64,000 bases of DNA from Firmicutes bacterium ASF500 (GTDB lineage Bacteria; Bacillota; Clostridia; Oscillospirales; Oscillospiraceae). This document shows positions 1 through 64,000 of this stretch, one piece after another; positions within the stretch are counted from its first letter, which is position 1; each line of letters opens with the position of its first letter. The stretch covers positions 3,038,001 through 3,102,000 of the forward strand of contig CP097573.1 of NCBI GenBank assembly GCA_000492175.2. Reading direction: 5' to 3'. A program made the position numbers and the translations under genes. Under the pieces are notes generated by a model. It ran no database searches. It worked only from the letters and a program-made list of their open reading frames with translations, and was not told the DNA's origin.

Positions 1-1347
1 GAGGCGGACAACCTCCGCCGCTGGCTGGCCAGCGTGGAGGGCAAGGCGCTCCCCCAGAACAACTGGCTCTTCTTCCGGGCGCTGGTCCAGACCGCTTTCC
101 GGCGGATGGGCTGGCTCTGGAACCGGGAACAGCTGGAGGCCGACCTGACCCGCCTGGAGGACTGGTATCTGGGGGACGGCTGGTACTGCGACGGCCAGCC
201 CTCTCAGGTGGACTACTACGTCCCCTTCGGAATGCACTACTACGGGCTGATCTACGCCCGGTTTATGGCGGAGGAGGACCCGGTCCGCAGCCGCGCTTTC
301 CGGAAGCGGGCCGCCCGGTTCGCCCAGGATTTCCTCTATTGGTTTGAGGACGGCGGACGAGCCGTCCCCTTCGGGCGGAGCCTGACCTACCGCTTTGGAC
401 AGTGCGCCTTTTTCTCCGCCCTGGTCTTTGCCGGAGTGGAGGCCCTGCCCTGGGGGGTGGTCAAGTCACGGGTGCTGGGCAATCTGCGGGACTGGTTTGC
501 CCGGCCCATTTTCTCCCCCGACGGCCTGCTCACCGTGGGGTACGGCTACCCCAACCTGTGCATGAGCGAGAACTACAACGCCCCCGGCTCCCCCTACTGG
601 GCCCTGAAGGCCTTTTTGTGCCTGGCCCTGCCGGAGGACCACCCCTTCTGGCAGGCGGAGGAGGAAATCCCCGCCCTGGAGCCCCTGCGCTCCCTGCCGA
701 AAGCCCGGATGCTCATTGCCCGGTCCTGGGGACAGGTCCAGCTCTTCCCGGCGGGGCAGTCCTGCGTCTGTCAGCTGGGACAGGTGGGCCCCAAATATGA
801 AAAGCTGGTCTATTCCAGCCGGTTCGGCTTTTCCGTCCCCCGGGGGGACAGCCTGGAGGAGGGGGCCTTTGACAGCTGTCTGGCCGTCAGCGAGGCGGGG
901 GAGGACCGCTGGCACACTCAGCGGGGGTTTGAGGCCTTTGAGGTTGGGGCCAATTACACCTGGCGGCGCTTCTCCCCCCTGCGGGGAGTAAGGGTGGAGG
1001 TAACCGTGACCCCCGACTTCCCAGGCCACCGCCGGGAGTACCGCGTCACCACCGACCGGCCCATTGACGCGGTGGACGGCGGCTTTGCCGTCCCGGCGGA
1101 GGAGGCGGGACAACGGTACAGCGGAGACATGGTGGAATGGGAGGCCCACGGCCTTACCGCCCGGTTCCCCTGGGGAGTGAGCGCCATCCGCTGTGAGGAG
1201 GGGGGCGGCGAGCCGCTGCTGGTCTCCCCCTGGCCCAATACCAACCTCCTCCACCCCCTGACCCGCATCCCGTCCATCCGCTGGCAGCTGGAGCCGGGGG
1301 AGCACCGGCTGGTCACCTGGGTCACGGGAGAGATTCCAAATTGTTGA
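1..1347 (+). CDS. DUF2264 family protein (5' end outside window)
   Basis: The reading frame is open from the first base, so the N-terminus lies upstream; 448 residues are visible. Tryptophan- and tyrosine-rich segments (DWYLGDGWYCDG, FGMHYYGLIYARF, LTYRFGQCAFFSAL) and a C-terminal beta-rich half fit the DUF2264 family, an (alpha/alpha)-barrel protein often found in polysaccharide utilisation loci. The biochemical role of the family is unsettled; glycan or uronate degradation is inferred from kduI and kduD just downstream. A GTG at 34 is only an internal codon. The stop is followed 21 nt later by the next gene, so the four genes look like one operon. Confidence 0.8.
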   Translation, partial: EADNLRRWLASVEGKALPQNNWLFFRALVQTAFRRMGWLWNREQLEADLTRLEDWYLGDGWYCDGQPSQVDYYVPFGMHYYGLIYARFMAEEDPVRSRAFRKRAARFAQDFLYWFEDGGRAVPFGRSLTYRFGQCAFFSALVFAGVEALPWGVVKSRVLGNLRDWFARPIFSPDGLLTVGYGYPNLCMSENYNAPGSPYWALKAFLCLALPEDHPFWQAEEEIPALEPLRSLPKARMLIARSWGQVQLFPAGQSCVCQLGQVGPKYEKLVYSSRFGFSVPRGDSLEEGAFDSCLAVSEAGEDRWHTQRGFEAFEVGANYTWRRFSPLRGVRVEVTVTPDFPGHRREYRVTTDRPIDAVDGGFAVPAEEAGQRYSGDMVEWEAHGLTARFPWGVSAIRCEEGGGEPLLVSPWPNTNLLHPLTRIPSIRWQLEPGEHRLVTWVTGEIPNC

Positions 1348-1368
1348 ATATTTAAGGAGTAATACAGT

Positions 1369-2172
1369 ATGGACATAAAAACGCGGGAGGAGCTGCGTAT
1401 TTTCATCACCGGCCCGGACGGTCAGGTGAAGGCCCAGGCCAGCGGCGGGGACCGGGCCACCCTGGTGTACGACGCCCTCTTCCAGGAGGGTGACGCCATC
1501 CACATGACCGGCGGGCCGGGGTATGTGGTGGCTCAGCTGGAGGACAGCATGTCGGAGACTTTTGGCTATCTCTCCGGGGAGTTCCTTCTGGAGGTCCCCT
1601 TCGGGGAGAAGAAAATCAGCTACTCCCCCAAATCCTTCACCGGGGACCGGCATCTGCTGTGGGTCCGCTGGGCGGAGGAGCACGAGGTCCAGGCCCGCCG
1701 CAACCTGGCCCGGAACGTGCTGGACAGCCACGACAATCAGGGCCTCTTCCCCCACGCCAGCGCCAACGTGGAGACTCGGGGGGAGTCGGTCTTTGCCGCC
1801 CGGAACGCCATCGACGGTTGTTACGCCAACGACTGCCACGGCCGCTGGCCCTTCCAGAGCTGGGGCATCAACCGGGACCCGGACGCCGCCCTCCGTCTGG
1901 ACTTTGGACGGCCCATCCGGCTGGACCGGCTGGTGTTCACCCTCCGGGCCGACTTCCCCCACGACAGCTGGTGGAACCGCTGCACCGTCCGCTTCTCCGA
2001 CGGCTCTCAGCTGGAGCCGGAGTTTGTCAAGACCGGCGAGCGCCAGATGTTTGACTTCACCCCCCGCACGGTGGAGTGGCTGGTGGTGGAGAAGCTGATT
2101 AAGGACCCGGACGACCCCTCCCCCTTCCCGGCCCTCACCCAGCTGGAGGCCTGGGGGACGGAAGCTCTGTAA
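1369..2172 (+). CDS. Discoidin-like (F5/8 type C-like) domain protein
   Basis: 267 residues, start supported by AAGGAG nine bases upstream. No signal peptide is visible, so it is probably cytoplasmic. The second half (about residues 105-265) reads like a galactose-binding/discoidin fold: NAIDG near residue 145, then ALRLDFGRPIRLDRLVFTLR, and a C-terminal WLVVEKL strand. The first 100 residues form a separate beta-rich domain that I do not recognise. It sits between a DUF2264 protein and kduI, so binding or processing of a uronate-containing saccharide is a reasonable inference; an enzymatic role is not shown. Confidence 0.55.
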   Translation: MDIKTREELRIFITGPDGQVKAQASGGDRATLVYDALFQEGDAIHMTGGPGYVVAQLEDSMSETFGYLSGEFLLEVPFGEKKISYSPKSFTGDRHLLWVRWAEEHEVQARRNLARNVLDSHDNQGLFPHASANVETRGESVFAARNAIDGCYANDCHGRWPFQSWGINRDPDAALRLDFGRPIRLDRLVFTLRADFPHDSWWNRCTVRFSDGSQLEPEFVKTGERQMFDFTPRTVEWLVVEKLIKDPDDPSPFPALTQLEAWGTEAL

Positions 2173-2227
2173 TTGACTGCCGCCCTGAGCGGCGGTCCGG
2201 CTCATATTTTCATTAGGAGGTTTTTGT

Positions 2228-3070
2228 ATGGATATCCGCTATTCCGCTCACCCTAACGACGTGAAGCGCTACACCACCGAGGAGCTGCGACGGGAGTTCC
2301 TCATTGAAAGCCTGTACCAGCCCGACCAGGTTGTGGCCGTCTACAGCCACGTGGACCGGATGGTCACCCTGGGCTGTATGCCTGTCAGCGAGTCCGTGTC
2401 CATCGACAAGGGCATCGATGTGTGGGCCAACTTTGGCACCCACTACTTCCTGGAGCGCCGGGAGATCGGCATGTTCAACATCGGCGGCGAGGGCTCAGTC
2501 ACGGTGGACGGGACCGTCTATGAGCTGGGCTATAAGGACTGCCTCTACATCACCATGGGGGCCAAGGAGGTCCTGTTCGCCAGCAAGGACAGCGCCAAGC
2601 CCGCCAAGTTCTATATGGTGTCCGCCCCCGCCCATTGCAGCTATGAGACCCGCCTGCTCAAGATCGCCGACGCGGCCAAGAAGCCCCTGGGGGACGGGGC
2701 CACCTCCAACAAGCGGGTCATCAATCAGTTTATCCACCCCGACGTGCTGAAAACCTGTCAGCTGTCCATGGGCATGACCGTTCTGGAGAGCGGCAGTGTG
2801 TGGAACACCATGCCCGCCCACACCCACGAGCGGCGGATGGAGGTCTATATGTACTTCGAGGTCCCGGAGGACCAGGTGGTCTTCCACATGATGGGCCAGG
2901 GCCAGGAGACCCGGCACATCGTCATGACCAACGAGCAGGCAGTGATTTCCCCCTCCTGGTCCATCCACGCCGGGGCGGGCACCGCCAGCTACACCTTCAT
3001 CTGGGCCATGGGCGGCGAGAACCAGGCCTTTGACGACATGGACGGAATTCCCACCACCCAGCTGAAATAA
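2228..3070 (+). CDS. kduI: 5-dehydro-4-deoxy-D-glucuronate isomerase
   Basis: KduI converts 5-keto-4-deoxyuronate to 2,5-diketo-3-deoxygluconate in pectin and glycosaminoglycan catabolism. The 280-residue length and the opening (MDIRYSAHPNDVKRY, then YSHVDRMVTLGCMP) are typical. The metal-binding cupin stretch HTHERRMEVYMYF lies near residue 195. The start is preceded by AGGAGG. kduD follows after 28 nt, so the two consecutive pathway steps are co-transcribed. Confidence 0.95.
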   Translation: MDIRYSAHPNDVKRYTTEELRREFLIESLYQPDQVVAVYSHVDRMVTLGCMPVSESVSIDKGIDVWANFGTHYFLERREIGMFNIGGEGSVTVDGTVYELGYKDCLYITMGAKEVLFASKDSAKPAKFYMVSAPAHCSYETRLLKIADAAKKPLGDGATSNKRVINQFIHPDVLKTCQLSMGMTVLESGSVWNTMPAHTHERRMEVYMYFEVPEDQVVFHMMGQGQETRHIVMTNEQAVISPSWSIHAGAGTASYTFIWAMGGENQAFDDMDGIPTTQLK

Positions 3071-3098
3071 GCCGGGGACGCTGAAAGGAGAAACCACA

Positions 3099-3893
3099 AT
3101 GAATAAGCTGTTCTCCCTGGAGGGAAAGGTAGCTCTGGTCACCGGCGGAGCCTACGGCATCGGCTTCGCTATGGCCGAGGCCCTGGCCGGGGCGGGGGCG
3201 AAAATCGCCTTTAACTGCCGCTCCCAGGCCAATCTGGACAAGGCCCTGGCCGACTACGCCGCCAAGGGCATCGACGCCCACGGCTACATCGCCGACGTCA
3301 CCGATGAGGGGCAGGTCGCCGAGTTGGTCGCCAAGATCGAGGCCGAGCTGGGCGGCGTGGACATTCTGGTGAACAACGCCGGCATCATCAAGCGGGTTCC
3401 CATGACTGAGATGTCGGCGGAGGACTTCCGCCAGGTAGTGGACATCGACCTCATCGGCCCCTTCATCTGCGCCAAGGCCGTCATTCCCGGTATGCTGAAG
3501 AAAGGTCACGGCAAGATCATCAACATCTGCTCTATGATGAGCGAGCTGGGCCGGGAGACCGTCTCCGCCTACGCCGCCGCCAAGGGCGGACTGAAAATGC
3601 TCACCCGGAACATCTGCTCGGAGTACGGCGGGGCCAACATCCAGTGCAACGGCATTGGGCCCGGCTACATCGCCACCCCCCAGACCGCTCCCCTCCGGGA
3701 GCGTCAGCCCGATGGAAGCCGTCACCCCTTCGACCAGTTCATCGTGTCCAAGACCCCGGCGGGCCGCTGGGGGGACCCGGAGGACCTGATGGGTCCGGCG
3801 GTCTTCCTGGCCTCCGACGCCTCCAATTTTGTCAACGGCCACATCCTCTATGTGGACGGGGGCATTCTGGCCTATATTGGCAAGCAGCCCTAA
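3099..3893 (+). CDS. kduD: KduD-type short-chain dehydrogenase
   Basis: A 264-residue SDR predicted to reduce 2,5-diketo-3-deoxygluconate to KDG. The cofactor motif TGGAYGIG is at residues 15-22, NNAG at 92-95, and the catalytic Tyr158/Lys162 lie in SAYAAAKGG. Strong start GAAAGGAGA-N6-ATG. The closely related gluconate 5-dehydrogenase activity cannot be excluded by sequence alone; adjacency to kduI favours KduD. It ends the operon at a strong hairpin. Confidence 0.87.
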   Translation: MNKLFSLEGKVALVTGGAYGIGFAMAEALAGAGAKIAFNCRSQANLDKALADYAAKGIDAHGYIADVTDEGQVAELVAKIEAELGGVDILVNNAGIIKRVPMTEMSAEDFRQVVDIDLIGPFICAKAVIPGMLKKGHGKIINICSMMSELGRETVSAYAAAKGGLKMLTRNICSEYGGANIQCNGIGPGYIATPQTAPLRERQPDGSRHPFDQFIVSKTPAGRWGDPEDLMGPAVFLASDASNFVNGHILYVDGGILAYIGKQP

Positions 3894-3899
3894 AAAAAT

Positions 3900-3942
3900 C
3901 CGGCCCCATCGGAAGGTCCTTCCGACGGGGCCGGTGTTTTTA
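3900..3942. terminator. Bidirectional terminator, kduD / AI-2E gene
   Basis: A near-perfect hairpin (CCGGCCCC-a-TCGGAAGG against CCTTCCGA-c-GGGGCCGG, 3900-3934) is followed by TGTTTTTATTT, with an A-run on the other flank. It lies between the convergent kduD and AI-2E-type genes and can serve both. Confidence 0.85.
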
Positions 3943-5208
3943 TTTGCTCAGGGGGCCGGTCCGGCCCATGTAGTCCTCGGTCTCCTGGGGCAGGCCCCGG
4001 GAGCGCAGGCCGTAGGACACCAGCCGGCTGACCACGCTGTAGAACATGGCAAAGACCGGGACGCCCAGCACCATCCCGCCAAAGCCAAAGAGCCCGCCGA
4101 ACAGCAGGATGGAGAACAGCACCCAGAAGGAGGCCAGTCCGGTGGAGTCGCCCAGAATCTTGGGGCCCAAGATGTTGCCGTCAAACTGTTGGAGCACCAG
4201 GATGAAAATGGCGAAATAGACCGCCTGGAGGGGGTTGACCAAAAAGATCAGAAGCCCGCAGGGGATGGCCCCGATGAAGGGGCCGAAGAAGGGGATGATG
4301 TTGGTCATCCCAACGATCACGGCGATCAGGGCGGGGTACGGGAACTTGAAAATGTTGCAGCACACCAGACAGATGATCCCGATAATCAGGGAGTCCAGCA
4401 GCTTGCCGTTGATAAAGCCGCTCATGATTTTATAAGCGTTGCGGGCCTCGCCGATCATCAGGTCGGCAACATCGGTGCGGAATAGGCTGTAGACAATTTT
4501 CTTGCCCTGGGCGGCGAAGATGTCCTTCCGGGCCAGGAGGTACACGGAGACGATCAGGGCAATCAGCAGGTCCTTCACCAGGACCAGAAGCCCCACCACC
4601 ATACCGGACACTCCGGCCACCACGCCGGTGAGGTTGGGCATGATGTCCTTGCGGAACCAGTCCAGGGCGGAGCTGGAGGACTCCAGCTTGGGCAGGATGT
4701 CGGAGTTCAGCCACTGCTCCAGAGAGGCGGCGGAGGAGTTGTAGATGGACATGACCGAGGCTTGGATGTCCGGATTGTCCTCGAAGAAGGTCTGGAGCCA
4801 GCCCTGGACCACCTCGATGTAGTCGGGAATGGCCTGAATCAGACCGACGATGCTCTCATAGACCTGGGGAATCACCATAGCCAGCAGCAGGTAGATCAAA
4901 AATACCGCCAGCGCCAGGCTGAGTATAATGGCCATCAGATTGAGAAAAGCCAGGTTGCGGCGATCCTCTTTCTTCCTGTCTGAGGTCATCGCCAGGAGGA
5001 ATTTTAAAATGTTCCGGTGGACGGGCAGCAGCAGGAAGGCGATCACTGCCCCCATAAAGATGGGCCGCAGGATGCCCCCGATGGTGTTCAGGAAGCCCGT
5101 TACCTCCTTCATATGGAACAGCAGGAAAAACAGGCACAGGGAGGCCGCGATCACCGCGAAGGCGGTCAGCCCGATTGCCAGATAGGAGTGCCGGTCCTCT
5201 CGCTTCAT
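3940..5208 (-). CDS. AI-2E family transporter
   Basis: 422 residues with about eight hydrophobic segments, among them residues about 15-30, 40-60, 90-115, 205-230 and the C-terminal set. FGPFIGAIPCGLL and the late VLQQFDGNILGPKILGDSTGL segment are hallmarks of the AI-2 exporter-like/PerM family. Members are polytopic permeases with poorly defined substrates; some are cation/proton antiporters, so AI-2 export should not be assumed. It starts 18 nt after purB ends and is probably read through from it. The ribosome binding site (GGCGGGACGG) is weak. Confidence 0.88.
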   Translation of the reverse strand: MKREDRHSYLAIGLTAFAVIAASLCLFFLLFHMKEVTGFLNTIGGILRPIFMGAVIAFLLLPVHRNILKFLLAMTSDRKKEDRRNLAFLNLMAIILSLALAVFLIYLLLAMVIPQVYESIVGLIQAIPDYIEVVQGWLQTFFEDNPDIQASVMSIYNSSAASLEQWLNSDILPKLESSSSALDWFRKDIMPNLTGVVAGVSGMVVGLLVLVKDLLIALIVSVYLLARKDIFAAQGKKIVYSLFRTDVADLMIGEARNAYKIMSGFINGKLLDSLIIGIICLVCCNIFKFPYPALIAVIVGMTNIIPFFGPFIGAIPCGLLIFLVNPLQAVYFAIFILVLQQFDGNILGPKILGDSTGLASFWVLFSILLFGGLFGFGGMVLGVPVFAMFYSVVSRLVSYGLRSRGLPQETEDYMGRTGPLSK

Positions 5209-5226
5209 GGTCCGTCCCGCCTTTCC

Positions 5227-6663
5227 TTACACATTCAGCTCAGTCTCTTTCCCCTCCAGCGCACCGGCGTACCGCTCCAGCACGGGGGCGACACACTGGG
5301 CCAGGAAGGCCTCCACCTGTTGGGCGCAGCGGCCGGTGTAGGCGGCGGGGTCCAGGTGGGCGGACAGCTCCGCCTTGGTCATGCCGAAGGCGGGGTCGGC
5401 GGCCATCAGGTCGATGAGGTTGTTGGACAGGCCCAGCTCCTTCACGTTACGGCCCGCCTCCTGAGACAGCACCCGGATGCGCTCGTGGAGCTCCTGCCGG
5501 TCGCCCCCCCGCTTGACGGCGTCCATCATGATGTTCTCGCTGGCCATAAAGGGCAGCTCCTCCAGAACGTGTTTCTCAATCACCTTGGGGTGGACCACCA
5601 GTCCGGAGGCCACGTTGGCCCAGATATTCAGGATGGCGTCCACCGCCAGGAAGGCCTCGGGGACGCTGAGCCGCTTGTTGGCCGAGTCGTCCAGGGTGCG
5701 CTCAAACCACTGGGTGGCGGTGGTAATGGCCGGGTTGCCCACGTCCACGATGACATACCGGGCCAGAGAGCAGATGCGCTCACACCGCATGGGGTTGCGC
5801 TTGTAGGGCATGGCCGAGGAGCCGATCTGATTTTTCTCAAAGGGCTCCTCCACCTCCTTCAGGTGGCACAGCAGGCGCAGGTCGGTGGCAAATTTGCTGG
5901 CGGACTGGGCCACCCCGGCCAGGGTGGACACCACGTTATAGTCCAGCTTCCGGGAGTAGGTCTGGCCGCTCACCGGGACCACGGCGTCAAAGCCCATTTC
6001 CCGGGCAATTTTCTCCTCCAGCAGGCGCACCTTCTCGTGGTCCCCCTCGAAGAGCTCCAGGAAGGAGGCCTGGGTACCGGTGGTGCCCTTGGAGCCCAGG
6101 AGGGCCAGGGTAGAGATGCGGTGCTCGATCTCCTCCAGGTCCATGAGCAGCTCGTTCATCCACAGAGAGGCCCGCTTGCCCACGGTGACCAGCTGGGCGG
6201 CCTGGAAGTGGGTGAAGCCCAGGGTGGGCAGGGACTTGTACTCCTCCGCGAATTTAGCCAGATGGGCCAGCACCCGGACCACCTTGTCCCGGACCAGCTC
6301 CAGCCCCTCCCGCATGAGGATGACGTCGGTGTTGTCCCCCACATAGCAGCTGGTGGCCCCCAGGTGGATGATAGGCATGGCCTTGGGGCACAGCTCGCCG
6401 TAGGTGTGGACGTGGGCCATCACGTCATGGCGCAGCTTTTTCTCCCACTGGGCGGCCTTTTCATAGTCGATGTCGGTAAGGTGGGCCTCCATCTCGTCCA
6501 CCTGCTCCCGGGTGACGGGCAGGCCCAGCTCCATCTCCGCCCGGGCCAGCGCCACCCACAGCCGGCGCCAGGTGGAAAACTTCTTATCGGGGGAAAAGAT
6601 ATACTGCATCTCGCCGCTGGCATAGCGGGAGGACAGAGGGCTTTCATAGCGGTTGGTTGACAT
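5227..6663 (-). CDS. purB: Adenylosuccinate lyase
   Basis: Catalyses two steps in purine synthesis: SAICAR to AICAR and adenylosuccinate to AMP. The fumarase/aspartase signature SSAMPYKRNP is present. The frame extends to 6744, but ATG at 6663 (MSTNRYESPLSSRYAS) has GAGG at the right distance and begins like family members, giving 478 residues. A TATAAT-like box lies about 50 nt upstream on this strand, followed by a C/G-rich hairpin in the leader (about 6692-6713). Confidence 0.95.
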   Translation of the reverse strand: MSTNRYESPLSSRYASGEMQYIFSPDKKFSTWRRLWVALARAEMELGLPVTREQVDEMEAHLTDIDYEKAAQWEKKLRHDVMAHVHTYGELCPKAMPIIHLGATSCYVGDNTDVILMREGLELVRDKVVRVLAHLAKFAEEYKSLPTLGFTHFQAAQLVTVGKRASLWMNELLMDLEEIEHRISTLALLGSKGTTGTQASFLELFEGDHEKVRLLEEKIAREMGFDAVVPVSGQTYSRKLDYNVVSTLAGVAQSASKFATDLRLLCHLKEVEEPFEKNQIGSSAMPYKRNPMRCERICSLARYVIVDVGNPAITTATQWFERTLDDSANKRLSVPEAFLAVDAILNIWANVASGLVVHPKVIEKHVLEELPFMASENIMMDAVKRGGDRQELHERIRVLSQEAGRNVKELGLSNNLIDLMAADPAFGMTKAELSAHLDPAAYTGRCAQQVEAFLAQCVAPVLERYAGALEGKETELNV

Positions 6664-6776
6664 GATATCGACCTCATTTTTCTCATGATATGGGGGACGG
6701 TTTTCCCGCCCCCCATTATAGCCTATTTCTCCCCCATTTGCCACATCATGGGGGAAATTTTCATGAAATTTTAAAA

Positions 6777-7988
6777 TTAAACACCCCCGGCGTCCACCAT
6801 GCCACCGTTGTCGCTGGGGTCCAGGAGGGTATAGGTGTCCCGGATGCAGAGCACCACATCGGGCTTGACCATCTGGATATAGTCGGTGAGGGCCATTCCC
6901 TCATAGTGGCGCATGTCCAGGGAATACATCTTGTCAAAGCTGAGGTACAGCACGCACTCCATGGCGTTGGTGAAGCTGTCGCCGTAGATGAGGACGCTGG
7001 GCAGCTCCGGGCGGTGGGTGTCGATGAGGCTCTCGGTCAGGTCGCCGCCCATATAGAGGTTATAGGTCAGATGGTCCCAGGGGTTGTAGGGCAGGGCGTA
7101 TACGCTGCTCTTGCTCTCCTCCCCGCCGTCGATCCGGGTGAAGGGCACCCACTCCCAGGGGTGGAGGACATACAGCGGCTCCTCCAGGTCGATCAGGCCC
7201 AGCAGCTTCCGCTCCCGGGAGCCCAGATAGGGGTTTGCCAGCGGCTGGATGTTCACGTCCTCGTCCCGGAGTATGGGGATATCCAGGCCGGTGCGCTCCA
7301 CCACCTGCTCCAGCACCCGCTGATAGGCGAAAAACGCCCCGTATATGCTGTAGTGGTCGTCTACAATGGAGCCGAACTTCTCCGGACTCCCCGCCGCCCG
7401 GTAGTCGATGGACACATCCACAAAATTGACCCCCCGGGCCTCCAGCTCTCGGGTCAGGCAGTCCACGCTCAGCTGGGTGATTTGCTCCCGGTTGTTGAGG
7501 AACCAGGGATAGCGGTCCGGGTAGCAGGCGTACTGGCAGGGGACGTGGACATAGAAATAGTGCCCGCCGTAGCCGGAAACCAGGTCGCTGATCCCCTTCA
7601 GGTTGTCCGCCATAAAGACGGCCTGTTCGGCAATGTCCGCCTCGTCCGTCCGCTCCGCCGGGAGGTAGGGCAGGAGAATCCCGTCCCCCACCACCACGTC
7701 GTTCACCACCGGGCGGCGGAGCGCCAGGTCCACCCTGGTCTTGAATTTGAGCAGTGTGTTCCGCAGGGCGGCGTGGTCGGAGAGGTAGGTCTCCAGCTGA
7801 TTGACATAGCTCCCGTTGCTGTCCCCCTCCGGCGTATACTCTGGCATAGCGGTCAGCATCCGGTTTTCAAAAAAGGAGTACTCCTCCGAGTTCCGAAGCA
7901 GTGTGGCGGCCATCCCCACGAACAGGAAGGCCAAAAAGCAGAAGCTGATAAACAGGTCGGAGGCGCGGCGCGTTTTCTTTGGTTTCAT
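6777..7988 (-). CDS. DHHW family (AlgX/AlgJ-like) surface polysaccharide acetylation protein
   Basis: 403 residues from ATG 7988, chosen because AAGGAG lies nine bases before it; an upstream ATG at 8018 has no such site. One N-terminal membrane segment (about residues 12-30) is followed by an exported domain with ENRML, a DHxxLR-type motif (YLSDHAALRNTLL), a GDS-like LIYGDSFTNAM segment near residue 330, and DHYS. Such SGNH-like proteins work with MBOAT acyltransferases to acetylate exopolysaccharides. The partner MBOAT gene is immediately upstream in the same operon. Confidence 0.82.
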   Translation of the reverse strand: MKPKKTRRASDLFISFCFLAFLFVGMAATLLRNSEEYSFFENRMLTAMPEYTPEGDSNGSYVNQLETYLSDHAALRNTLLKFKTRVDLALRRPVVNDVVVGDGILLPYLPAERTDEADIAEQAVFMADNLKGISDLVSGYGGHYFYVHVPCQYACYPDRYPWFLNNREQITQLSVDCLTRELEARGVNFVDVSIDYRAAGSPEKFGSIVDDHYSIYGAFFAYQRVLEQVVERTGLDIPILRDEDVNIQPLANPYLGSRERKLLGLIDLEEPLYVLHPWEWVPFTRIDGGEESKSSVYALPYNPWDHLTYNLYMGGDLTESLIDTHRPELPSVLIYGDSFTNAMECVLYLSFDKMYSLDMRHYEGMALTDYIQMVKPDVVLCIRDTYTLLDPSDNGGMVDAGGV

Positions 7989-8035
7989 GGTCCCTCTCCT
8001 TGATTTCTCCTCCCGCACGAAGGGCGGGAACAGCC

Positions 8036-9448
8036 TTAAAACTGAAAATAGATAAACGGGTTAAAGCTGCCCGTGGCCAGCTTGGTGTAGGACAGGCCCA
8101 GCAGTCCCAGGGCGGCGAACTTGGGGCCCCACTCCAGGGTCAGGGCGGGCAGGGGGCCCTCCCGCCGCTCCAGCGACCTCTGCGCCCACACCTTGACGGG
8201 GAGCGACGCCAGCACGCAGGCAATCCATTCCGGCCAGTACTCCAGCAGATAGTACACCGCCTGGCCGTCGGGCCGTCCACCCAGGCCTATCATGGACCGG
8301 AAGTAGCTCAGGCCATAGCCGATGCCGCTGGAGCGGAACATGACCATGCTGAACACCACCAGCAAGATGGTGTACAGGTGCTGAACGGGGCTGGGCAGGC
8401 GGGACAGGCCCCGGCCCCAGCAGTATTTCTCCCCCGCCAGCAGGACCAGCATCATTCCGCCCCAGGTCACGTAGGTCCAGGCCGCCCCGTGCCACAGGCC
8501 GGTTAACAGCCACACCACCGCCATATTCCGGATATTCCTCCCCACGGAGCACCGGCTCCCCCCCAGGGGGATGTATACATAGTCCCGAAACCAGGTGGCG
8601 AGGGAGATGTGCCACCGCCGCCAGAACTCGGCGATGGATTTGGAGATATAGGGGTAGTTAAAGTTTTCTAAAAAATGGAAGCCGAACATCCGGCCCAGGC
8701 CGATTGCCATATCGGAGTAGGCGGAGAAGTCGAAATAGATCTGGAAGGTATAGGCCGCCGCCCCCACCCAGGCCAGGGACAGGGCCATGGTCTCCGGGGA
8801 CTGGGCAAATACCCCGTCGGCAATCTCCCCCATCGCGTTGGCTAACAGCATCTTCTTCCCCAGGCCGAACAAAAACCGGACCACGCCCTGGGAGAACTCC
8901 TCCAGCGACTCGTTCCGCTGGACAATCTCCTCCTCTACCGTGGTGTACCGGACAATGGGCCCGGCCACCAGCTGGGGGAAGAGGGCCACGTACAGGGCCA
9001 CGTACAGGGGATTTTTCTGACACCGGGCGTCCCCCCGGTAGACGTCGATGACGTAGCTCAGACCCTGGAAGGTGAAGAAGGAGATGCCGATGGGCAGAAC
9101 GATCTGGGGTACCTCCACCGGCAGGCCCAGCGCCGCCAGGTTCTCCGCCGCGAAGCCGGCGTATTTGAACCAGCCCAGCAGTCCCAGTCCCAGCGCCACC
9201 GCCCCCCACAGTCCCAGCTTCCGCAGGGCGGGGCGCTCCGACGCGGCCAGAAGTCCCCCCAGATAGTTAATCAGGATGGAGGCCAAAAGCAAGGGCAGAT
9301 AGTCCGCCCCGCCGCAGCGGTAAAAGAACAGGCTGAACACCAGCAGCACGCAGTTGCGCAGCCAGCGCCACCGGCGCGGGACGATGAAGTAGCAGACATA
9401 CAGGGTGGTTAGAAAGAACAGCAAAAAAATCAAACTGCTGAATACCAT
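8036..9448 (-). CDS. MBOAT family O-acyltransferase
   Basis: 470 residues, polytopic. MVFSSLIFLLFFL opens the protein from ATG 9448, which has AGAGGA upstream; the frame runs to 9469 without a better start. The MBOAT core IAEFWRRWHISLATWFRDYVYIPLGG and the catalytic-type histidine in LLTGLWHGAAWTYVTWG are clear. It resembles AlgI/DltB-type proteins that move acyl groups across the membrane to cell-surface glycans. The DHHW protein follows after 47 nt, so the two form a two-gene acetylation module; the polymer acted on is not encoded nearby. Confidence 0.9.
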   Translation of the reverse strand: MVFSSLIFLLFFLTTLYVCYFIVPRRWRWLRNCVLLVFSLFFYRCGGADYLPLLLASILINYLGGLLAASERPALRKLGLWGAVALGLGLLGWFKYAGFAAENLAALGLPVEVPQIVLPIGISFFTFQGLSYVIDVYRGDARCQKNPLYVALYVALFPQLVAGPIVRYTTVEEEIVQRNESLEEFSQGVVRFLFGLGKKMLLANAMGEIADGVFAQSPETMALSLAWVGAAAYTFQIYFDFSAYSDMAIGLGRMFGFHFLENFNYPYISKSIAEFWRRWHISLATWFRDYVYIPLGGSRCSVGRNIRNMAVVWLLTGLWHGAAWTYVTWGGMMLVLLAGEKYCWGRGLSRLPSPVQHLYTILLVVFSMVMFRSSGIGYGLSYFRSMIGLGGRPDGQAVYYLLEYWPEWIACVLASLPVKVWAQRSLERREGPLPALTLEWGPKFAALGLLGLSYTKLATGSFNPFIYFQF

Positions 9449-9475
9449 GACCGGTCCTCTTTCTCTCAAAATAAA

Positions 9476-9504
9476 AGAAGCGGCGCCGTCGAGACGCCGC
9501 TTCT
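9476..9504 (-). terminator. Terminator after leuB
   Basis: A perfect 10-bp stem (AGAAGCGGCG / CGCCGCTTCT, loop of nine bases) is followed on the minus strand by TTTATTTTGAG. It separates the leu genes from the MBOAT gene. Confidence 0.8.
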
Positions 9505-9553
9505 ATATATTATACCGAATCAGAAACAGTTTGTCCAGTTTTTGGACGATTTT

Positions 9554-10621
9554 TTACAGTCTTTCCCGAATCAGCTCGCCCATTTTCACGGTGCCTACCG
9601 TCTCCTCGCCGGGTTTGGCCAGGTCGGCGGTGCGCCAGCCTTCGTTGAGGACGGCGTCCACCGCGTCCTCGATGGCCTTAGCCTCGGCGGGCAGGTCGAA
9701 GGAGTAGCGGAGCATCATCGCCACCGACAGGATGGTGGCGATGGGGTTGGCCTTGTCCTGACCGGCGATGTCGGGGGCGGAGCCGTGGATGGGCTCGTAC
9801 AGGCCGGGGGCGGCGTCGCCGATGGAGGCGGAGGGGAGCAGTCCGATGGAGCCGGTAATCATGGAGGCCTCGTCGGAGAGGATGTCGCCGAACATGTTCT
9901 CGGTGACCACCACGTCAAACTGTCCCGGGTCCTTTACCAGCTGCATGGCGGCGTTGTCCACCAGCACGTCCTCATAGGCTACGTCGGGGTACTCCTCCGC
10001 CAGCCGGTGCATCACCTGCCGCCACAGCCGGGAGGTCTCCAGCACGTTGGCCTTGTCCACGCTGGTCAGCTTCTTATTCCGCAGGCGGGCCAGCTCGAAG
10101 CCCCGGCGGCCGATGCGCTCGATCTCCTTCTCGGAGTAGGCCATCAGGTCGCTGGCCTCCTCCCCCCGGTCCTCGGTCTGATAGCGGTCCTTCTTGCCAA
10201 AATACACCCCGCCGGTCAGCTCCCGGACGATCATCAGGTCGATGTCCTTGTCGTTTTTCAGCGGGCAGGCCTCCGCCAGGGCGGGCCGCAGGGCGGCGGG
10301 GCGGAGGTTGGCGTACAGAGCCAGGTCCTTGCGGATGGACAGCAGGGCGGTCTCAGGCCGCTTGTCCGGGTCGGTGGCGTGGCCCCACTTGGGTCCGCCC
10401 ACCGCGCCCAGAAGCACGGCGTCGCAGGCCTTGCACCGCTCGGCGGTACCCTCGGGGTAGCTCCTGCCCACCGCGTCGATGGCGCAGCCGCCCATGAGGA
10501 TGTCCACATACTCAAATTTATGGCCGAATTTCTCGCCGATGGCGTCCATCACCTTGACGGCCTCCCCCACTACCTCGGGGCCAATGCCGTCGCCCTTAAT
10601 GAGGGCGATTTTATAGTTCAT
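9554..10621 (-). CDS. leuB: 3-isopropylmalate dehydrogenase
   Basis: 355 residues. NAD-dependent oxidative decarboxylation of 3-isopropylmalate in leucine synthesis. ALIKGDGIGPEVV opens the protein; AVGGPKWG, RELTGGVYFG and the metal/substrate motif NMFGDILSDEAS are family hallmarks. Last gene of the leuC-leuD-orf-leuB operon; it starts 19 nt after the small ORF. leuA is not in the window. Confidence 0.96.
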   Translation of the reverse strand: MNYKIALIKGDGIGPEVVGEAVKVMDAIGEKFGHKFEYVDILMGGCAIDAVGRSYPEGTAERCKACDAVLLGAVGGPKWGHATDPDKRPETALLSIRKDLALYANLRPAALRPALAEACPLKNDKDIDLMIVRELTGGVYFGKKDRYQTEDRGEEASDLMAYSEKEIERIGRRGFELARLRNKKLTSVDKANVLETSRLWRQVMHRLAEEYPDVAYEDVLVDNAAMQLVKDPGQFDVVVTENMFGDILSDEASMITGSIGLLPSASIGDAAPGLYEPIHGSAPDIAGQDKANPIATILSVAMMLRYSFDLPAEAKAIEDAVDAVLNEGWRTADLAKPGEETVGTVKMGELIRERL

Positions 10622-10640
10622 ATTGTTTCACTCCTTATCA

Positions 10641-10961
10641 TTACTCCGGCCAGACCTGCCAGCAGGCTTCAATTTTAGCGTTTTCTTCTTCAGAAATCAG
10701 CACAAAAGCACTTTTGGAAAGGTCGTTTTCACAGAACTGCTCCGATTTCAGCAGCTCTACGATCTTAGGCCACCATTCCTCCGCCGACTCTGCTTTCAGC
10801 CAGATACCAATTTTCTGACCCGCCCGGTCCAAATAATCGTAGCCGTTGTCCTGCACCGCTTTCCCGGAAAACTCCTCTACCCGCTCCGGCAGGCTGTATA
10901 GGATGTCCAAGTCCGGATTCTCTAACTTCGCCGAATCCAGTATCACAATGATAGACTGCAT
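10641..10961 (-). CDS. Small hypothetical protein inside the leu operon
   Basis: 106 residues, acidic, no membrane segment or known motif visible to me. Its ATG overlaps the leuD stop as TAATG, implying translational coupling. Base composition is clearly more AT-rich than leuB or leuD, which suggests a later insertion into the operon. The pattern MQSIIVILDSAKLENPDLDILYSLP resembles small stand-alone alpha/beta domains, but I cannot name a family. Confidence 0.7.
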   Translation of the reverse strand: MQSIIVILDSAKLENPDLDILYSLPERVEEFSGKAVQDNGYDYLDRAGQKIGIWLKAESAEEWWPKIVELLKSEQFCENDLSKSAFVLISEEENAKIEACWQVWPE

Positions 10962-11446
10962 TACTTCGCCACCCCTCGCTCCTTCAGGGAGTTAAGCAGT
11001 CCGCCGCTCTGGATAATGCCGTCAATGAACTCCGGGAAGGGGGCGGCCTTGTAGGTTTTTCCAGTGGTCACGTCGGTGATCACGCCGCTGGCAAAATCCA
11101 CCTCCACCTGGTCCCCGGCCTGGATTTCCTCCGCCGCCTGGGGGCACTCCACGATGGGAAAGCCGATGTTGATGGCGTTGCGGTAGAAGATGCGGGCGAA
11201 GGAGGGGGCGATCACGCACTTCACCCCGCAGGACTTGATTGCCAGGGGGGCGTGCTCCCGGCTGGAGCCGCAGCCGAAGTTGGGCCCGGCCACGATGATG
11301 TCCCCCGCCTCCACGGTGGAGGCAAATTTTTCGTCGATGTCCTCCATGCAGTGGCTTGCCAGAGCCGCCGGGGAGGGGTCGTTCAGATGCCGCGCCGGGA
11401 TGATTACGTCGGTGTCTACGTTGGCGCCGTATTTGTAAACTTTCAT
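10961..11446 (-). CDS. leuD: 3-isopropylmalate dehydratase small subunit
   Basis: 161 residues. Swivelling domain partner of LeuC in the isomerisation of 2- to 3-isopropylmalate. VDTDVIIPARHL and GPNFGCGSSREHAP are diagnostic of the family. The length matches the short archaeal/clostridial LeuD type. It lies 113 nt after leuC, a gap filled by a palindromic repeat. Confidence 0.96.
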   Translation of the reverse strand: MKVYKYGANVDTDVIIPARHLNDPSPAALASHCMEDIDEKFASTVEAGDIIVAGPNFGCGSSREHAPLAIKSCGVKCVIAPSFARIFYRNAINIGFPIVECPQAAEEIQAGDQVEVDFASGVITDVTTGKTYKAAPFPEFIDGIIQSGGLLNSLKERGVAK

Positions 11447-11473
11447 GGTGTTGTTCCTTTCTGTTTGGAATGC

Positions 11474-11563
11474 GGGCGGATGATATCCGCCCCTACATGT
11501 AGGGCGTGACCACTGGGCACGCCGTCCTTCCGGGCACGGCGCGCCGGGGTCGTCGCGCCCTAC
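11474..11563. repeat. Palindromic repeat cluster between leuC and leuD
   Basis: A unit GGGCGGAT-gat-ATCCGCCC (11474-11492) is followed by a second unit with GGCGCGCCGGGGTCGTCGCG ending in CCCTAC. The same modules recur at 32.4, 42.1, 55.5 and 57.7 kb. The repeat edge supplies the TAG stop codon of leuC (11560-11562), so insertion or expansion reached the gene end. Confidence 0.8.
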
Positions 11564-12816
11564 ATTCTGGGGTCAGCCACGCACCCGGCGATGGCGGAGG
11601 CGGCGGCCACGGCGGGGGAGGCCAGGATGATTTCGGAGGTGGTGTGGCCCATGCGGCCCACGAAATTCCGGTTGGTGGTGGAGACGGTGCGCTCCCCCTC
11701 GGCCATCACGCCCATGTGCCCGCCCAGACAGGGGCCGCAGGTGGGGGTGGACACCGCCGCGCCCGCCTCGATGAAGGTCTGGATGAGGCCCTCCTCCATA
11801 GCCTGGAGGACGATAGCCTGGGTGGCGGGGATGACCACGCACCGCACGTTGGGGGCCACCTGTTTGCCCTTCATAATGGCGGCGGCGATGCGCAGATCGC
11901 CGATGCGGCCGTTGGTGCAGGAGCCAATCACAACCTGATTGATGGGGGTCCCGGCCACCTCAGACACCACCTTGGTGTTCTCGGGCAGGTGGGGCAGGGC
12001 TACGGTGGGCTCCAGCTTGTCCAGGTCGATCACAACCTCCCGGTCGTAGACGGCGTCCGGGTCGGCGGCGAAGGCCTCGCAGGGGCGGGACACCCGGCCA
12101 TTGATGTACTCCATGGTCTTTTCGTCCACGGGGAAGATGCCGTTTTTGCCTCCGGCCTCGATAGCCATGTTGGAGATGGTAAAGCGGTCGTCCATGGTGA
12201 GGCTGGACACGCCCTCCCCGGCAAACTCCAGGGACTGGTAAAGGGCTCCGTCCACGCCGATCTCCCCGATCAGGTGGAGGATTACGTCCTTGCCGGACAC
12301 ATGGGGCTGGAGTTTCCCTTTCAGCGTCACCTTGATGGCGGAGGGCACCTTGAACCACAGCAGGCCGGTAGCCATACCGGCGGCCATATCGGTGGAGCCC
12401 ACGCCGGTGGAGAAGGCCCCCAGCGCGCCGTAGGTGCAGGTGTGGGAGTCGGCCCCGATGATGACCTCGCCGGGGGCGGTCAGCCCCTTCTCGGGCAGGA
12501 GAGCGTGTTCCACACCCATCTGGCCCACGTCGAAAAAGTTGGTAATCTGGTGCTTGTGGGCAAATTCCCGGGCCTGCTTGCACAGCTGGGCGGATTTGAT
12601 GTCTTTGCAGGGGGTGTAGTGGTCCAGGACGATGGCGATTTTGTCCTTATCAAAGACCTGGGTGAAGCCCGCCTTCTCAAACTCGGTGATGGCGACAGGG
12701 GTGGTGATGTCGTTGCCCAGCACCAGGTCCAGCCTGGCCTCGATGAGCTGTCCGGCCTCCACCTTGTCCAGTCCGGCGTGCTTGGCTAAAATCTTCTGCG
12801 TCATTGTCATTCCCAT
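11560..12816 (-). CDS. leuC: 3-isopropylmalate dehydratase large subunit
   Basis: 418 residues from ATG 12816, which follows AAGGAGG; the frame is open to 12888 but without a ribosome binding site. Aconitase-type [4Fe-4S] ligands are visible in [10 protein letters not shown] and [24 protein letters not shown] is also typical. Its final residues and stop border a repeat element. First gene of the leu operon here. Confidence 0.95.
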
Positions 12817-12866
12817 AGGGTAAATTACCTCCTTGACGGTTTGTTGAGGGAATTTTACCACAGGGC

Positions 12867-12896
12867 TTGCCGGAAGAATGTAAAGCATGATATAAT
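12867..12896 (+). promoter_or_regulatory. Candidate promoter for the membrane protein / Crp operon
   Basis: TTGCCG (12867-12872) and TATAAT (12891-12896) with an 18-bp spacer, 50 nt before the TTG start at 12947. It lies divergently from leuC. Confidence 0.55.
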
Positions 12897-12946
12897 TTGA
12901 TAAATTTTTAAGGAGGCCGAAAATAAAATGGCGAGGACGTGATTTT

Positions 12947-13423
12947 TTGGGCCATATCGGTTTTTCCTATGTAGGACTTTTTTATTTGCTTCTCCTTTTT
13001 CTCCCCAACCTGCTTTGGGCCAAAAATAAGCCGGAGGGCTATGACCCGTCCGGCGAAAATCCCGTTCTGCTGCTGTTGGAGCGGATGGGCGAGGTCTGCG
13101 TCACCTGCTGCGCGGTGATCTTCTCCGACTTCAATCTGCGCCCCTGGTCCCCCTGGAGTCTTTGGCTGGTGGGGTCTCTCCTGCTTATGGCTCTGTATGA
13201 GGTGTGGTGGGTGCACTATTTCCGCTCCCCAAAAACGCAGCAGGATTTTTACCGCAGCCTGCTGGGGATCCCGGTTGCTGGGGCCACCCTGCCGGTGCTG
13301 GCGTTTCTACTGCTGGGAATTTACGGTAAAGTGGTTTGGATGCTGCTGGCGGCGGCCATCCTGGGAATCGGTCACATCGGCATTCACCTCCAGCACCGCC
13401 GCCGGCTGGAGGAGACGCTATGA
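12947..13423 (+). CDS. Hypothetical membrane protein
   Basis: 158 residues, four hydrophobic segments (about residues 5-25, 70-85, 110-125, 130-147) and a basic C-terminus (QHRRRLEE). I do not recognise the family. The start is probably TTG 12947, served by GAGGA nine bases upstream; an AAGGAGG at 12910 points to an ATG at 12928 that opens only four codons in another frame, so a small indel at the start is possible. The stop overlaps the ATG of the Crp/Fnr regulator, implying coupled expression. Confidence 0.65.
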
Positions 13424-14043
13424 ACCACGAGCTTGACTTCCCCGCCGGCATCTGGGAGGCCTTTGCCAAAGGCCGGCCCCCTGTGCGGTGCTCCGCCGGG
13501 TATCTGATCTATTTGCAGGACACCGAAGCCACCTGCTTCTACTTTCTGAAATCGGGCAAGGTAAAGAGCTTCATCCAGTCGGAGGACGGGATGGAGCGGG
13601 TGCTGAACCTCTATCACGCCGGGAGCCTCTTTGGGGAGGCCTCCTTTTTTGACGAGCTGCCCCGGGTGTCCTCGGCGGTGGCGGTGGTCCCCTGTGAGAT
13701 TGTCCCCATCGACCGGGAGCTGGTGGCCCAGGAGTTTGCCAAAAACCCGGAGCTGGCCCTGTCCATGGTGAAGTATCTGGCCCGGACGGTGCGGCTGCTG
13801 TCGGGGCAGGTGGATCAGATGGCCTTCCGGCCCGCCCGGTGGCGGGTAGCTAACTACCTGCTCACCCTGGCAGGCCGGGACGGGACGGTCTCCTGCACCC
13901 AGGAGGATATCGCCGCCGCCGTCTCGGCCAGCCGGGTGACGGTAAGCCGGGTGCTGGGCGAGTTCGCCCAGCGGGGCTGGGTGGAGCTGGGCTACCGGAC
14001 CATCCGCCTGAAAAACCCGAAGGCGCTGCTGGACCTGCCCTGA
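13420..14043 (+). CDS. Crp/Fnr family transcriptional regulator
   Basis: 207 residues. A cyclic-nucleotide-type beta barrel (GSLFGEASFFDELPR near residue 68) is followed by a winged helix (CTQEDIAAAVSASRVTVSRVLGEF, about residues 158-182). No N-terminal four-cysteine Fe-S set as in Fnr is present; only isolated cysteines are seen, so oxygen sensing is not indicated. Start GGAGGAGACGCTATG overlaps the previous stop. It borders the molybdenum block, but nothing in the sequence shows that it regulates it. Confidence 0.88.
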   Translation: MNHELDFPAGIWEAFAKGRPPVRCSAGYLIYLQDTEATCFYFLKSGKVKSFIQSEDGMERVLNLYHAGSLFGEASFFDELPRVSSAVAVVPCEIVPIDRELVAQEFAKNPELALSMVKYLARTVRLLSGQVDQMAFRPARWRVANYLLTLAGRDGTVSCTQEDIAAAVSASRVTVSRVLGEFAQRGWVELGYRTIRLKNPKALLDLP

Positions 14044-14047
14044 CGGC

Positions 14048-14473
14048 TCACTCCATCCCCGCGGTGGGGAAGCCGTAGCTGTTCAAAATCTCCAGCGCCT
14101 TCCGGGCGCAGTCACAGATCAGCTGGGGGCAGGTCCGGGGGATGTTGTCCCGGTCCCCCTGGATGATGTCGCCGCAGTCAGGACTGCCATAGCGCTCCTC
14201 GAACCAGGCCAGAAGCTCGGACACCATCACCGCCAGGTCCGGGTCGGCCTCCTCCTCCGGGGTACCCCGCCCGGCGAACAGACTGAGCATGCACACGCCC
14301 CCGGTGAGGGCCCCGCAGTTATGGCCGCAGCCACCCAGCCCCCCGGCCAGGCCGCTCATGGCCTTGACCAGATTGGGCTCCTCCAGCTCCAGGGCCTCCA
14401 TGCCCACCATCATCATGATCTGAGAGCAGTGGAACTTCTGCTCCAGAAGGGCGCTGATTTTATCCTCCAGCAT
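14048..14473 (-). CDS. DVU_1555-type C-GCAxxG-C-C family protein
   Basis: 141 residues with regularly spaced cysteines: HCSQ (residue 16), GGCGHNCGALTGGVC (about residues 48-62), PDCGD, and CPQLICDC near the end. This matches the C_GCAxxG_C_C redox family, members of which accompany molybdenum hydroxylase maturation clusters (DVU_1551-1557 type). The function is unknown; a metal or Fe-S carrier role is inferred from the cysteines. It is transcribed away from the oxidoreductase operon from a consensus promoter. Confidence 0.8.
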   Translation of the reverse strand: MLEDKISALLEQKFHCSQIMMMVGMEALELEEPNLVKAMSGLAGGLGGCGHNCGALTGGVCMLSLFAGRGTPEEEADPDLAVMVSELLAWFEERYGSPDCGDIIQGDRDNIPRTCPQLICDCARKALEILNSYGFPTAGME

Positions 14474-14491
14474 CGTACAAGCCTCCTTGTG

Positions 14492-14508
14492 TTTCCTCGT
14501 CGAGGAAA
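14492..14508. promoter_or_regulatory. Perfect palindrome, candidate operator
   Basis: TTTCCTCG-t-CGAGGAAA sits just downstream of the -10 box of the minus-strand promoter, about +3 to +19 of the predicted transcript and 18 nt before the gene start. The position suits a repressor site; the regulator is unknown. Confidence 0.45.
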
Positions 14509-14517
14509 ATTACCTGT

Positions 14518-14546
14518 ATTATATGGACGATTGTCCCTTCTGTCAA
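14518..14546 (-). promoter_or_regulatory. Consensus sigma-A promoter of the C-GCAxxG-C-C gene
   Basis: On the minus strand TTGACA (14546-14541), a 17-bp spacer and TATAAT (14523-14518) match the consensus exactly. Confidence 0.85.
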
Positions 14547-14622
14547 TGAAATTTTTTCTCATTCTACAAAAATGCCCCTGTTTTTGTGCAGAGTGCATGA
14601 AACTGTTTTCCCATTTTTGTTA

Positions 14623-14651
14623 TTGACGGGAGGAAAATTTTCATCTATAAT
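14623..14651 (+). promoter_or_regulatory. Promoter of the molybdenum hydroxylase operon
   Basis: TTGACG (14623-14628), 17-bp spacer, TATAAT (14646-14651). The ATG follows 60 nt later behind AAGGAGG. It is the only strong promoter seen before the next 15 kb of plus-strand genes. Confidence 0.8.
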
Positions 14652-14711
14652 AGGGGCCGAAGCAAAGCATGAGAGCTTGAACTATACTATATCATTAAGG
14701 AGGACAGAGCT

Positions 14712-17645
14712 ATGAATCTGAGAAAAATGTGGCTGAACATCAACGGTGTGGACCGTGTCTTCACCTGCGATCCTGAGGCCGACTCCCTGGCTGATGTTCT
14801 GCGCCGCATCGGCCTGACCGGTACCAAGGTGGGCTGCGGCACCGGCGTGTGCGGCTCCTGCTCCGTCGTTCTGAACGGCGAACTGGTCCGCTCCTGCACC
14901 CGGAAGATCCGCGCCATCAAGGAGTACAGCACCGTGATCACCATCGAGGGCATCGGCACGCCCCAGCACCCCCACCCCATCCAGATCGCCTGGATGAACT
15001 GCGGCGCGGTGCAGTGCGGCTTCTGCACCCCCGGTTTCATTGTCTCTACTTACGCCCTGCTGATGAACAACCCCAACCCCACCCGTCAGGAGGCCCGGGA
15101 GTGGTTCACCAAGCACCGCAACGTGTGCCGCTGCACCGGCTATAAGCAGATCATCGACGCCGTGATGGCCGCCGCCAAGGTCATGCGGGGCGAGGCCACC
15201 ATCGAGGATATCACCGTCAAGAATCCCGACAACGGCGAGTACTATGGCAAGCCCCTGGTCCGGCCCACCGCCATGGCCAAGGTCTGCGGCCTGTACGACT
15301 ACGGCGACGACCAGGAGCTGTCCTTCCCCGAGAACACCCTCTACGGCGCTGTCGTTCAGCCTCGGGTGACCCACCACGCCAAGATTCTGGCTATCCACAC
15401 CGAGGAGGCCGAGAAGATGCCCGGCGTGTACAAGGTGGTCACCGCTGAGGCCCTCAAGGCCGCCGGCGGCACCAACGTCCTGGCCGAGGGTCAGTTCCAT
15501 GAGCGCTCCACCGTGCTGGAGTCCTCCCGCCGGGTGCTGTGCGACGAGAAGATTTTCCGCTATGGCGACGTAATCGCCGTGGTCTGCGCCGACACCCGGG
15601 CCCACGCCAAGGCCGCCGCCGCCAAGGTCACCATGGACATCGAGCAGCTGCCCGAGTCCCTGAGCTACCTGGAGGCCGTCATGCCCGACGCCGCCCGGGT
15701 CCATGAGGACACCCCCAACATCTACTGCGAGCAGCCCCTGCTCAAGGGCGTGGGCCTGGAGGACGCCGAGAAGGTCCGGGAGATGATCGACGGCGCGCCC
15801 AACGTGGTAGAGGGCTCCTTCTACTCCACCCGTCAGCCCCATATGTCCATCGAGGGCGACATCATTCAGAGCTACTTTGACGAGGACGGCTTCCTCACCT
15901 TCCAGTGCAAGAGCCAGGGCGTCTACTCCTCCATCAGCCGCATCGGCGGCAGCCTGGGCGTTCCCACCAGCAAGATCCGCGTGCTGATGAACCCCACCGG
16001 CGCCAGCTTCGGCTGGTCCACCAACGCCAGCGACCTGGCCCTGTGCGGCGCCTGCACCGTGGCTACCGGCATGCCCGTCTCCCTGTCCATGACCTATGAG
16101 GAGCACCAGCACTTCTCCGGCAAGCGGGCTCCCGCCTACTCCAACGGCCGCCTGGCCTGCGACAACGACGGCAAGATCATCGCCGCCGAGTACGACTTCG
16201 GCGTGGACCACGGCGCTTACTCCTGGGGCGGCGACGACCTGATCACCAAGGTGGTCCGCCACGTCTACTTCCCCTATAACGTGCCCCACGTGGCCGCTCT
16301 GGGCCGCATCGCCAACACCAACCACAACTTCGCCACCGCCTACCGCTCCTACGGCTCCCCCCAGGCCTACACCCACTCCGAGTCCATGATGGACCTGATG
16401 GCCGAGAAGCTGGGTCTGGACCCCTTCGAGATCCGCTGGCGCAACATCGCCCGGGAGGGCGACACCACCACCGCCAGCTATGACTACCCCCAGTATCCCA
16501 TGGAGGAGATCATGAAGCGAGCCAAGCCCGTCTATGAGGAGATGGTGGCCCACGCCAAGGAGACCTCCACCCCCGACAAGCTGCGGGCCGTGGGCGTGGC
16601 CTGGGGCGGCTTCAACGTCACCGAGGGCGCTACCGACGAGGCCTCCGCCGACCTGGAGCTCAACCCGGACGGCACCATCACCAAGTACGACACCTATCAG
16701 GAGCTGGGCCAGGGCGGCGACATCGGCTCCCTGATGCTCACCCTGGAGGCCCTGAAGCCCCTGGGCATCAAGCCCGAGCAGGTCCGGCTGGTCCAGAACG
16801 ACACCAAGCTGTGCCCCGACTCCGGCATGTCCGGCGCCAGCCGCACCCACTTCATGAGCGGCAACGCCACCATCGACGCGGCCAACAAGCTGCTGGCCGC
16901 CATGCGCAAGGCCGACGGCACCTACCGCACCTATGACGAGATGGTGGCCGAGAACATCCCCACCCGCTACCGCGGCACCTACTCCTGCACCACCGCCGCT
17001 CCCCGGGGCACCAAGCTGTGCCGCATGGACCCCAACACCGGCGTGGGCAACCCCAACCCCTCTTACACCTACTGCTTCAATATCGCCGAGGTAGAGGTGG
17101 ACGCCAAGACCGGCAAGGCCAGCTGCATCCGCTTCGCCTGCGTCACCGACGTGGGCAAGCCGGGCAACATCGCGGCTGTTCTGGGTCAGGCCTACGGCGG
17201 CATCTCCCACTCCATCGGCTTCGCCCTGTCCGAGAACTACGACGATGTGAAGATTCACGGCAATATCGCCCGCTCCGGCGTGCCCTACTGCACCGACACC
17301 CCCGACGACATCGACGTGATCCTCTACGAGCGGCCCGACGAGATCGGCCCCTTCGGCTCCTCCGGCTCCTCCGAGGCCTTCCAGGCCTCCGGCCACGTGG
17401 CCGTCCTCAACGGCATCAAGCGGGCCTGCGGCGTGCGGGTCTATGAGCTGCCCGCCTCCCCCGACAAGATCAAGGCCGGCATGGACGCCATCGCCGCCGG
17501 GGAAGCGCCCTTCAAGCCCGAGAAGTACTTCCTGGGCGACGATATGTATGAGCGCCTGGCCGACATCAAGGAGCACCCCGTCACCTTCGGCGGCGACAGC
17601 TTCTACGCGCCTCTGGACGACAAGAACGCCGCCAAGCCCTTCTAA
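14712..17645 (+). CDS. MOP-type molybdopterin aldehyde oxidoreductase
   Basis: 977 residues, a single-chain molybdenum hydroxylase. The N-terminus holds two [2Fe-2S] domains: plant-type GCGTGVCGSC (about residues 42-51) and QCGFC plus CRCTGY (about 102-142). The molybdopterin domain follows from about residue 190, with GKRAP, DHGAYS, YRSYGSPQ and GASRTHFMSGN. The active-site glutamate is retained in GPFGSSGSSE near residue 890, aligning with GPFGASGVGE of Desulfovibrio gigas MOP as I recall it. There is no FAD domain, so electrons should leave through a separate carrier. Codons are strongly biased to GAG, AAG and ATC, suggesting high expression. The substrate (aldehyde, purine or heterocycle) cannot be told from sequence. 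Confidence 0.9.
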   Translation: MNLRKMWLNINGVDRVFTCDPEADSLADVLRRIGLTGTKVGCGTGVCGSCSVVLNGELVRSCTRKIRAIKEYSTVITIEGIGTPQHPHPIQIAWMNCGAVQCGFCTPGFIVSTYALLMNNPNPTRQEAREWFTKHRNVCRCTGYKQIIDAVMAAAKVMRGEATIEDITVKNPDNGEYYGKPLVRPTAMAKVCGLYDYGDDQELSFPENTLYGAVVQPRVTHHAKILAIHTEEAEKMPGVYKVVTAEALKAAGGTNVLAEGQFHERSTVLESSRRVLCDEKIFRYGDVIAVVCADTRAHAKAAAAKVTMDIEQLPESLSYLEAVMPDAARVHEDTPNIYCEQPLLKGVGLEDAEKVREMIDGAPNVVEGSFYSTRQPHMSIEGDIIQSYFDEDGFLTFQCKSQGVYSSISRIGGSLGVPTSKIRVLMNPTGASFGWSTNASDLALCGACTVATGMPVSLSMTYEEHQHFSGKRAPAYSNGRLACDNDGKIIAAEYDFGVDHGAYSWGGDDLITKVVRHVYFPYNVPHVAALGRIANTNHNFATAYRSYGSPQAYTHSESMMDLMAEKLGLDPFEIRWRNIAREGDTTTASYDYPQYPMEEIMKRAKPVYEEMVAHAKETSTPDKLRAVGVAWGGFNVTEGATDEASADLELNPDGTITKYDTYQELGQGGDIGSLMLTLEALKPLGIKPEQVRLVQNDTKLCPDSGMSGASRTHFMSGNATIDAANKLLAAMRKADGTYRTYDEMVAENIPTRYRGTYSCTTAAPRGTKLCRMDPNTGVGNPNPSYTYCFNIAEVEVDAKTGKASCIRFACVTDVGKPGNIAAVLGQAYGGISHSIGFALSENYDDVKIHGNIARSGVPYCTDTPDDIDVILYERPDEIGPFGSSGSSEAFQASGHVAVLNGIKRACGVRVYELPASPDKIKAGMDAIAAGEAPFKPEKYFLGDDMYERLADIKEHPVTFGGDSFYAPLDDKNAAKPF

Positions 17646-17692
17646 TTCCGCCCTCTCTTCTTCCATCCCCCTCTTTCCTGCACATTGATTCC

Positions 17693-17722
17693 GGCAGGGC
17701 GCGCCGGCCGGCGCGCCCTGCC
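17693..17722. promoter_or_regulatory. 30-bp perfect palindrome between hydroxylase and oxidoreductase genes
   Basis: The 15-bp arms begin GGCAGGGCGCGCCGG and are fully self-complementary. No T-run follows, so a transcript stabiliser or partial attenuator is more likely than a full terminator. This could explain higher output of the first gene than of its accessory genes. Confidence 0.6.
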
Positions 17723-17745
17723 CCCTTAACTCGGGAGGTTTTCCT

Positions 17746-20010
17746 ATGAACGATTTCCGCACCCAGCTGGCGGAGCGGTGTATGCAGAACGACCCGCCGC
17801 CCTGCGCCTCGGTCTGCCCCTTCGGCCTGGACGTCCGGGCCTTCGCCGGACACATGAAGCGGGGGGCCTTCAGCGCCGCCTTCCGGCTGTATCGGGACGC
17901 GGTGGCCTTCCCCGGGATTGTCAGCCGGCTGTGCGATCAGCCCTGCGGCCAGGCCTGCGTCTTCTCCGGGCAAAACGGGGCCATCGCCCTGCGGGACCTG
18001 GAGGCGGCGGCCATCGCCCACGCCCCCAACATCAACCCCAACCGGTACAGCCTGCCCAAGCGGCCCGGGAAAATCGTCATCGTGGGCGCGGGGCCCAGCG
18101 GCTTGGCCTGCGCTCTGCGGCTGGCCTCGAAAAAGTACGAGGTCGTTATCCTGGAGCGAGAAGAACGTATGGGCGGCTCCCTGTGGGGCCTCCTCCCGGA
18201 GGAGGTCCTGCTGCCCGAGCTGGAGCGGCAGTTTATGTATGAGACGGTGGACCTCCGCCTCTCCACCCCTGTGACGGACCTGTCCCGGCTGGAGGCGGAC
18301 GCCGTATATGTTGCCACTGGCCGGGAGGGAAATTCCTTCGGCCTGGAGCTGTCCGGCCAGGGGGCCTGCGCCTCCCGGACGGAGGGCTTCTTCCTGGGAG
18401 GGGAGCTGACGGGCGGGACCGTCATGGAGGCCATCGCCTGCGGACTGCTGGCGGCCAAGGCCATCGAGCGCTATCTGAAAATCGGGACCATGAACGAGCC
18501 CCTCCGGGACTGGTCCACCCGCTTCCACCCCGACCCCGGCCTTCTGTCCTACACGCCCCCCGCCCCCCGGACGGGAGAGGGCGTCCTCACCAAGGAGGAG
18601 GCCGAGGCCGAGGCGGGCCGGTGCCAGCAATGCCAGTGCGACGCCTGCGTCAAGTACTGCGACCTGATGCGGAGCTACCGCAAGTACCCCAAGCGGGTGG
18701 AGGAGGAGGTAGCCACCACCATCGAGCCGGTAAGCCTGTCCCGAAAGGCCCGGCTGGCTACCCGGTTCATCGCCACATGCAACCACTGCGGCCTGTGCAA
18801 GCAGGTCTGCCCCGTCTCCCTGGACACCGGGGCCTACCTCCTGGACAGTCACCGGCGGATGGTGGAGGAGAAGGCCATGCCCTGGGCCTATCACGAGTTC
18901 TGGCTGCGGGATATGGAGTTCTCCACGGGGGACGCCTCCCTGGTGGTCAACGCCTCTAAAAGCGGCAAGCCCAAGTATCTGCTTTTCCCCGGCTGCCGTC
19001 TGGGCGGCTCCGACCCCCAGCTGGTGCTGGACATCTTCCAGGTCCTTTTGGAGCGGGAGCCGGAGTCAGCCCTGTTCCTGTCCTGCTGCGGCGCTCCGGC
19101 GGAGTGGGCCGGGGAGGAGGCGCTTCACCAGCGGACCGTCCAGTACTTCGCCCAGGTCTGGGAGAGCCTGGGCAGGCCCCAGGTGGTCTTTGCCTGCCTC
19201 AACTGCCGCCAGGAGCTGGCCCGGCACCTGCCCCAGGCGGAGGGAATCTCCCTGTATGAGCTGCTGGACCGCTGGGAACTGCCCGTTTCCCAGTCCGGCG
19301 GAGGACAGACCGCCGCCGTCTTTGACCCCTGCCCCAGCCGGGACTTCCCGGAGGCCCGGGAGGCGGCGCGCTCCCTGGCCCGAAAGGCTGGCTTCCGGCT
19401 GGAGGCCCTCCCCCTGGAGGGGGAGCACGCCCAGTGCTGCGGCTGGGGGGGACAGGTGGAGATCGCCAACCCCAAATACGCCGAGGGAGTGACCCAGAAC
19501 CGGATCGAGGCCAGCCCCCTGCCCTATCTGGTCTACTGCGCCAACTGCCGGGATGTGTTCCGCCGCCGGGATAAGGCCGCGGCCCATCTCCTGCGGGCCA
19601 TTCTCCCCGGAGGGGAAGCGGGCGGGCTGTGGGACGGCTCCGTCCCCACCGCCACCCAGAGCCGGGACAACCGGCGCTGGCTGAAGCACCAGCTTTTACT
19701 GCAATACAAGCCGGAGGAGGCGCGTTTGATGGACACTCCCCAGACAGGGGCCCCTTTGCTCATCGCCCCGGAGCTGTTGGAAAAAATGAATCTCAGCTAT
19801 CTGCTCCGGGAGGACGTGGAGCTGGTGGTGGAGACCTGCGAGCGGACCGGAACGTACCTGGTCAACGAGGAGACGGGCACCCGCCTGGGCCACGCCATGG
19901 CCGGACGGCTGACCGTCTGGGCGGAGTACCGCAATCTGGAAAACTGCCGGGAGCTGGTGAACGTATACGCCCACCGGATGCGGATTATGGAGGGAATGGG
20001 AAATGTCTAA
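17746..20010 (+). CDS. Pyridine nucleotide-disulfide oxidoreductase / Fe-S dicluster protein
   Basis: 754 residues. N-terminal cysteine-rich segment (CASVCPFGLD at 21-30, then CDQPCGQAC), as in GltD-type proteins. An FAD-binding GxGxxG motif, IVGAGPSGLACALRL, lies near residue 109. A ferredoxin-like pair follows (CQQCQCDACVKYC near 290; CNHCGLCKQVCP near 345). The C-terminal half resembles heterodisulfide-reductase CCG domains (LSCCGAP, QCCGWGG, YCANCRD). Such proteins accompany DVU_1557-type redox proteins. It probably accepts or delivers electrons for the flavin-less hydroxylase. Confidence 0.82.
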   Translation: MNDFRTQLAERCMQNDPPPCASVCPFGLDVRAFAGHMKRGAFSAAFRLYRDAVAFPGIVSRLCDQPCGQACVFSGQNGAIALRDLEAAAIAHAPNINPNRYSLPKRPGKIVIVGAGPSGLACALRLASKKYEVVILEREERMGGSLWGLLPEEVLLPELERQFMYETVDLRLSTPVTDLSRLEADAVYVATGREGNSFGLELSGQGACASRTEGFFLGGELTGGTVMEAIACGLLAAKAIERYLKIGTMNEPLRDWSTRFHPDPGLLSYTPPAPRTGEGVLTKEEAEAEAGRCQQCQCDACVKYCDLMRSYRKYPKRVEEEVATTIEPVSLSRKARLATRFIATCNHCGLCKQVCPVSLDTGAYLLDSHRRMVEEKAMPWAYHEFWLRDMEFSTGDASLVVNASKSGKPKYLLFPGCRLGGSDPQLVLDIFQVLLEREPESALFLSCCGAPAEWAGEEALHQRTVQYFAQVWESLGRPQVVFACLNCRQELARHLPQAEGISLYELLDRWELPVSQSGGGQTAAVFDPCPSRDFPEAREAARSLARKAGFRLEALPLEGEHAQCCGWGGQVEIANPKYAEGVTQNRIEASPLPYLVYCANCRDVFRRRDKAAAHLLRAILPGGEAGGLWDGSVPTATQSRDNRRWLKHQLLLQYKPEEARLMDTPQTGAPLLIAPELLEKMNLSYLLREDVELVVETCERTGTYLVNEETGTRLGHAMAGRLTVWAEYRNLENCRELVNVYAHRMRIMEGMGNV

Positions 20011-20194
20011 CCGGCCGCTGATTTGCAGCACCTGCCGCTGTCCCCTGGAGGAGAAGCGGGTGGATTTTGAATATCTGGGACACACCTTTTTTGCCGACGC
20101 CCCCCGCTGTCCGGTCTGCGGCCAGGTCTATCTCTCTGAGGAGCTGGTGAAGGGCCGGGTGGCCGAGGTGGAAATGCAGCTGGAAGATAAATAG
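20003..20194 (+). CDS. DVU_1557-type small redox protein
   Basis: 63 residues with two CxxC-like knuckles, CSTCRCP and CPVCGQ, spaced like a zinc ribbon or rubredoxin-like site. The ATG overlaps the end of the previous gene by eight bases. Probably a small metal-binding or electron-transfer partner of the oxidoreductase; the family function is unproven. Confidence 0.78.
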   Translation: MSNRPLICSTCRCPLEEKRVDFEYLGHTFFADAPRCPVCGQVYLSEELVKGRVAEVEMQLEDK

Positions 20195-20207
20195 GAGGCG
20201 GGACACC

Positions 20208-20816
20208 ATGAACGATCACAGAGAAGTACCGGAGCTCCTGGGCTCCACACTCCGGGACCTGCGGCTCCAGCACGGCCTGACTCTGCGGGACATGGCGGAC
20301 AAGACCGGCCTGTCCACCGGCTTTCTCAGCAAGGTGGAGCGGGGGTTTAGTCAGCCCTCTATCAACAATTTACACAAGATCTGCTATGTCCTTCACATCG
20401 CCATTGACGATCTGGCCGCCCCCCGGCGGGACAGCCAGCGCCCCGAGCACCCCCACCCCGCCGCCCCCGGCTCCCCGCTGATTAAGAAGGGACAGCGCTC
20501 CCTCATCTACAGCGTGAACCACATGGTAAAGCTGGAGTCCATTTTCTCCGCCAGCTCCAGCTATAAGCTGGACGTGCTGACCCTGACGGGGGGCAAGGTG
20601 GAGTACGCCTCCAAGCACCGCTATGAGGAGGTGGGCATCGTCTCTCAGGGGCGGATGGAGATTCAGTTTGAAACCGGCCAGACCTACCTGATGGACGAGG
20701 GCGATGTACTCCAGATTCCTGCGGACACCGAGCACACGGTGCGCAACCTGTCCGAGAGCCCCTGCGTCAGCTTCTGGTTCAAGCTGATGGACCAGGGGGA
20801 CGACGGCGAGGTATGA
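20208..20816 (+). CDS. XRE family regulator with cupin domain
   Basis: 202 residues. N-terminal helix-turn-helix (LGSTLRDLRLQHGLTLRDMADKTGLSTGFLSKVERG, residues 8-45) and a C-terminal cupin (about 120-195: HRYEEVGIVSQGRMEIQFE, then GDVLQIPADTEHTVRNLSE). The cupin probably senses a small ligand. It lies inside the operon and its stop overlaps the ligase start (ATGA). It is a candidate local regulator for the cluster. Confidence 0.9.
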   Translation: MNDHREVPELLGSTLRDLRLQHGLTLRDMADKTGLSTGFLSKVERGFSQPSINNLHKICYVLHIAIDDLAAPRRDSQRPEHPHPAAPGSPLIKKGQRSLIYSVNHMVKLESIFSASSSYKLDVLTLTGGKVEYASKHRYEEVGIVSQGRMEIQFETGQTYLMDEGDVLQIPADTEHTVRNLSESPCVSFWFKLMDQGDDGEV

Positions 20817-22054
20817 GGCGCAGTGTCCTCCAGCCCTGGATTGGGGCGGAGACAGGCTGTGACAGCCGGGAGGCGCTGGACCGCTGGCAGCTGGCGCGCC
20901 TGCGGGAGGCCGTCGCCTACGCCAAGGCCAACAGCCCCTTCTATCGGGAGCATCTGAGAGAGGTCCGGCCGGAGGACATCGTTGGCCGGGACAGCCTGTC
21001 CCGTATCCCCTTCACCACGGCGGACCAGCTGCGGGCCGGTCCCCAGCTCTGGCTGTGCTGCGGGGCCGCTCAGGTGGAGCGAATCGTCACCCTCAAGACC
21101 TCGGGCACCACCAGCGCCCCCAAGCGGGTCTTTTTCCGCCGGGAGGACCAGGAGCGGACGGTGGACTTCTTCGCCCACGGCATGGGGGAGCTGGTCTGTC
21201 CCGGGGACCGGGTGCTCATCCTCATGCCCGGCAAGCAGCCGGGGAGCGTGGGCGACCTGCTGGAGCGGGGGCTGGCCCGGGCCGGCGTTCAGGCGGTCCA
21301 GGGCGGGCCGGTGGCCGACATCGCCGCCTGTTATGGCCTGCTCCGCGCCTCCGGATGCAGCTGCGTCGTAGGCATCCCCGCCCAGGTGCTGGGGCTGGCG
21401 GAGTACAGGACCCTGCTCCCCCCCTCGGAGCGGGCCCGGCTGAAATCGGTGCTGCTCAGCGCCGACGCCGCCCACCCCGCCCTCAAGCGCCGGGTGGGGG
21501 AGCTGATGGGCTGTGAGGTCTTCGACCACTTCGGCATGACCGAGATGGGCTTCGGCGTGGCGGTGGAGTGCTCCGCCCACCAGGGCTGTCACATCCGGGA
21601 GAACCACATTCTGGTGGAGGTGGTGGACCCGGAGACGGGGGCCCCTCTCCCCGACGGCCAGACGGGGGAGCTGGTCTTTACCACCCTGGACCGGCGGGCC
21701 ATGCCCGTTCTCCGCTACCGGACGGGGGACATGGGACTGCTTCCGGCGGGCCCCTGTCCCTGCGGCAGCTTCATCCGGCGGATGGTCCCCCGGGGCGGAC
21801 GGCTCCGGGACCGGGGCCGCCTGTGGGCGCTGGACGGCGTCCTGCTGGACTGCCCGGGGGTGGTGGACTACGCCCTGGAGGAGGGGGACGGTCTGTCCCT
21901 CACCCTGCTGGGGGTCAGGCCCCCGGAGCTTGAGGAGGCCCGCCGCCGCTTAAAGCAGGCGGGGATTGAGCCGGTCTCCCTCACATCCCGGGCCATCACC
22001 GGCTTTTCCGGTACCGGGATGCAGAAACGAACCCTGAGCGAGAGGAGCGATTGA
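20813..22054 (+). CDS. DVU_1553-type AMP-forming ligase (PaaK-like)
   Basis: 413 residues of the adenylate-forming superfamily, similar in layout to phenylacetate-CoA ligase. The phosphate-binding loop LKTSGTTSAPKRVFF is near residue 95; FDHFGMTEMGFG near 240 is the adenine/ATP motif; LRYRTGDMG near 305 is the hinge aspartate region. The substrate is unknown. Family members occur repeatedly with XdhC, TrsS and molybdenum hydroxylases, so activation of a carboxylate on a cofactor or substrate is an inference. Confidence 0.82.
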   Translation: MRRSVLQPWIGAETGCDSREALDRWQLARLREAVAYAKANSPFYREHLREVRPEDIVGRDSLSRIPFTTADQLRAGPQLWLCCGAAQVERIVTLKTSGTTSAPKRVFFRREDQERTVDFFAHGMGELVCPGDRVLILMPGKQPGSVGDLLERGLARAGVQAVQGGPVADIAACYGLLRASGCSCVVGIPAQVLGLAEYRTLLPPSERARLKSVLLSADAAHPALKRRVGELMGCEVFDHFGMTEMGFGVAVECSAHQGCHIRENHILVEVVDPETGAPLPDGQTGELVFTTLDRRAMPVLRYRTGDMGLLPAGPCPCGSFIRRMVPRGGRLRDRGRLWALDGVLLDCPGVVDYALEEGDGLSLTLLGVRPPELEEARRRLKQAGIEPVSLTSRAITGFSGTGMQKRTLSERSD

Positions 22055-22055
22055 G

Positions 22056-23339
22056 ATGCACAGGACCGCAAGCGTCTGTCCCGTCTGCTTAAAGCCCATT
22101 CCGGCGGTACGGGTGGAGCGGGACGGGCGGTATTTTCAGGAAAAGACCTGCCCGGAGCACGGGGATTTCTCCACCTTGGTCTGGCAGGGCAGCCAGGCCC
22201 TGGAGGACTGGACCGGCCCCCGGGAGGAGACCGGGGCGGAGGACGGCCTGGGCTGTCCCCAGGACTGCGGCCTGTGCGGGAATCACCTGCGGACCACCTG
22301 CTGCGCCCTGCTGGAGGTGACCAGCCGGTGTAATCTCCACTGCCGCTTCTGCTTCGCCGACAGCGCTCAGACCCAGGACCCGCCTCTGGAGCGGGTGAAG
22401 GGCTGGATTGACGATATTGCCCGTCAGACCGGCGGGGCCCTGCTCCAGCTCAGCGGAGGGGAGCCCACCCTGCGGGACGACCTGCCCGAGATCACCGCCT
22501 ATGCCAAGCGGGCCGGGTGCCGCTATGTCCAGCTGAACACCAACGGCCTGCGGCTGGCGGAGGACCCGGACTACCTCCGCGCCCTGGTCCAGGCGGGGCT
22601 GGATATCGTCTTTTTGCAGTTTGACGGGGTGGACGACGAGATCTACCGCACCCTCCGGGGCCGGGCGCTGCTGAAGGACAAAGGGGCGGCCATTCTGGCC
22701 TGCGCCGGGGAGAACGTGGGCGTCGTGCTGGTGCCCACCCTGGTGCCCGGGGTCAACACCCATCAGATTGGCGATATCCTCCGCTTCGGACTGGCCTGGA
22801 GCCCCACTGTCCGGGGGGTCCATTTCCAGCCGGTGAGCTACTTCGGCCGGGTGCCTCAGCTGCCGGAGGACGGACAGCGGTACACCATGGGCCAGCTCCT
22901 GGACGATATCGTAGACCAGACCGGCGGGCTGTTCCCCCGGGAGAGCCTGACACCCTCCTCCTGTGACCACCCCCTCTGCGGCCTCCACGGGGACTACATC
23001 GCCCTGCCCAAGGGGGAGGTCTACCCCCTGTCCAGCCGGAACCGGCCCCCCGCCCCCTGCTGCTGTGCCCCTGACCCGGCCCAACAGAACCGGGAGTACA
23101 TCGGCTCCCGCTGGAGCGGGCCGGAGGAGGGCTGCTGCTGTACCCCGGAGGCGGACATTCACTCCCTGGACGGGTTTTTGCAGTGGAAGCAGGCCCGGGG
23201 CTTCACCATCACCTCCATGAACTTTCAGGACGCGGGCAATCTGGACGTGGAGCGCCTGCGCCAGTGCAGCCTTCACGTCTACCGGGACGGGAAGCTGATT
23301 CCCTTCTGCGCGGCGTATCTCTCGCCGCTGGCGCTGTGA
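22056..23339 (+). CDS. trsS: Radical SAM protein TrsS
   Basis: 427 residues. The radical SAM cluster ligands Cys92, Cys96 and Cys99 lie in SRCNLHCRFCF, followed by LQLSGGEPTLRDD. An N-terminal CPVCLKPI knuckle and CPQDCGLCGNH precede it. The C-terminal region is unusually cysteine-rich (CCCAPD near 350, GCCCTP near 370) and could bind auxiliary Fe-S clusters. Some relatives are selenoproteins; I see no in-frame TGA, so this looks like the all-cysteine form. One base separates it from the ligase gene. Confidence 0.82.
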   Translation: MHRTASVCPVCLKPIPAVRVERDGRYFQEKTCPEHGDFSTLVWQGSQALEDWTGPREETGAEDGLGCPQDCGLCGNHLRTTCCALLEVTSRCNLHCRFCFADSAQTQDPPLERVKGWIDDIARQTGGALLQLSGGEPTLRDDLPEITAYAKRAGCRYVQLNTNGLRLAEDPDYLRALVQAGLDIVFLQFDGVDDEIYRTLRGRALLKDKGAAILACAGENVGVVLVPTLVPGVNTHQIGDILRFGLAWSPTVRGVHFQPVSYFGRVPQLPEDGQRYTMGQLLDDIVDQTGGLFPRESLTPSSCDHPLCGLHGDYIALPKGEVYPLSSRNRPPAPCCCAPDPAQQNREYIGSRWSGPEEGCCCTPEADIHSLDGFLQWKQARGFTITSMNFQDAGNLDVERLRQCSLHVYRDGKLIPFCAAYLSPLAL

Positions 23340-23974
23340 GCGGCTGGTGGTCCCCCCTCTTCCGGGACTGCGGAGAGGGGGAGAAGCCGGGGGGGCTGGC
23401 CCTGACCCGGCGGGCGGCGGAGTACTGCTCCTTCGGCCCGGACAGCCGCCTGCTGGACGTGGCCGCCGGAGCCGGCGAGACGGCCCGCTATCTGCGCCGG
23501 ACCCTGGGGTGCCAGGTTGCCGGCCTGGACAGCGACCCGTCCCGCACATACCCCGAGGTGCGCCCGGGCCGGGCCCAGGCCCTGCCCTTCCCCGATGGGA
23601 CCTTCGACGGCGTGCTCATCGAGTGCGCCCTGTCCCAGATGGACCAGCCGGAGACCGTCCTGGGGGAATGCGCCCGGGTCCTGCGCCCGGGGGGCTGGCT
23701 GGTGCTGTCCGACCTGTACGCCCGAAGGGGCAATCCCGCCCAGACCCCGCTGGGCCGTCTGGACAGCCGGGAGAGCCTGGAAAACCGCCTGCTCCAGTCC
23801 GGGCTGACCCCCGCCCTCTTTGAGGACCACACCGCCGCCCTCACCGCCCTGTGGGCCGGAGCCCTCATGTCGGGGGAGGGGTGCGCCCTGTCCCAGACCA
23901 TGAGGGGCCCAGACTGGCCGGAGGGGGTCAAAACCGGCTATTACCTGTGTACCGCACAGAAGGGGGAAGCCTGA
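23336..23974 (+). CDS. trsM: SAM-dependent methyltransferase TrsM (DVU_1556 type)
   Basis: 212 residues from GTG 23336, overlapping the trsS stop as GTGA; the frame is open further upstream inside trsS but would then duplicate coding sequence. The class I methyltransferase motif LLDVAAGAGETARYL (about 38-52) and ARVLRPGGWLVLSDLY (about 115-130) are clear. It is always close to TrsS in such clusters as far as I know. The acceptor is unknown. Confidence 0.78.
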   Translation: MSGWWSPLFRDCGEGEKPGGLALTRRAAEYCSFGPDSRLLDVAAGAGETARYLRRTLGCQVAGLDSDPSRTYPEVRPGRAQALPFPDGTFDGVLIECALSQMDQPETVLGECARVLRPGGWLVLSDLYARRGNPAQTPLGRLDSRESLENRLLQSGLTPALFEDHTAALTALWAGALMSGEGCALSQTMRGPDWPEGVKTGYYLCTAQKGEA

Positions 23975-25026
23975 TGCGCACCTTATACCTTATCCGCCAC
24001 GGACAGCCCCTGACGAACCAGCGCCGCACCTGCGGCTATGCCCAGGACGTGCCCCTGTCCCCAGAGGGGCGGCGTCAGGCGGAGGCCCTGGCGCTCTGGG
24101 CCCAAGGCAAAGAAATTCAGGCGGTATACGCCAGCCCCCTGCTGCGGTGCCGTCAGACCGCCGATATTCTCGCTGGAGAATATACACCGGTCTATTTGGA
24201 GGACGATCTCCGGGAGGTGGACACCGGGGCGTGGACCGGGCTGACCTTTGAGGAGATCAAAGCCCGCTGGCCCGCCGAGTATGAGCGGCGGGGCCGGGCG
24301 CTGGGGACCTTCCCTCCGCCTGGAGGCGAGAGCTTCCACCAGGCGGGGACCCGGATGGAGCGAACCATAGCCCGCCTGCTGGCCCAGTCTCAGGGGAATC
24401 TCGGGGTGGTGGCCCACGGCGGGATTAACCGAGGCTGGCTGTGCCGCCTGCTGGGCCGGTCCCCCGACCAGGTGATGGCCCTGCCTCAGCCCTGGGGCGG
24501 GCTCACTGAGGTGCGCGTGGACGGGGACCGCCTCATGGTGGAGCGTCTGGGGGTGCGGCCCTCCCCCTGGCCCAGCCGGGAGGAGATCGAAGCCCTCTGG
24601 GAAACATATCACACCCCCGCCCCCGTCCGGGCCCACTGTGAGGCGGTGGCCATGCGGGCCGGGGAGCTGGCCGGACAGACCGGCCTGACCCTGGACCTGG
24701 CGCTGCTGAACGCCGCCTGCCTGCTCCACGACCTGGTCCGGGACCGGCCCGGCCACGCCCGGGCCGGCGGGGAGCGGCTGGTCCAGGAGGGCTGGCCGGA
24801 GGTGGGCGCGCTGGTGTCCGTCCACCACGATCTGCCCCGGGAGGCCGGGGCGGAGGCCGCCCTGCTCTTCCTGGCCGACAAGCTGGTTCAGGAGACCCGG
24901 CCTGTCACCCTGGAGGAGCGGTTTCAGGCCAAGCGGGCCCAGTGCAAAACCCCCGAGGCCCTGAATGCCTGGGAGGAGCGCTTCCGCCAGGCCAGGGAGG
25001 CGGCGGAGCGGCTGAACCTACTGTAA
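23974..25026 (+). CDS. Histidine phosphatase - HD domain fusion
   Basis: 350 residues. The N-terminal half is a phosphoglycerate-mutase-like phosphatase: catalytic LIRHGQP at residues 6-12, REVDTGAW near 80, and VAHGGINR near 145. The C-terminal half has HD-type metal ligands (LLHDLVRD near 250 and SVHHDL near 280). The start overlaps the trsM stop (TGATG). Fusion of an alpha-ribazole-phosphatase-like enzyme with an HD hydrolase suggests phosphate removal from a nucleotide-like cofactor intermediate; this is inference. Confidence 0.8.
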   Translation: MRTLYLIRHGQPLTNQRRTCGYAQDVPLSPEGRRQAEALALWAQGKEIQAVYASPLLRCRQTADILAGEYTPVYLEDDLREVDTGAWTGLTFEEIKARWPAEYERRGRALGTFPPPGGESFHQAGTRMERTIARLLAQSQGNLGVVAHGGINRGWLCRLLGRSPDQVMALPQPWGGLTEVRVDGDRLMVERLGVRPSPWPSREEIEALWETYHTPAPVRAHCEAVAMRAGELAGQTGLTLDLALLNAACLLHDLVRDRPGHARAGGERLVQEGWPEVGALVSVHHDLPREAGAEAALLFLADKLVQETRPVTLEERFQAKRAQCKTPEALNAWEERFRQAREAAERLNLL

Positions 25027-25039
25027 GGAGGAATGAAAC

Positions 25040-25981
25040 ATGGCAGAGCTGGCCGGACTGATTTTAGCCGCCGGGGTCTCCTCCCGGATGGGGACCTTCA
25101 AGCCCATGCTGACGGTGGACGGACAGACTATGGTCCGCCGGGTGGCGGACATGATGCGCCGGGCGGGGGCCGACCCCATCGCCGTTGTCACCGGCTATCA
25201 CAGTCAGGCGCTGGAGCGCCACCTAACCGGCGTTCTCTTCATTCGGAACGAGCGCTACTACGGGACCCAGATGCTGGACTCCCTCCTGCTGGGGCTGGAG
25301 GGCCTGCCGGAGGATGTCCGGCGGGTGCTGGTTTCCCCCGCCGATATCCCCCTGGTGGAGCCGGGGACGGTGGACGCCCTGCTGGCGGCGGAGGGGGACT
25401 TCGTCCGCCCCCTGTTTCAGGGGACCCCCGGCCATCCGGTGGTGCTGTCCCGCTCCCTCCTCCCGGCCCTGCGGTCTTACGGCGGCGAGGGCGGCTTGAA
25501 GGGGGCCGTGGGGGCGCTGGGCATCCCGGTTACCGACGTAGCCGTGGACGACCGGGGCACCGCCCTGGACAGCGACACCCGGGACGAGTACGCCGCCCTG
25601 TTAAAATACCGCCGCCAGCAGACCAACCGGCCCCAGCCCCTCCAGCTGGACCTGCACCTGGGGCTCCAGGCGGAGACAGGCTTCTTCACCCCCCGGTGCG
25701 CCCAGTTTCTGGAGCTGATTCAGACCACCGGCTCCATGCTCAACGCCTGCCACTGTATGCATATGTCCTACTCCAAGGGCTGGACCACCATCAACGAGAT
25801 GGAGCGCCAGCTGGGCTACCCCGTCCTCATCCGCAGTCAGGGGGGGAGCAACGGCGGCGGCTCCAGCCTGACTGAGCAGGGCGCGGCCCTCCTCTCCGCC
25901 TACCGCAGGCTCCAGGAGGACATCCAGGCCTACAGTCAAGCGGCCTTTGAAAAATATTTTCCCCGCGATCATCAATCATAA
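25040..25981 (+). CDS. DVU_1551-type NTP transferase with C-terminal ModE/LysR-like HTH
   Basis: 313 residues. Residues 1-190 are a MobA/MocA-like nucleotidyltransferase (GLILAAGVSSRMGTFKPML; VSPADIPLVEP). Residues about 205-300 resemble the ModE N-terminal winged helix (LELIQTTGSMLNACHCMHMSYSKGWTTINEMERQLGYPVL, then GGSNGGGSSLTEQG). It could attach CMP or another nucleotide to molybdopterin and also bind DNA. A ModE-like palindrome lies before modA, 3.8 kb downstream. The start follows AAGGAGG. Confidence 0.85.
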   Translation: MAELAGLILAAGVSSRMGTFKPMLTVDGQTMVRRVADMMRRAGADPIAVVTGYHSQALERHLTGVLFIRNERYYGTQMLDSLLLGLEGLPEDVRRVLVSPADIPLVEPGTVDALLAAEGDFVRPLFQGTPGHPVVLSRSLLPALRSYGGEGGLKGAVGALGIPVTDVAVDDRGTALDSDTRDEYAALLKYRRQQTNRPQPLQLDLHLGLQAETGFFTPRCAQFLELIQTTGSMLNACHCMHMSYSKGWTTINEMERQLGYPVLIRSQGGSNGGGSSLTEQGAALLSAYRRLQEDIQAYSQAAFEKYFPRDHQS

Positions 25982-25998
25982 ATTGGGAGGAACAAACG

Positions 25999-26829
25999 AT
26001 GCAAACGCTATTTCAACAGATGAATCAGCGCCTGGCCCAGGGTGAGAGCCTGGTCCTGGTGAGCGTAGAGGCCAGCAGCGGCTCCACCCCCCGGGGGGAG
26101 GGGGCCATGATGCTGGTGTCCGCCCAGGGACGGATCGCCGGGACCATCGGCGGCGGCGCGGTGGAGTACCGCAGTGAGCAGCTGGCCCGGGAGGCGCTGG
26201 CGGCGGGCCGGTCCCGGGTGGAGCGCTTCCAACTCCGGCCCAACGAGGTCCAGGACCTGGGCATGATCTGCGGCGGCGACGTGGAGGTCAGCTTCCGCTA
26301 TCTGGCCGGCGGCGACGAGGCCGCCATCGCCTGGGCCAGGGAGGAGGAAGCACGGCTGACCCCCTCGGGAAGGGTCTATATCTTCGGCGGCGGCCACGTG
26401 GCCCAGGCCCTGGTCCCCGCCCTGGCGGCGGTGGACTTCCGGTGCGTAGTGCTGGAGGACCGGGAGGACTTCTGCCGGCCCGAGCTCTTCCCCGGCGTGG
26501 AGGAGACCCGGCTCATCCAGAACGGCGACCCCGCCGCCTACGCGGGCATCACGGCGGAGGACTATGTCGCCGTCATGACCCGGGGCCACAAGGATGACCT
26601 TACCGTCCAGGCCCAGGCCCTGAAAACTCCGGCCAAATACATCGGGGTCATTGGGAGCCGGAAAAAGACGGCGGCGGTGTTCGCCAAGCTCAGGGACATG
26701 GGCTATACCGACGCCGACCTCCAGCGCGTCACCACCCCCATCGGCCTGAGCATCAAGGCCGAGACCCCCGCGGAGATCGCGGTGAGCATCGCGGCCCAGC
26801 TCATTCAGCTCCGGGCCGAGACCAAGTAA
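25999..26829 (+). CDS. xdhC: XdhC family molybdenum hydroxylase maturation factor
   Basis: 276 residues. The N-terminal XdhC/CoxI segment carries SSGSTPRGEGAMM and GTIGGGAVEY (about 20-60). A Rossmann-type C-terminal half has VYIFGGGHVAQALVPALAAVDF and the end motif IGVIGSRKK. XdhC proteins bind and sulfurate the molybdenum cofactor before insertion into xanthine-dehydrogenase-type enzymes, so its client is probably the hydroxylase at 14.7 kb. Confidence 0.9.
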   Translation: MQTLFQQMNQRLAQGESLVLVSVEASSGSTPRGEGAMMLVSAQGRIAGTIGGGAVEYRSEQLAREALAAGRSRVERFQLRPNEVQDLGMICGGDVEVSFRYLAGGDEAAIAWAREEEARLTPSGRVYIFGGGHVAQALVPALAAVDFRCVVLEDREDFCRPELFPGVEETRLIQNGDPAAYAGITAEDYVAVMTRGHKDDLTVQAQALKTPAKYIGVIGSRKKTAAVFAKLRDMGYTDADLQRVTTPIGLSIKAETPAEIAVSIAAQLIQLRAETK

Positions 26830-26849
26830 GAGACAAGGAGGCGGCGGTT

Positions 26850-27794
26850 ATGACCGACACATTTGGCCGGACGGTGGACTATCTGCGCCTGTCCGTCACC
26901 GACCTGTGCAACTACCGGTGTCAATACTGCATGCCGGAGGAGGGGGTGTGCAAGCGGCGGCACGAGGACATTCTCTCCGCGGAGGAGTGCGTGGAGGTGG
27001 TCCGGGCGGCGGCGAAGTGCGGCGTCACCAAGGTCCGCCTCACCGGCGGGGAGCCCCTGGTCCGCCGGGGAATTTTAGACATCTGCCGGGGTATCGCCGC
27101 CCTGCCAGAGATCAAGGAGCTGTGCCTGACCACCAACGGGGCCCTTCTGCCCCAGCTGGCCAAGCCCCTCCGGGAGGCGGGGGTGGACCGGCTGAACATC
27201 AGCCTGGACACCCTGCGGCCCGACCGGTTCGCCGCCATGACCCGGACCGGCTCCCTGGACCAGGCGCTGGCCGGCCTGGCCGCCGCCGGGGAGGCCGGAT
27301 TTACCGATTTAAAACTGAACGCCGTCCTCATCGGCGGCTTCAACGACGACGAGGTGGGCGATTTCCTGGCCCTGACCAGAGACAAGCCCTGGGAGCTGCG
27401 CTTCATCGAGCTGATGCCCATGGGCCCCTGCGCCGGGTGGGAGAAGCGCTGCTTCCTGTCCAGCGCCGACGTGCTGTCCCGCTTCCCGGAGCTGGAGCCC
27501 ATTGAGTCCCAGGGGGTGGCCCTGCGGTACCGCCTGCCCGGGGCCAGGGGGACGGTGGGCTTTATCTCCCCCCTGAGCCACACTTTCTGCGCCCAGTGCC
27601 GCCGCCTCCGGGTGACGGCGGACGGCAAGCTGAAAAGCTGTCTCCACAGCCGGGAGGAAATTTCCCTCAAGGGCCTCCGGGGCCCCGGGCTGGAGGAGGC
27701 CATCCGTCAGGGGATTCTGCAAAAGCCCCAGGAGCACCACCTGACGGAGCGCCCCAGCGACACCCCCCGGAACATGAATCAGATTGGAGGCTAG
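26850..27794 (+). CDS. moaA: GTP 3',8-cyclase MoaA
   Basis: 314 residues. First step of molybdopterin synthesis. The radical SAM ligands Cys20, Cys24 and Cys27 lie in CNYRCQYCMPEEG; the second cluster ligands are in FCAQCRRLRVTADGKLKSC. The C-terminus ends in Gly-Gly, as MoaA needs. 20 nt after xdhC with a GGAGG site. Confidence 0.96.
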   Translation: MTDTFGRTVDYLRLSVTDLCNYRCQYCMPEEGVCKRRHEDILSAEECVEVVRAAAKCGVTKVRLTGGEPLVRRGILDICRGIAALPEIKELCLTTNGALLPQLAKPLREAGVDRLNISLDTLRPDRFAAMTRTGSLDQALAGLAAAGEAGFTDLKLNAVLIGGFNDDEVGDFLALTRDKPWELRFIELMPMGPCAGWEKRCFLSSADVLSRFPELEPIESQGVALRYRLPGARGTVGFISPLSHTFCAQCRRLRVTADGKLKSCLHSREEISLKGLRGPGLEEAIRQGILQKPQEHHLTERPSDTPRNMNQIGG

Positions 27795-27797
27795 ACC

Positions 27798-28277
27798 ATG
27801 GAGGAGCTGACCCACTTCAACGACCAGGGCCGGGCCCGGATGGTGGACGTGACCGGTAAAGCCGTCACCCACCGCACCGCCGTGGCCCAGGGCGAGATCC
27901 ATATGAACGGGGAGACCTTTTCCCGCATCCAGGCCGGGACCATCAAAAAAGGGGACGTGCTGGCGGTGGCCCAGGTGGCGGGCATCCAGGCGGCCAAGCA
28001 CACCTGGGAGCTCATCCCCATGTGCCACCCCCTGCCCCTCACGGGCGTCGACATCTCCTTTCGCCTTTTTGAAAACCCCTTCCGGGTGGAGATCACCGCC
28101 CAGGTCACCTGTTCCGGGGTCACCGGGGTGGAGATGGAGGCCCTCACCGCCGTCTCCGCCGCCGCATTGACCATCTATGACATGTGCAAGGCGGTCCAGA
28201 AGGACATGCGCATGGAACACATCCGCCTGCTGTCCAAATCCGGCGGCAAGAGCGGGGACCATCAGATTAAGGAGTGA
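27798..28277 (+). CDS. moaC: Cyclic pyranopterin monophosphate synthase MoaC
   Basis: 159 residues. Works directly after MoaA. The conserved [12 protein letters not shown], and [41 protein letters not shown] near the C-terminus, match the family throughout. It begins three bases after the moaA stop. Confidence 0.96.
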
Positions 28278-28282
28278 ACACC

Positions 28283-28717
28283 ATGGCAAGCGTCATTTCC
28301 GTCAACATCAGTGAGAAAAAGGGGGAGCAGAAGCACCCCGTCTCTGAAATCAGCCTAAAGCTCCGCCACGGCATTGTGGGGGACGCCCACGCCGGGGACT
28401 GGCACCGGCAGATCAGCCTGCTGGCCGAGGAGAGCGTGGACACCATGCGCTCCGCCTGCCCCATCCCCCTGGACAGCGGGGTCTTTGCCGAGAACATCAA
28501 CACCCGGGGGCTGGACCTGAAAAATCTCCCTGTGGGGACCCATCTGCGCATCGGAGAGACCGAGGTGGAGGTCACCCAGATCGGCAAGGAGTGCCACAAC
28601 GACTGCGCCATCAAAAGGGCGGTGGGCAAGTGCGTCATGCCCACCGAGGGCATCTTCGCCGTGGTGGTGAAGGAGGGCACGGTCCGGGCCGGAGATGAAA
28701 TCGAGGTGTTATCATGA
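28283..28717 (+). CDS. MOSC domain protein
   Basis: 144 residues from ATG 28283, chosen because AAGGAG lies eight bases upstream; a GTG at 28274 overlaps that site. RHGIVGDAHAGDWHRQISLL and ENINTRG fit the molybdenum-cofactor-sulfurase C-terminal (MOSC) fold; KECHNDCAIKRAVGKCVMPTEGIFAVV carries the expected cysteines. Short bacterial MOSC proteins sit in molybdopterin operons and probably handle sulfur or cofactor transfer. Confidence 0.9.
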   Translation: MASVISVNISEKKGEQKHPVSEISLKLRHGIVGDAHAGDWHRQISLLAEESVDTMRSACPIPLDSGVFAENINTRGLDLKNLPVGTHLRIGETEVEVTQIGKECHNDCAIKRAVGKCVMPTEGIFAVVVKEGTVRAGDEIEVLS

Positions 28718-29733
28718 AGCAGATCCGCACCGAGGAGGCCGTGGGACACGTCCTCTGCCACGACATGACCCAGATCATCAAGGACCAGTTCAAGGACGCC
28801 CGGTTCCGCAAGGGCCACGTGGTCACGGAGGAGGATATCCCTGTCCTGCTGTCCATGGGCAAGGAGCACCTGTATGTCTGGGAGATGACCCCCGATATGC
28901 TCCATGAGGACGAGGGGGCCGCCCGCCTCGCCGCCCTGTGCCGGAATGAGCACATGACCCTCTCCGGCCCCAAGGAGGGGAAGATTGAGGTCTTTGCCGG
29001 CTGTGACGGCCTGTTCCTGGTGGACAGCCAGCGGCTCACCGCGGTCAATTCGGTGGGGGACGTGATGATCGCCACCCGCCACGGGAACACGACGGTCCGC
29101 AAGGGGGACAAGCTGGCGGGCACCCGGGTGATCCCCCTGATTATCCCGGAGGAGGTCCTGCAAAGGACGGAGGCGGCGGCGGGGCCCGAGCCCCTGCTGT
29201 CCCTCCACCCCTGGAAGCGGAAAACCGCCGCCATCATCGTCACCGGGAACGAGGTGAAAAAGGGCCTCATTCAGGACACCTTCTCCCCCGTGGTGGCGGA
29301 GAAGCTGGCCTCTTACGGCGTGGAGACCCGCTCCGTGGTCCAGTCGGGGGACGGGGTAGAGGCGGTGGCCCAGGCGGTCAATGAGGCCAGGGCCAGCGGA
29401 GTGGACATCATCGTCTGCACCGGCGGCATGAGCGTGGACCCGGACGACAGCACCCCCGGCGGCATCAAGGCCACCGGCGCGGAGATTATCTCCTACGGCG
29501 CGCCCGTCCTCCCTGGGGCTATGTTCCTCCTGGGCTATTTCGATGACGGCGCCCCCGTCATGGGCCTGCCCGGCTGTGTCATGTACGCCGGGGCCACCGT
29601 GTTCGACCTGGTGCTCCCCAAAATCGTGGCCGACGTGCCCGTTACCCGGGCCGACCTGGCCGCTATGGGCGAGGGCGGGCTGTGCCTGGGCTGTAAGCCC
29701 TGCCGGTATCCCGTCTGCCCCTTTGGGAAGTGA
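28714..29733 (+). CDS. Molybdopterin-binding (MoeA/MogA-like) protein
   Basis: 339 residues, start overlapping the MOSC stop (ATGA). The MoCF-biosynthesis fold is in the C-terminal half: AAIIVTGNEVKKGLIQDTFSPVV near residue 170 and IIVCTGGMSVDPDDSTPGGI near 235. The N-terminal part is MoeA-like but lacks a full-length MoeA layout (about 400 residues). The C-terminus has CLGCKPCRYPVCPFG, a four-cysteine tail that could bind a metal. Probably handles molybdate insertion into molybdopterin. Confidence 0.82.
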   Translation: MKQIRTEEAVGHVLCHDMTQIIKDQFKDARFRKGHVVTEEDIPVLLSMGKEHLYVWEMTPDMLHEDEGAARLAALCRNEHMTLSGPKEGKIEVFAGCDGLFLVDSQRLTAVNSVGDVMIATRHGNTTVRKGDKLAGTRVIPLIIPEEVLQRTEAAAGPEPLLSLHPWKRKTAAIIVTGNEVKKGLIQDTFSPVVAEKLASYGVETRSVVQSGDGVEAVAQAVNEARASGVDIIVCTGGMSVDPDDSTPGGIKATGAEIISYGAPVLPGAMFLLGYFDDGAPVMGLPGCVMYAGATVFDLVLPKIVADVPVTRADLAAMGEGGLCLGCKPCRYPVCPFGK

Positions 29734-29740
29734 GTGTGTT

Positions 29741-29768
29741 AAAAATAGCTGGTCCGCCGGCTATTTTT
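29741..29768 (+). terminator. Hairpin after the molybdopterin operon
   Basis: A perfect 9-bp stem (AAAAATAGC / GCTATTTTT) with a 10-nt loop, T-rich on the 3' arm. It separates the maturation genes from modABC. Confidence 0.65.
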
Positions 29769-29799
29769 ACAAAAGCGCTATTCTCATTTCAGAATAGCG
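29766..29799 (+). promoter_or_regulatory. modA promoter with ModE-like palindromic operator
   Basis: The palindrome CGCTATTCT-catttc-AGAATAGCG (29776-29799) has perfect 9-bp arms and a 6-bp spacer, like known ModE boxes built on CGCTAT...ATAGCG. It overlaps a possible promoter, TTTACA (29766-29771) with CAGAAT (29790-29795) 18 bp later, as expected for repression by molybdate-loaded regulator. modA starts 26 nt downstream. Confidence 0.65.
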
Positions 29800-29824
29800 A
29801 CATAAAGAGAAAGGAAATACCCCT

Positions 29825-30616
29825 ATGAAAAAGCTGTTGTCCTTTACCCTGGCTCTGGCCGCGCTCCTGACCCTGACCGCCTGCGCCCCAAAGCCCGAGG
29901 AGACGGAGCTCCACATATTCGCCGCCGCCTCCATGACGGAGGTCCTGGACGAATTCATTGAGGCCTACAGTGCGGTGGACCCCCATGTGACTATCATCCC
30001 CACCTACGACTCCTCCGGCACCCTCCTCACCCAGATTCAGGAGGGGGCGGACTGCGACCTGTTCATCTCCGCCTCCCCCAAACAGATGGACGCTCTGGAC
30101 GAGGCCGGCTCCCTGCTGGAGGGGACCCGGGTGGACCTTCTGGAGAACAAGGTGACCTTGGCCGTCCCCCAGGGCAACCCCAAGGGGATTGAGAGCTTTG
30201 ACCAGCTGGCCCGGCTGCTGGAGTCCAGGGACATACTGCTGGCTGTGGGCAACAGCGACGTGCCGGTGGGGCAGTACACCCAGAAAATTTTCGCTTACTA
30301 CGGCCTGGACGAAGCGTCTTTGGCCGGAGCCCTCACCTACGGCTCCAACGTGAAGGAGGTCACCACCCAGGTGTCCGAGGGGACGGTGGACTGCGGCATC
30401 ATCTACGCCACAGACGCCTTCTCCGCCGGGCTGACGGTGGTGGACAGCGCCACGGAGGAGATGTGCGGCCAGGTAATCTACCCCGCCGCCGTTCTGGCCG
30501 GCAGCAAGCATCCGGAGGAGGCCAGGGCTTTTCTGGACTTGCTCCGGGGCAATTCCACCCGGGATGACGCCGTCAGGAAAATGTTTGAGGCGGTTGGGTT
30601 TTCCCCCATACGATGA
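29825..30616 (+). CDS. modA: Molybdate ABC transporter substrate-binding lipoprotein
   Basis: 263 residues. Lipoprotein signal with lipobox LTAC (Cys near residue 20). AAASMTEVLDEF, YDSSGTLLTQIQEGADCDLFISA and VGNSDVPVGQYT are typical ModA ligand-loop segments. Captures molybdate (or tungstate) at the cell surface for ModBC. It starts after GAAAGGAAA. Confidence 0.93.
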   Translation: MKKLLSFTLALAALLTLTACAPKPEETELHIFAAASMTEVLDEFIEAYSAVDPHVTIIPTYDSSGTLLTQIQEGADCDLFISASPKQMDALDEAGSLLEGTRVDLLENKVTLAVPQGNPKGIESFDQLARLLESRDILLAVGNSDVPVGQYTQKIFAYYGLDEASLAGALTYGSNVKEVTTQVSEGTVDCGIIYATDAFSAGLTVVDSATEEMCGQVIYPAAVLAGSKHPEEARAFLDLLRGNSTRDDAVRKMFEAVGFSPIR

Positions 30617-30643
30617 TAAAATGCTCTGGAAAGAAGGACGGTT

Positions 30644-31306
30644 ATGGACTGGTATCCCCTGTTCAACTCCCTGCGCATCGCGGCCATCTCCACAGCGGCG
30701 GTGTTCTTTTTGGGAATCGCCGCCGCCCAGTGGATTGCCCGCCTGCCCCGGGGCGTGAAGGGGGCGCTGGACGTAATTCTCACCCTGCCCCTGGTCCTGC
30801 CGCCCACGGTGGTGGGCTGGCTGCTGTTGATGCTGCTGGGGCCCAAGCGGCCTCTGGGGGCCTGGGTCCAGGAGGCGTTGGGGGTCCGGCTGGTAATGAC
30901 TTGGCAGTCGGCCATCTTCGCCACGGTGGTGGTGGCCTTCCCCCTGATGTACCGCACCGCCCGGGGGGCCTTTGAGAGTTTTGACCAAAACCTGGCCGAC
31001 GCGGGCCGCACCCTGGGCCGGTCCAATTCCTGGGTCTTTTGGCGGGTCCAGATGCCCTGCTGCAAACAGGGCGTCCTGGCCGGGACGGTGCTGGCCTTTG
31101 CCCGGGCGCTGGGGGAGTACGGAGCCACCTCCATGCTGGCGGGGTACACCCCGGGCCGCACCGCCACCATCTCCACCACCGTCTATCAGCTCTGGCGCAC
31201 CGGGGACGACCCAGGGGCGATGCGCTGGGTGCTGGTGAATCTGGCCATTTCGGCGGTTTTCCTGCTGGCCATCAGCCTGCTGGAACACCGGCGGGAGAGG
31301 AGGTGA
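30644..31306 (+). CDS. modB: Molybdate ABC transporter permease
   Basis: 220 residues, about five membrane helices. The cytoplasmic EAA loop is in ADAGRTLGRSNSWVFWRVQMP, followed by ARALGEYGATSMLAG. LPLVLPPTVVGWLLL is characteristic of ModB. 27 nt after modA. Confidence 0.93.
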   Translation: MDWYPLFNSLRIAAISTAAVFFLGIAAAQWIARLPRGVKGALDVILTLPLVLPPTVVGWLLLMLLGPKRPLGAWVQEALGVRLVMTWQSAIFATVVVAFPLMYRTARGAFESFDQNLADAGRTLGRSNSWVFWRVQMPCCKQGVLAGTVLAFARALGEYGATSMLAGYTPGRTATISTTVYQLWRTGDDPGAMRWVLVNLAISAVFLLAISLLEHRRERR

Positions 31307-31310
31307 GGGC

Positions 31311-32357
31311 GTGGCGCTCTCGGTGGACATTCGAAAAAAGCTGGGAAAATTCCAGCTCCAGGTCCAATTTGAGGCCGGGGACGAGCGGCTGGCCCTCCTG
31401 GGGGCCTCGGGCTGCGGGAAGTCGCTGACGCTGCGCTGTGTGGCCGGGATTGTCCGGCCCGACGCGGGAAAAATCGTCCTGGACGGCGTCACCCTCTTTG
31501 ACAGCGCGGCGGGCGTCGACCTCCCGCCCCAGCGCCGCCGGGTGGGCTATCTCTTCCAGCAGTACGCCCTGTTCCCCAACATGACAGTCCGGCAGAACAT
31601 CGCCGCCGCCGTCCGGGACCGGGCCGCGCAGGAGGAGACTGTCTCCACCCTCCTCCGCCGCTTCCGCCTGGAGGAGCTGGCGGGGCTGAAACCGGGACAG
31701 CTGTCCGGAGGCCAGCAACAGCGGACCGCCCTGGCCCGCATTCTGGCCTCCCAGCCCCAGGTCCTCCTTTTGGACGAGCCCTTTTCCGCCCTGGACAGCT
31801 ATCTCAAATCCCAGCTGGAGCTGGAGCTGATGGAGACGCTGGACCAGTTTCCTGGTACAGTCCTCTGGGTCTCCCACGACCGGGGGGAGGTGTTCCGCAG
31901 CTGTCAGCGGGTGTGCGTCATAGACGGAGGACAATCCCAGCCGGTCCAGGACCTGTCCCAGCTCTTCCACGCTCCGGGGACCGAGGCCGCCGCCCGGCTG
32001 TCCGGCTGCAAGAACTTCGCCGACGCCCTCCCTCGGGGGGATGAGGTCTACCTCCCCGCATGGGACCTGACCCTGCGCTGCGGCCGTCCCGTCCCGCCGG
32101 ACACCGTCCGGGCGGGGGTGCGGGCCCGCTTCATCCGGCCCGCCGGAGGCCCGGGGGAGAACACCTTCCCCTGCGCCGTGGCGCGGGTGGTGGAGGACGT
32201 ATTCAGCACCATCGTGATTCTCCGCCCGGAGGGGTCCGCCCCGGACGCCCCGCCGCTGAGGATGGAGCTGGACAAAATGGCCTGGCGGGCCCTCCCGGAC
32301 CGGGAACGGCTCACCGTCCAGATTGCCCCCAGGGATATTTTATTGTTTCGCCATTGA
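31311..32357 (+). CDS. modC: Molybdate ABC transporter ATP-binding protein
   Basis: 348 residues from GTG 31311 with GGAGG upstream. Walker A GASGCGKS near residue 30, signature LSGGQQQRTALAR near 133, Walker B QVLLLDEPFSALD near 152. The C-terminal third (about 230-345) is the oxyanion-binding Mop/TOBE-like regulatory domain. Energises molybdate uptake. Confidence 0.93.
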   Translation: MALSVDIRKKLGKFQLQVQFEAGDERLALLGASGCGKSLTLRCVAGIVRPDAGKIVLDGVTLFDSAAGVDLPPQRRRVGYLFQQYALFPNMTVRQNIAAAVRDRAAQEETVSTLLRRFRLEELAGLKPGQLSGGQQQRTALARILASQPQVLLLDEPFSALDSYLKSQLELELMETLDQFPGTVLWVSHDRGEVFRSCQRVCVIDGGQSQPVQDLSQLFHAPGTEAAARLSGCKNFADALPRGDEVYLPAWDLTLRCGRPVPPDTVRAGVRARFIRPAGGPGENTFPCAVARVVEDVFSTIVILRPEGSAPDAPPLRMELDKMAWRALPDRERLTVQIAPRDILLFRH

Positions 32358-32372
32358 TACAGACAGCTCCGC

Positions 32373-32421
32373 GTAGGGGCGCATATTATGCGCCCGCGGG
32401 CGGCTGATAGCCGCCCCTACA
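32373..32421. repeat. Palindromic repeat pair between modC and mogA
   Basis: Two stem units side by side: GGGCGCAT-att-ATGCGCCC and GGGCGGCT-gat-AGCCGCCC, bordered by GTAGG and CCTAC. The stem bases differ from other copies in the window but remain paired. Confidence 0.8.
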
Positions 32422-32453
32422 GGGCCGCGCGGTGCCTGGAAGGAGGAATTTTT

Positions 32454-32945
32454 ATGTTTCAAGCCGCCGTGTTAACGGTCAGCGACCGCAGTTTTCGGGG
32501 GGAGCGCCCCGACGAGGGCGGGCCGCTGGTGGCCGGTCTCCTGGAGGGGGCGGGCTTTTCCGTGGTAAAGACCGCCGTCGTCCCCGACGAGCAGGTTCAG
32601 ATCGAGGACGCCCTGCGGGAGATTTCCGACAGCGGGGCGGTCCAGCTTCTGGTCACCACCGGCGGGACCGGCTTCTCCCCCCGGGACGTGACCCCGGAGG
32701 CCACCCTGGCCGTCTGCCAGCGCATGACCCCCGGCATCCCGGAGGCTATGCGGTACGCCTCCATGCGGGTGACCAGCCGGGCGATGCTCTCCCGGGCCCA
32801 GGCGGGCATCCGGGGCGGGACGCTTATCGTCAATCTGCCCGGCTCCCCCAAGGCCGCAAGGGAAAATTTGGAGGCTGTCCTGCCCGCCCTGTCTCACGGC
32901 CTGGAGATGCTCTCTGGCCGTCCCGCCGACTGCGCCAAACTTTAA
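32454..32945 (+). CDS. mogA: Molybdenum cofactor biosynthesis protein MogA/MoaB
   Basis: 163 residues; ATG 32454 follows AGGAGG and matches the family start (FQAAVLTVSDRS). TTGGTGFSPRDVTPEAT, the molybdopterin-adenylylation loop, and LPGSPKAARENLEAVLPAL are clear. It adenylylates molybdopterin before metal insertion. The frame remains open to 32388 inside the repeat but without a start site. Confidence 0.93.
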   Translation: MFQAAVLTVSDRSFRGERPDEGGPLVAGLLEGAGFSVVKTAVVPDEQVQIEDALREISDSGAVQLLVTTGGTGFSPRDVTPEATLAVCQRMTPGIPEAMRYASMRVTSRAMLSRAQAGIRGGTLIVNLPGSPKAARENLEAVLPALSHGLEMLSGRPADCAKL

Positions 32946-32964
32946 AAACGAGGAGGAATGTCCT

Positions 32965-33363
32965 ATGATGATCGCCGCCGCCGCCAATGAAAACAGCATG
33001 TCCGCCCTGATCCCCGACACCTTTGAGAAGGCCGCGGGCATCATGCTCTTTGACCTGGAGACCGATCAGCCGCCCCAATTTGTCACTGAGAACCTGGCCC
33101 AGCACATCATCGACGCCCAGTGCGAGGCCCTGCTGTGCGGCTTTATCTACGACGCTCAGTTTTTCGAGGCCATCGCTCAGGCCGGAGTCACCCGCTACCT
33201 GGCGGGGGAGATGACGGTGGAGGAGGCCGTCGCCGCCATGGACGCCTATCAGCTGAGCATGATCCCCGACTATGTGGGCGGCCCCGGCTGCTCCGGCCAC
33301 GGCCACGAGCACCACCACGACGACTGCGACGGAGACTGCGACGCCTGCCAGCATTCAGAATGA
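32965..33363 (+). CDS. NifX-like protein with His/Asp/Cys-rich tail
   Basis: 132 residues. Residues 1-105 resemble the dinitrogenase iron-molybdenum cofactor (NifX/NafY) fold: MIAAAANENSMSALIPDTFEKAAGIMLFD and AGVTRYLAGEMTVEEAVAAM. The last 28 residues form a metal-binding tail (CSGHGHEHHHDDCDGDCDAC). There are no nitrogenase genes nearby, so a metal or molybdenum cofactor carrier for the hydroxylase is a reasonable inference. It ends the molybdenum block. Confidence 0.7.
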   Translation: MMIAAAANENSMSALIPDTFEKAAGIMLFDLETDQPPQFVTENLAQHIIDAQCEALLCGFIYDAQFFEAIAQAGVTRYLAGEMTVEEAVAAMDAYQLSMIPDYVGGPGCSGHGHEHHHDDCDGDCDACQHSE

Positions 33364-33370
33364 CAAAACC

Positions 33371-33395
33371 GGCCCGCTCCGTTCAGGAGCGGGCC
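33371..33395. terminator. Terminator between NifX-like gene and GH26 gene
   Basis: A perfect 10-bp GC-rich stem (GGCCCGCTCC / GGAGCGGGCC), loop of five, between converging genes; TGTTTT lies downstream on the plus strand and TTTTG on the minus. Confidence 0.8.
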
Positions 33396-33412
33396 AGCTG
33401 CTGTTTTGAGGC

Positions 33413-35554
33413 TTAGCCCTCGGTGTTGATAATCATGCTCTGCTCTTCGGCGGACCACTCCACTTCGAAGCCCAGGACCTTGCCCAGGTCGCGGAGCTGG
33501 AAGTAGTTATAGCCGTCGATGTTGTAGACGGAAACGTTCTCCATCTTCTCGCCGTTGACAATGATGATATCCTTGCTGACGGTGGCGGTCTGCTTGCTGG
33601 AGGCCGCGCCGGCCAGCTCGCCGCCCGCTACGGTGTAGGCTGCGCCGGTGGTGGCGGTGACGGACTTGCTGTCTCCGTCATAGCCCACCTCGAACTGCTT
33701 GCTGGTGCCGTTGAGGGCGGCGGCCAGGTCGCGGATCTTGAAGTAGTTGTAGCCGTTGATGTTGTAGACAGTGGGGGCCTGGGCCGTACCGTTCACCTTC
33801 AGGGTGTGGGTGCTGGGCAGGGCCTCGGCGGTCTCAGCGGGCTCAACGGGCGTGAGGTCCACAGGTTCATCGGGGAGCTCCACGGGGACATCGGGAGCGG
33901 TACCGCCGCCCACCTGGACGGTGTAGGTCTGGCTGGACTGCTTGAACTGTCCGCCCTCGGCCTCCGCCCGGACGGTATGAGTGCCGGGCGTCAGGGGCAT
34001 ATCATAGTAATAGGGGGCCTTGTCGGCGGTGTGGGCCAGATTGCCGTCCACATAGTACTTCACAGTGGTGGAGTGGTTGCCGGGCAGGCTGGCGAAGGCG
34101 GCCAGGCGCAGGGTCTTCTCACTCCCGCTCAGGGAGGGCTTGTCCAGGGTCTCCCAGCCGGTCACGGTGTCGTTCCGGTTGTACAGATAGGTCCCGTTGG
34201 CCTTGATGGCGGCGTCATAGGTGGAGCTCAGCGTGGGGGAGGCGGCCAGAGCGTAGTCATAGCTGCCCTCCTGGCGCGCCACATCGAAGTAGAACACGGC
34301 CTTGACCTCGGGGTAGACCATGTTGACGTAGGAGTAGAAGAAGTTCATCTGGCCGGCGGCATAGGCGGTCATATCCACGCCGGTGCTGTGGTCGATGTAG
34401 GAGAAGCCGCACTCGCTGATCATAACGGGCTTGTTGTGGGCGCGGGCCAGCTCCACGATGGGCTTGATGGTGGTGATGGGATCGTGGTCATAGACGCCCA
34501 TGCCATAGAAGGAGTCGTCATAGGCCTTCTCGTAGCTCATGCTGTAGGAGGCCTCGCCATAGAAGCCCCTGAAGTTGGTGGAGTGATAGGTGGACATGCC
34601 CACCCAGTCCACATACTCATCGCCGGGGTAGTACTGGTCAATGGTATAGGCCATGTTGGAGATGTCGTTGGGGGAGAATACCATCTGAATGTTGTTGTAG
34701 CTTCTGGCAGCTGCGGCCACCTTTTGGAAGGCCTGCTTAAAGACCTCGGGGTCGCTGTCGTCCCAGTTGTTCATCTCAGCGCCCACCCGCAGCAGAACAG
34801 TGGCGTCCTTCATCTCGGAGCCGATGGTCTGGAGGGTCTCCTGAATATAGCTGTCGCTGTTCAGGAGGCCCCGGACGCCGTTGGTGCTCTGGTCGGTGAT
34901 GTTCCAGGCCAGCTCGACCACGCCGCCGTTGAGGACCTCCTCAAAGCCCTGGCAGTTGTTCTTCCAATAATTCAGCCAGTAGGACAGGGAATGGCTGTCT
35001 CCGGTATTGATGTACGCCAGGGTGTAATTGCTGTTGGCCTTGGTGCCGTCCACAGCGGAGCCGAACCAGCTGCCGGTGCGGGGGCCCACCTTGTAGGGGG
35101 AGGGGGTGTTGTTGGTCTGGGCGTAGACCGTCACGTTCTTGGCGGCCTGGAGGTAGTCCATACGGGTCAGGTTCAGACGCAGCAGGCTGTTGGTGTAGTC
35201 ATAGATACCGTTGTCAGTCAGCCACTTGGAGTAGGTGTACTGCCGCTCGGCCCACATGATTGCGCCGTCGATGTCGCCCTTGATCTCGCAGGCCCAGGAG
35301 GCGTCCTTAGCCACAAACTGCATATTTTCGCAAACTTCCTTGCAAAGCTCGTAGGGGCTGAAGACCTCATACATTTTTTCGGCTATGGCAATGTACTGAT
35401 CCGGGTCGCTGGTGTTCCGGACATTGGCCAGCTCCTGCTGGAGCGGCCAGAACGCCTGGGGAAATGTAAAGGCCGAAGCCGTCATACACATGCCTGCCAT
35501 CAGTACCCCCGAGAGAGCGGCTGAGAGCAGACGCCGCGCGAGCTTGTTCATCAT
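33413..35554 (-). CDS. Secreted GH26-like glycoside hydrolase with stalk domains
   Basis: 713 residues from ATG 35554 behind GGGAGG; a longer frame to 35650 lacks a start site. Signal peptide in the first about 27 residues (ending TASAF). The catalytic domain shows LLRVGAEMNNW (acid/base Glu) and KPVMISECGFS (nucleophile Glu), as in family 26 mannanases and relatives. A beta-sandwich linker follows, then two copper-amine-oxidase-N-like stalk repeats (VYNINGYNYFKIRDLAAALNG and VYNIDGYNYFQLRDLGKVLG). The substrate is not certain. The stalk is shared with the proteins at 51.0 and 59.6 kb. Confidence 0.8.
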   Translation of the reverse strand: MMNKLARRLLSAALSGVLMAGMCMTASAFTFPQAFWPLQQELANVRNTSDPDQYIAIAEKMYEVFSPYELCKEVCENMQFVAKDASWACEIKGDIDGAIMWAERQYTYSKWLTDNGIYDYTNSLLRLNLTRMDYLQAAKNVTVYAQTNNTPSPYKVGPRTGSWFGSAVDGTKANSNYTLAYINTGDSHSLSYWLNYWKNNCQGFEEVLNGGVVELAWNITDQSTNGVRGLLNSDSYIQETLQTIGSEMKDATVLLRVGAEMNNWDDSDPEVFKQAFQKVAAAARSYNNIQMVFSPNDISNMAYTIDQYYPGDEYVDWVGMSTYHSTNFRGFYGEASYSMSYEKAYDDSFYGMGVYDHDPITTIKPIVELARAHNKPVMISECGFSYIDHSTGVDMTAYAAGQMNFFYSYVNMVYPEVKAVFYFDVARQEGSYDYALAASPTLSSTYDAAIKANGTYLYNRNDTVTGWETLDKPSLSGSEKTLRLAAFASLPGNHSTTVKYYVDGNLAHTADKAPYYYDMPLTPGTHTVRAEAEGGQFKQSSQTYTVQVGGGTAPDVPVELPDEPVDLTPVEPAETAEALPSTHTLKVNGTAQAPTVYNINGYNYFKIRDLAAALNGTSKQFEVGYDGDSKSVTATTGAAYTVAGGELAGAASSKQTATVSKDIIIVNGEKMENVSVYNIDGYNYFQLRDLGKVLGFEVEWSAEEQSMIINTEG

Positions 35555-35606
35555 TAAATTCCTCCCGATCAGATATTTTGCTTTAAAAGCAATTTCTACA
35601 GATATT

Positions 35607-35635
35607 ATCATAACCTCCCCGGCCAGTTTTGTCAA
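35607..35635 (-). promoter_or_regulatory. Promoter of the GH26 gene
   Basis: On the minus strand TTGACA (35635-35630), 17-bp spacer and TATGAT (35612-35607), 53 nt before the ATG. Confidence 0.8.
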
Positions 35636-35691
35636 GTATGCTGCCTGCATAGCCCTCCTTCACTTGATGGCGGGCGCTTTTCAGAAAAGTC

Positions 35692-35720
35692 TGGACAGAA
35701 TGCCCCTGTTGCATTATTAT
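35692..35720 (+). promoter_or_regulatory. Candidate promoter of the rnf-like operon
   Basis: TGGACA (35692-35697), 17-bp spacer, TATTAT (35715-35720), in an AT-rich stretch 84 nt before rnfC. Confidence 0.6.
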
Positions 35721-35803
35721 ATACCATGTATTATTATATCGACAACACACGTATTTTGCCGGTAAACTCTGTTTGTGGCAAAACGCGGGGAGGTTTTACC
35801 CAT

Positions 35804-37129
35804 ATGACCCATTCCTTTTTCGGCGGGGTGTACCCCGCCACCCGAAAAGATATCACCCGGCGCAAGCCCATGGCCCGCCTGGCCCAGACGCCCAGGGAGA
35901 TCGTCATCCCCCTGATTATGTGCGCCGACGGCCCCTCCACCCCCATCGTCGGCCCCGGCGACCCCGTCCTGGTGGGTCAGCCCATCGCCCGGCGGGGAGA
36001 GACGGGGGCGGCGGCCCACGCCAGCGTCTCCGGCCGGGTCAGTGCCATTGAGAACCGACCCCACCCCTGGGGGGGCCTCTCCCCCGCCATCATCATCCAG
36101 AACGACGAGCGGAACGAGCCCTACGACGGCCGCCTGCCCCCCCTGGACCCCCGTCAGCTCACCGTGGAGCAGCTGGTGGAGCGGGTAGAGGCCTCCGGCA
36201 TCGTGGGGATGGGGGGCGGCGTGTTCCCCACCTGGGTCAAGCTGGCCCGGTCCGCCGGGAAGATCGACACCCTCATTGTCAACGCCGCCGAGTGCGAGCC
36301 CTACGTCACCGCCGACTACCGCCTGCTGCTGGAGCGCAGCGAGCACATACTCCGGGGAGCCCAGACCCTGGCCCGCTGTCTGGGCTGTGAACGGGTGGTC
36401 CTGGTCACCGAGGGGGACAAGCTCAGCGCCGTGGAGGCGGTGGAGCGCCGCCTGCGCCGCCGGGGCGGCGGACGGGTTCAGATTCTGGCCGTCCGCACCC
36501 GCTACCCCCTGGGCGCGGAAAAGCAGATCATCCAGACCGTCACCGGGCGGGAGGTCCCCCCCAATGGCTCCCCCTTGGACGTGAAATGCGCCGTGTTCAA
36601 CGTGGCAACCGTCTACGCCATCCACGACGCCCTCTTTCAGGGCCGTCCCCTCACCCACCGGGCGGTGACCGTCACCGGCGGGGCGGTGACCCGGCCCCGG
36701 AATATGTGGGTCCCCATCGGCACCCCTCTGCGCCACCTGCTGGAGACCTGCGGCGGACTGCGGGAGGAGACCGACCGCATCCTCACCGGCGGGCCCATGA
36801 TGGGCATCGCCCTCCAGAGCCTGGACGCCCCGGTGATGAAGGACACCAACAGCCTGGTCTGCCTCACCGGCTGGGAGCACAAGCCGGACACCCCGCCGGG
36901 GGGGTGCATCCGCTGCGGCAAGTGCGTGGCCGCCTGTCCCATGCACCTGGCCCCCGTCTTTATCCGGCTGGCGCTAGAGCATCAGGACCTGAAAAAGCTG
37001 GCCCGCTTCCACCTGGAGGACTGCAACTCCTGCGGCTGCTGTTCCTTCATCTGTCCCGCCCAGATCCCCCTGGTGGAGACGGTAAACCACGCCTCTATTT
37101 TTCTGAAAAAGGGGGTGGCGGAGCAATGA
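35804..37129 (+). CDS. rnfC: Rnf complex subunit C
   Basis: 441 residues from ATG 35804, behind GGGGAGG. RnfC is the NADH/flavin-binding, Fe-S subunit of the ferredoxin:NAD+ oxidoreductase. GIVGMGGGVFPTWVKL is the nucleotide-binding loop near residue 132; NAAECEPYVTADYRLL follows. Two [4Fe-4S] sites are intact: CIRCGKCVAACP near 368 and CNSCGCCSFICP near 407. The next gene overlaps its stop. Confidence 0.93.
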   Translation: MTHSFFGGVYPATRKDITRRKPMARLAQTPREIVIPLIMCADGPSTPIVGPGDPVLVGQPIARRGETGAAAHASVSGRVSAIENRPHPWGGLSPAIIIQNDERNEPYDGRLPPLDPRQLTVEQLVERVEASGIVGMGGGVFPTWVKLARSAGKIDTLIVNAAECEPYVTADYRLLLERSEHILRGAQTLARCLGCERVVLVTEGDKLSAVEAVERRLRRRGGGRVQILAVRTRYPLGAEKQIIQTVTGREVPPNGSPLDVKCAVFNVATVYAIHDALFQGRPLTHRAVTVTGGAVTRPRNMWVPIGTPLRHLLETCGGLREETDRILTGGPMMGIALQSLDAPVMKDTNSLVCLTGWEHKPDTPPGGCIRCGKCVAACPMHLAPVFIRLALEHQDLKKLARFHLEDCNSCGCCSFICPAQIPLVETVNHASIFLKKGVAEQ

Positions 37130-38781
37130 GCGTCTTTACCCCCAAGCGCCTGTCCCCCCAGCTGCGTCAGCCCTCCACCACTCGGGTGATGATGCTGGAC
37201 ATGCTGGTGGCCCTCACCCCCGCCCTGGGGATGGCCGTATTTTTCTTCGGCGTCCGGGTGCTGGCCCTGTGCGCTGTGTCCATCGTCTCCTGCGTCCTCT
37301 TCGAGCTGCTCTACCGGCTGCTCACCCGGCAGTCCATGACCATCAGCGATCTGTCCGCCTGTGTCACCGGCCTGCTGCTAGCCCTGAGCCTACCCGTCAG
37401 CGCCCCCTACTGGGTCCCCGTGATGGGGGCCGCCTTCGCCATCGTGGTGGTCAAGCAGTTCTACGGAGGCCTGGGCCGGAATTTTATGAACCCCGCTCTG
37501 GCCGGGCGGATGCTGGCCGGCACCATGCCCGTGCTCATGACCACCTGGCCCCAGCCCCTTCACCGGCTGTCCCTGACGGCGGTGGACGCGGTGTCCGCCC
37601 CCACCCCCATGTCCTACCTCCACGAGGGGGCGCTGCCCCCCCAGGGACTGGACATGATGCTCCTGGGCCAGCGGGGGGGCTGTATGGGAGAGGTGTCCGC
37701 CTTTATGCTCCTGCTGGGACTGGGCTATCTGCTCCTGCGCCGGGTCATCTCCTTCCGGGTCCCGGGGGGATATCTGGGCACTGTCGCCCTCTTCTCCCTG
37801 CTCTCCGCCCCCAGCGGGGTATCCCCCTGGGTGTGGGCCGCCTACCAGCTTATGGGCGGCGGTCTGCTTATGGGAGCCATCTTCTTCGCCACCGACCCCG
37901 CCACCTCCCCGGTCACCCCCCGGGGTCAGGTGGCCTACGGCATCGGCTGCGGCCTGCTCACCCTTCTGCTCCGGTTCCACAGCCCCTACCCCGAGGGGGT
38001 GGGCTGGGCCATCCTCACCATGAACTGCCTGGTGTGGCTGTTGGACCGGCTGGGTCTGCCCCGGCGGTTCGGCATCGGAAACTTCGCCGCCACCAAGGCC
38101 TTCCTGGTCCAGACCTGGGCCAATCTGGCGGAGATCAAGTTTGTCATGCCTAAGCTGACCGTCACCCTGCCCCAGCCCAAGGAGGGCCAAGCCCCCGGCG
38201 AGGCCTATCTGGACCTGCTGCGCGCCGCCTCCAGAACCTTCCTGCCCCTGGTGCTGGTGCTGGCCGTCACCGGCGGCGTGATCCATAGCGTCCGGCAGTT
38301 TACCGACCTGGACACCGCCCGGGCGGCGGTCCAGGCCCAGCAGGAGGTGCTGTCCCAGGCCATGCCCCAGGCCTCTGTGGGGGCTGAGACCCCCTACCGG
38401 GCCACCGGAGCCCTGTCCATCACCGCCGGGTACGACGGCGAGGGCCATCTGGTGGGCTACTGCGTGGCGGTTCAGAGCCAGGGCTTTGCCGGTCCCATCA
38501 CCATGACGGTGGGCGTGGATTTGAACGGCACCGTCACCGGCGTGGCGGTGACCAGCCACAGCGAGGACCTACGGGTGGGCGGCGAGGCCATGACCCCCGA
38601 GGCCCTGGCCCGGTATGTGGGCCGGTCGGGCACCATCCGCCCCTCGGGCGACAACGCCGTGGACGCCGTATCCGGCGCCACCGCCACCTCCAAGGCCATC
38701 ACCGCCGGAGTCAACCGGGCGCTGAATATCGTGGCCAATCTGGACACCTCGGGAGGAGTCACCTATGAAGACACCGAATAA
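37126..38781 (+). CDS. RnfD-RnfG fusion protein
   Basis: 551 residues in one uninterrupted frame from ATG 37126. Residues about 1-350 are a polytopic RnfD (about nine helices), with the flavin-attachment-type motif TDPATSPVT near residue 265. Residues about 365-550 are an RnfG-like domain: one membrane anchor (LPLVLVLAVTGGVI), then an FMN-binding domain with SGATATS near 520, where the threonine would carry covalent FMN. These are normally separate genes; the linker between them is EGQAPGEAYLDLLRAASR. Confidence 0.85.
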   Translation: MSVFTPKRLSPQLRQPSTTRVMMLDMLVALTPALGMAVFFFGVRVLALCAVSIVSCVLFELLYRLLTRQSMTISDLSACVTGLLLALSLPVSAPYWVPVMGAAFAIVVVKQFYGGLGRNFMNPALAGRMLAGTMPVLMTTWPQPLHRLSLTAVDAVSAPTPMSYLHEGALPPQGLDMMLLGQRGGCMGEVSAFMLLLGLGYLLLRRVISFRVPGGYLGTVALFSLLSAPSGVSPWVWAAYQLMGGGLLMGAIFFATDPATSPVTPRGQVAYGIGCGLLTLLLRFHSPYPEGVGWAILTMNCLVWLLDRLGLPRRFGIGNFAATKAFLVQTWANLAEIKFVMPKLTVTLPQPKEGQAPGEAYLDLLRAASRTFLPLVLVLAVTGGVIHSVRQFTDLDTARAAVQAQQEVLSQAMPQASVGAETPYRATGALSITAGYDGEGHLVGYCVAVQSQGFAGPITMTVGVDLNGTVTGVAVTSHSEDLRVGGEAMTPEALARYVGRSGTIRPSGDNAVDAVSGATATSKAITAGVNRALNIVANLDTSGGVTYEDTE

Positions 38782-38814
38782 CGCCCCCGCCAGGCATGAC
38801 AGGAGGGAACAGAC

Positions 38815-39405
38815 TTGAACACCGCTTTAGAGCTGACCGGGGTGGCGCTGGCCGCCCTGCTGTCGGAAAACCTGCTGCTGGTCTCCTCCATGGGCATCGG
38901 CACCCACACCGAATCCTTCCAGAAGCCCCAGGAGGCCCTGCGCACCGGGGCAAGCCTCACTCTGGTGATGGTGCTGGCCGCGCTGTGCGCCTGGCCCCTC
39001 AACTATTTCGTCCTGGTCCGCTTCGGAATGGAGCACTTCCGGGTGCTGGCCTTCGCCCTGCTCATACCCGGCCTGGTGGCCGCTCTGCGCGCCTTCTTCC
39101 GGACCTGCGTCCCCGAGCTGTCCCGGCGGATGGACGAGCATCTGGCCTCCATCGCCACCAACTGCGCCGCCCTGGGCTCCGCCCTGCTGGTGGTCCAGCG
39201 CAGCTACAGCCTGGGCTCTGCCCTGGTCTTCGCCCTGTGCGGCGGCGTGGGGGTCACGCTGGCCCTGGCCAGCTTCGCCAGCCTCCAGAACGAGGTGGAC
39301 CTGGACCGCTGTCCCAGGTCCTTCCAGGGCGTCCCCATCCAGCTGATCACCGCCGGCCTGATGGCAATGGCCCTGATGGGCTACTACGGCCTCTATCTGG
39401 ACTGA
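38815..39405 (+). CDS. RnfA/RnfE-type membrane subunit, first cysteine site lost
   Basis: 196 residues, six helices, TTG start at 38815 behind AGGAGGG. It belongs to the RnfA/RnfE/NqrDE family: ATNCAALGSALL near residue 118 keeps the second-half cysteine. The matching first-half motif, usually GICP, reads SSMGIGTHTES here, so one cysteine of the intramembrane [2Fe-2S] site is absent. It is the only RnfA/E-type gene in the cluster; no rnfB follows. Whether it is closer to RnfA or RnfE needs alignment. Confidence 0.8.
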   Translation: MNTALELTGVALAALLSENLLLVSSMGIGTHTESFQKPQEALRTGASLTLVMVLAALCAWPLNYFVLVRFGMEHFRVLAFALLIPGLVAALRAFFRTCVPELSRRMDEHLASIATNCAALGSALLVVQRSYSLGSALVFALCGGVGVTLALASFASLQNEVDLDRCPRSFQGVPIQLITAGLMAMALMGYYGLYLD

Positions 39406-39558
39406 CCGAAGCTGGTCTCTTTCCTCCGAAAAGTAAAAAAAGCCTATACCAGAGATGAAAAAATCATTAAATCCTACCAAGAGTACTTGCGCTCAGGGGC
39501 AAAATCGGCTAGAATAAGGACATCAACGGGAAACCGTAATTTTAAGGAGGTCACCAGT

Positions 39559-39981
39559 ATGGATTTTAAAAGCACCTTTGAGAGCTTGAAGGACCGGGCC
39601 ACCGACCTGGCTCAGGCTGGCGTGGCTCAGTCCAAGCGCCTGGCCGAGATCGCCAAGCTGAAAACGGCCAACATGGCCGAGGAGGATGCCATCAAGAAGG
39701 CCTACATTGAGATCGGCAAGGTCTATTACGCCGAGCATGGCGCTACCCCCGACGGGGCCTACGCCTCCCTCTGCGAGAAGATCACCGCCTCCAAGGCCCT
39801 GATCGAGACCAACAACGAGCGCATCGCCGAGCTGAAGCAGTCCGGCGACCCCGAGGCGGCCGAGGACATCGTGGTGGAGTCCGAGCCCGCCGCCGAGGAG
39901 CCCGTAGAGCCCGCCGCGGAGACTGCCGTCGAGGTGGCCCCCGTTGAGGAGGCCCCCGCCGAAGAGGACAAGGCGGAGTAA
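39559..39981 (+). CDS. Small acidic coiled-coil protein
   Basis: 140 residues from ATG 39559, behind AAGGAGG; the frame is open to 39487 without a start site. Residues 1-100 are helical and charged, likely coiled coil (MDFKSTFESLKDRATDLAQ; ERIAELKQSGD). The last 45 residues are an Ala/Pro/Glu low-complexity tail. No enzyme motif. It follows the rnf-like genes after 150 nt and may be separately transcribed. Function unknown. Confidence 0.75.
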   Translation: MDFKSTFESLKDRATDLAQAGVAQSKRLAEIAKLKTANMAEEDAIKKAYIEIGKVYYAEHGATPDGAYASLCEKITASKALIETNNERIAELKQSGDPEAAEDIVVESEPAAEEPVEPAAETAVEVAPVEEAPAEEDKAE

Positions 39982-39994
39982 TTAGCATTTGAAA

Positions 39995-40029
39995 AATCCC
40001 CGCTGGAGCGTTGAGCTCCAGCGGGGATT
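39995..40029. terminator. Bidirectional terminator
   Basis: A perfect 15-bp stem (AATCCCCGCTGGAGC and its complement) with a five-base loop lies between the converging acidic-protein and hydrogenase genes, with A- and T-runs flanking. Confidence 0.88.
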
Positions 40030-40043
40030 CTTTCCTGTCCTTG

Positions 40044-41510
40044 TTACGCCTTGGCGGCGGGCTTCTTCTCCTTGGCGGGCTTGGGGGTCTCGATGCCCTT
40101 GGCGGTGTTCACCGCCTGAACCACGCCCCGGCCCTCAGCCTCCTTGGCGTGCTTCTCCACGTCGATCTTGTTCTTGGGGCTCCGGACCAGACAGCCGGCG
40201 CCCTGGACGCAGCCGCCCTCGCAGGCCATGCCCTCGATAAAGTTGCCCTCCAGACGGCCCAGCTTCAGCTTCATCAGGGCCATCTCGCAGGCGGCGGTAC
40301 CGCTGCAGGGAACGGCCTTCACCTCGAAGTCGGAGCCCTTCTCCTTCAGGGTCTGTACCACGGCCTCGGCCACGCCGCCGCTGCGGGCGAAGTTGCGGCC
40401 ATAGCCGCTGGCCTCGTCCAGGGAAGCCGCCTCCAGCTTCTCCAGATCGATGTCCCGGGACTGGAACAGGGCGAACAGCTCCTCATAGGTGAGCACGCAG
40501 TCGATGGCGTTCATGGTGCGGCCCAGCTGGAACTCCTTCTTCTTGGCCACACAGGGGCCGATGAAGACCACCTTGGCGTCGGGCTCTTTCTCCTTCAGAT
40601 GCAGGCCGATCATGACCATGGGGGAGGGGGTGTGGGAGACGTACTGGTTCAGCTCGGGGTGTTTCTTCTTCACATAGCCCACAAAGCCCGGGCAGCAGGA
40701 GGAGGTGAGCACGCCCTTCTCCACCAGCTCCTCAGACTCCCGGTCGGCCACCATGTCGGCGCCCAGGGCCACCTCGGCCACGCCGGAGAAGCCCAGCTGC
40801 TTGATGCCGGCCACCACCTGTCCGTAGGTGGCGGGGGCGAACTGGCCGGCGATGGAGGGGGCAATCACCGCGTAGGTCTTATAGCCCCAGTGGGCCCCGC
40901 CCTGGATCATGTGGATGGCGTCCACAATCCAGGACTTGTCCTGAATCGCGCCGAAGGGGCACTGATAGACGCAGTTGCCGCAGGAGATACACTCGTTGAT
41001 GTCGATGGAGGCCTTCTTGTTCGGGCCCATGGAGATGGCCTTGGCGGGACAGCCCTTCTCGCAGGGGCGCTGGTTCTTCACAATGGCGCTGTACTGGCAG
41101 GCGCTGACGCATTTGCCGCAGGTGATACATTTGCTGTGGTCAATGCTGGCCCGGTGGTTGACGATGGTGATGGCATCCTTGGGGCAGGCGTGGACACAGC
41201 GGGTGGCCAGACAGCCCCGGCAGGCGTCGCCCACCGTCATCTCGGTGACGGGGCATTCGTCGCAGGCGATAGGCAGGACCTCCACCACGCTGGGGTTGCT
41301 CTTGTCGCCGCCCATAGCCATCTTCACGCGGCTGTTGATAATGGCCCGCTCCTTGTAGATGCAGCAGCGCAGGCTGGCCTCGGGGCCGGGGATGATCTTC
41401 TCGGGCACGTCCAGAATACCGGACGAGAGCTTATCCTCCCAGGTCAGACGGGCCACCTCGGTGAGTACAGAGGTCTTCAGCTCCTGAATTTTTGTTTCAA
41501 ATGTATGCAT
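40044..41510 (-). CDS. Monomeric [FeFe] hydrogenase (group B-like)
   Basis: 488 residues. The N-terminal third is ferredoxin-like with many cysteines (CDECP, CRGCLATRCVHACP, CITCGKCVSACQ, CISCGNCVYQCP), enough for three to four clusters. H-cluster motifs are all present: L1 TSSCCPGF near 270, L2 IGPCVAKKKEF near 313, L3 MACEGGCVQGAGC near 430. The L2 motif GPC rather than MPC and the spacing fit group B enzymes. The C-terminus is Lys/Ala/Pro-rich. Probably soluble and ferredoxin-linked; the direction of hydrogen turnover is not shown. Confidence 0.85.
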   Translation of the reverse strand: MHTFETKIQELKTSVLTEVARLTWEDKLSSGILDVPEKIIPGPEASLRCCIYKERAIINSRVKMAMGGDKSNPSVVEVLPIACDECPVTEMTVGDACRGCLATRCVHACPKDAITIVNHRASIDHSKCITCGKCVSACQYSAIVKNQRPCEKGCPAKAISMGPNKKASIDINECISCGNCVYQCPFGAIQDKSWIVDAIHMIQGGAHWGYKTYAVIAPSIAGQFAPATYGQVVAGIKQLGFSGVAEVALGADMVADRESEELVEKGVLTSSCCPGFVGYVKKKHPELNQYVSHTPSPMVMIGLHLKEKEPDAKVVFIGPCVAKKKEFQLGRTMNAIDCVLTYEELFALFQSRDIDLEKLEAASLDEASGYGRNFARSGGVAEAVVQTLKEKGSDFEVKAVPCSGTAACEMALMKLKLGRLEGNFIEGMACEGGCVQGAGCLVRSPKNKIDVEKHAKEAEGRGVVQAVNTAKGIETPKPAKEKKPAAKA

Positions 41511-41602
41511 ATTCCTTCTCCTTTATGTCCGCGAATCGGTCTCTCTTGTAATTTTTGGCGAACCGCCCTGCAAAATGCAGGATTTCTTTCATTTCAAGCC
41601 TC

Positions 41603-41631
41603 ATTTTACTCTGAGGCCCCGCCCGTGTCAA
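41603..41631 (-). promoter_or_regulatory. Promoter of the hydrogenase gene
   Basis: On the minus strand TTGACA (41631-41626), 17-bp spacer and TAAAAT (41608-41603), 93 nt before the ATG. In the rest of 41511-41779 I see nothing further with confidence. Confidence 0.75.
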
Positions 41632-41779
41632 GAGACATTTTACACCATTCACACCCTTCTGAAAAGCCCCTTTTATACCTTGTTTACAGTTTCCTCCGCC
41701 GAACGCGGCCCCACCCCCTCACCAACCGGCCCCACCTGGCATAGTCTGGGGCATAGAATTGATGATTGGAGGGTCTTTT

Positions 41780-42071
41780 ATGGCTGCTTTACCACATATT
41801 CAATATTTTTTGGGGGCCAACTCCCCCGCCGGCTTTTACTCCCTGTATGACCACCTGCTCCCCCCGGAGCAGGCCCGGGCCATCTACATTTTAAAGGGCG
41901 GACCCGGCTGCGGCAAGTCCACCCTTATGGGCAAAATCGGAGACTGGGCGGAGGAGGCCGGGCTGGAGACCGAATACATCCTCTGCTCCGGCGACCCGGG
42001 CTCCCTGGACGCCGTTGTCATACCCGCCCTCAAGGCCGCCGTCGTGGACGGGACAGCGCCCCATGTGGTGG
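41780..42071 (+). pseudogene. P-loop ATPase (PRK06851-like), 5' part, interrupted
   Basis: ATG 41780 behind GGAGGG opens an ATPase with Walker A KGGPGCGKSTLMGKI near residue 40 and LDAVVIPALKAAVVDGTAPHVV near 75-97. The protein should continue HVVEPKYPGAVERY, but the frame runs into a repeat and mobile element. The missing part is found at 50114-50926 in the same frame: joining 42053 to 50114 gives a 361-residue ORF, close to the family length as I remember it. Left alone, this frame ends at 42343 with unrelated residues. Function of the family is unknown. Confidence 0.85.
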
Positions 42072-42090
42072 TTACCGGAGGACACTCTGT

Positions 42091-42226
42091 AGGGGCGGCC
42101 TGTGGCCGCCCGTCGAAAGGCTTTCCGCATTGCGGGCGGATGATATCCGCCCCTACAGGCGGCGCGCCGGGGTCGTCGCACCCTACATGCGCATATATTT
42201 GCGGGCGGCCACAGGCCGCCCCTACA
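42091..42226. repeat. Palindromic repeat array at the left end of the element
   Basis: Stem units in a row: GGGCGGCC-tgt-GGCCGCCC, GGGCGGAT-gat-ATCCGCCC, a GGCGCGCCGGGGTCGTCGCA module, and GGGCGGCC-aca-GGCCGCCC ending CCTACA directly against the recombinase stop codon. The same family occurs at chromosomal sites in the window, so host repeats appear to have colonised the element after integration, or the reverse. Confidence 0.85.
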
Positions 42227-43765
42227 TTAAAACCGCCAGAAAACCTTGACCTCCTGCCGGCCTGTGGCTGGGTCCTTCTCGCCGACCTCGATTCGGTCAA
42301 CCAGCCCGATGACCAACTCCCGGGGGACCGTTTCCAGCTTTAAGAGCTCCTGAGCCCGTTCCATCAGATCGGTTCGGTCCTCTGAATGTTCCCGCTCCGT
42401 CAGTTCCTCGCCGACAGCCTCCAGCCGCCGCTCCAGGCAGCTTTTTTCCTCCAGAAAGGCCTGGTTCAGCTCCACGAATTGCCCCTCGCTGAGGATGCCC
42501 GCAACCCTGTCTAAGTACAGCGTTTTCAGCGCCTGGCTGCGCTTCTCCAGTTGGGCGGTCAGGTTTTTTTGCTCCTGCTCTAGCGCCTCCCGCCGGGTGT
42601 CCTTCTGCGGCTGGAGGTCCTTGGGGTCCAACTGATAATAGGTCTGGACGTAATAGCGGATGCGGTCGGAGATCAGGTCAATGAGTTGGTCCAGCCGCAC
42701 CGAGTGCCGGGTACACAGCTTCTGACTGCCGCTGTCAGCGTACAGCTTGCACCGCAGATAGGCCCGCTTTCCGTTGGAGCACTTGCTCATGGTGGAGCCG
42801 CAGTCGGCGCACTTTACCAGTCCAGACAGCAGATGGGCCTCCCCGGTTCCGTCCGTCCTGGAACGCAGCTTCAAGCCCCGCTGGACCGCCTCAAAGGTCG
42901 TACGGTCGATGATGGCCTCGTGAGTACCCTCTACCCGGTACCACTGGTCCTTCGGTGTGTCGATGATGACCTTTGACTTGTAGCTGACCTTCCGCCGCCG
43001 CCCCTGAATCATCACGCCCGTGTACATCTCATTCGTCAGGATGCGCCCCACCGTCACCTTGTTCCACAGTCCGAAGTCATTCTTGATAGGGTGGTTGCAG
43101 GTCCAGCCCCGCTCCGCCTTGTAGCGGGTGGGGTTGGGAATGCCCCGCTGGTTCAGCAGATAGGCGATGTTCTGCCACCCGTGACCCTCCAGCGACCACT
43201 GGTAGATCTGCCGCACCACCTCCGCCGCCTCCGGATCTGGAATGATGTGGTTCTTGTCCGCCGGGTCCTTTCGGTAGCCGTAGATGGGAAAGCCGCCGAT
43301 GTACTTGCCCTCCCGCCGCTTCAGGTCGAACACCATGCGGACGTTTTCCGACAGGTCCTCCAGATACCACTCGTTCACCAGGCCGTTGATCTGCCGGGCC
43401 TTCTTGTTGCCCTTGATCTCTGTGTCGGCGTTATCGGCCACCGCAATGAACCGGATGCCCCAGATGGGGAACAGGCCGTGGATGTACTTCTCCACCAGTT
43501 CCATGTCCCGGGTGAAGCGGGATTGGCTCTTGCAGAGAATGATTTGGAATTTTTTCGCCTTAGCGGCCTCGATCATGCGGTTGAAGTCCGGGCGGTCGCT
43601 GTCGATTCCTGAGAGGTCCTCGTCACAGTAAATGGCATAGATGTCCCAGCCGTGGTCGATGGCGTAGCGGGTCAGCAGCGACTTCTGGTTTTGGATGCTT
43701 TCCGACTCAGGTTGATGCTTATCTTCGTCCTCCTTACTCAGTCGTGTATAGATCGCACAAAGGAT
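42227..43765 (-). CDS. Large serine recombinase
   Basis: 512 codons if counted from an ATC at 43765. The N-terminal catalytic motif IYTRLSKEDE supplies the nucleophile serine, IILCKSQSRFTRD the arginine set; a recombinase domain follows (GYRKDPADKNHIIPD near 170), then a zinc ribbon (CADCGSTM...C, about 325-350) and a coiled coil near 400-460. The first ATG (43576) would delete the catalytic serine. AAGGAGG (43780-43774) is eight bases before the ATC codon, in phase with the domain; a stop lies two codons further upstream. Either ATC is used or the start codon has mutated. Confidence 0.85.
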   Translation of the reverse strand: MLCAIYTRLSKEDEDKHQPESESIQNQKSLLTRYAIDHGWDIYAIYCDEDLSGIDSDRPDFNRMIEAAKAKKFQIILCKSQSRFTRDMELVEKYIHGLFPIWGIRFIAVADNADTEIKGNKKARQINGLVNEWYLEDLSENVRMVFDLKRREGKYIGGFPIYGYRKDPADKNHIIPDPEAAEVVRQIYQWSLEGHGWQNIAYLLNQRGIPNPTRYKAERGWTCNHPIKNDFGLWNKVTVGRILTNEMYTGVMIQGRRRKVSYKSKVIIDTPKDQWYRVEGTHEAIIDRTTFEAVQRGLKLRSRTDGTGEAHLLSGLVKCADCGSTMSKCSNGKRAYLRCKLYADSGSQKLCTRHSVRLDQLIDLISDRIRYYVQTYYQLDPKDLQPQKDTRREALEQEQKNLTAQLEKRSQALKTLYLDRVAGILSEGQFVELNQAFLEEKSCLERRLEAVGEELTEREHSEDRTDLMERAQELLKLETVPRELVIGLVDRIEVGEKDPATGRQEVKVFWRF

Positions 43766-43790
43766 TTGTTACACCTCCTTCAAGGCGTAA

Positions 43791-43831
43791 CTGCTCAGGA
43801 ACATCATACCCTATGAGCAGCCGCATAGCAA
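43791..43831 (-). promoter_or_regulatory. Recombinase promoter with inverted-repeat operator
   Basis: On the minus strand TTGCTA (43831-43826), 17-bp spacer, TATGAT (43808-43803). Arms CTGCTCA (43791-43797) and TGAGCAG (43814-43820) flank the -10 box, a layout suited to repression. The predicted transcript starts about 30 nt before the ATC/SD. Confidence 0.6.
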
Positions 43832-43839
43832 GAAATTAT

Positions 43840-43879
43840 TTTAAATGCCTTTGCCGATAAAATGGCAAAGGCATTTAAA
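43840..43879. terminator. Long perfect inverted repeat, possible terminator
   Basis: A 16-bp perfect stem (TTTAAATGCCTTTGCC and complement) with an eight-base loop; A- and T-rich ends suit a bidirectional terminator between recombinase and the plus-strand genes. The rest of 43880-43933 shows nothing clear. Confidence 0.55.
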
Positions 43880-43933
43880 GCGTATGAAGCCTAAACAGCA
43901 AAATATGAAGCGATAAATATATTGGCAAATTTA

Positions 43934-43962
43934 TTGACATATTTGCTGTTAGTACGTATAAT
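43934..43962 (+). promoter_or_regulatory. Consensus promoter cut off by the IS
   Basis: TTGACA (43934-43939), 17-bp spacer, TATAAT (43957-43962): a perfect sigma-A promoter. The IS left end begins six bases later. Without the IS it would drive the Phd/RelE pair, now 1 kb away. Confidence 0.8.
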
Positions 43963-43967
43963 AATAT

Positions 43968-44953
43968 GTGGTTATCCCTTTTAATCAGCCAGAGGAAAAG
44001 GCCGGATTATGGGATATGCCGGAGAATATAATCAGGCCATGAACCCAAAAAGGAGGGAAAGGGTCATGGCAAAGAGTAAGCGGTATCCTCTGGGAACTTT
44101 CATGAAAGAGTTTTCCAACGAGGCAAAATGCCGGGAGTACCTGGCAAATCTGCGGTGGCCGGGCGGGTTTGTCTGCCCTAAATGCGGCTGTCACCACGCT
44201 TGCCTGCTATCCAACGGCCGGTATCAATGTGCTGAGTGCCACCACCAGAACTCAGTGACAGCGGGAACGGTGCTCCATAGGACCCATATGCCGCTGACGC
44301 AGTGGTTTTTGGCATTCTACTTTGTCAGCCAGGATAAGCGGGGCATCTCAGCCGTTGCGCTGATGTCGGTGCTGGGAACGACTTATAAAACCGCATGGTA
44401 TATGCTCATGCGTATCCGTACCGCTATGGGTCAGCGGGACAAAATCCATCAGCTCAATGGGACCATTGAATTTGACGACACCTACTTTGGCGGGCCAACT
44501 GTTGGGAAAAAACGGGGCCGGGGTACGGAAAAGGCGAAGGTTTTTGTGGCTGTGTCTTTGGATGAGAGTGGAAATCCTCTCTATACCAAGATGCGGGTCA
44601 CGCAGAATATCAAGCGGACCTCTGTCAAAAAATTTGCCCAAGCTGCGTTTGTCCAGGGCAGTACGATCCACAGTGACGGTTACGGGAGTTATATCCCGGC
44701 TCTGGAGGGCTATGCCCATGAGCACAAACCCTACGCCCCCCATTCGGGCCTGCTCCATTGGCTGCACATCGTAATCAGTAACGCCAAGGCGTTCATCCTG
44801 GGTACTTACCATGGCCTGCCTAAAAAGCACCTCCAAGCCTACCTTGACGAATATTGCTTCCGCTTTAGCCGCCGTGACTTTGGCCCCCGCCTCCTGGAGC
44901 GCCTGGTCTTAGCTATTGGTGCTTCTGCTTGGCTGAGTTAAAGGGATAACCAC
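43968..44953 (+). mobile_element. IS1595-type insertion sequence, 986 bp
   Basis: Ends are inverted repeats starting GTGGTTATCCCTTT, about 24 bp with a few differences (CTTTTAATCAGCC against CTTTAACTCAGCC). A direct repeat ATAATAATAT flanks both sides (43958-43967 and 44954-44963). The family usually makes 8-bp duplications; the AT-rich target makes the exact length uncertain. It carries one transposase gene. Confidence 0.85.
44066..44941 (+). CDS. IS1595 family transposase (ISXO2-like)
   Basis: 291 residues from ATG 44066, behind AGGAGGG. N-terminal zinc ribbon (CPKCGCHHACLLSNGRYQCAEC, about residues 38-60), then a DDE-type core: IEFDDTYFGG near 133 and STIHSDGYGSY near 195, with YCFRFSRRDFG near the end. 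The frame looks intact, so the copy may be active. Confidence 0.9.
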   Translation: MAKSKRYPLGTFMKEFSNEAKCREYLANLRWPGGFVCPKCGCHHACLLSNGRYQCAECHHQNSVTAGTVLHRTHMPLTQWFLAFYFVSQDKRGISAVALMSVLGTTYKTAWYMLMRIRTAMGQRDKIHQLNGTIEFDDTYFGGPTVGKKRGRGTEKAKVFVAVSLDESGNPLYTKMRVTQNIKRTSVKKFAQAAFVQGSTIHSDGYGSYIPALEGYAHEHKPYAPHSGLLHWLHIVISNAKAFILGTYHGLPKKHLQAYLDEYCFRFSRRDFGPRLLERLVLAIGASAWLS

Positions 44954-44983
44954 ATAATAATATTATAAAGGGGTGTGACTATA

Positions 44984-45307
44984 ATGGATGCAATTCGTGG
45001 AGTAATCGAAAATACGGTTTCGATTTCCCTGTTCAACAAAGGGCTCGCTGGTAGAATTTTCGAAGATGTCAAGCGTTATGGTGCCAAGGTGGTCATGAAA
45101 AACAATAGTGCTGAGTGTGTCCTTATGTCCCCGGAGGAATATGTGCGTCTGATGGATGAGGTAAACGATGCTCGCTTGCTGGCGGAGGCCTCTGCGCGTA
45201 TGTCTCATTTCGATCCCGCTAAGCTGCTCTCCGACCGCCAAATTGATGAGGCCCTGGGACTTTCTCCCGAGGACTATGCCGACACATCTGAGGTGGAGTT
45301 TGAATGA
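44984..45307 (+). CDS. Phd/YefM-type antitoxin
   Basis: 107 residues. The N-terminal pattern SISLFNKGLAGRIFEDVKRYGAKVVMKNNSAECVLMSPEEYVRLMDE fits the Phd/YefM DNA-binding fold; the C-terminus is acidic, as toxin-binding tails are. ATG 44984 is preferred over GTG 44975 because AAAGGGG lies just upstream. The stop overlaps the toxin start (ATGA). An IS has separated it from its probable promoter. Confidence 0.87.
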   Translation: MDAIRGVIENTVSISLFNKGLAGRIFEDVKRYGAKVVMKNNSAECVLMSPEEYVRLMDEVNDARLLAEASARMSHFDPAKLLSDRQIDEALGLSPEDYADTSEVEFE

Positions 45308-45630
45308 GTTGGGAGGTTAGATATTTACCCGAGGTCTTGGATGATTTTCGGGCCCTGGATGGAAGCCAGCGGGTTTTGGTTAAAAAGGCCATCGCGAAGA
45401 TACGAACAAACCCTCTGCCAGATACAGAAGGCGGTTACGGCAAACGGCTGGGGAATAAAGACAGTACACAGCTGGCCGGATTTCTGAAGGTCAAGCTACG
45501 CGGCGCAGGGCTCCGTGTGGTTTATCAGCTTATCCGCGAAAAGGATCGTATGGTACTGATTGTAATCGGGGCTCGTGAAGACGATGAAGTCTACCACATA
45601 GCCCATAAAAGGATTCAAGATCACGTTTGA
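45304..45630 (+). CDS. RelE/ParE family toxin
   Basis: 108 residues. WEVRYLPEVLDDFRALDGSQRVLVKKAIAKI, GKRLGNKDSTQLAGFLKVKLRGAGLRVVYQL and VIGAREDDEVYHIAHKRI follow the RelE fold. Members cleave mRNA at the ribosome; a ParE-like gyrase activity is less likely given the RelE-like RVVYQL and end. Coupled to the antitoxin by a four-base overlap. Confidence 0.88.
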   Translation: MSWEVRYLPEVLDDFRALDGSQRVLVKKAIAKIRTNPLPDTEGGYGKRLGNKDSTQLAGFLKVKLRGAGLRVVYQLIREKDRMVLIVIGAREDDEVYHIAHKRIQDHV

Positions 45631-45682
45631 AATAGGACTCATCAGAGGGATAACACATAGTGTTGTCTCTCTTTTTATTTTG

Positions 45683-45796
45683 TCATTTCTGGAGTTCCTT
45701 TAAAAGCCAGGCAGTGACAGTCTGGTAAACTATCTTGTCATCATCCTTGAAAGACGGTGTGCGGGATTCGTTTAAGACTAAAACAGAGTCTTTCAT
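45683..45796 (-). CDS. Small ORF of 37 residues
   Basis: ATG 45796 has an excellent site, GGAGGCGATTTTATG. The peptide (MKDSVLVLNESRTPSFKDDDK...) ends in WLLKELQK. No family recognised. It faces the toxin gene. Confidence 0.45.
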   Translation of the reverse strand: MKDSVLVLNESRTPSFKDDDKIVYQTVTAWLLKELQK

Positions 45797-45893
45797 AAAA
45801 TCGCCTCCAGGAAACTGTATGAAGCAGGGACCGCAAAATATGAAAAGCAAATACCTCCCGGCCTCATAGAATGGGGAAAGGAGGTATTTGCCT

Positions 45894-46786
45894 ATGGAAT
45901 GCAAAAATTGTACATATAACATGGCCAATTTCAAAATGCCGACCTCCTGCTTTCCGCCTCAGCACCAGAACCGTCAGCCTGGGCTAGAGTATGTGATGGA
46001 GCTCAGGCCGGTGTCGGAGTGCGCACCTGTCTGCCGGAAGCTGGAGGGCCGCACCGCGCTGATCACCGGCGGGGACAGCGGCATCGGCCGGGCGGTGGCC
46101 TACGCTTTCGCCAAGGAGGAGGCGAACGTGGCTATTGCCTACTACGACGAGGAGACCGACGCTGCGGAGACGGAGGCGCGGGTCAGGGAGCTGGGCGTCC
46201 AGTGTCTGCTGCTCCGCGGGGGCCTGAAGGACCCCAGCGCGGCGAAACGCTGCGTGGCACAGACCGTCCAGCGGTTCGGTGGGCTGGACATCCTGGTCAA
46301 CAACCACGCCGTGCAGTACATCGAGCGGAGCATTCTCGACTCACGCCGGGCCAGCTCTCCTGCGTCTTTCAGACCAACGTATTTTCCTATTTCTACCTGA
46401 TCCAGGCAGCCCGCTCCCACATGGATCGGGGCGGGAGCATCATCAACACCACCTCGGTCACGGCTTACGAGGGGAACAAGGACCTGATCGACTACAGCGC
46501 CACGAAAGGGGCCATCGCAGCCCTGACCCGGTCCCTCTCCCTGGCCGAACAGGGCATCCGGGTCAATGCGGTGACGCCAGGGCCCATCTGAACGCCTCTG
46601 ATCACCGCGTCCTACTCTGCCTAGGAGGTGCGGACCTTCAGCTCCGGCACTTCCAAGGTGCCCATGCTCCGAGCGGGACAGCCCTGCGAGGTGGCGCCCT
46701 GTTACGTGTTCCTGGCCTCCGATGACGCCAGCTACATGACCAGGCAGGTCTTACACCCCAATGGAGGGACCATCGTCGGTTCGTAG
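45894..46786 (+). pseudogene. Decayed short-chain dehydrogenase (GSP39/YhxC-like)
   Basis: ATG 45894 (MECKNCTYNMANF) behind GGAGG starts a frame with FPPQHQNRQPGLEYVME and ALITGGDSGIGRAVAYAFA, as in glucose/ribitol-type SDRs. Near 46337-46342 one base is missing (GACTCACG where GACCTCACG is expected) and the protein continues in another frame (LTPGQLSCVFQTNVFSYFYL...IDYSATKGAIAALTRSL). Two further in-frame stops follow: TGA at 46589 (probably a former Trp codon in GPIWTPL) and TAG at 46622. The C-terminal ASDDASYMTRQVLHPNGGTIVGS ends at 46786. Confidence 0.85.
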
Positions 46787-48100
46787 CGGCCGAAGCAGCT
46801 CCTCCCGCTCATTGGGGACCTCTCCATTCAGTACCTGTTCCAGCAGTCCATTCAGTACCCGCCCTACCTCCGGACCTGGGGCAATGCCGGCGGCTATCAC
46901 ATCCCGACCACTGACAGCCAAATCCTTCAGGGAGAAGCACTGCCCCTGAGCGATAATCTCCTCCGCCTTCGCTTTCATCTCTTCCAGTTGGGTCAGCCGG
47001 TCTTTGACCAGCTCATAGCTCTGTCCCATACCGTCCGTCCGCTTGACCTCCAGGAGCTGGAAAAAGGTCTCCGGGCCTAATCGCCCCAGCCATTTGCGGA
47101 TGGAGCGGTCCCGGCAGGGAATCTGCACATCGTGGTGTTCCACCAGGGTGACCACCCGCTCCCGGGTTCTGTTGTCGAATTTCAGCGTCCGAAGCATCTG
47201 GTCGGCCAGCTTGGCGCTGACGGCGGGGTGGCCGTAAAAGTGGTCAACACCCTTTTCGTCGGTGGATTTGCAGACGGGCTTACCGATGTCATGAAGAAGC
47301 ATGGTCAGCCGCAGGATCAGGTTTGGCGGGGCCGCCTCCACCGCATGGATGGTGTGCTCCCAGCCGCCCCAGCAGTGCCAAGGATTGTTTTGCTCCAAAG
47401 CGACCAGCGGCCTCAGCTCTGGCCAGAATTCACACAGCACATCGGGGTACTGCCGCAGAATATCTCCCGCTCGTTCTCCCACAAGCAGTTTGGACAGCTC
47501 CACATTGATCCGCTCCGCCGACACATGCTCCAGCATGTGTCGGTTTTCATGGATGGCCCGGGCGCTCTTCTCCTCAATTTCATAGCCAAACACCGCCCCA
47601 AACCGCAGCGCCCTCATCACCCGCAGCCCGTCCTCCTGAAACCGCCGGGCGGGCTCCCCCACACAGCGTATCACGCCGTCCTTGATATCGTCAGCACCGC
47701 CGAAGGGGTCCCGTAGGTTTCCCTCCAGCTCCATGGCGATGGCGTTCATGGTAAAATCCCGCCGGGCCAGATCGGCCTCCAGGCTGGAGACAAACTCTAC
47801 ATAGTCCGGACGGCGGCTGTCGGAGTAGGGACCCTCGGTGCGGTAGGTGGTAATCTCGTAGGGCTCGCCCCCCTCCAGCACGGTGACGGTGCCATGCTTC
47901 AGCCCGGTTTCGATAATCCGGTGGCCGGCGAAGCAGGCCTCCGTCTCCTCCGGACGGGCGGAGGTGCAGATATCCCAGTCGTGGGGCTCCACACCCCGGA
48001 GAAGATCCCGCACACAGCCGCCCACCAAATAGGCCTCATAGCCTGCATCAGTAATAGCCTGGAGGATATGCTTTGCCCCAGAGGGAATCTCAAATTTCAT
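46751..48100 (-). CDS. CCA-adding-type tRNA nucleotidyltransferase with HD domain
   Basis: 449 residues from ATG 48100; the frame runs to 48142. The head domain shows AYLVGGCVRDLLRGVEPHDWDICTSA (residues 20-45), RRDFTMNAIAM near 110 and RFQEDGLRVMRALRF near 155. An HD module follows (LLHDIGKP near 265; VEHHDV near 325). CCA addition to tRNA 3' ends is the usual role; poly(A) addition is possible. It overlaps the nucleotidyltransferase gene by 11 nt. It lies within an integrated element, so it may duplicate a host enzyme. Confidence 0.85.
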   Translation of the reverse strand: MKFEIPSGAKHILQAITDAGYEAYLVGGCVRDLLRGVEPHDWDICTSARPEETEACFAGHRIIETGLKHGTVTVLEGGEPYEITTYRTEGPYSDSRRPDYVEFVSSLEADLARRDFTMNAIAMELEGNLRDPFGGADDIKDGVIRCVGEPARRFQEDGLRVMRALRFGAVFGYEIEEKSARAIHENRHMLEHVSAERINVELSKLLVGERAGDILRQYPDVLCEFWPELRPLVALEQNNPWHCWGGWEHTIHAVEAAPPNLILRLTMLLHDIGKPVCKSTDEKGVDHFYGHPAVSAKLADQMLRTLKFDNRTRERVVTLVEHHDVQIPCRDRSIRKWLGRLGPETFFQLLEVKRTDGMGQSYELVKDRLTQLEEMKAKAEEIIAQGQCFSLKDLAVSGRDVIAAGIAPGPEVGRVLNGLLEQVLNGEVPNEREELLRPLRTDDGPSIGV

Positions 48101-49106
48101 CCCGCACCACCCTTTCGTTGACCTCCATTTGGAACACCTCAATCCGAGTCAGGTCGGGCACCTCCGGGAGGGAGGTATGTTCTTTGGCGTAATCCAGCCG
48201 CTGTTCCAGGTCGTTGAGCAAATCGTAAAAGGCGGAGTTAAAAGTGTGGTCCGCCTTCTGGTAGCGGCCGCTACGGATATCCATGAGCAGGTCGTGGTCC
48301 ACCGCCCGGTAGGTGACGATCTCCTCTTTCTCCAGGATATCCAGGCACATGAGATAGAGTCGCACCAGATGCATGGCGTGCTTGTTCAGGTGGGCGTCGT
48401 CCTTCTTTTTGTTCCGGTGGTGAATCTTGTCGTAGTTTCGGGTGACCTCCACCAGCTCGCTGACCATGCCGGTGAGGGTGCGCAGGGGGACCTGTTCCAT
48501 GCGGATATCCGCCACCACCTGGGGCCCGCCGTCCACCTGGGCAACGGACAGCCTGATCTGCTCCGGGGTGAAGCTGCGGTAACGTTCCGGGAAGGTGAAG
48601 ATGGTGTGCTCGCAGGAGCCCATGATGTGCCGCTCCTTGACTTCGGCGGGGTAGGCGTCGTGGGCCAGGGCGTTCTCCAGCCGGCGGAACTGCTGGTTGG
48701 CGTAGCCGCTAAAAGAGATCGCCGCCCGGCGGGAGAGGAACATCTTGCGCTGGTCGATAAGCTGTTTCCCGATGGGGGACAGCATCAGATAGTGTTCCGG
48801 CTTACAGCCCAGCAGCTCGATGGTGTTGGGGTTGCAGCTGATCAGCAAGGTCAGCAGCTTGTTAAACGCATACACCGTGGTATCCGTCTCTGTGTCCACC
48901 ACCTGCTCAAAGTTACCCATACCCAGCAGGTCTGCTTTGCTGTTCAGCGCACAGCCCCGGATGTCGATATCCGAGTTTTCCACGTTGGTACCGTAGGCGT
49001 AGCTTCCCCCATAGGTGAGGAAAATAATGTGTTTGCCGAGATGTGGGGCAGTCTTTAAAAAATTATACTCTGGCCGTTCAAGTAGATTCAATGTATTTTC
49101 CTCCAT
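48090..49106 (-). CDS. Predicted nucleotidyltransferase (COG3541/YcgL-like)
   Basis: 338 residues. FLTYGGSYAYGTNVENSDIDIRG (about 29-51) is the GSxxxG...DxD nucleotidyltransferase core; a helical domain with HHRNKKKDDAHLNKHAMHLVRLYLM near 230 follows. The family is poorly studied and often phage- or element-borne. Adjacent to a CCA-type enzyme with overlapping frames, so an RNA end-modification or repair pair is an inference worth testing. Confidence 0.75.
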   Translation of the reverse strand: MEENTLNLLERPEYNFLKTAPHLGKHIIFLTYGGSYAYGTNVENSDIDIRGCALNSKADLLGMGNFEQVVDTETDTTVYAFNKLLTLLISCNPNTIELLGCKPEHYLMLSPIGKQLIDQRKMFLSRRAAISFSGYANQQFRRLENALAHDAYPAEVKERHIMGSCEHTIFTFPERYRSFTPEQIRLSVAQVDGGPQVVADIRMEQVPLRTLTGMVSELVEVTRNYDKIHHRNKKKDDAHLNKHAMHLVRLYLMCLDILEKEEIVTYRAVDHDLLMDIRSGRYQKADHTFNSAFYDLLNDLEQRLDYAKEHTSLPEVPDLTRIEVFQMEVNERVVRDEI

Positions 49107-49109
49107 GAT

Positions 49110-49361
49110 TTAAAGATGCTCCAATATATCCTCCAAAATTTCTTGCAGTCTTTTTTCTCCTTTAAAAGAGCATTTGACGACCAGACCGTTACTGCGGAAG
49201 AAATACGGATTTCCGTTCATTTGCTGAAGCACGCTGGCTAATCGTTGTTCTACAGGCAGTGAGCTATCAATATGGACATCCTTAATATCCACCAATGTTG
49301 ATGGATCAATGTCTCGCACATCTATTTCCCGCATTTTCTTTAAGTGTTCTTCCAAAGTCAT
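49110..49361 (-). CDS. DUF6870-like small protein
   Basis: 83 residues. The pattern IDVRDIDPSTLVDIKDVHIDSSLPVEQRLASVL and NPYFFRSNGLVVKCSF resembles DUF6870 proteins common in clostridial elements. Function unknown. Its stop lies three bases before the next start; AT-rich compared with the chromosome. Confidence 0.65.
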   Translation of the reverse strand: MTLEEHLKKMREIDVRDIDPSTLVDIKDVHIDSSLPVEQRLASVLQQMNGNPYFFRSNGLVVKCSFKGEKRLQEILEDILEHL

Positions 49362-49453
49362 TCTGCATTTCTCCTATCGAATAAAGATGAGGCAATTATA
49401 GCAGAACTACACTTTCACCACAACAATCCCAGGATACTTTTGTCAAATCAATT

Positions 49454-49843
49454 CTATCCAGCATCTGATTCTATTATTGAAAACAGTTCCTCCTGCAGGA
49501 CAAGGCAGTACTCCTCCAGAAGTCTGTCATCAATTGCATGTTGGATGATACCGTAGGGTGGAAAATGATAATTGCATTCAGACACAATGTAGATGTAAGC
49601 CATTGTGGAAAGATAGTCGCCCTTTTTAAATCCATCAAGAATGACATGTAAATACGGGCCGCTTTCCCGCTCGGCCTGGTCTAAAAGGAGATCCATGCTC
49701 CGTTTTGCATTACGGACTACCTTTGCGTGATCCCATGTTCCTTTTTCGACATCAATACCGGCAGCAAGTAGGGAGTCCAACAAATCCTCACGTCGTTCTT
49801 CCAGCATCGCTTTTAAGCCTAATTCTAAAATGCTTACTTTCAC
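49454..49843 (-). CDS. Hypothetical protein
   Basis: 129 residues, mostly helical, no motif recognised. MKVSILELGLKAMLEERREDLLDSLLAAGI opens it; EYCLVLQEELFSIIE ends it. AT-rich, like the neighbouring DUF6870-like gene, and both were probably acquired together with the element. A loose hairpin (49889-49922) lies upstream. Its role is unknown. Confidence 0.6.
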   Translation of the reverse strand: MKVSILELGLKAMLEERREDLLDSLLAAGIDVEKGTWDHAKVVRNAKRSMDLLLDQAERESGPYLHVILDGFKKGDYLSTMAYIYIVSECNYHFPPYGIIQHAIDDRLLEEYCLVLQEELFSIIESDAG

Positions 49844-49888
49844 AAAAAATCGCCTGCTTTCTATTTATTTTGCGTTTTTTATAGAAAC

Positions 49889-49922
49889 ACGTCACCTATC
49901 TCTTCTTGGAGATAAATGACGT
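49889..49922. repeat. Inverted repeat near the right end of the element
   Basis: ACGTCA-cc-TATCTC...GAGATA-aa-TGACGT, followed by TATTTTTAC on the plus strand. Could be a terminator or part of the element end. Otherwise the AT-rich stretch 49844-50113 has no gene I can support. Confidence 0.4.
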
Positions 49923-50113
49923 ATTTTTACAAAATATAAAGGAAATCCAAAAGAAAAATGACAACTGTGCCGCTAAAGTCCTCGTCAGAGTATATGTTAT
50001 CATTAGGTCAAAAGCCAGGCTGTACCAAAGCTCTGCTTCCCATATTTGATTGTAAAATTGAGCAGCTACGCCTTATTTTCAAATAGCTTGTCCCCTAAAA
50101 GTGTCCTTATGTC

Positions 50114-50926
50114 ACAACGCCCCACGTCGTGGAGCCCAAATATCCCGGGGCGGTGGAGCGGTATGTGAACATGGGGGAGTGCTATGACAGGGGAGCGCTG
50201 TGGCCGTTGCGGCGGGAGATCATGGACTGCATGGCGGGGTACAAGGGCTGCTATCAGCGGGCCTACCGCTGTTTAGGGGCGGCGGCGGAGATCACGGAAG
50301 ACCAGCGGGCGGCTCTGCTCACTGACGGGCTGGCCCAGAAGCTGGCCAAGCGGGCCCGGGGCATTCTCACCCGAGAGATCCCCCGGCGGAAGGGGGAGGC
50401 CCCCGGTCAGGTCAAGCAGCGCTTTCTGGGGGCGGTGACCCACCGGGGGCCGCTGTGTCTGTACGGAACCGCCCTGGCTCAGTGCGGGAGGGTCTACGAG
50501 CTCACCGACAGCTGCGGCCTGGCCCACGAGCTGCTGGTCCATCTGCTGGCCGGCGCGACGGCCAACGGCTATGACGTGGTGGCCTGTCCCGACCCCATGG
50601 CCCCTGACCGGCTGGCCCATCTGCTCATCCCCCAGCTGGGGCTGGCCTTTCTCAGCTCCGGCGGCGGATTTTCCCCAAAGCCATACCGCCGTATCCGCCT
50701 GGACGGAGCCGCCGAGACCGACGTCCTCCGCCGCAGCCGGCCCCGGCTCCGGTTCGCCAGGAAGGTCTCCGCCGCCCTGGTGGATGAGGCGGTGGACTCC
50801 CTGGCCCAGGCCAAGGCCATGCACGACGTTCTGGAGGGCATTTACAACCCCCACGTCAGCTTCGACCGGGTGGAGGAGATGGCCTGCGGCATCTGGGAGG
50901 AGCTGCAAACCTTTTCCCGGGAATAA
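50114..50926 (+). pseudogene. P-loop ATPase (PRK06851-like), 3' part
   Basis: The frame continues the protein broken at 42.07 kb: TPHVVEPKYPGAVERYVNMGECYDRGALWPLRREIMDCM. There is no ribosome binding site at the nominal GTG 50129. The second half has a duplicated ATPase-like core with a degenerate P-loop (ELTDSCGLAHELLVHLL), as seen in relatives where the second half is a degraded copy. Coding quality is high with no stops, which suggests recent interruption or regular excision of the element. Confidence 0.85.
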
Positions 50927-50971
50927 AGCGTCGCGGAGGAGATCGGTTTCGTCTCCCCCGCGATTTTTCTG

Positions 50972-52327
50972 TTATTTCTCTGTGTTGATGAACATGCCCT
51001 GTTCCTGGGCCCAGCCCACCTCAAAGCCCAGGGCCGCGCCCAGGTCCCGGAGCTTGAAGTAGTTGCTGCCGTCGATCTTATAGACCTCGGCCTCCACCCG
51101 CTGGCCGTTGACGTAGATGGCGTCGTTGCTGGCCTGCGCCGTCTGGCTGGAGGAGGCCGCGCCGGCCAGCTCGGTGCCAGTCAGCTCATAGGGCTGGCCG
51201 GGGACAGCGGTGACCGACTGCTTCTCCGCGTCATAACCTACGTTGAACTGCTTGCCGGTGCCGTTGAGCACGGCGGCAAGGTCGCGGATTTTGAAATAAT
51301 TGCTGTCGCCGATCTTGTAAACCGTGGGATTCTGCTCCACGCCGTTTACCGTCAGCTTGTCGTTGGTGGGGTCGGCCTGGACGGTCACGGCGGCTTTCCC
51401 TAATTTCAGCAGGGCGCACGCTCCTTCGCTGCCCTCAGCCCAGACAAGCCCGTCAGACGAGACCGCGCCAAACTGGTAGTAGTGACCATAGGGAACAACC
51501 TCATTCCCTTTTATGTCAAGCAATGCACATATCGATGTGCCGTCAGAAAAGTCACTGGCACGCATATAACCATCACGAACCCGCTTCACCAGATCATAAT
51601 GTGTGTTCAGGGTCACTTCTTTTCCCTTAAAATTTGCCACCTTCCGGTCGCCGACACCGTTGACCCAAATTGACACAAGCCCGTCGCCATCGCTGGACAG
51701 TATCTCCAAAATCCTATAATTTCCGTCCGCAAATGAGAGGATTACATTTCCATCCACATCGACCACCTGATGGCGCTCCAGTTCATCGCTCCAATCCACA
51801 AGACAGCCGTTTTTATCAGCATAATACTGTCGCTTTGTAATTTCACTAGCTGTGCCGTTGGCGATATCTACAAGATAATAGCTCTCCTCATTCTCTCCGT
51901 CTTCTACATACGTATAAATCCGACCTTTGACAAGGCCTTTGTCCTCTGTGAATCTCATTTCTGTATACCTATAGTCAACAACCTGATTGCCTTGCTTGTC
52001 AAACACGCCCTTAAGCCCATCCTCATTCCCAGCGACAAAATACTCAGGACCGACTTTGCTCACATCCGCATACTCCCCAGGAATCTGTTCAATTCCATTT
52101 CCAGTAAAGCGGATCAGATGGTAAACATCATCCGCCACGGAACGAACTGCCGCAGTGTCTCCATAGGCAATTAAACTTGAATCATCGCCACAGACGATTG
52201 GTTCCAGAATTTGTGCCTCAAACAGCACCTGATAGGCCCCCTCCGCGGCGGCGGTCAGCACTGACGCGGGAAGCAGGGACAGGGCCATTAACAGGGACAG
52301 GGCCAAGGACAACGTTTTCTTTTTCAT
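50972..52327 (-). CDS. Exported WG-repeat protein with stalk domains
   Basis: 451 residues from ATG 52327 (GAGGAGAAAGCAGC before it). Signal peptide of about 29 residues (ending TAAAEG). Residues about 35-315 are WG-type beta repeats (GLKGVFDKQGNQVVDYRYTEM; CALLDIKGNEVVPYGHYYQFG). Two stalk repeats follow (VYKIGDSNYFKIRDLAAVLNG; VYKIDGSNYFKLRDLGAALG), nearly identical in pattern to the GH26 protein. The middle coding region (51.5-52.2 kb) is more AT-rich than both ends, so the protein looks like a mosaic. Likely a surface protein; function unknown. Confidence 0.8.
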   Translation of the reverse strand: MKKKTLSLALSLLMALSLLPASVLTAAAEGAYQVLFEAQILEPIVCGDDSSLIAYGDTAAVRSVADDVYHLIRFTGNGIEQIPGEYADVSKVGPEYFVAGNEDGLKGVFDKQGNQVVDYRYTEMRFTEDKGLVKGRIYTYVEDGENEESYYLVDIANGTASEITKRQYYADKNGCLVDWSDELERHQVVDVDGNVILSFADGNYRILEILSSDGDGLVSIWVNGVGDRKVANFKGKEVTLNTHYDLVKRVRDGYMRASDFSDGTSICALLDIKGNEVVPYGHYYQFGAVSSDGLVWAEGSEGACALLKLGKAAVTVQADPTNDKLTVNGVEQNPTVYKIGDSNYFKIRDLAAVLNGTGKQFNVGYDAEKQSVTAVPGQPYELTGTELAGAASSSQTAQASNDAIYVNGQRVEAEVYKIDGSNYFKLRDLGAALGFEVGWAQEQGMFINTEK

Positions 52328-52411
52328 GCTGCTTTCTCCTCTCAAAATTTTTTCTCCCAACAGAAAGCCCGTTTGGGCGGGGACTGTTCCCCGCCCTGGG
52401 GCCTTCTGTTG

Positions 52412-52637
52412 GAAACACAAAGGCGGTATCGAGCTTAAAATCTCAACACCGCCTTGATATCAATCAATGCTTCGCACGGCCCATTACTCCGCATATTCCC
52501 GCTTGCCAAAAGAGCGCGGAACGGATATAATAAGCCTGTGGTGCAGTCTTGCAACTGCTGTGCTGAGTGGTCCTTTCACTCGTACAGGGCCGTAGGGCGC
52601 TGTCAACACCCTGCGGCCTGCCGCATTTATGTTTCCA
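52412..52637 (-). ncRNA. Candidate structured RNA or leader
   Basis: A minus-strand promoter is followed by several paired elements: a strong hairpin with CAGGGCCGTAGGG arms, GAGTG-N7-CACTC, GCAGT-N6-ACTGC, and CCTGT/ACAGG closing the last two. It ends in a stem AAGGCGGT...ACCGCCTT with TTTGTGTTT, a terminator. The WG-repeat gene starts 85 nt further on, so this could be an independent RNA or a leader with attenuation. I cannot assign a known class. Confidence 0.5.
52503..52531 (+). promoter_or_regulatory. Opposing plus-strand promoter within the RNA region
   Basis: TTGCCA (52503-52508), 17-bp spacer, TATAAT (52526-52531). It could make an antisense transcript of the structured region. Confidence 0.4.
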
Positions 52638-52643
52638 AAAACT

Positions 52644-52672
52644 ATTTTAGCGTATCACACACAGAAATGCAA
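52644..52672 (-). promoter_or_regulatory. Promoter of the candidate RNA
   Basis: On the minus strand TTGCAT (52672-52667), 17-bp spacer, TAAAAT (52649-52644). Confidence 0.55.
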
Positions 52673-52722
52673 GCATAATTTTGGCAAAACAAGCGGCGCG
52701 TGGGCCTCACGCGCCGTTTGTT

Positions 52723-54093
52723 TTAATATCTTCTATTTCCCCGGTAATTCCCCCGGCGGCTGGTCCGCGCGCCGGCCTTGGCGTGGGGGCGGCGGCGCTT
52801 GCGGAAGACCAGGAGCTGGAGCCCGGCCAGGAGAACCACCAGACCCCCGCAGGCCAGGGCCAGCTTGACGCCGGCGCTCTGGAAGAAGTCGAAAAACTGC
52901 TGTTTTTTATGGAGCAGGTCGGACCGCTCCACCGAGGTGACGGCCACCAGGTCCAGGGTGCCGTAGACCTCGTCCTCATAGTAAAGGGTCATGGTGCCCA
53001 TCACCTGCCCCGCCTCCACGGGGGCCTCCACCTCGTCGGCGAAGCGGGTAATGCGGTATTCGATGTCGTCCACGTCCATGGACTTGGGCAGAGTGCGGGT
53101 GATGGAGCCCTGGGGCTTCAGGTTGACCTCGTCGGCCTGACGGGACATGGTGACCTTCACCTTGTCCACCGGCTCGTCCCCCTTGGTGATGGTCACCCGC
53201 TGGAAGTTGGAAAAGCCGTATTCCAAAAGGCGGCGGCTCTCCACGAACTGGCCCTGACGCAGCTGCTCATAGCCCGCCTCGTTCATGGGGCCGGAGCCCA
53301 GGATCACGGAGATCAGAAGCTCGTCCCCGTCCTCGGCGGCGGACACCAGACAGCGGCCCGCCTCGTCGGTGCTGCCCGTCTTGCCGCCCACGCACTTGTC
53401 ATAGAGGTAGCCGCTGTACTTCCAGCTGGAGACCAGGCCGTTGGTGTTGTAGAACTCCCGCTCCCCGGACACGCCGGTGGCGGGGACCGTGTGCTTGGGC
53501 GCGGTGGTAATGGTCCTGAACAGGTCGTGCTCCAGGCAGGCCTGCATGGTGAGAGCCAGATCATAGGCGGTGGTGTAGTGCTCGTCCTGGTGCATCCCGT
53601 GGGTGTTGGCGTAGTGGGTGCCCTTGCAGCCCAGCTCGGCGGCCCGGCGGTTCATGTGTTCCACAAAGGCCTCAATAGAGCCGTCCACTGCCACCGCCAG
53701 CACGTTGGCCGCCTCGTTGGCCGAGGGGAGCATCAGACAGTACAGAAGCTCCTCCACGCTCAGCTGCTCCCCCACCTTGAGGCCGGCGGTGGAGAAATTG
53801 CCCGTCAGTCCCTGATAGGCGTCCCCCGGCACGGTGACCACCGTCTCCAGGGTCAGCTGGCCCGACTGGACCGCCTCCAGCACCAGAAGGCAGGTCATCA
53901 GCTTGGTGGTGCTGGCGGGGTAGGCCCGCTCGCCGGACTTCACGTCGTAGAGGATGTCGCCGTGGTTGGCGTCCAGGAGGATGGCGTGGGTGCAGAACAG
54001 GTCCAGGTCCTCCTGGGCGGCGGAAACCGGCAGGAGCAGGGACAGCACCATGGGAAGGACAAGCAGCACCGAAAGAAAACGATATTTTTTCAT
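52723..54093 (-). CDS. dacF: D-alanyl-D-alanine carboxypeptidase (PBP5/DacF type)
   Basis: 456 residues. Signal peptide (first 26 residues), then the serine-peptidase motifs STTK at 61-64, PSAN near 122 and KTGS near 235. A C-terminal beta domain and a terminal membrane helix with a basic end (FRKRRRPHAKAGARTSRR) follow. Trims pentapeptides on peptidoglycan at the outer membrane face. The exact paralogue name (dacF, dacB) is not certain. Confidence 0.9.
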   Translation of the reverse strand: MKKYRFLSVLLVLPMVLSLLLPVSAAQEDLDLFCTHAILLDANHGDILYDVKSGERAYPASTTKLMTCLLVLEAVQSGQLTLETVVTVPGDAYQGLTGNFSTAGLKVGEQLSVEELLYCLMLPSANEAANVLAVAVDGSIEAFVEHMNRRAAELGCKGTHYANTHGMHQDEHYTTAYDLALTMQACLEHDLFRTITTAPKHTVPATGVSGEREFYNTNGLVSSWKYSGYLYDKCVGGKTGSTDEAGRCLVSAAEDGDELLISVILGSGPMNEAGYEQLRQGQFVESRRLLEYGFSNFQRVTITKGDEPVDKVKVTMSRQADEVNLKPQGSITRTLPKSMDVDDIEYRITRFADEVEAPVEAGQVMGTMTLYYEDEVYGTLDLVAVTSVERSDLLHKKQQFFDFFQSAGVKLALACGGLVVLLAGLQLLVFRKRRRPHAKAGARTSRRGNYRGNRRY

Positions 54094-54250
54094 AGGAAAA
54101 TCTCCATATGTATGTTATAATAATATTTGGTACGGTGTTCAGTGTATCGCACCGGGCCGCAAAAGGCAATAAAAAATTTCTTAATTTTATGAAAACTCCG
54201 CGTTTACCATTATAACAGGGCGGGAGCTGTTCCGCAAGGGGGCGCGAGGC

Positions 54251-54649
54251 ATGGAAGAAAAAACCAAATACGCCGCCGTGGTGCTGGCTCTTTTGGCGGG
54301 CTTCGCCCTGTTCTGCGCCGGACGCTTCTCCGTCCAGCTCAGCGCCGCCCAGCCCTGGCAGGTAAACGCCGCCCAGGCCCCCGCCCCGGAGGAGGGGCAG
54401 TCCCCCGAGGCGTCTGAAGAGGCCGGCTCCTACCCTGAGAGCCTGCTCCCCGGTGAGGTCATCAACATCAACACGGCGGATGTCTACGACCTCCAGCGCC
54501 TGCCCGGCATCGGGGAGTCCCGGGCCCTGAGCATCATCGCCTGGCGGGAGGAAAACGGCTTTTTCCAGTCGGTGGACCAGCTGGAGGAGATCTACGGCAT
54601 CGGCCCCAAAATTCTGGACGGACTGCGGGATTACGCGGCCGTCAAATAA
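54251..54649 (+). CDS. ComEA-like helix-hairpin-helix protein
   Basis: 132 residues: N-terminal membrane anchor (about 8-25), a Pro/Glu-rich linker, and a double HhH DNA-binding domain at about 72-130 (VININTADVYDLQRLPGIGESRALSIIAWREENGFFQSVDQLEEIYGIGPKILDGLRDY). Resembles ComEA, the DNA receptor for competence, but lacks the SLBB part of long ComEA proteins. No other com genes are nearby. Confidence 0.85.
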   Translation: MEEKTKYAAVVLALLAGFALFCAGRFSVQLSAAQPWQVNAAQAPAPEEGQSPEASEEAGSYPESLLPGEVININTADVYDLQRLPGIGESRALSIIAWREENGFFQSVDQLEEIYGIGPKILDGLRDYAAVK

Positions 54650-54670
54650 AGCCCCCGGGGAAACTGAAAA

Positions 54671-54722
54671 ACTCCCTCAGTCACCGCCTCCGGCGGCGGC
54701 AGCTCCCTCAGAGAGGGAGCCT
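54671..54722. repeat. Short palindromic repeat, second family
   Basis: ACTCCCTCAGTCACC... then GCTCCCTC-aga-GAGGGAGC (54702-54720, perfect 8-bp arms). This CTCCCTCAG / GAGGGAGCC pattern is a dispersed repeat in many clostridial genomes as I recall; only one copy is seen here, just before the response regulator. Confidence 0.6.
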
Positions 54723-54755
54723 ATGGAACGATAATATACGGACAGGAGTAATAAT

Positions 54756-55442
54756 ATGGCGAAAATACTGGTAGTAGACGACGAGCAGGTGCTGGTCAAG
54801 GGCATCAAGTTCAACCTGGAGCACGAGGGCTATCAGGTGGAGGTGGGCTGTGACGGCGAGCAGGCGGTGGAGCTGGCCCGGGAGGGGGGCTTCGACCTGA
54901 TCCTCCTGGATTTGATGATGCCCAAGATCGACGGCCTCCAGGCCTGTATGCGCATCCGGGAGTTCTCCAACGTCCCCGTCATTATGCTGACGGCCAAGGG
55001 GGAGGACGCGGACAAAATCATGGGCTTTGAGTGCGGGGCCGACGACTATATCACCAAGCCCTTTAACATCCTGGAGCTGAAGGCCCGGGTCCGGGCCCTT
55101 CTGCGCCGCTCCGGGGCCGCCGAGCAGATCAAGGGGGCCGCTATGCTGGAGGCCGGACACATCCGTCTGGACACCGCCGGCCGGGCCGCCTGGCGGGACG
55201 GGGTCTCCGTGGAGCTGACCGCCAAGGAATTCGACCTGATGGAGCTCCTCCTGCGCAACCCGGGCCGGGTGTACAGCCGGGAAAACCTCCTCAACGTGGT
55301 CTGGGGCTATGAGTACATCGGCGACTACCGCACCGTGGATGTTCACGTCCGCCGCCTGCGGGAGAAGCTGGAGCTGGACCCCGCCAACCCCGAGTATATC
55401 CGCACCAAATGGGGCGTTGGGTATTATCTGGCGAAGGTTTAA
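54756..55442 (+). CDS. OmpR/PhoB family response regulator
   Basis: 228 residues. Receiver domain with acidic pair DDE at 8-10, phospho-acceptor Asp52 in LILLDLMMP and Lys near 104 (YITKPF). The C-terminal winged helix covers about 130-226 (YSRENLLNVVWGYEYIGDYRTVDVHVRRLREKL). Paired with the histidine kinase downstream, with a repeat array in between. Confidence 0.95.
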   Translation: MAKILVVDDEQVLVKGIKFNLEHEGYQVEVGCDGEQAVELAREGGFDLILLDLMMPKIDGLQACMRIREFSNVPVIMLTAKGEDADKIMGFECGADDYITKPFNILELKARVRALLRRSGAAEQIKGAAMLEAGHIRLDTAGRAAWRDGVSVELTAKEFDLMELLLRNPGRVYSRENLLNVVWGYEYIGDYRTVDVHVRRLREKLELDPANPEYIRTKWGVGYYLAKV

Positions 55443-55451
55443 AAGCCTCGC

Positions 55452-55623
55452 GTAGGGGCGGATATCATCCGCCCGTCAGGTCCAGGCAATGTCCGGCGGG
55501 CGGATAATATCCGCCCCTACAGGGACGCCCCCCGCAGGCTCTGTAGGGCGGGACGACTCGGCCCGCCGTCCACGGAGAGCGGGTACCCTTGGAAGAACGG
55601 CACGCCGGGGTCGGCGCGCCCTA
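55452..55623. repeat. Palindromic repeat array between regulator and kinase genes
   Basis: Units GGGCGGAT-atc-ATCCGCCC (about 55456-55475) and GGGCGGAT-aat-ATCCGCCC (about 55498-55516), then modules GTAGGGCGGGACGACTCGGC and GCACGCCGGGGTCGGCGCGC. Same family as at 11.5, 32.4, 42.1 and 57.7 kb. It separates two genes that are usually adjacent. Confidence 0.85.
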
Positions 55624-55631
55624 ACACAGGA

Positions 55632-57137
55632 ATGGATCATATCCGCCCCCGCACAAAGGAGGTGCCCGACACGAAAAACAAGGTCCCCTTTTTCGCCTCT
55701 CTTCAGGTGAAATACGCCATCAGCTACCTGGTCATCTTCGCCGTGGTGCTGGTGCTGATGAATACCTATCCGGTGCTGGCCTCCCAGGACCTGCTGTTCG
55801 CCTCCAAGCGGGACTCGCTGAAAAGCCAGACGGCGGTGATGGCCTCGGCGCTGATGGAGCTGGAATCTCTGTCCGCCGACCAGGTGGTCCGGGTGATGAA
55901 CATGCTGGACAGCATGGGGCTCAAGCGCATTCTGGTCACCGACCCCTCGGGGCTGATCCTCTATGACAGCACCGCCCCCAGCCGGGACCCGGATTCCGGG
56001 GAGGACGCCCCTCCGGAGTTCCGCTACGCCCTGTACCGGGAGGTGGTCGCCGCCCTGCGGGGCAGCGACGTGTTTCACTCCCGGTACGCCGACCGGGTGT
56101 TCACCTCCACCGCCGCCATGCCCATCGTCTACCGGGGCATGGTCATCGGCTCCATTTACATTCTGGAGGTGGACCAGGCCCAGGGGCAGCTGCTGTACAG
56201 CCTCCAGCAAAATCTGCGCAGCATCTCCCTGGTCATCGCGGCGGTTACGCTGGTGATGTCCGCCCTCTTCTCCAAAATGCTCACCGCCCGCATCGCCGCC
56301 CTCCTCCGGGCCATCCGCATCGTGGGCGAGGGGGAGTACGGCCACCGCCTCCAGCCGGTGGGCCGGGACGAGCTGGCCCAGCTGGCCGGGGAATTCAACC
56401 AGCTCACCGACCGCCTCCAGACCACCGAGGAAATTCGCCGCCGCTTCGTCTCCGACGCCAGCCACGAGCTGAAAACCCCTCTGGCCTCCATCCGCCTGCT
56501 GGCCGACTCCATTTTGCAGACCGGGGAGATGGACCCGGAGATGGTCCGGGACTTTGTGGGGGACATCGGCTCCGAGGCCGAGCGGCTCACCCGCATCACC
56601 GAGCACCTTCTGGCCCTCACCCGGCTGGACAGCCTGCCCGCCGGACAGCAGGAGCCGGTGGACGCGGCCCAGGTGACCGGGCGGATCGCCGCCCTGCTCC
56701 AGCCGGTGGCCGACGCCGCGGGGGTCGCCATAGAGACCGACCTGCGGCCCGACTGCCTGATTCTGTGTACCGAGGACGACCTGTCTCAGGTCTGCTTCAA
56801 CCTGATGGAAAACGCCATTAAGTATAATTTCGACGGGGGCAAAGTATTTGTCTCGGTGTTCCGGGACAAGGACCAGGTCCTCCTGGAGGTGGGGGACACC
56901 GGCGTGGGCATCCCGGAGGAGGACCTGCCCAAGGTGTTCAACCGCTTCTACCGGGTAGACAAGGCCCGGTCCCGGGCCGCGGGGGGCACCGGACTGGGGC
57001 TGTCCATCGTGCGGGACACAGTGCGCCGCCACGGCGGCTGGGTCACCGCCCGGCCCCGGAGCCCGGAGGGCAGCCTGTTCACCGTCGGCTTCCCCCGGTA
57101 CCTCCCCGGGGAGAGAGGAAAGGGGGAGCCAGCATGA
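55632..57137 (+). CDS. Sensor histidine kinase
   Basis: 501 residues from ATG 55632. Two membrane helices (about 27-48 and 197-217) flank an extracytoplasmic domain; HAMP at about 218-270; phospho-acceptor histidine in SDASHELKTPLAS near 280; ATPase boxes NLMENAIKYN near 395, GDTGVGIPEEDL near 422 and GGTGLGLSIV near 450. The ATG has only a close AGGA, whereas AAAGGAGG (55655-55662) is eight bases before an ACG codon at 55671, so translation may really begin there with a near-cognate codon. PhoR-like. Confidence 0.9.
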   Translation: MDHIRPRTKEVPDTKNKVPFFASLQVKYAISYLVIFAVVLVLMNTYPVLASQDLLFASKRDSLKSQTAVMASALMELESLSADQVVRVMNMLDSMGLKRILVTDPSGLILYDSTAPSRDPDSGEDAPPEFRYALYREVVAALRGSDVFHSRYADRVFTSTAAMPIVYRGMVIGSIYILEVDQAQGQLLYSLQQNLRSISLVIAAVTLVMSALFSKMLTARIAALLRAIRIVGEGEYGHRLQPVGRDELAQLAGEFNQLTDRLQTTEEIRRRFVSDASHELKTPLASIRLLADSILQTGEMDPEMVRDFVGDIGSEAERLTRITEHLLALTRLDSLPAGQQEPVDAAQVTGRIAALLQPVADAAGVAIETDLRPDCLILCTEDDLSQVCFNLMENAIKYNFDGGKVFVSVFRDKDQVLLEVGDTGVGIPEEDLPKVFNRFYRVDKARSRAAGGTGLGLSIVRDTVRRHGGWVTARPRSPEGSLFTVGFPRYLPGERGKGEPA

Positions 57138-57622
57138 AAAAATATTGGTTCGTCCTGCTGCTTCTCCTGCTCACCGCCTGCGGGCAGCGGGAGGAGCCCG
57201 CCCCCACCGGCCCCGTCCTCTGGTTCTGCTCCGGCGGGGAGGAGCGCCACGGCCCCGCCCTGTCTCCCCAGCCCTACGAGGGGGAGGTGGAGCCCGAGGC
57301 CCTGCTGTCCGCCCTGCTGTCCGGTCCCACCCAGGAGGGGCTGACCTCCCCCTTCCCCCGGGGGGTGACCCTGCGCCAGTGGAGCTGGTCGGAGGATCAG
57401 CCCGGCGTGCTCCAGGTCAACCTGTCCGAGCAGTACGGCGCCCTCACCGATGTCTCCCTCACCCTGGCCGACTACGCCATCGTCCTCACCCTGTCACAGG
57501 CGGAGGGGGTGGAGGGGGTGGAGATTTCCACCGAGGGCCACAGCGCCAGCTACCGCAGCCACCAGCTCCTCACCGCCCAGGAGGCCGTCCTGTGGGACGG
57601 CCTGGCGGACGGGGTTTCGTAG
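57134..57622 (+). CDS. GerMN domain lipoprotein
   Basis: 162 residues. Lipoprotein signal with LLTACG (Cys near 16). The GerMN/sporulation-type domain follows: LLSALLSGPTQEGLTSPFPRGVTLR and QVNLSEQYGALTDVSLTLADYAIVLTLSQ. It overlaps the kinase stop by four bases, so it is part of the two-component operon. Probably an envelope or spore-related lipoprotein sensing or signalling with the kinase; inferred only. Confidence 0.85.
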   Translation: MKKYWFVLLLLLLTACGQREEPAPTGPVLWFCSGGEERHGPALSPQPYEGEVEPEALLSALLSGPTQEGLTSPFPRGVTLRQWSWSEDQPGVLQVNLSEQYGALTDVSLTLADYAIVLTLSQAEGVEGVEISTEGHSASYRSHQLLTAQEAVLWDGLADGVS

Positions 57623-57629
57623 GCTCCGA

Positions 57630-57691
57630 GGGAGGCTTTTCCCTGCGGGGGACGGCGCGCCGGGTCGTCGCGCCCTACGCGTGAGCCTCCC
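57630..57691. repeat. Stem-loop with palindromic repeat module after the GerMN gene
   Basis: Arms GGGAGGCT (57630-57637) and AGCCTCCC (57684-57691) enclose the GGCGCGCCGGGTCGTCGCGC-CCTAC module shared with the other repeat sites. It may end or stabilise the operon transcript; no T-run follows. Confidence 0.65.
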
Positions 57692-57700
57692 ACAAACCTC

Positions 57701-57729
57701 TTGACAAATCGGGCGTTTCCCTGTAATCT
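57701..57729 (+). promoter_or_regulatory. Candidate promoter of metY
   Basis: Perfect TTGACA (57701-57706); the box 17 bp later is TAATCT, a weak -10. metY starts 33 nt downstream. Confidence 0.4.
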
Positions 57730-57761
57730 AGGGTCTATTCCAACGGAAAGAAGGCATCTCC

Positions 57762-59045
57762 ATGAGTGAGTATAAAATCAACACCAAATGCGTCCAGGGC
57801 GGCTACACCCCCAAGAACGGCCAGCCCCGGCAGATCCCCATTATTCAGTCTACCACCTTCAAATATAATACCAGCGAGGACATGGGCAAGCTCTTCGACC
57901 TGGAGGCCAGCGGCTACTTCTATACCCGCCTTCAGAACCCCACCAACGACATGGTAGCCGCCAAAATCTGCGACATGGAGGGCGGTACCGCCGCTATGCT
58001 CACCTCCTCCGGCCAGGCGGCCAATTTCTACGCCATTTTCAATATCGCCAACTGCGGCGACCACGTAGTGGCCTCCTCCACCATCTACGGGGGCACCTAT
58101 AACCTCTTCCACGTCACCATGCGGAAGATGGGCGTCGAGTTCACATTTGTGGAGCCCGACTGCACTGACGAGGAGCTGGCCGCCGCCTTCCGGCCCAACA
58201 CCAAGGCGGTCTTTGGCGAGACCATCGCCAACCCCGCCCTCACCGTGCTGGACATTGAGCGGTTCGCCAAGGCCGCCCACGCCCACGGGGTCCCTCTCAT
58301 CATCGACAACACCTTCGCCACCCCGGTGAACTGCCGGCCCATCGAGTGGGGCTGCGACATCGTCACCCACTCCACCACCAAGTATATGGACGGCCACGGG
58401 GCCGGGGTGGGCGGCTGCATCGTGGACAGCGGCAGGTTTGACTGGATGGCCCACAGGGAAAAATTCCCCGGCCTGTGTACCCCCGACGCCAGCTACCACG
58501 GCATCACCTACGCCGAGAAATTCGGCCTGGGCGGGGCCTTCATCACCAAATGCACCGCCCAGCTCATGCGGGATTTTGGCTCCATCCAGTCCCCCCAGAA
58601 CGCCTTTTTGCTGAACCTGGGCCTGGAGAGCCTTCACGTCCGTATGCCCCGGCACTGCGAAAACGCCCTGGCCGTGGCCAAGCTCCTGGCCGGACATGAG
58701 AAAATCAGCTTCGTCACCTATCCCGGCCTGGAGGGGGACAAGTACTACGACCTGGCCCGGAAGTATATGCCCAACGGCACCTGCGGCGTGGTGTCCTTCG
58801 GCTTCAAGGGGGGCCGGTCCGCCGCCGAGACCTTTATGAAGCACTTAAAGCTGGCCGCTGTGGAAACCCACGTGGCCGACGCCCGCACCTGCTGCCTCCA
58901 CCCCGCCTCCGCCACCCACCGGCAGATGAACGACGGGGAGCTGGCCGCCGCCGGCATCACCCCCGATCTGGTCCGCTTCTCCTGCGGCATCGAGGACCAG
59001 GAGGACCTGATCGCCGACATCACCCAGGCCTTGGCCCAGGTATAA
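57762..59045 (+). CDS. metY: O-acetylhomoserine sulfhydrylase
   Basis: 427 residues, PLP-dependent Cys/Met family. TSSGQAANFYAIFN, IDNTFATPVNCRPIEWGCDIVTHSTTKYMDGHG (with the PLP lysine in STTK, near residue 206) and the insertions seen in long MetY proteins are clear. Makes homocysteine from O-acetylhomoserine and sulfide. The C-terminal LHPASATHRQMND is family-typical. Confidence 0.94.
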   Translation: MSEYKINTKCVQGGYTPKNGQPRQIPIIQSTTFKYNTSEDMGKLFDLEASGYFYTRLQNPTNDMVAAKICDMEGGTAAMLTSSGQAANFYAIFNIANCGDHVVASSTIYGGTYNLFHVTMRKMGVEFTFVEPDCTDEELAAAFRPNTKAVFGETIANPALTVLDIERFAKAAHAHGVPLIIDNTFATPVNCRPIEWGCDIVTHSTTKYMDGHGAGVGGCIVDSGRFDWMAHREKFPGLCTPDASYHGITYAEKFGLGGAFITKCTAQLMRDFGSIQSPQNAFLLNLGLESLHVRMPRHCENALAVAKLLAGHEKISFVTYPGLEGDKYYDLARKYMPNGTCGVVSFGFKGGRSAAETFMKHLKLAAVETHVADARTCCLHPASATHRQMNDGELAAAGITPDLVRFSCGIEDQEDLIADITQALAQV

Positions 59046-59062
59046 TTATACGAGGTGACACC

Positions 59063-59464
59063 ATGAAAAACGCTGGAACTGTATTGATGTACAACTGCTC
59101 GGGGGACAAATACTCCAAGCTGAAACAGATTTTCGCTATGCTCCGCCTGCGTATGCGGGTGGTGGAGCCCGAACGTTACCATGTTTCCCTGCTGGACCTG
59201 TCCCAGGGGAAGGGGGAGCCCGGCGAGGCCGCTGAGCCTCTGGGCGAGCCCATGCTGGTCTTCTGCTATATGAGCCAGGCCCTGCTGAACCAGGTGCTGG
59301 AGATTATCCGTCTGGCTAAAATTCCTCCCATCAACCTGAAAGCCATCCTCACCGAGGCCAACCAGGACTGGGACAGCAAGCAGCTCTATGAGGAGCTGCT
59401 GAAGGAGCGGGAGTCCATCGCCGCCCAGGAGGAGGAGAAAAAAGCCGAAGGGGAAAAAGCGTAA
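59063..59464 (+). CDS. DUF3783 domain protein
   Basis: 133 residues. ILMYN-like opening (TVLMYNCSGDKYSKLKQIFAMLRLRMRVVEPERY) and LNQVLEIIRLAKIPPINLKAILTEANQDWDSKQLYEELLKER fit DUF3783, unknown function. Charged Glu/Lys tail. Begins 17 nt after metY, probably co-transcribed. Confidence 0.85.
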   Translation: MKNAGTVLMYNCSGDKYSKLKQIFAMLRLRMRVVEPERYHVSLLDLSQGKGEPGEAAEPLGEPMLVFCYMSQALLNQVLEIIRLAKIPPINLKAILTEANQDWDSKQLYEELLKERESIAAQEEEKKAEGEKA

Positions 59465-59507
59465 GAAGCGCAAAACCCTATGCAAACAGCATACTTGCAA
59501 ACCCTTG

Positions 59508-59552
59508 GGAACCTTGCTATTATTTAAATAGCAAGGTTCCTATTTTCTCTTT
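59508..59552 (+). terminator. Terminator after the metY operon
   Basis: Perfect 14-bp stem GGAACCTTGCTATT / AATAGCAAGGTTCC, loop of five, followed by TATTTTCTCTTTT. Confidence 0.9.
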
Positions 59553-59596
59553 TCAGGAAAAGAGGGCTCATAAAGAAAGGAAGGAAGGAATACAGT

Positions 59597-61159
59597 ATGA
59601 AAAAAATCCTGTCTGCGGCGCTGACCCTGGCTATGACACTGTCACTGCTTCCCGCCGCCTTCGCGGCGGGAGGAACGGCCTACGCATCCACCCAGGCGGT
59701 GGAGGTGGACGGCAAAAAGGTGGAGTTCCAGATGTACGCCCTGAAGGACGCAAACGGCAACCCCACCAACTACGTCAAGCTCCGGGATGTGGCCCACGTG
59801 CTCAACGGGACCAAAGCCCAGTTCGCCGTGGGCTATGACGGCTCCATCTCTGTGACCACCGGAACCGCCTACACCGACGTGGGCGGCGAGATGTCCACCC
59901 CCTACTCCGGTGACCGGACTTACCGCGACGGCTCCGGGGCGGTGAAGGTGAACGGCCAGGCGGCCAGTCTGGAGTCCATCATCCTTACCGACGACGCCGG
60001 AGGCGACTACACCTATTTCAAGCTCCGTGACCTGGGCGCCGCTCTGGGCTTCACTGTGGACTGGGACGCGCGGCGGGGCGTGATTGTGGAGACTGGCGGG
60101 GCCAGCGCGGCGCAGTCCGCCGCCCGCACAATCACCACACTGGGGTACGGCTATTCTTACGACGCTGTCATTGACGAAAATTCCGTCCTCTGGGCCATAG
60201 ATTTCCCCAACGAGGGCGGCTACATTAAAATGATGGAGAACGTGGTCAGCGTGTCCTGTGACCGCTGGAATATGCTCGCCCTGGACGCCAACGGCATCCT
60301 TTGGCAGTGGGGCTACTGCATGGGCGAGGGCGACTTCTACCGGCCGGAGCTGGTTATGGACCATGTCGCCTCCTTCGACGCGGGCCTCTGGAACGCTGTG
60401 GCTGTGAAAACCGACGGTACAGTATGGACGCTGGACCTTGAGACGAAAAAGCCTCTTCCGGTAACGGAACTGGAACACGCGGTCAGCGTCAGCTGCGGTG
60501 AAGATCACTTTGCCGCCATTCTGGAGGACGGCTCTCTGTGGCTGTGGGGCTCCAACCAGTTCGGACAGATCGGCAACAACGGCCAGGGGGACGGCATAGA
60601 TGAGTTTGAGAATCTGGCTCAGAACAAGCCCGTCAAGGTTATGGATCATGTGGCCAGCGTCAGCTGCGGCATTTGTGCGACCGCGGCCCTCCAGACCGAC
60701 GGTTCTCTGTGGACCTGGGGGTGGAACGAGTGGGGCCAGCTGGGCAATGGCTATCAGGGAAATGCCAGCTATGAGTATGAATGGGGAACAACGGTTTACC
60801 AAACGGTCCCGGTCAAGATTATGGACGACGTGGTCTGCGTCAGCATGAATTCGGACTGCTCGGTCACCTCCTGGGGCGGCGGACACGGCGCGGCGGTGAA
60901 ACAGGACGGGACCCTCTGGTGCTGGGGCATGAACGGTCTGAACCAGCTGGGCAACGGCGGGGGCGGCAACCTGATTTATGACGACGGCCTGGAAAAATCC
61001 CTCTGTCAGACGACCCCAGTTCAGATCGCGGAAGGCGTCTGGGCCGCGGTCAGCGTCCAGGACTGCACCTGCGCCGTCAAACAGGACGGGACCGTGCTGC
61101 GGTTTGGTGAGACGCGTGAGACCCCGGAAGAGCTGAGCATCAAGGTCAAGCTGCCTTAA
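59597..61159 (+). CDS. Exported RCC1-repeat protein with stalk domains
   Basis: 520 residues. Signal peptide (first 23 residues). Two stalk repeats come first (FQMYALKDANGNPTNYVKLRDVAHVLNG; TYFKLRDLGAALGF), then RCC1-type propeller repeats from about 175 (LWQWGYCMGEG; LWLWGSNQFGQIGNNGQGD; LWTWGWNEWGQLGNGYQG; LWCWGMNGLNQLGNGGG). Domain order is the reverse of the WG-repeat and GH26 proteins, where the stalk is C-terminal. Likely cell-surface or secreted; role unknown. Confidence 0.83.
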   Translation: MKKILSAALTLAMTLSLLPAAFAAGGTAYASTQAVEVDGKKVEFQMYALKDANGNPTNYVKLRDVAHVLNGTKAQFAVGYDGSISVTTGTAYTDVGGEMSTPYSGDRTYRDGSGAVKVNGQAASLESIILTDDAGGDYTYFKLRDLGAALGFTVDWDARRGVIVETGGASAAQSAARTITTLGYGYSYDAVIDENSVLWAIDFPNEGGYIKMMENVVSVSCDRWNMLALDANGILWQWGYCMGEGDFYRPELVMDHVASFDAGLWNAVAVKTDGTVWTLDLETKKPLPVTELEHAVSVSCGEDHFAAILEDGSLWLWGSNQFGQIGNNGQGDGIDEFENLAQNKPVKVMDHVASVSCGICATAALQTDGSLWTWGWNEWGQLGNGYQGNASYEYEWGTTVYQTVPVKIMDDVVCVSMNSDCSVTSWGGGHGAAVKQDGTLWCWGMNGLNQLGNGGGGNLIYDDGLEKSLCQTTPVQIAEGVWAAVSVQDCTCAVKQDGTVLRFGETRETPEELSIKVKLP

Positions 61160-61202
61160 CGTGTGATATTCCAGGAAAAGAAGGCCATTAATGGCAAAGC
61201 GG

Positions 61203-61232
61203 AGCCCCCGTCCGATGGACGGGGGCTTTTTC
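61203..61232 (+). terminator. Terminator after the RCC1 gene
   Basis: Perfect 11-bp stem AGCCCCCGTCC / GGACGGGGGCT with a three-base loop and five T residues. Confidence 0.93.
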
Positions 61233-61256
61233 CGCAAAAAAATATGCGGATAGGCC

Positions 61257-61285
61257 TTGACAGCTTATCCTTATCATGGTAGAAT
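61257..61285 (+). promoter_or_regulatory. Promoter of rpoB
   Basis: TTGACA (61257-61262), 17-bp spacer, TAGAAT (61280-61285). rpoB starts about 240 nt after the predicted transcription start. Confidence 0.82.
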
Positions 61286-61355
61286 AAAATGATTTTGTGT
61301 CCCTTTGAACCGGTGAGGGCACTTTCCATATTCATGGTGTCAGTCTACCACACCC

Positions 61356-61429
61356 CGGCGGAAATAACAAGAGAAAGCGTTGCAAAACAATCCACGCTCC
61401 CGCGTGTTCCGTTTTCTCTTCCTCCGCCG
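61356..61429 (+). promoter_or_regulatory. Structured leader before rpoB
   Basis: Nested pairing CGGCGGA...TCCGCCG and AAGAGAAA...TTTTCTCTT encloses a small hairpin CACGC-N4-GCGTG. It could be a regulatory leader or RNase site. The remaining leader (61286-61355, 61430-61533) holds no clear feature. Confidence 0.5.
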
Positions 61430-61533
61430 AAATTGTGCATTCTGACGGCAAATTATTCCCGCTCCCCGGAATTTCCCCCGTGAAAAATGCAGAACAACCG
61501 TCAATTCAGAAGAAAGCGAGTTGATTTTTCAGC

Positions 61534-64000
61534 ATGGTCGTCAAGGACGTAATGTACGGCAAGACCCAGCGAAAGAGCTTTGCCCGCTACCAGGAGATCC
61601 TGGAGATGCCCAACCTGCTGGAGGTCCAGAAGACCTCCTATCAGTGGTTCCTGGACGTGGGCCTGAGAGAGGTCTTCAAGGACGTGGGCTCCATCGTGGA
61701 CTACGGCGGCAACCTGGAGCTGTCCTTTGTGGACTTCTCCATGGACGAAAAGCCCAAGTACGACGTGGAGGAGTGCAAGGCCCGCGACGCCACCTACGCC
61801 GCCCCCATCAAGGTGAAGGTGCAGCTGCGCAACACCAACAGCAACAACAACCAGATCACCGAGCAGGAGATCTTTATGGGAGATTTCCCCATCATGACCA
61901 ACTCGGGCACCTTCGTCATCAACGGGGCCGAGCGCGTCATTGTCTCCCAGATCGTCCGCTCCCCCGGTATGTACTACAGCCGGGAGGTGGACAAGGCGGA
62001 CAACAAGACCTACGCCACCACCGTCATCCCCGGCCGGGGCGCCTGGCTGGAGTATGAGACCGACCTGAGCGACATCTTCTATGTCCGCATCGACAAGAAC
62101 CGCAAGCTGCCCGTCACCTGCCTGATCCGGGCGCTGGGTCCCAAGACCGACGCGGAGATTCTGGAGCTGTTCGGCGAGGACGAGCGCATTTTGGCTACCC
62201 TGGAGAAGGACGCCTGCAAGACCTATGAGGAGGCCATGCTCGAGATCTACCGCAAGCTGCGCCCCGGCGAGCCCCCCACGCTGGACTCCGCCGAGACCCT
62301 CATCAACGCCACCTTCTTCGACCACCGGCGGTATGACCTGTCCACCGTGGGCCGGTATAAGTTCAACAAGAAGATGGCCCTGTGGACCCGGCTGTCCGGC
62401 CAGAAGCTGGCCCAGCCCATCGCCGACCCCCGCACCGGCGAGATCATCGCCGAGGCCGGCGAGGTCCTCACCCGGGAGCGGGCCCAGGAGCTGGACTCCC
62501 GGGGCGTCAACCGGGCGGTGGTGGACACCGATGGCCGGCAGGTAATCGTATTCTCCAACGACATGGTGGACAAGAAGGGCTTCATCGCCCTGACCGGCTT
62601 CGACCCCGCCGAGGCGGGCATTGACGAGATGGTCTCCTTCCCCGTGCTGTGCGCCCTGGCGGACCAGTACCAGGGAGACGAGCTGAAGGACGCCGTCCGC
62701 CGGAGTATCGAGGACCTGATTCCCAACCACATCACTGTCGCCGATATCATGGCCTCCATCAACTACCTCAACGGCCTGGCCTACAGCATCGGCACCCCCG
62801 ACGACATCGACCATCTGGGCAACCGCCGCCTGCGCTGCGTGGGCGAGCTGATTCAGAACCAGTTCCGCATCGGCTTCAGCCGCATGGAGCGTGTCATTCG
62901 GGAGCGGATGACCACCCAGGATCTGGACGTGGTCACCCCCCAGAGCCTTATCAATATCCGGCCTGTCACCGCCGCCATTAAGGAGTTCTTCGGCTCCTCC
63001 CCCCTGTCTCAGTTCATGGACCAGACCAACCCCCTGGCCGAGCTGACCCACAAGCGCCGTCTGTCCGCCTTGGGCCCCGGCGGTCTGAGCCGTGACCGGG
63101 CCTCCTTCGACGTGCGCGATGTCCACTACAGCCACTATGGCCGTCTGTGCCCCATCGAGACCCCCGAAGGTCCCAACATCGGCCTGATCTCCTATCTGGC
63201 CTCCTACGCCCGGATCAACAAGTACGGCTTTATCGAGTCCCCCTACCGCAAGGTGGACAAGGAGACGGGCCGTCTCACCGACGAGATTCACTATATGACC
63301 GCCGACATGGAGGACGAGTTCACCATCGGCCAGGCCACCGAGCCGGTGGACGAAAATGGCTGTCTGGTCAACGAGCGCATCACCTGCCGCCACCGCAATG
63401 AGACCATCTCGGTGGACCGCAGCCGGGTGGACTACGTGGACGTGTCCCCCAAGATGATGGTGTCGGTGGCGACCGCCATGATCCCCTTCCTCCAGAACGA
63501 CGACGCCAACCGCGCCCTAATGGGCGCCAACATGCAGCGTCAGGCCGTCCCCCTGCTCCGGCCCGAGGCCCCCGTGGTCGCCACCGGCCAGGAGCACAAG
63601 AACTGCATCGACTCCGAGGTGGCTATCCTGGCCGAGGGGCCGGGCACCGTCACCCGGGTCTCCGCCCGGTATATCACCGTGGCCTATGACAACGGGCGGA
63701 CCAAAGAGTACCGCCTGACCAAGTACCTGCGCTCCAACCATACCACCTGCATCAACCAGCGGCCCATCGTCAACGCGGGTCAGCGGGTGGAGTTCCAGGA
63801 CGTACTGGCCGACGGCCCCTCCACCGACAAGGGCGAGATCGCCCTGGGCCGGAACATCCTCATGGGCTTCATGACCTGGGAGGGCTATAACTACGAGGAC
63901 GCCATCCTCCTCAACGAGCGGATGGTGAAGGACGACGTGTTCACCTCCATCCACATCGAGGAGTATGAGACCGAGGCCCGGGACACCAAGCTGGGCCCCG
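61534..64000 (+). CDS. rpoB: RNA polymerase beta subunit (3' end outside window)
   Basis: The frame from ATG 61534 ([22 protein letters not shown]) stays open to the window edge, about 822 residues. [14 protein letters not shown] near residue 30 and [38 protein letters not shown] near 490 are RpoB signatures. The rifampicin-pocket residues equivalent to E. coli Q513, D516, H526 and S531 are wild type. The start has only weak Shine-Dalgarno pairing; a stop three codons upstream makes this the only ATG. rplJ-rplL are not directly upstream as in many bacteria. Confidence 0.95.

Follow-up and report, generated by a model that had tools for sequence, protein, structure and literature searches.

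A conserved cassette of helper genes accompanies MOP-type aldehyde oxidoreductases and probably serves their metal cofactor

The analysed window is a stretch of 64,000 nucleotides from contig CP097573.1 of Firmicutes bacterium ASF500, and gene functions in it were assigned by NCBIfam and Pfam profile searches. The block starts with a C-GCAxxG-C-C redox-type protein of the DVU_1555 family (14048..14473, minus strand; NF045669, 143.7 bits, cut-off 103; PF09719). The earlier note began its block at this gene, which is divergent from the operon. All further genes lie on the plus strand, beginning with a MOP-type aldehyde oxidoreductase (AOR; 14712..17645, start maybe 14730; NF045668, 1115 bits, cut-off 1100). 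It is followed by OxR (17746..20010; NF045663, 687.9 bits, cut-off 530), which consists of a DPD/Nfn-type FeS-FAD module, a 4Fe-4S dicluster and two CCG domains, by a CxxC protein of the DVU_1557 family (20003..20194; NF045645, 76.7 bits, cut-off 60) and by an HTH/cupin regulator (20208..20816; PF01381 and PF07883). This regulator, whose gene separates the CxxC gene from that of the ligase, had been overlooked in a gene list that otherwise stands as named. Then come a PaaK-like AMP-forming ligase of the DVU_1553 family (LIG; 20813..22054; NF045666, 425.1 bits, cut-off 300), the Tes-like radical SAM protein TrsS (22056..23339; NF045646, 530.5 bits, cut-off 490) and the DVU_1556 family methyltransferase TrsM (23336..23974; NF045667, 168.7 bits, cut-off 155), whose GTG start at 23336 was seen on inspection of the sequence to overlap the stop of TrsS.

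The next two proteins are a CobC-like histidine phosphatase fused to an HD domain (23974..25026; PF00300 and PF01966) and a MocA-like NTP transferase fused to a ModE-type HTH (25040..25981; TIGR00637). The family NF045665 describes NTP transferase and HD in one chain; in the window its positions 2-196 correspond to the NTP transferase and 197-354 to the HD half, and the two separate chains score 167.6 and 112.7 bits, below the cut-off of 315. An XdhC-type cofactor chaperone (25999..26829) exceeds the cut-off of TIGR02964 (173.5 against 161.6) and stays below that of NF045664 (290.8 against 350). Downstream lie MoaA (26850..27794; TIGR02666, 347.2 bits), MoaC (27798..28277; TIGR00581, 216.6 bits), a MOSC-domain protein (28274..28717; PF03473), a MoeA/MogA-like molybdopterin-binding protein whose tail is rich in Cys (28714..29733; PF00994), ModA (29825..30616; TIGR01256, 109.7 bits), ModB (30644..31306; TIGR02141, 209.6 bits), ModC (31311..32357; best match TIGR02142, 189.8 bits, cut-off 285), a MogA/MoaB-type protein (32388..32945, true start perhaps 32451; TIGR00177, 120.6 bits) and a NifX-like (Nitro_FeMo-Co) protein (32965..33363; PF02579, 22.4 bits). 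The functions claimed before were thus recovered by the profiles, the NifX-like one only below the Pfam cut-off of 26.3. The statement that most junctions overlap by 1-8 nt was too strong, as overlaps occur at six of 18 junctions only (8, 4, 4, 1, 4 and 4 nt). According to the coordinates, ten junctions have gaps of 1-30 nt and two are wider (AOR/OxR with 100 nt, MoeA-like/ModA with 91 nt). Rfam scans at gathering scores and tRNA scans across the window gave no match.

The conservation of these genes was counted with our own profiles at 40 TrsS loci flanked by 7 kb or more in both directions, drawn from 80 loci which are the best 80 of 573 by similarity and therefore biased toward kin of the window. 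OxR is present at 31 of the 40 loci, AOR at 30, CxxC at 29, TrsM at 28, the ligase at 27 and C-GCAxxG at 26; NTP follows with 22, XdhC and HD with 21 each, the phosphatase with 18 and the MoeA-like protein with seven. MoaC, ModA, ModB, ModC and NifX occur at four loci each, MOSC at three, MoaA and MogA at two each, so that the stretch from MoaA to NifX consists for the most part of general genes for Moco and molybdate, placed here locally. The block had been taken as one set, and this is right for the conserved core but not for the MoaA-to-NifX part, which is seldom kept. The core is an old cassette, and the block comprises about ten helper genes that are near-constant companions of one molybdenum enzyme family. 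At many Oscillospiraceae loci TrsS lies apart from LIG and TrsM, and in the Desulfovibrio gigas genome a relative of the MoeA/MogA-like protein is encoded directly upstream of AOR.

The core corresponds to the DVU_1551-DVU_1559 set of Desulfovibrio, whose families (NF045645, NF045646, NF045663-NF045669, including the 'Trs' names) were named by NCBI. Seven window proteins (C-GCAxxG, AOR, OxR, CxxC, ligase, TrsS and TrsM) exceed the cut-offs of these families, while the NTP transferase and XdhC fall under them. Compared with the DVU set, the NTP-HD protein is split in the window into phosphatase-HD and NTP-ModE-HTH, and the HTH-cupin gene and the general Moco and molybdate genes are added. DVU_1559 is named as an aldehyde oxidoreductase in the available part of PMC10920352, and the accessible main text of an RB-TnSeq paper (PMC10102598) gave no match to DVU15 genes. 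A prior published description of this gene neighbourhood likely exists. The XdhC/MocA maturation system of the xanthine oxidase family is similar in having an XdhC-type chaperone and a MocA-like transferase beside a hydroxylase, whereas OxR, CxxC, C-GCAxxG, TrsS, TrsM, ligase and HD/phosphatase go unmentioned in the available part of its description (PMC2997495).

Co-occurrence was studied in 291 sampled genomes of the window's class and in 149 from one Desulfovibrio family; judged by named relatives, these groups are presumably Clostridia and Desulfovibrionaceae. In the class survey TrsS and the MOP-type AOR are above cut-off in the identical 11 genomes, which belong to seven family-level groups; LIG and OxR exceed their cut-offs in the same 11 and in one more (G282), TrsM in ten of the 11. 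In the Desulfovibrio family 95 genomes have AOR and 90 TrsS and, counted by hand, 89 have both and 53 neither. The view that the Trs genes belong with MOP-type hydroxylases is supported by these numbers, and the module has been inherited together with the AOR family. Six genomes of the Desulfovibrio family have an AOR with no TrsS listed: G133 and G145 carry TrsS in pieces, in G060, G157 and G169 the AOR lies near a contig end where the cassette is cut, and G085 has only a 47%-identical relative and no TrsS match above 77 bits.

AORs away from TrsS were looked for in the case of 33 of the 80 loci, chosen by eye for the lack of a complete AOR there, with L017 (distant relative only) and L016, L027, L069, L082 and L084 (AOR pieces) omitted. 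Here 25 genomes have an AOR over the cut-off elsewhere and G006 one just under it (1080 bits); G021, G022, G025, G028 and G029 have pieces only (248-531 bits), the match in G005 is just a weak one of 249 bits, and G020 has none. G282 harbours AOR (cut by the contig end), OxR, CxxC, TrsM, C-GCAxxG and LIG and lacks TrsS (best match 57 bits), so that TrsS may be dispensable or may be missing from this assembly of 270 contigs. G034 possesses two TrsS-type genes and LIG beside DUF5714-like and HGD-D proteins with no AOR match, which means that the TrsS-LIG part can exist without AOR. Additional AORs whose surroundings are free of Trs genes over roughly 7-8 kb occur in the window's own genome (L161), in G154 (two), in G084 and, on a second contig, in G162. 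One Trs set per genome is no rule, since G292, G338 and G360 have at least two TrsS and two AORs each.

Natural fusions join LIG, TrsM, NTP, HD and phosphatase physically. A TrsM-LIG fusion was found with our own profiles in 88 of 120 listed proteins (85 of 120 when counted by hand from Pfam annotations), TrsM-NTP in 13 of 64 and NTP-PHOS in one of 64; as the query was itself a fusion in these searches, none of the counts is a frequency. NTP, HD and PHOS are all fused in L170. Through such gene fusions several Trs genes are connected with the cofactor's nucleotide step. The window NTP transferase reaches 101.2 bits with the MocA profile TIGR03310, below the cut-off of 186.45. NTP-HD of D. gigas (genome G048) scores 330 bits and the next NTP-domain match 30 bits; being the sole strong candidate in that genome, the MocA-like NTP transferase likely makes the molybdopterin cytosine dinucleotide (MCD), and XdhC would likely carry MCD and insert it into AOR.

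The Pfam domains of the window AOR (PF00111, PF01799, PF01315, PF02738 and PF20256) represent two [2Fe-2S] domains and a Mo domain, and no FAD domain is among the matches. The hydroxylase is of a kind already studied, as the D. gigas AOR (MOP; PDB 1vlb, 1sij) belongs to the same family NF045668 (1672 bits, cut-off 1100); the best PDB matches of the window protein are 1dgj/1sij. The gene of this crystallographic archetype lies within the same cassette. Both enzymes are 41% identical and share the eight [2Fe-2S] cysteines, R533 and the catalytic E869. Across 109 AORs the FeS cysteines are kept in 108-109, and R533, G654 and E869 in all. The substrate-tunnel positions vary among these 109 proteins. 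F425, F494, L497 and L626 of the D. gigas tunnel are T, G, D and E in the window AOR, and the substrate of the latter is therefore probably different.

This variation bears on whether AOR, ligase, methyltransferase and TrsS could be successive steps of one pathway, in which AOR oxidises an aldehyde and the ligase activates the resulting acid. Ligase and oxidoreductase do share an operon, and the nearest solved relatives of LIG are phenylacetate-CoA ligases (best PDB match PaaK 4r1l), with a score of 125.3 bits against the PaaK profile TIGR02155 that is below the cut-off of 646.3. However, the tunnels differ among the AORs of cassette loci (FFLLH, TGDEL, others) and the paralogous AORs with other neighbours share the same Trs set, which disfavours a catabolic pathway; XdhC and NTP within the same conserved unit argue against it as well. 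We regard this explanation as most unlikely.

According to the available parts of its literature, the D. gigas AOR, long a structural model for the xanthine oxidase family, has a pyranopterin cytosine dinucleotide with oxo ligands as cofactor (PMC10223205). The crystals of the inactive (1.75 Å) and activated (1.57 Å) enzyme, in which the cofactor was refined without geometric restraints and which were compared with 1VLB (1.28 Å), contain no sulfido ligand, and the accessible text mentions no added group (PMC3877041). As the genome encodes the same cassette, this argues against the idea that the mature hydroxylase retains a Mo cofactor permanently modified by the Trs genes, or an extra Mo ligand made by them. 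The close co-occurrence of Trs genes and AOR and the fusions of TrsM to an MCD-synthase-like domain and of NTP to HD and phosphatase would fit such a modification, and since the sulfido ligand is missing although the cassette has XdhC, purification could have stripped off a labile ligand. The modified-cofactor proposal of the earlier note is partly supported, by the tie of the Trs genes to MOP-type hydroxylases and of several of them to the nucleotide step, and is weakened by the cofactor of the D. gigas enzyme, which matches one half of the outcome that the note named as refuting it; in its permanent form we find it unlikely. An extra group on AOR is possible only if it is labile, transient or located elsewhere. 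A wider form, which we find rather unlikely, is that MOP-type hydroxylases including the D. gigas AOR depend on an undescribed group or small molecule from the Tes-type, TrsM and ligase enzymes, coupled to the MCD synthase; it would have escaped three decades of structures through being labile or transient, or because a partner protein (OxR or XdhC, for example) keeps it.

In OxR the CCG cysteines are invariant (41 of 41) and two C-CC-CxxC sites are present. Structure comparisons, in which families are limited to those listed by Foldseek or VIA-align, gave matches to Hdr-complex and LutA chains, and 233 residues of the predicted model (m7e7e6076fa59) align across residues 46-472 of 5jfc_L. OxR joins in one chain the parts known from Nfn/Stn-type flavoproteins and from Hdr/LutA/EtfD, but the NAD(P)H-binding domain of the Nfn/GltD-type relatives is absent and only one GxGxxG motif is found. 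At 23 related loci the distances of OxR follow those of AOR more closely than the distances of other genes do (r 0.94, partial 0.84); further partial correlations are 0.48 for OxR-TrsM, 0.39 for TrsS-LIG, 0.05 for AOR-TrsS and -0.23 each for AOR-LIG and AOR-TrsM. In L153, L154 and L045 the CxxC protein forms one chain with OxR or with an end of it. We propose OxR as the best candidate electron acceptor of AOR, from which it would likely take electrons via FAD, [4Fe-4S] and HdrB-type clusters.

The Trs genes might instead make a separate small-molecule redox carrier, thiol- or quinone-like, between AOR and the HdrB-like OxR. The two full CCG sites of an Hdr- and LutA-like protein in the same cassette, Tes-type clusters in TrsS able to form C-S intermediates, and a ligase and a methyltransferase suited to small-molecule synthesis would agree with this. 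A free carrier, however, predicts no fusions that bind TrsM, HD and phosphatase to a MocA-like enzyme, and the D. gigas AOR hands its electrons to flavodoxin in vitro with no need of such a carrier, as stated in the available part of PMC10223205. We consider the carrier quite improbable.

TrsS scores 303.8 bits with the Tes profile NF045702, below the cut-off of 450. C8/C11/C32/H35, C67/C71/C74/H77, C92/C96/C99 and M388/C404/C418 are kept in 77-79 of 79 sequences, with one Cys of the C-terminal cluster unplaced, so by its residues TrsS appears to keep the Tes metal ligands examined. The ligands of the four metal sites in the Tes tetraether lipid synthase include a labile Met439. Tes/GDGT-MAS (MJ0619, PDB 7tol/7tom) is a chain of 526 residues, whereas TrsS has 427 residues, an extra invariant C308 and a Mo hydroxylase as its gene setting; this setting speaks against a coupling of lipid tails. 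A role as lipid enzyme was rejected also because the bacterial relatives below the cut-off (G185, G313 and G407) adjoin ICMT-like/Lgt-like genes, unlike TrsS; they also lack M388, C404, C418 and C308.

Taken as a whole, we moderately favour the block as a module dedicated to the maturation of the MOP-type AOR and to its electron transfer, whose helper genes probably build or run its metal cofactor. The TrsM fusions, the extra AORs with no Trs genes nearby and the differing AOR tunnels speak for a cofactor role of the Trs genes. More tentatively, and with less than even confidence, we suggest that the TrsS/TrsM/LIG/phosphatase-HD chain makes a small molecule for the stage of MCD synthesis or loading. 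On this molecule TrsS could perform a Tes-type H-abstraction, the carbon being captured on cluster sulfur, and so form a C-C or C-S bond; TrsM would methylate the product, LIG would turn its carboxylate into an acyl-AMP, and phosphatase and HD might trim it. The final product would act during MCD synthesis or loading and leave no visible change in mature MCD. The D. gigas AOR gene is flanked by a row of conserved companion genes that go unmentioned in the available parts of its literature. Should the Trs genes prove necessary, this enzyme family would receive from its bacteria something beyond the known Moco pathway. With the survey, a loosely posed question becomes directly testable in laboratory Desulfovibrio, namely the need of AOR for TrsS, TrsM and ligase, and OxR versus flavodoxin as acceptor.

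The listing of TrsS as a selenoprotein in a review reportedly goes back to Haft and Tolstoy 2025. We considered an internal selenocysteine and rejected it, as at all 25 flagged loci the TGA, judged by eye, lies at or beyond the natural end, and no Sec was placed. The available part of the review gives TrsS as a selenoprotein (PMC13188914). One in-frame TGA each was counted for the TrsS of G001 and G338. The protein P0097 combines TrsS, as recognised by our own profiles, with a DUF5714 part matched by Pfam.

The block appears, from its sequence and distribution, to be a dedicated support module for MOP-type aldehyde oxidoreductases without an FAD domain (AORs), able to act in trans. The families of this module are already known by name. 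In the window (C1:3038001-3102000 of the 3.67 Mb, one-contig host genome) 19 tightly packed genes on one strand extend from 14712 to 33363, and the C-GCAxxG-C-C gene at 14048 lies on the strand opposite to this run. The NCBIfam cut-offs are exceeded by the AOR (1115 bits versus 1100), the neighbouring flavin/FeS oxidoreductase OxR (688 versus 530), the PaaK-like AMP-forming ligase (425 versus 300), the Tes-like radical SAM protein TrsS (530 versus 490), the methyltransferase TrsM (169 versus 155), the C-GCAxxG protein (144 versus 103) and the CxxC protein (77 versus 60); the window NTP transferase and XdhC score below their DVU_155x cut-offs. Among the matches listed, the closest named relatives of the window TrsS come from Lawsonibacter. 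At 25040-25981 a ModE-type DNA-binding domain is fused to a MocA-like transferase, possibly a direct tie of gene control to cofactor synthesis. Elsewhere the window encodes an isopropylmalate-dehydrogenase/aconitase-type gene set (9554-12888), a [FeFe]-hydrogenase-like protein (40044-41510), a recombinase (42227-43576) and an IS1595 transposase (44009-44941).

The earlier note had linked the Trs genes to MOP-type hydroxylases, and this co-occurrence holds: TrsS and AOR exceed their cut-offs in the identical 11 of 291 sampled genomes from the window's class (presumably Clostridia; seven family-level groups), and both are present in 89 of 149 genomes from a Desulfovibrio family (presumably Desulfovibrionaceae; AOR 95, TrsS 90, neither 53), counts which are not independent events because the surveyed genomes are related. 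In the class sample, ligase and OxR are above cut-off in these 11 genomes and in G282, and TrsM in 10 of the 11 (111 bits in G444). AOR matches below cut-off only were found in 28 further genomes. None of these belongs to the 14 of 291 in which TrsS was matched at all at 1e-80. G282, which is among the 28, has a true AOR split by a contig end, and TrsS was not found in this genome (contig L171) although the cassette is present. G185, G313 and G407 lack AOR and each contain a TrsS-like match that stays under the cut-off, and G034, from the Desulfovibrio family, has TrsS and ligase with no AOR match. In G034, L157:6638-12349 is a stretch of adjacent genes: two of TrsS type, the ligase, one judged by eye to be DUF5714-like, and one resembling 2-hydroxyglutaryl-CoA dehydratase D.

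When genomes were scanned with a TrsS alignment, at least 573 loci were confirmed, the best 80 of which were taken with their flanks; 40 of these had 7 kb or more on either side, and in these 40 genes were counted with purpose-built profiles. OxR is present at 31 of the 40 loci, AOR at 30, CxxC at 29, TrsM at 28, ligase at 27, C-GCAxxG at 26, NTP at 22, XdhC and HD at 21 each, phosphatase at 18 and a MoeA-like gene at 7. Because the remaining MoaA-to-NifX genes each occur at 2-4 of the 40 loci, the conserved core ends with XdhC. A sigma-54 activator follows the cassette of Clostridium carboxidivorans (L073:15393-17324), and three more were seen among 59 scanned TrsS-locus neighbours.

The flavin partner that the flavin-less hydroxylase is missing may be OxR, the strongest candidate. 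In 23 loci, each with AOR, OxR, TrsS, ligase and TrsM, AOR and OxR distances correlate with r 0.94, and with 0.84 when TrsS, ligase and TrsM are held constant; the partial correlations of AOR are 0.05 with TrsS and -0.23 with both ligase and TrsM, those of OxR-TrsM and TrsS-ligase 0.48 and 0.39. The NAD(P)H domain is missing from OxR: residues 14-246 of its model align with residues 46-472 of 5jfc_L, the NfnI alpha subunit. Residues 409-635 match LutA and Hdr chain B, and all ten CCG-site cysteines are invariant in 41 sequences. For the D. gigas AOR, flavodoxin is the putative partner named in PMC10223205.

The D. gigas enzyme bears on the suggestion that the Trs genes yield a modified cofactor. 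The AOR copy of the D. gigas genome (G048) is 100% identical to PDB 1sij over 505 residues, scores 1672 with NF045668 and lies in the order MoeA-like, AOR, OxR, CxxC, TrsM, C-GCAxxG, TrsS, ligase, XdhC, phosphatase. Its cofactor is described as a cytosine dinucleotide with three oxygen ligands (PMC10223205), and the equatorial sulfido is reported absent from both inactive and activated crystals, the cofactor being refined without geometric restraints (PMC3877041). These descriptions argue against a permanent cofactor modification, and the existing structures thus disfavour that suggestion. On the same contig, away from the cassette, an NTP-HD protein scores 330 bits (next NTP-domain match 30); as the sole strong MocA-like match in this genome, it most likely makes the cytosine dinucleotide of the crystal.

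The work of the module still looks like cofactor work, as natural fusions tie TrsM, the ligase, HD and phosphatase genes to the putative molybdopterin cytosine dinucleotide synthase. TrsM-ligase fusions were found in 88 of 120 listed proteins (also at L009 and L060), TrsM-NTP in 13 and NTP-phosphatase in 1 of 64, counts which show existence and not frequency since both queries were themselves fusions. NTP-HD, phosphatase-HD and NTP-HD-phosphatase (L170) fusions also occur.

Extra AORs without Trs genes in the fetched stretches were found in the host's own genome (L161), G154 (twice), G084 and G162, and G271 has a second AOR-OxR-CxxC set with the rest of the cassette absent; by contrast, G292, G338 and G360 each contain at least two copies of TrsS and a pair of AORs. 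The host's second AOR, a candidate catabolic enzyme, lies by eye near nitroreductase-like, OYE-like and tricarboxylate-transporter-like genes (L161:8215-18224; C1, about 743-753 kb). Across 109 AORs, with site names after the D. gigas literature, the FeS and catalytic residues are fixed and the tunnel positions variable. Where the AOR shares a locus with TrsS, the tunnel is of the hydrophobic D. gigas type at 18 loci, of the polar window type at 15, and of other types elsewhere, so that one kind of Trs set would serve enzymes which probably differ in substrate. Like the extra AORs, this fits a cofactor role.

TrsS also occurs in other surroundings. In many Oscillospiraceae loci it adjoins a CobW GTPase, separate from ligase and TrsM, an arrangement that, like the cases of G282 and G034, counts against the module reading. 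Such a GTPase, which suggests metal delivery, lies immediately upstream of TrsS; it accounts for 13 of 59 scanned neighbours (chosen from 278 listed) and is also seen at L018:617-1705 and L034:8971-9987. DUF5714 is fused to TrsS in P0097 (Pfam) or adjoins it (L020:3624-4373), and is a distant relative of MbdU, a selenoprotein that binds metal (102 bits, cut-off 600). In P0037, P0032 and relatives TrsS has an enlarged CCCG-type repeat stretch between the cluster motifs, and in this loop 48 of 79 TrsS have one CC pair or more. Finally, the stretches L172, L173 and L174 (from G185, G313 and G407) hold a bacterial Tes-like radical SAM gene beside an ICMT-type methyltransferase and an Lgt-like protein (Pfam-confirmed in L172 only, by eye in the other two); their Tes-like proteins are without the Met/Cys ligands of the C-terminal cluster of Tes (tetraether lipid synthase), and the set is a candidate lipid-modifying system.
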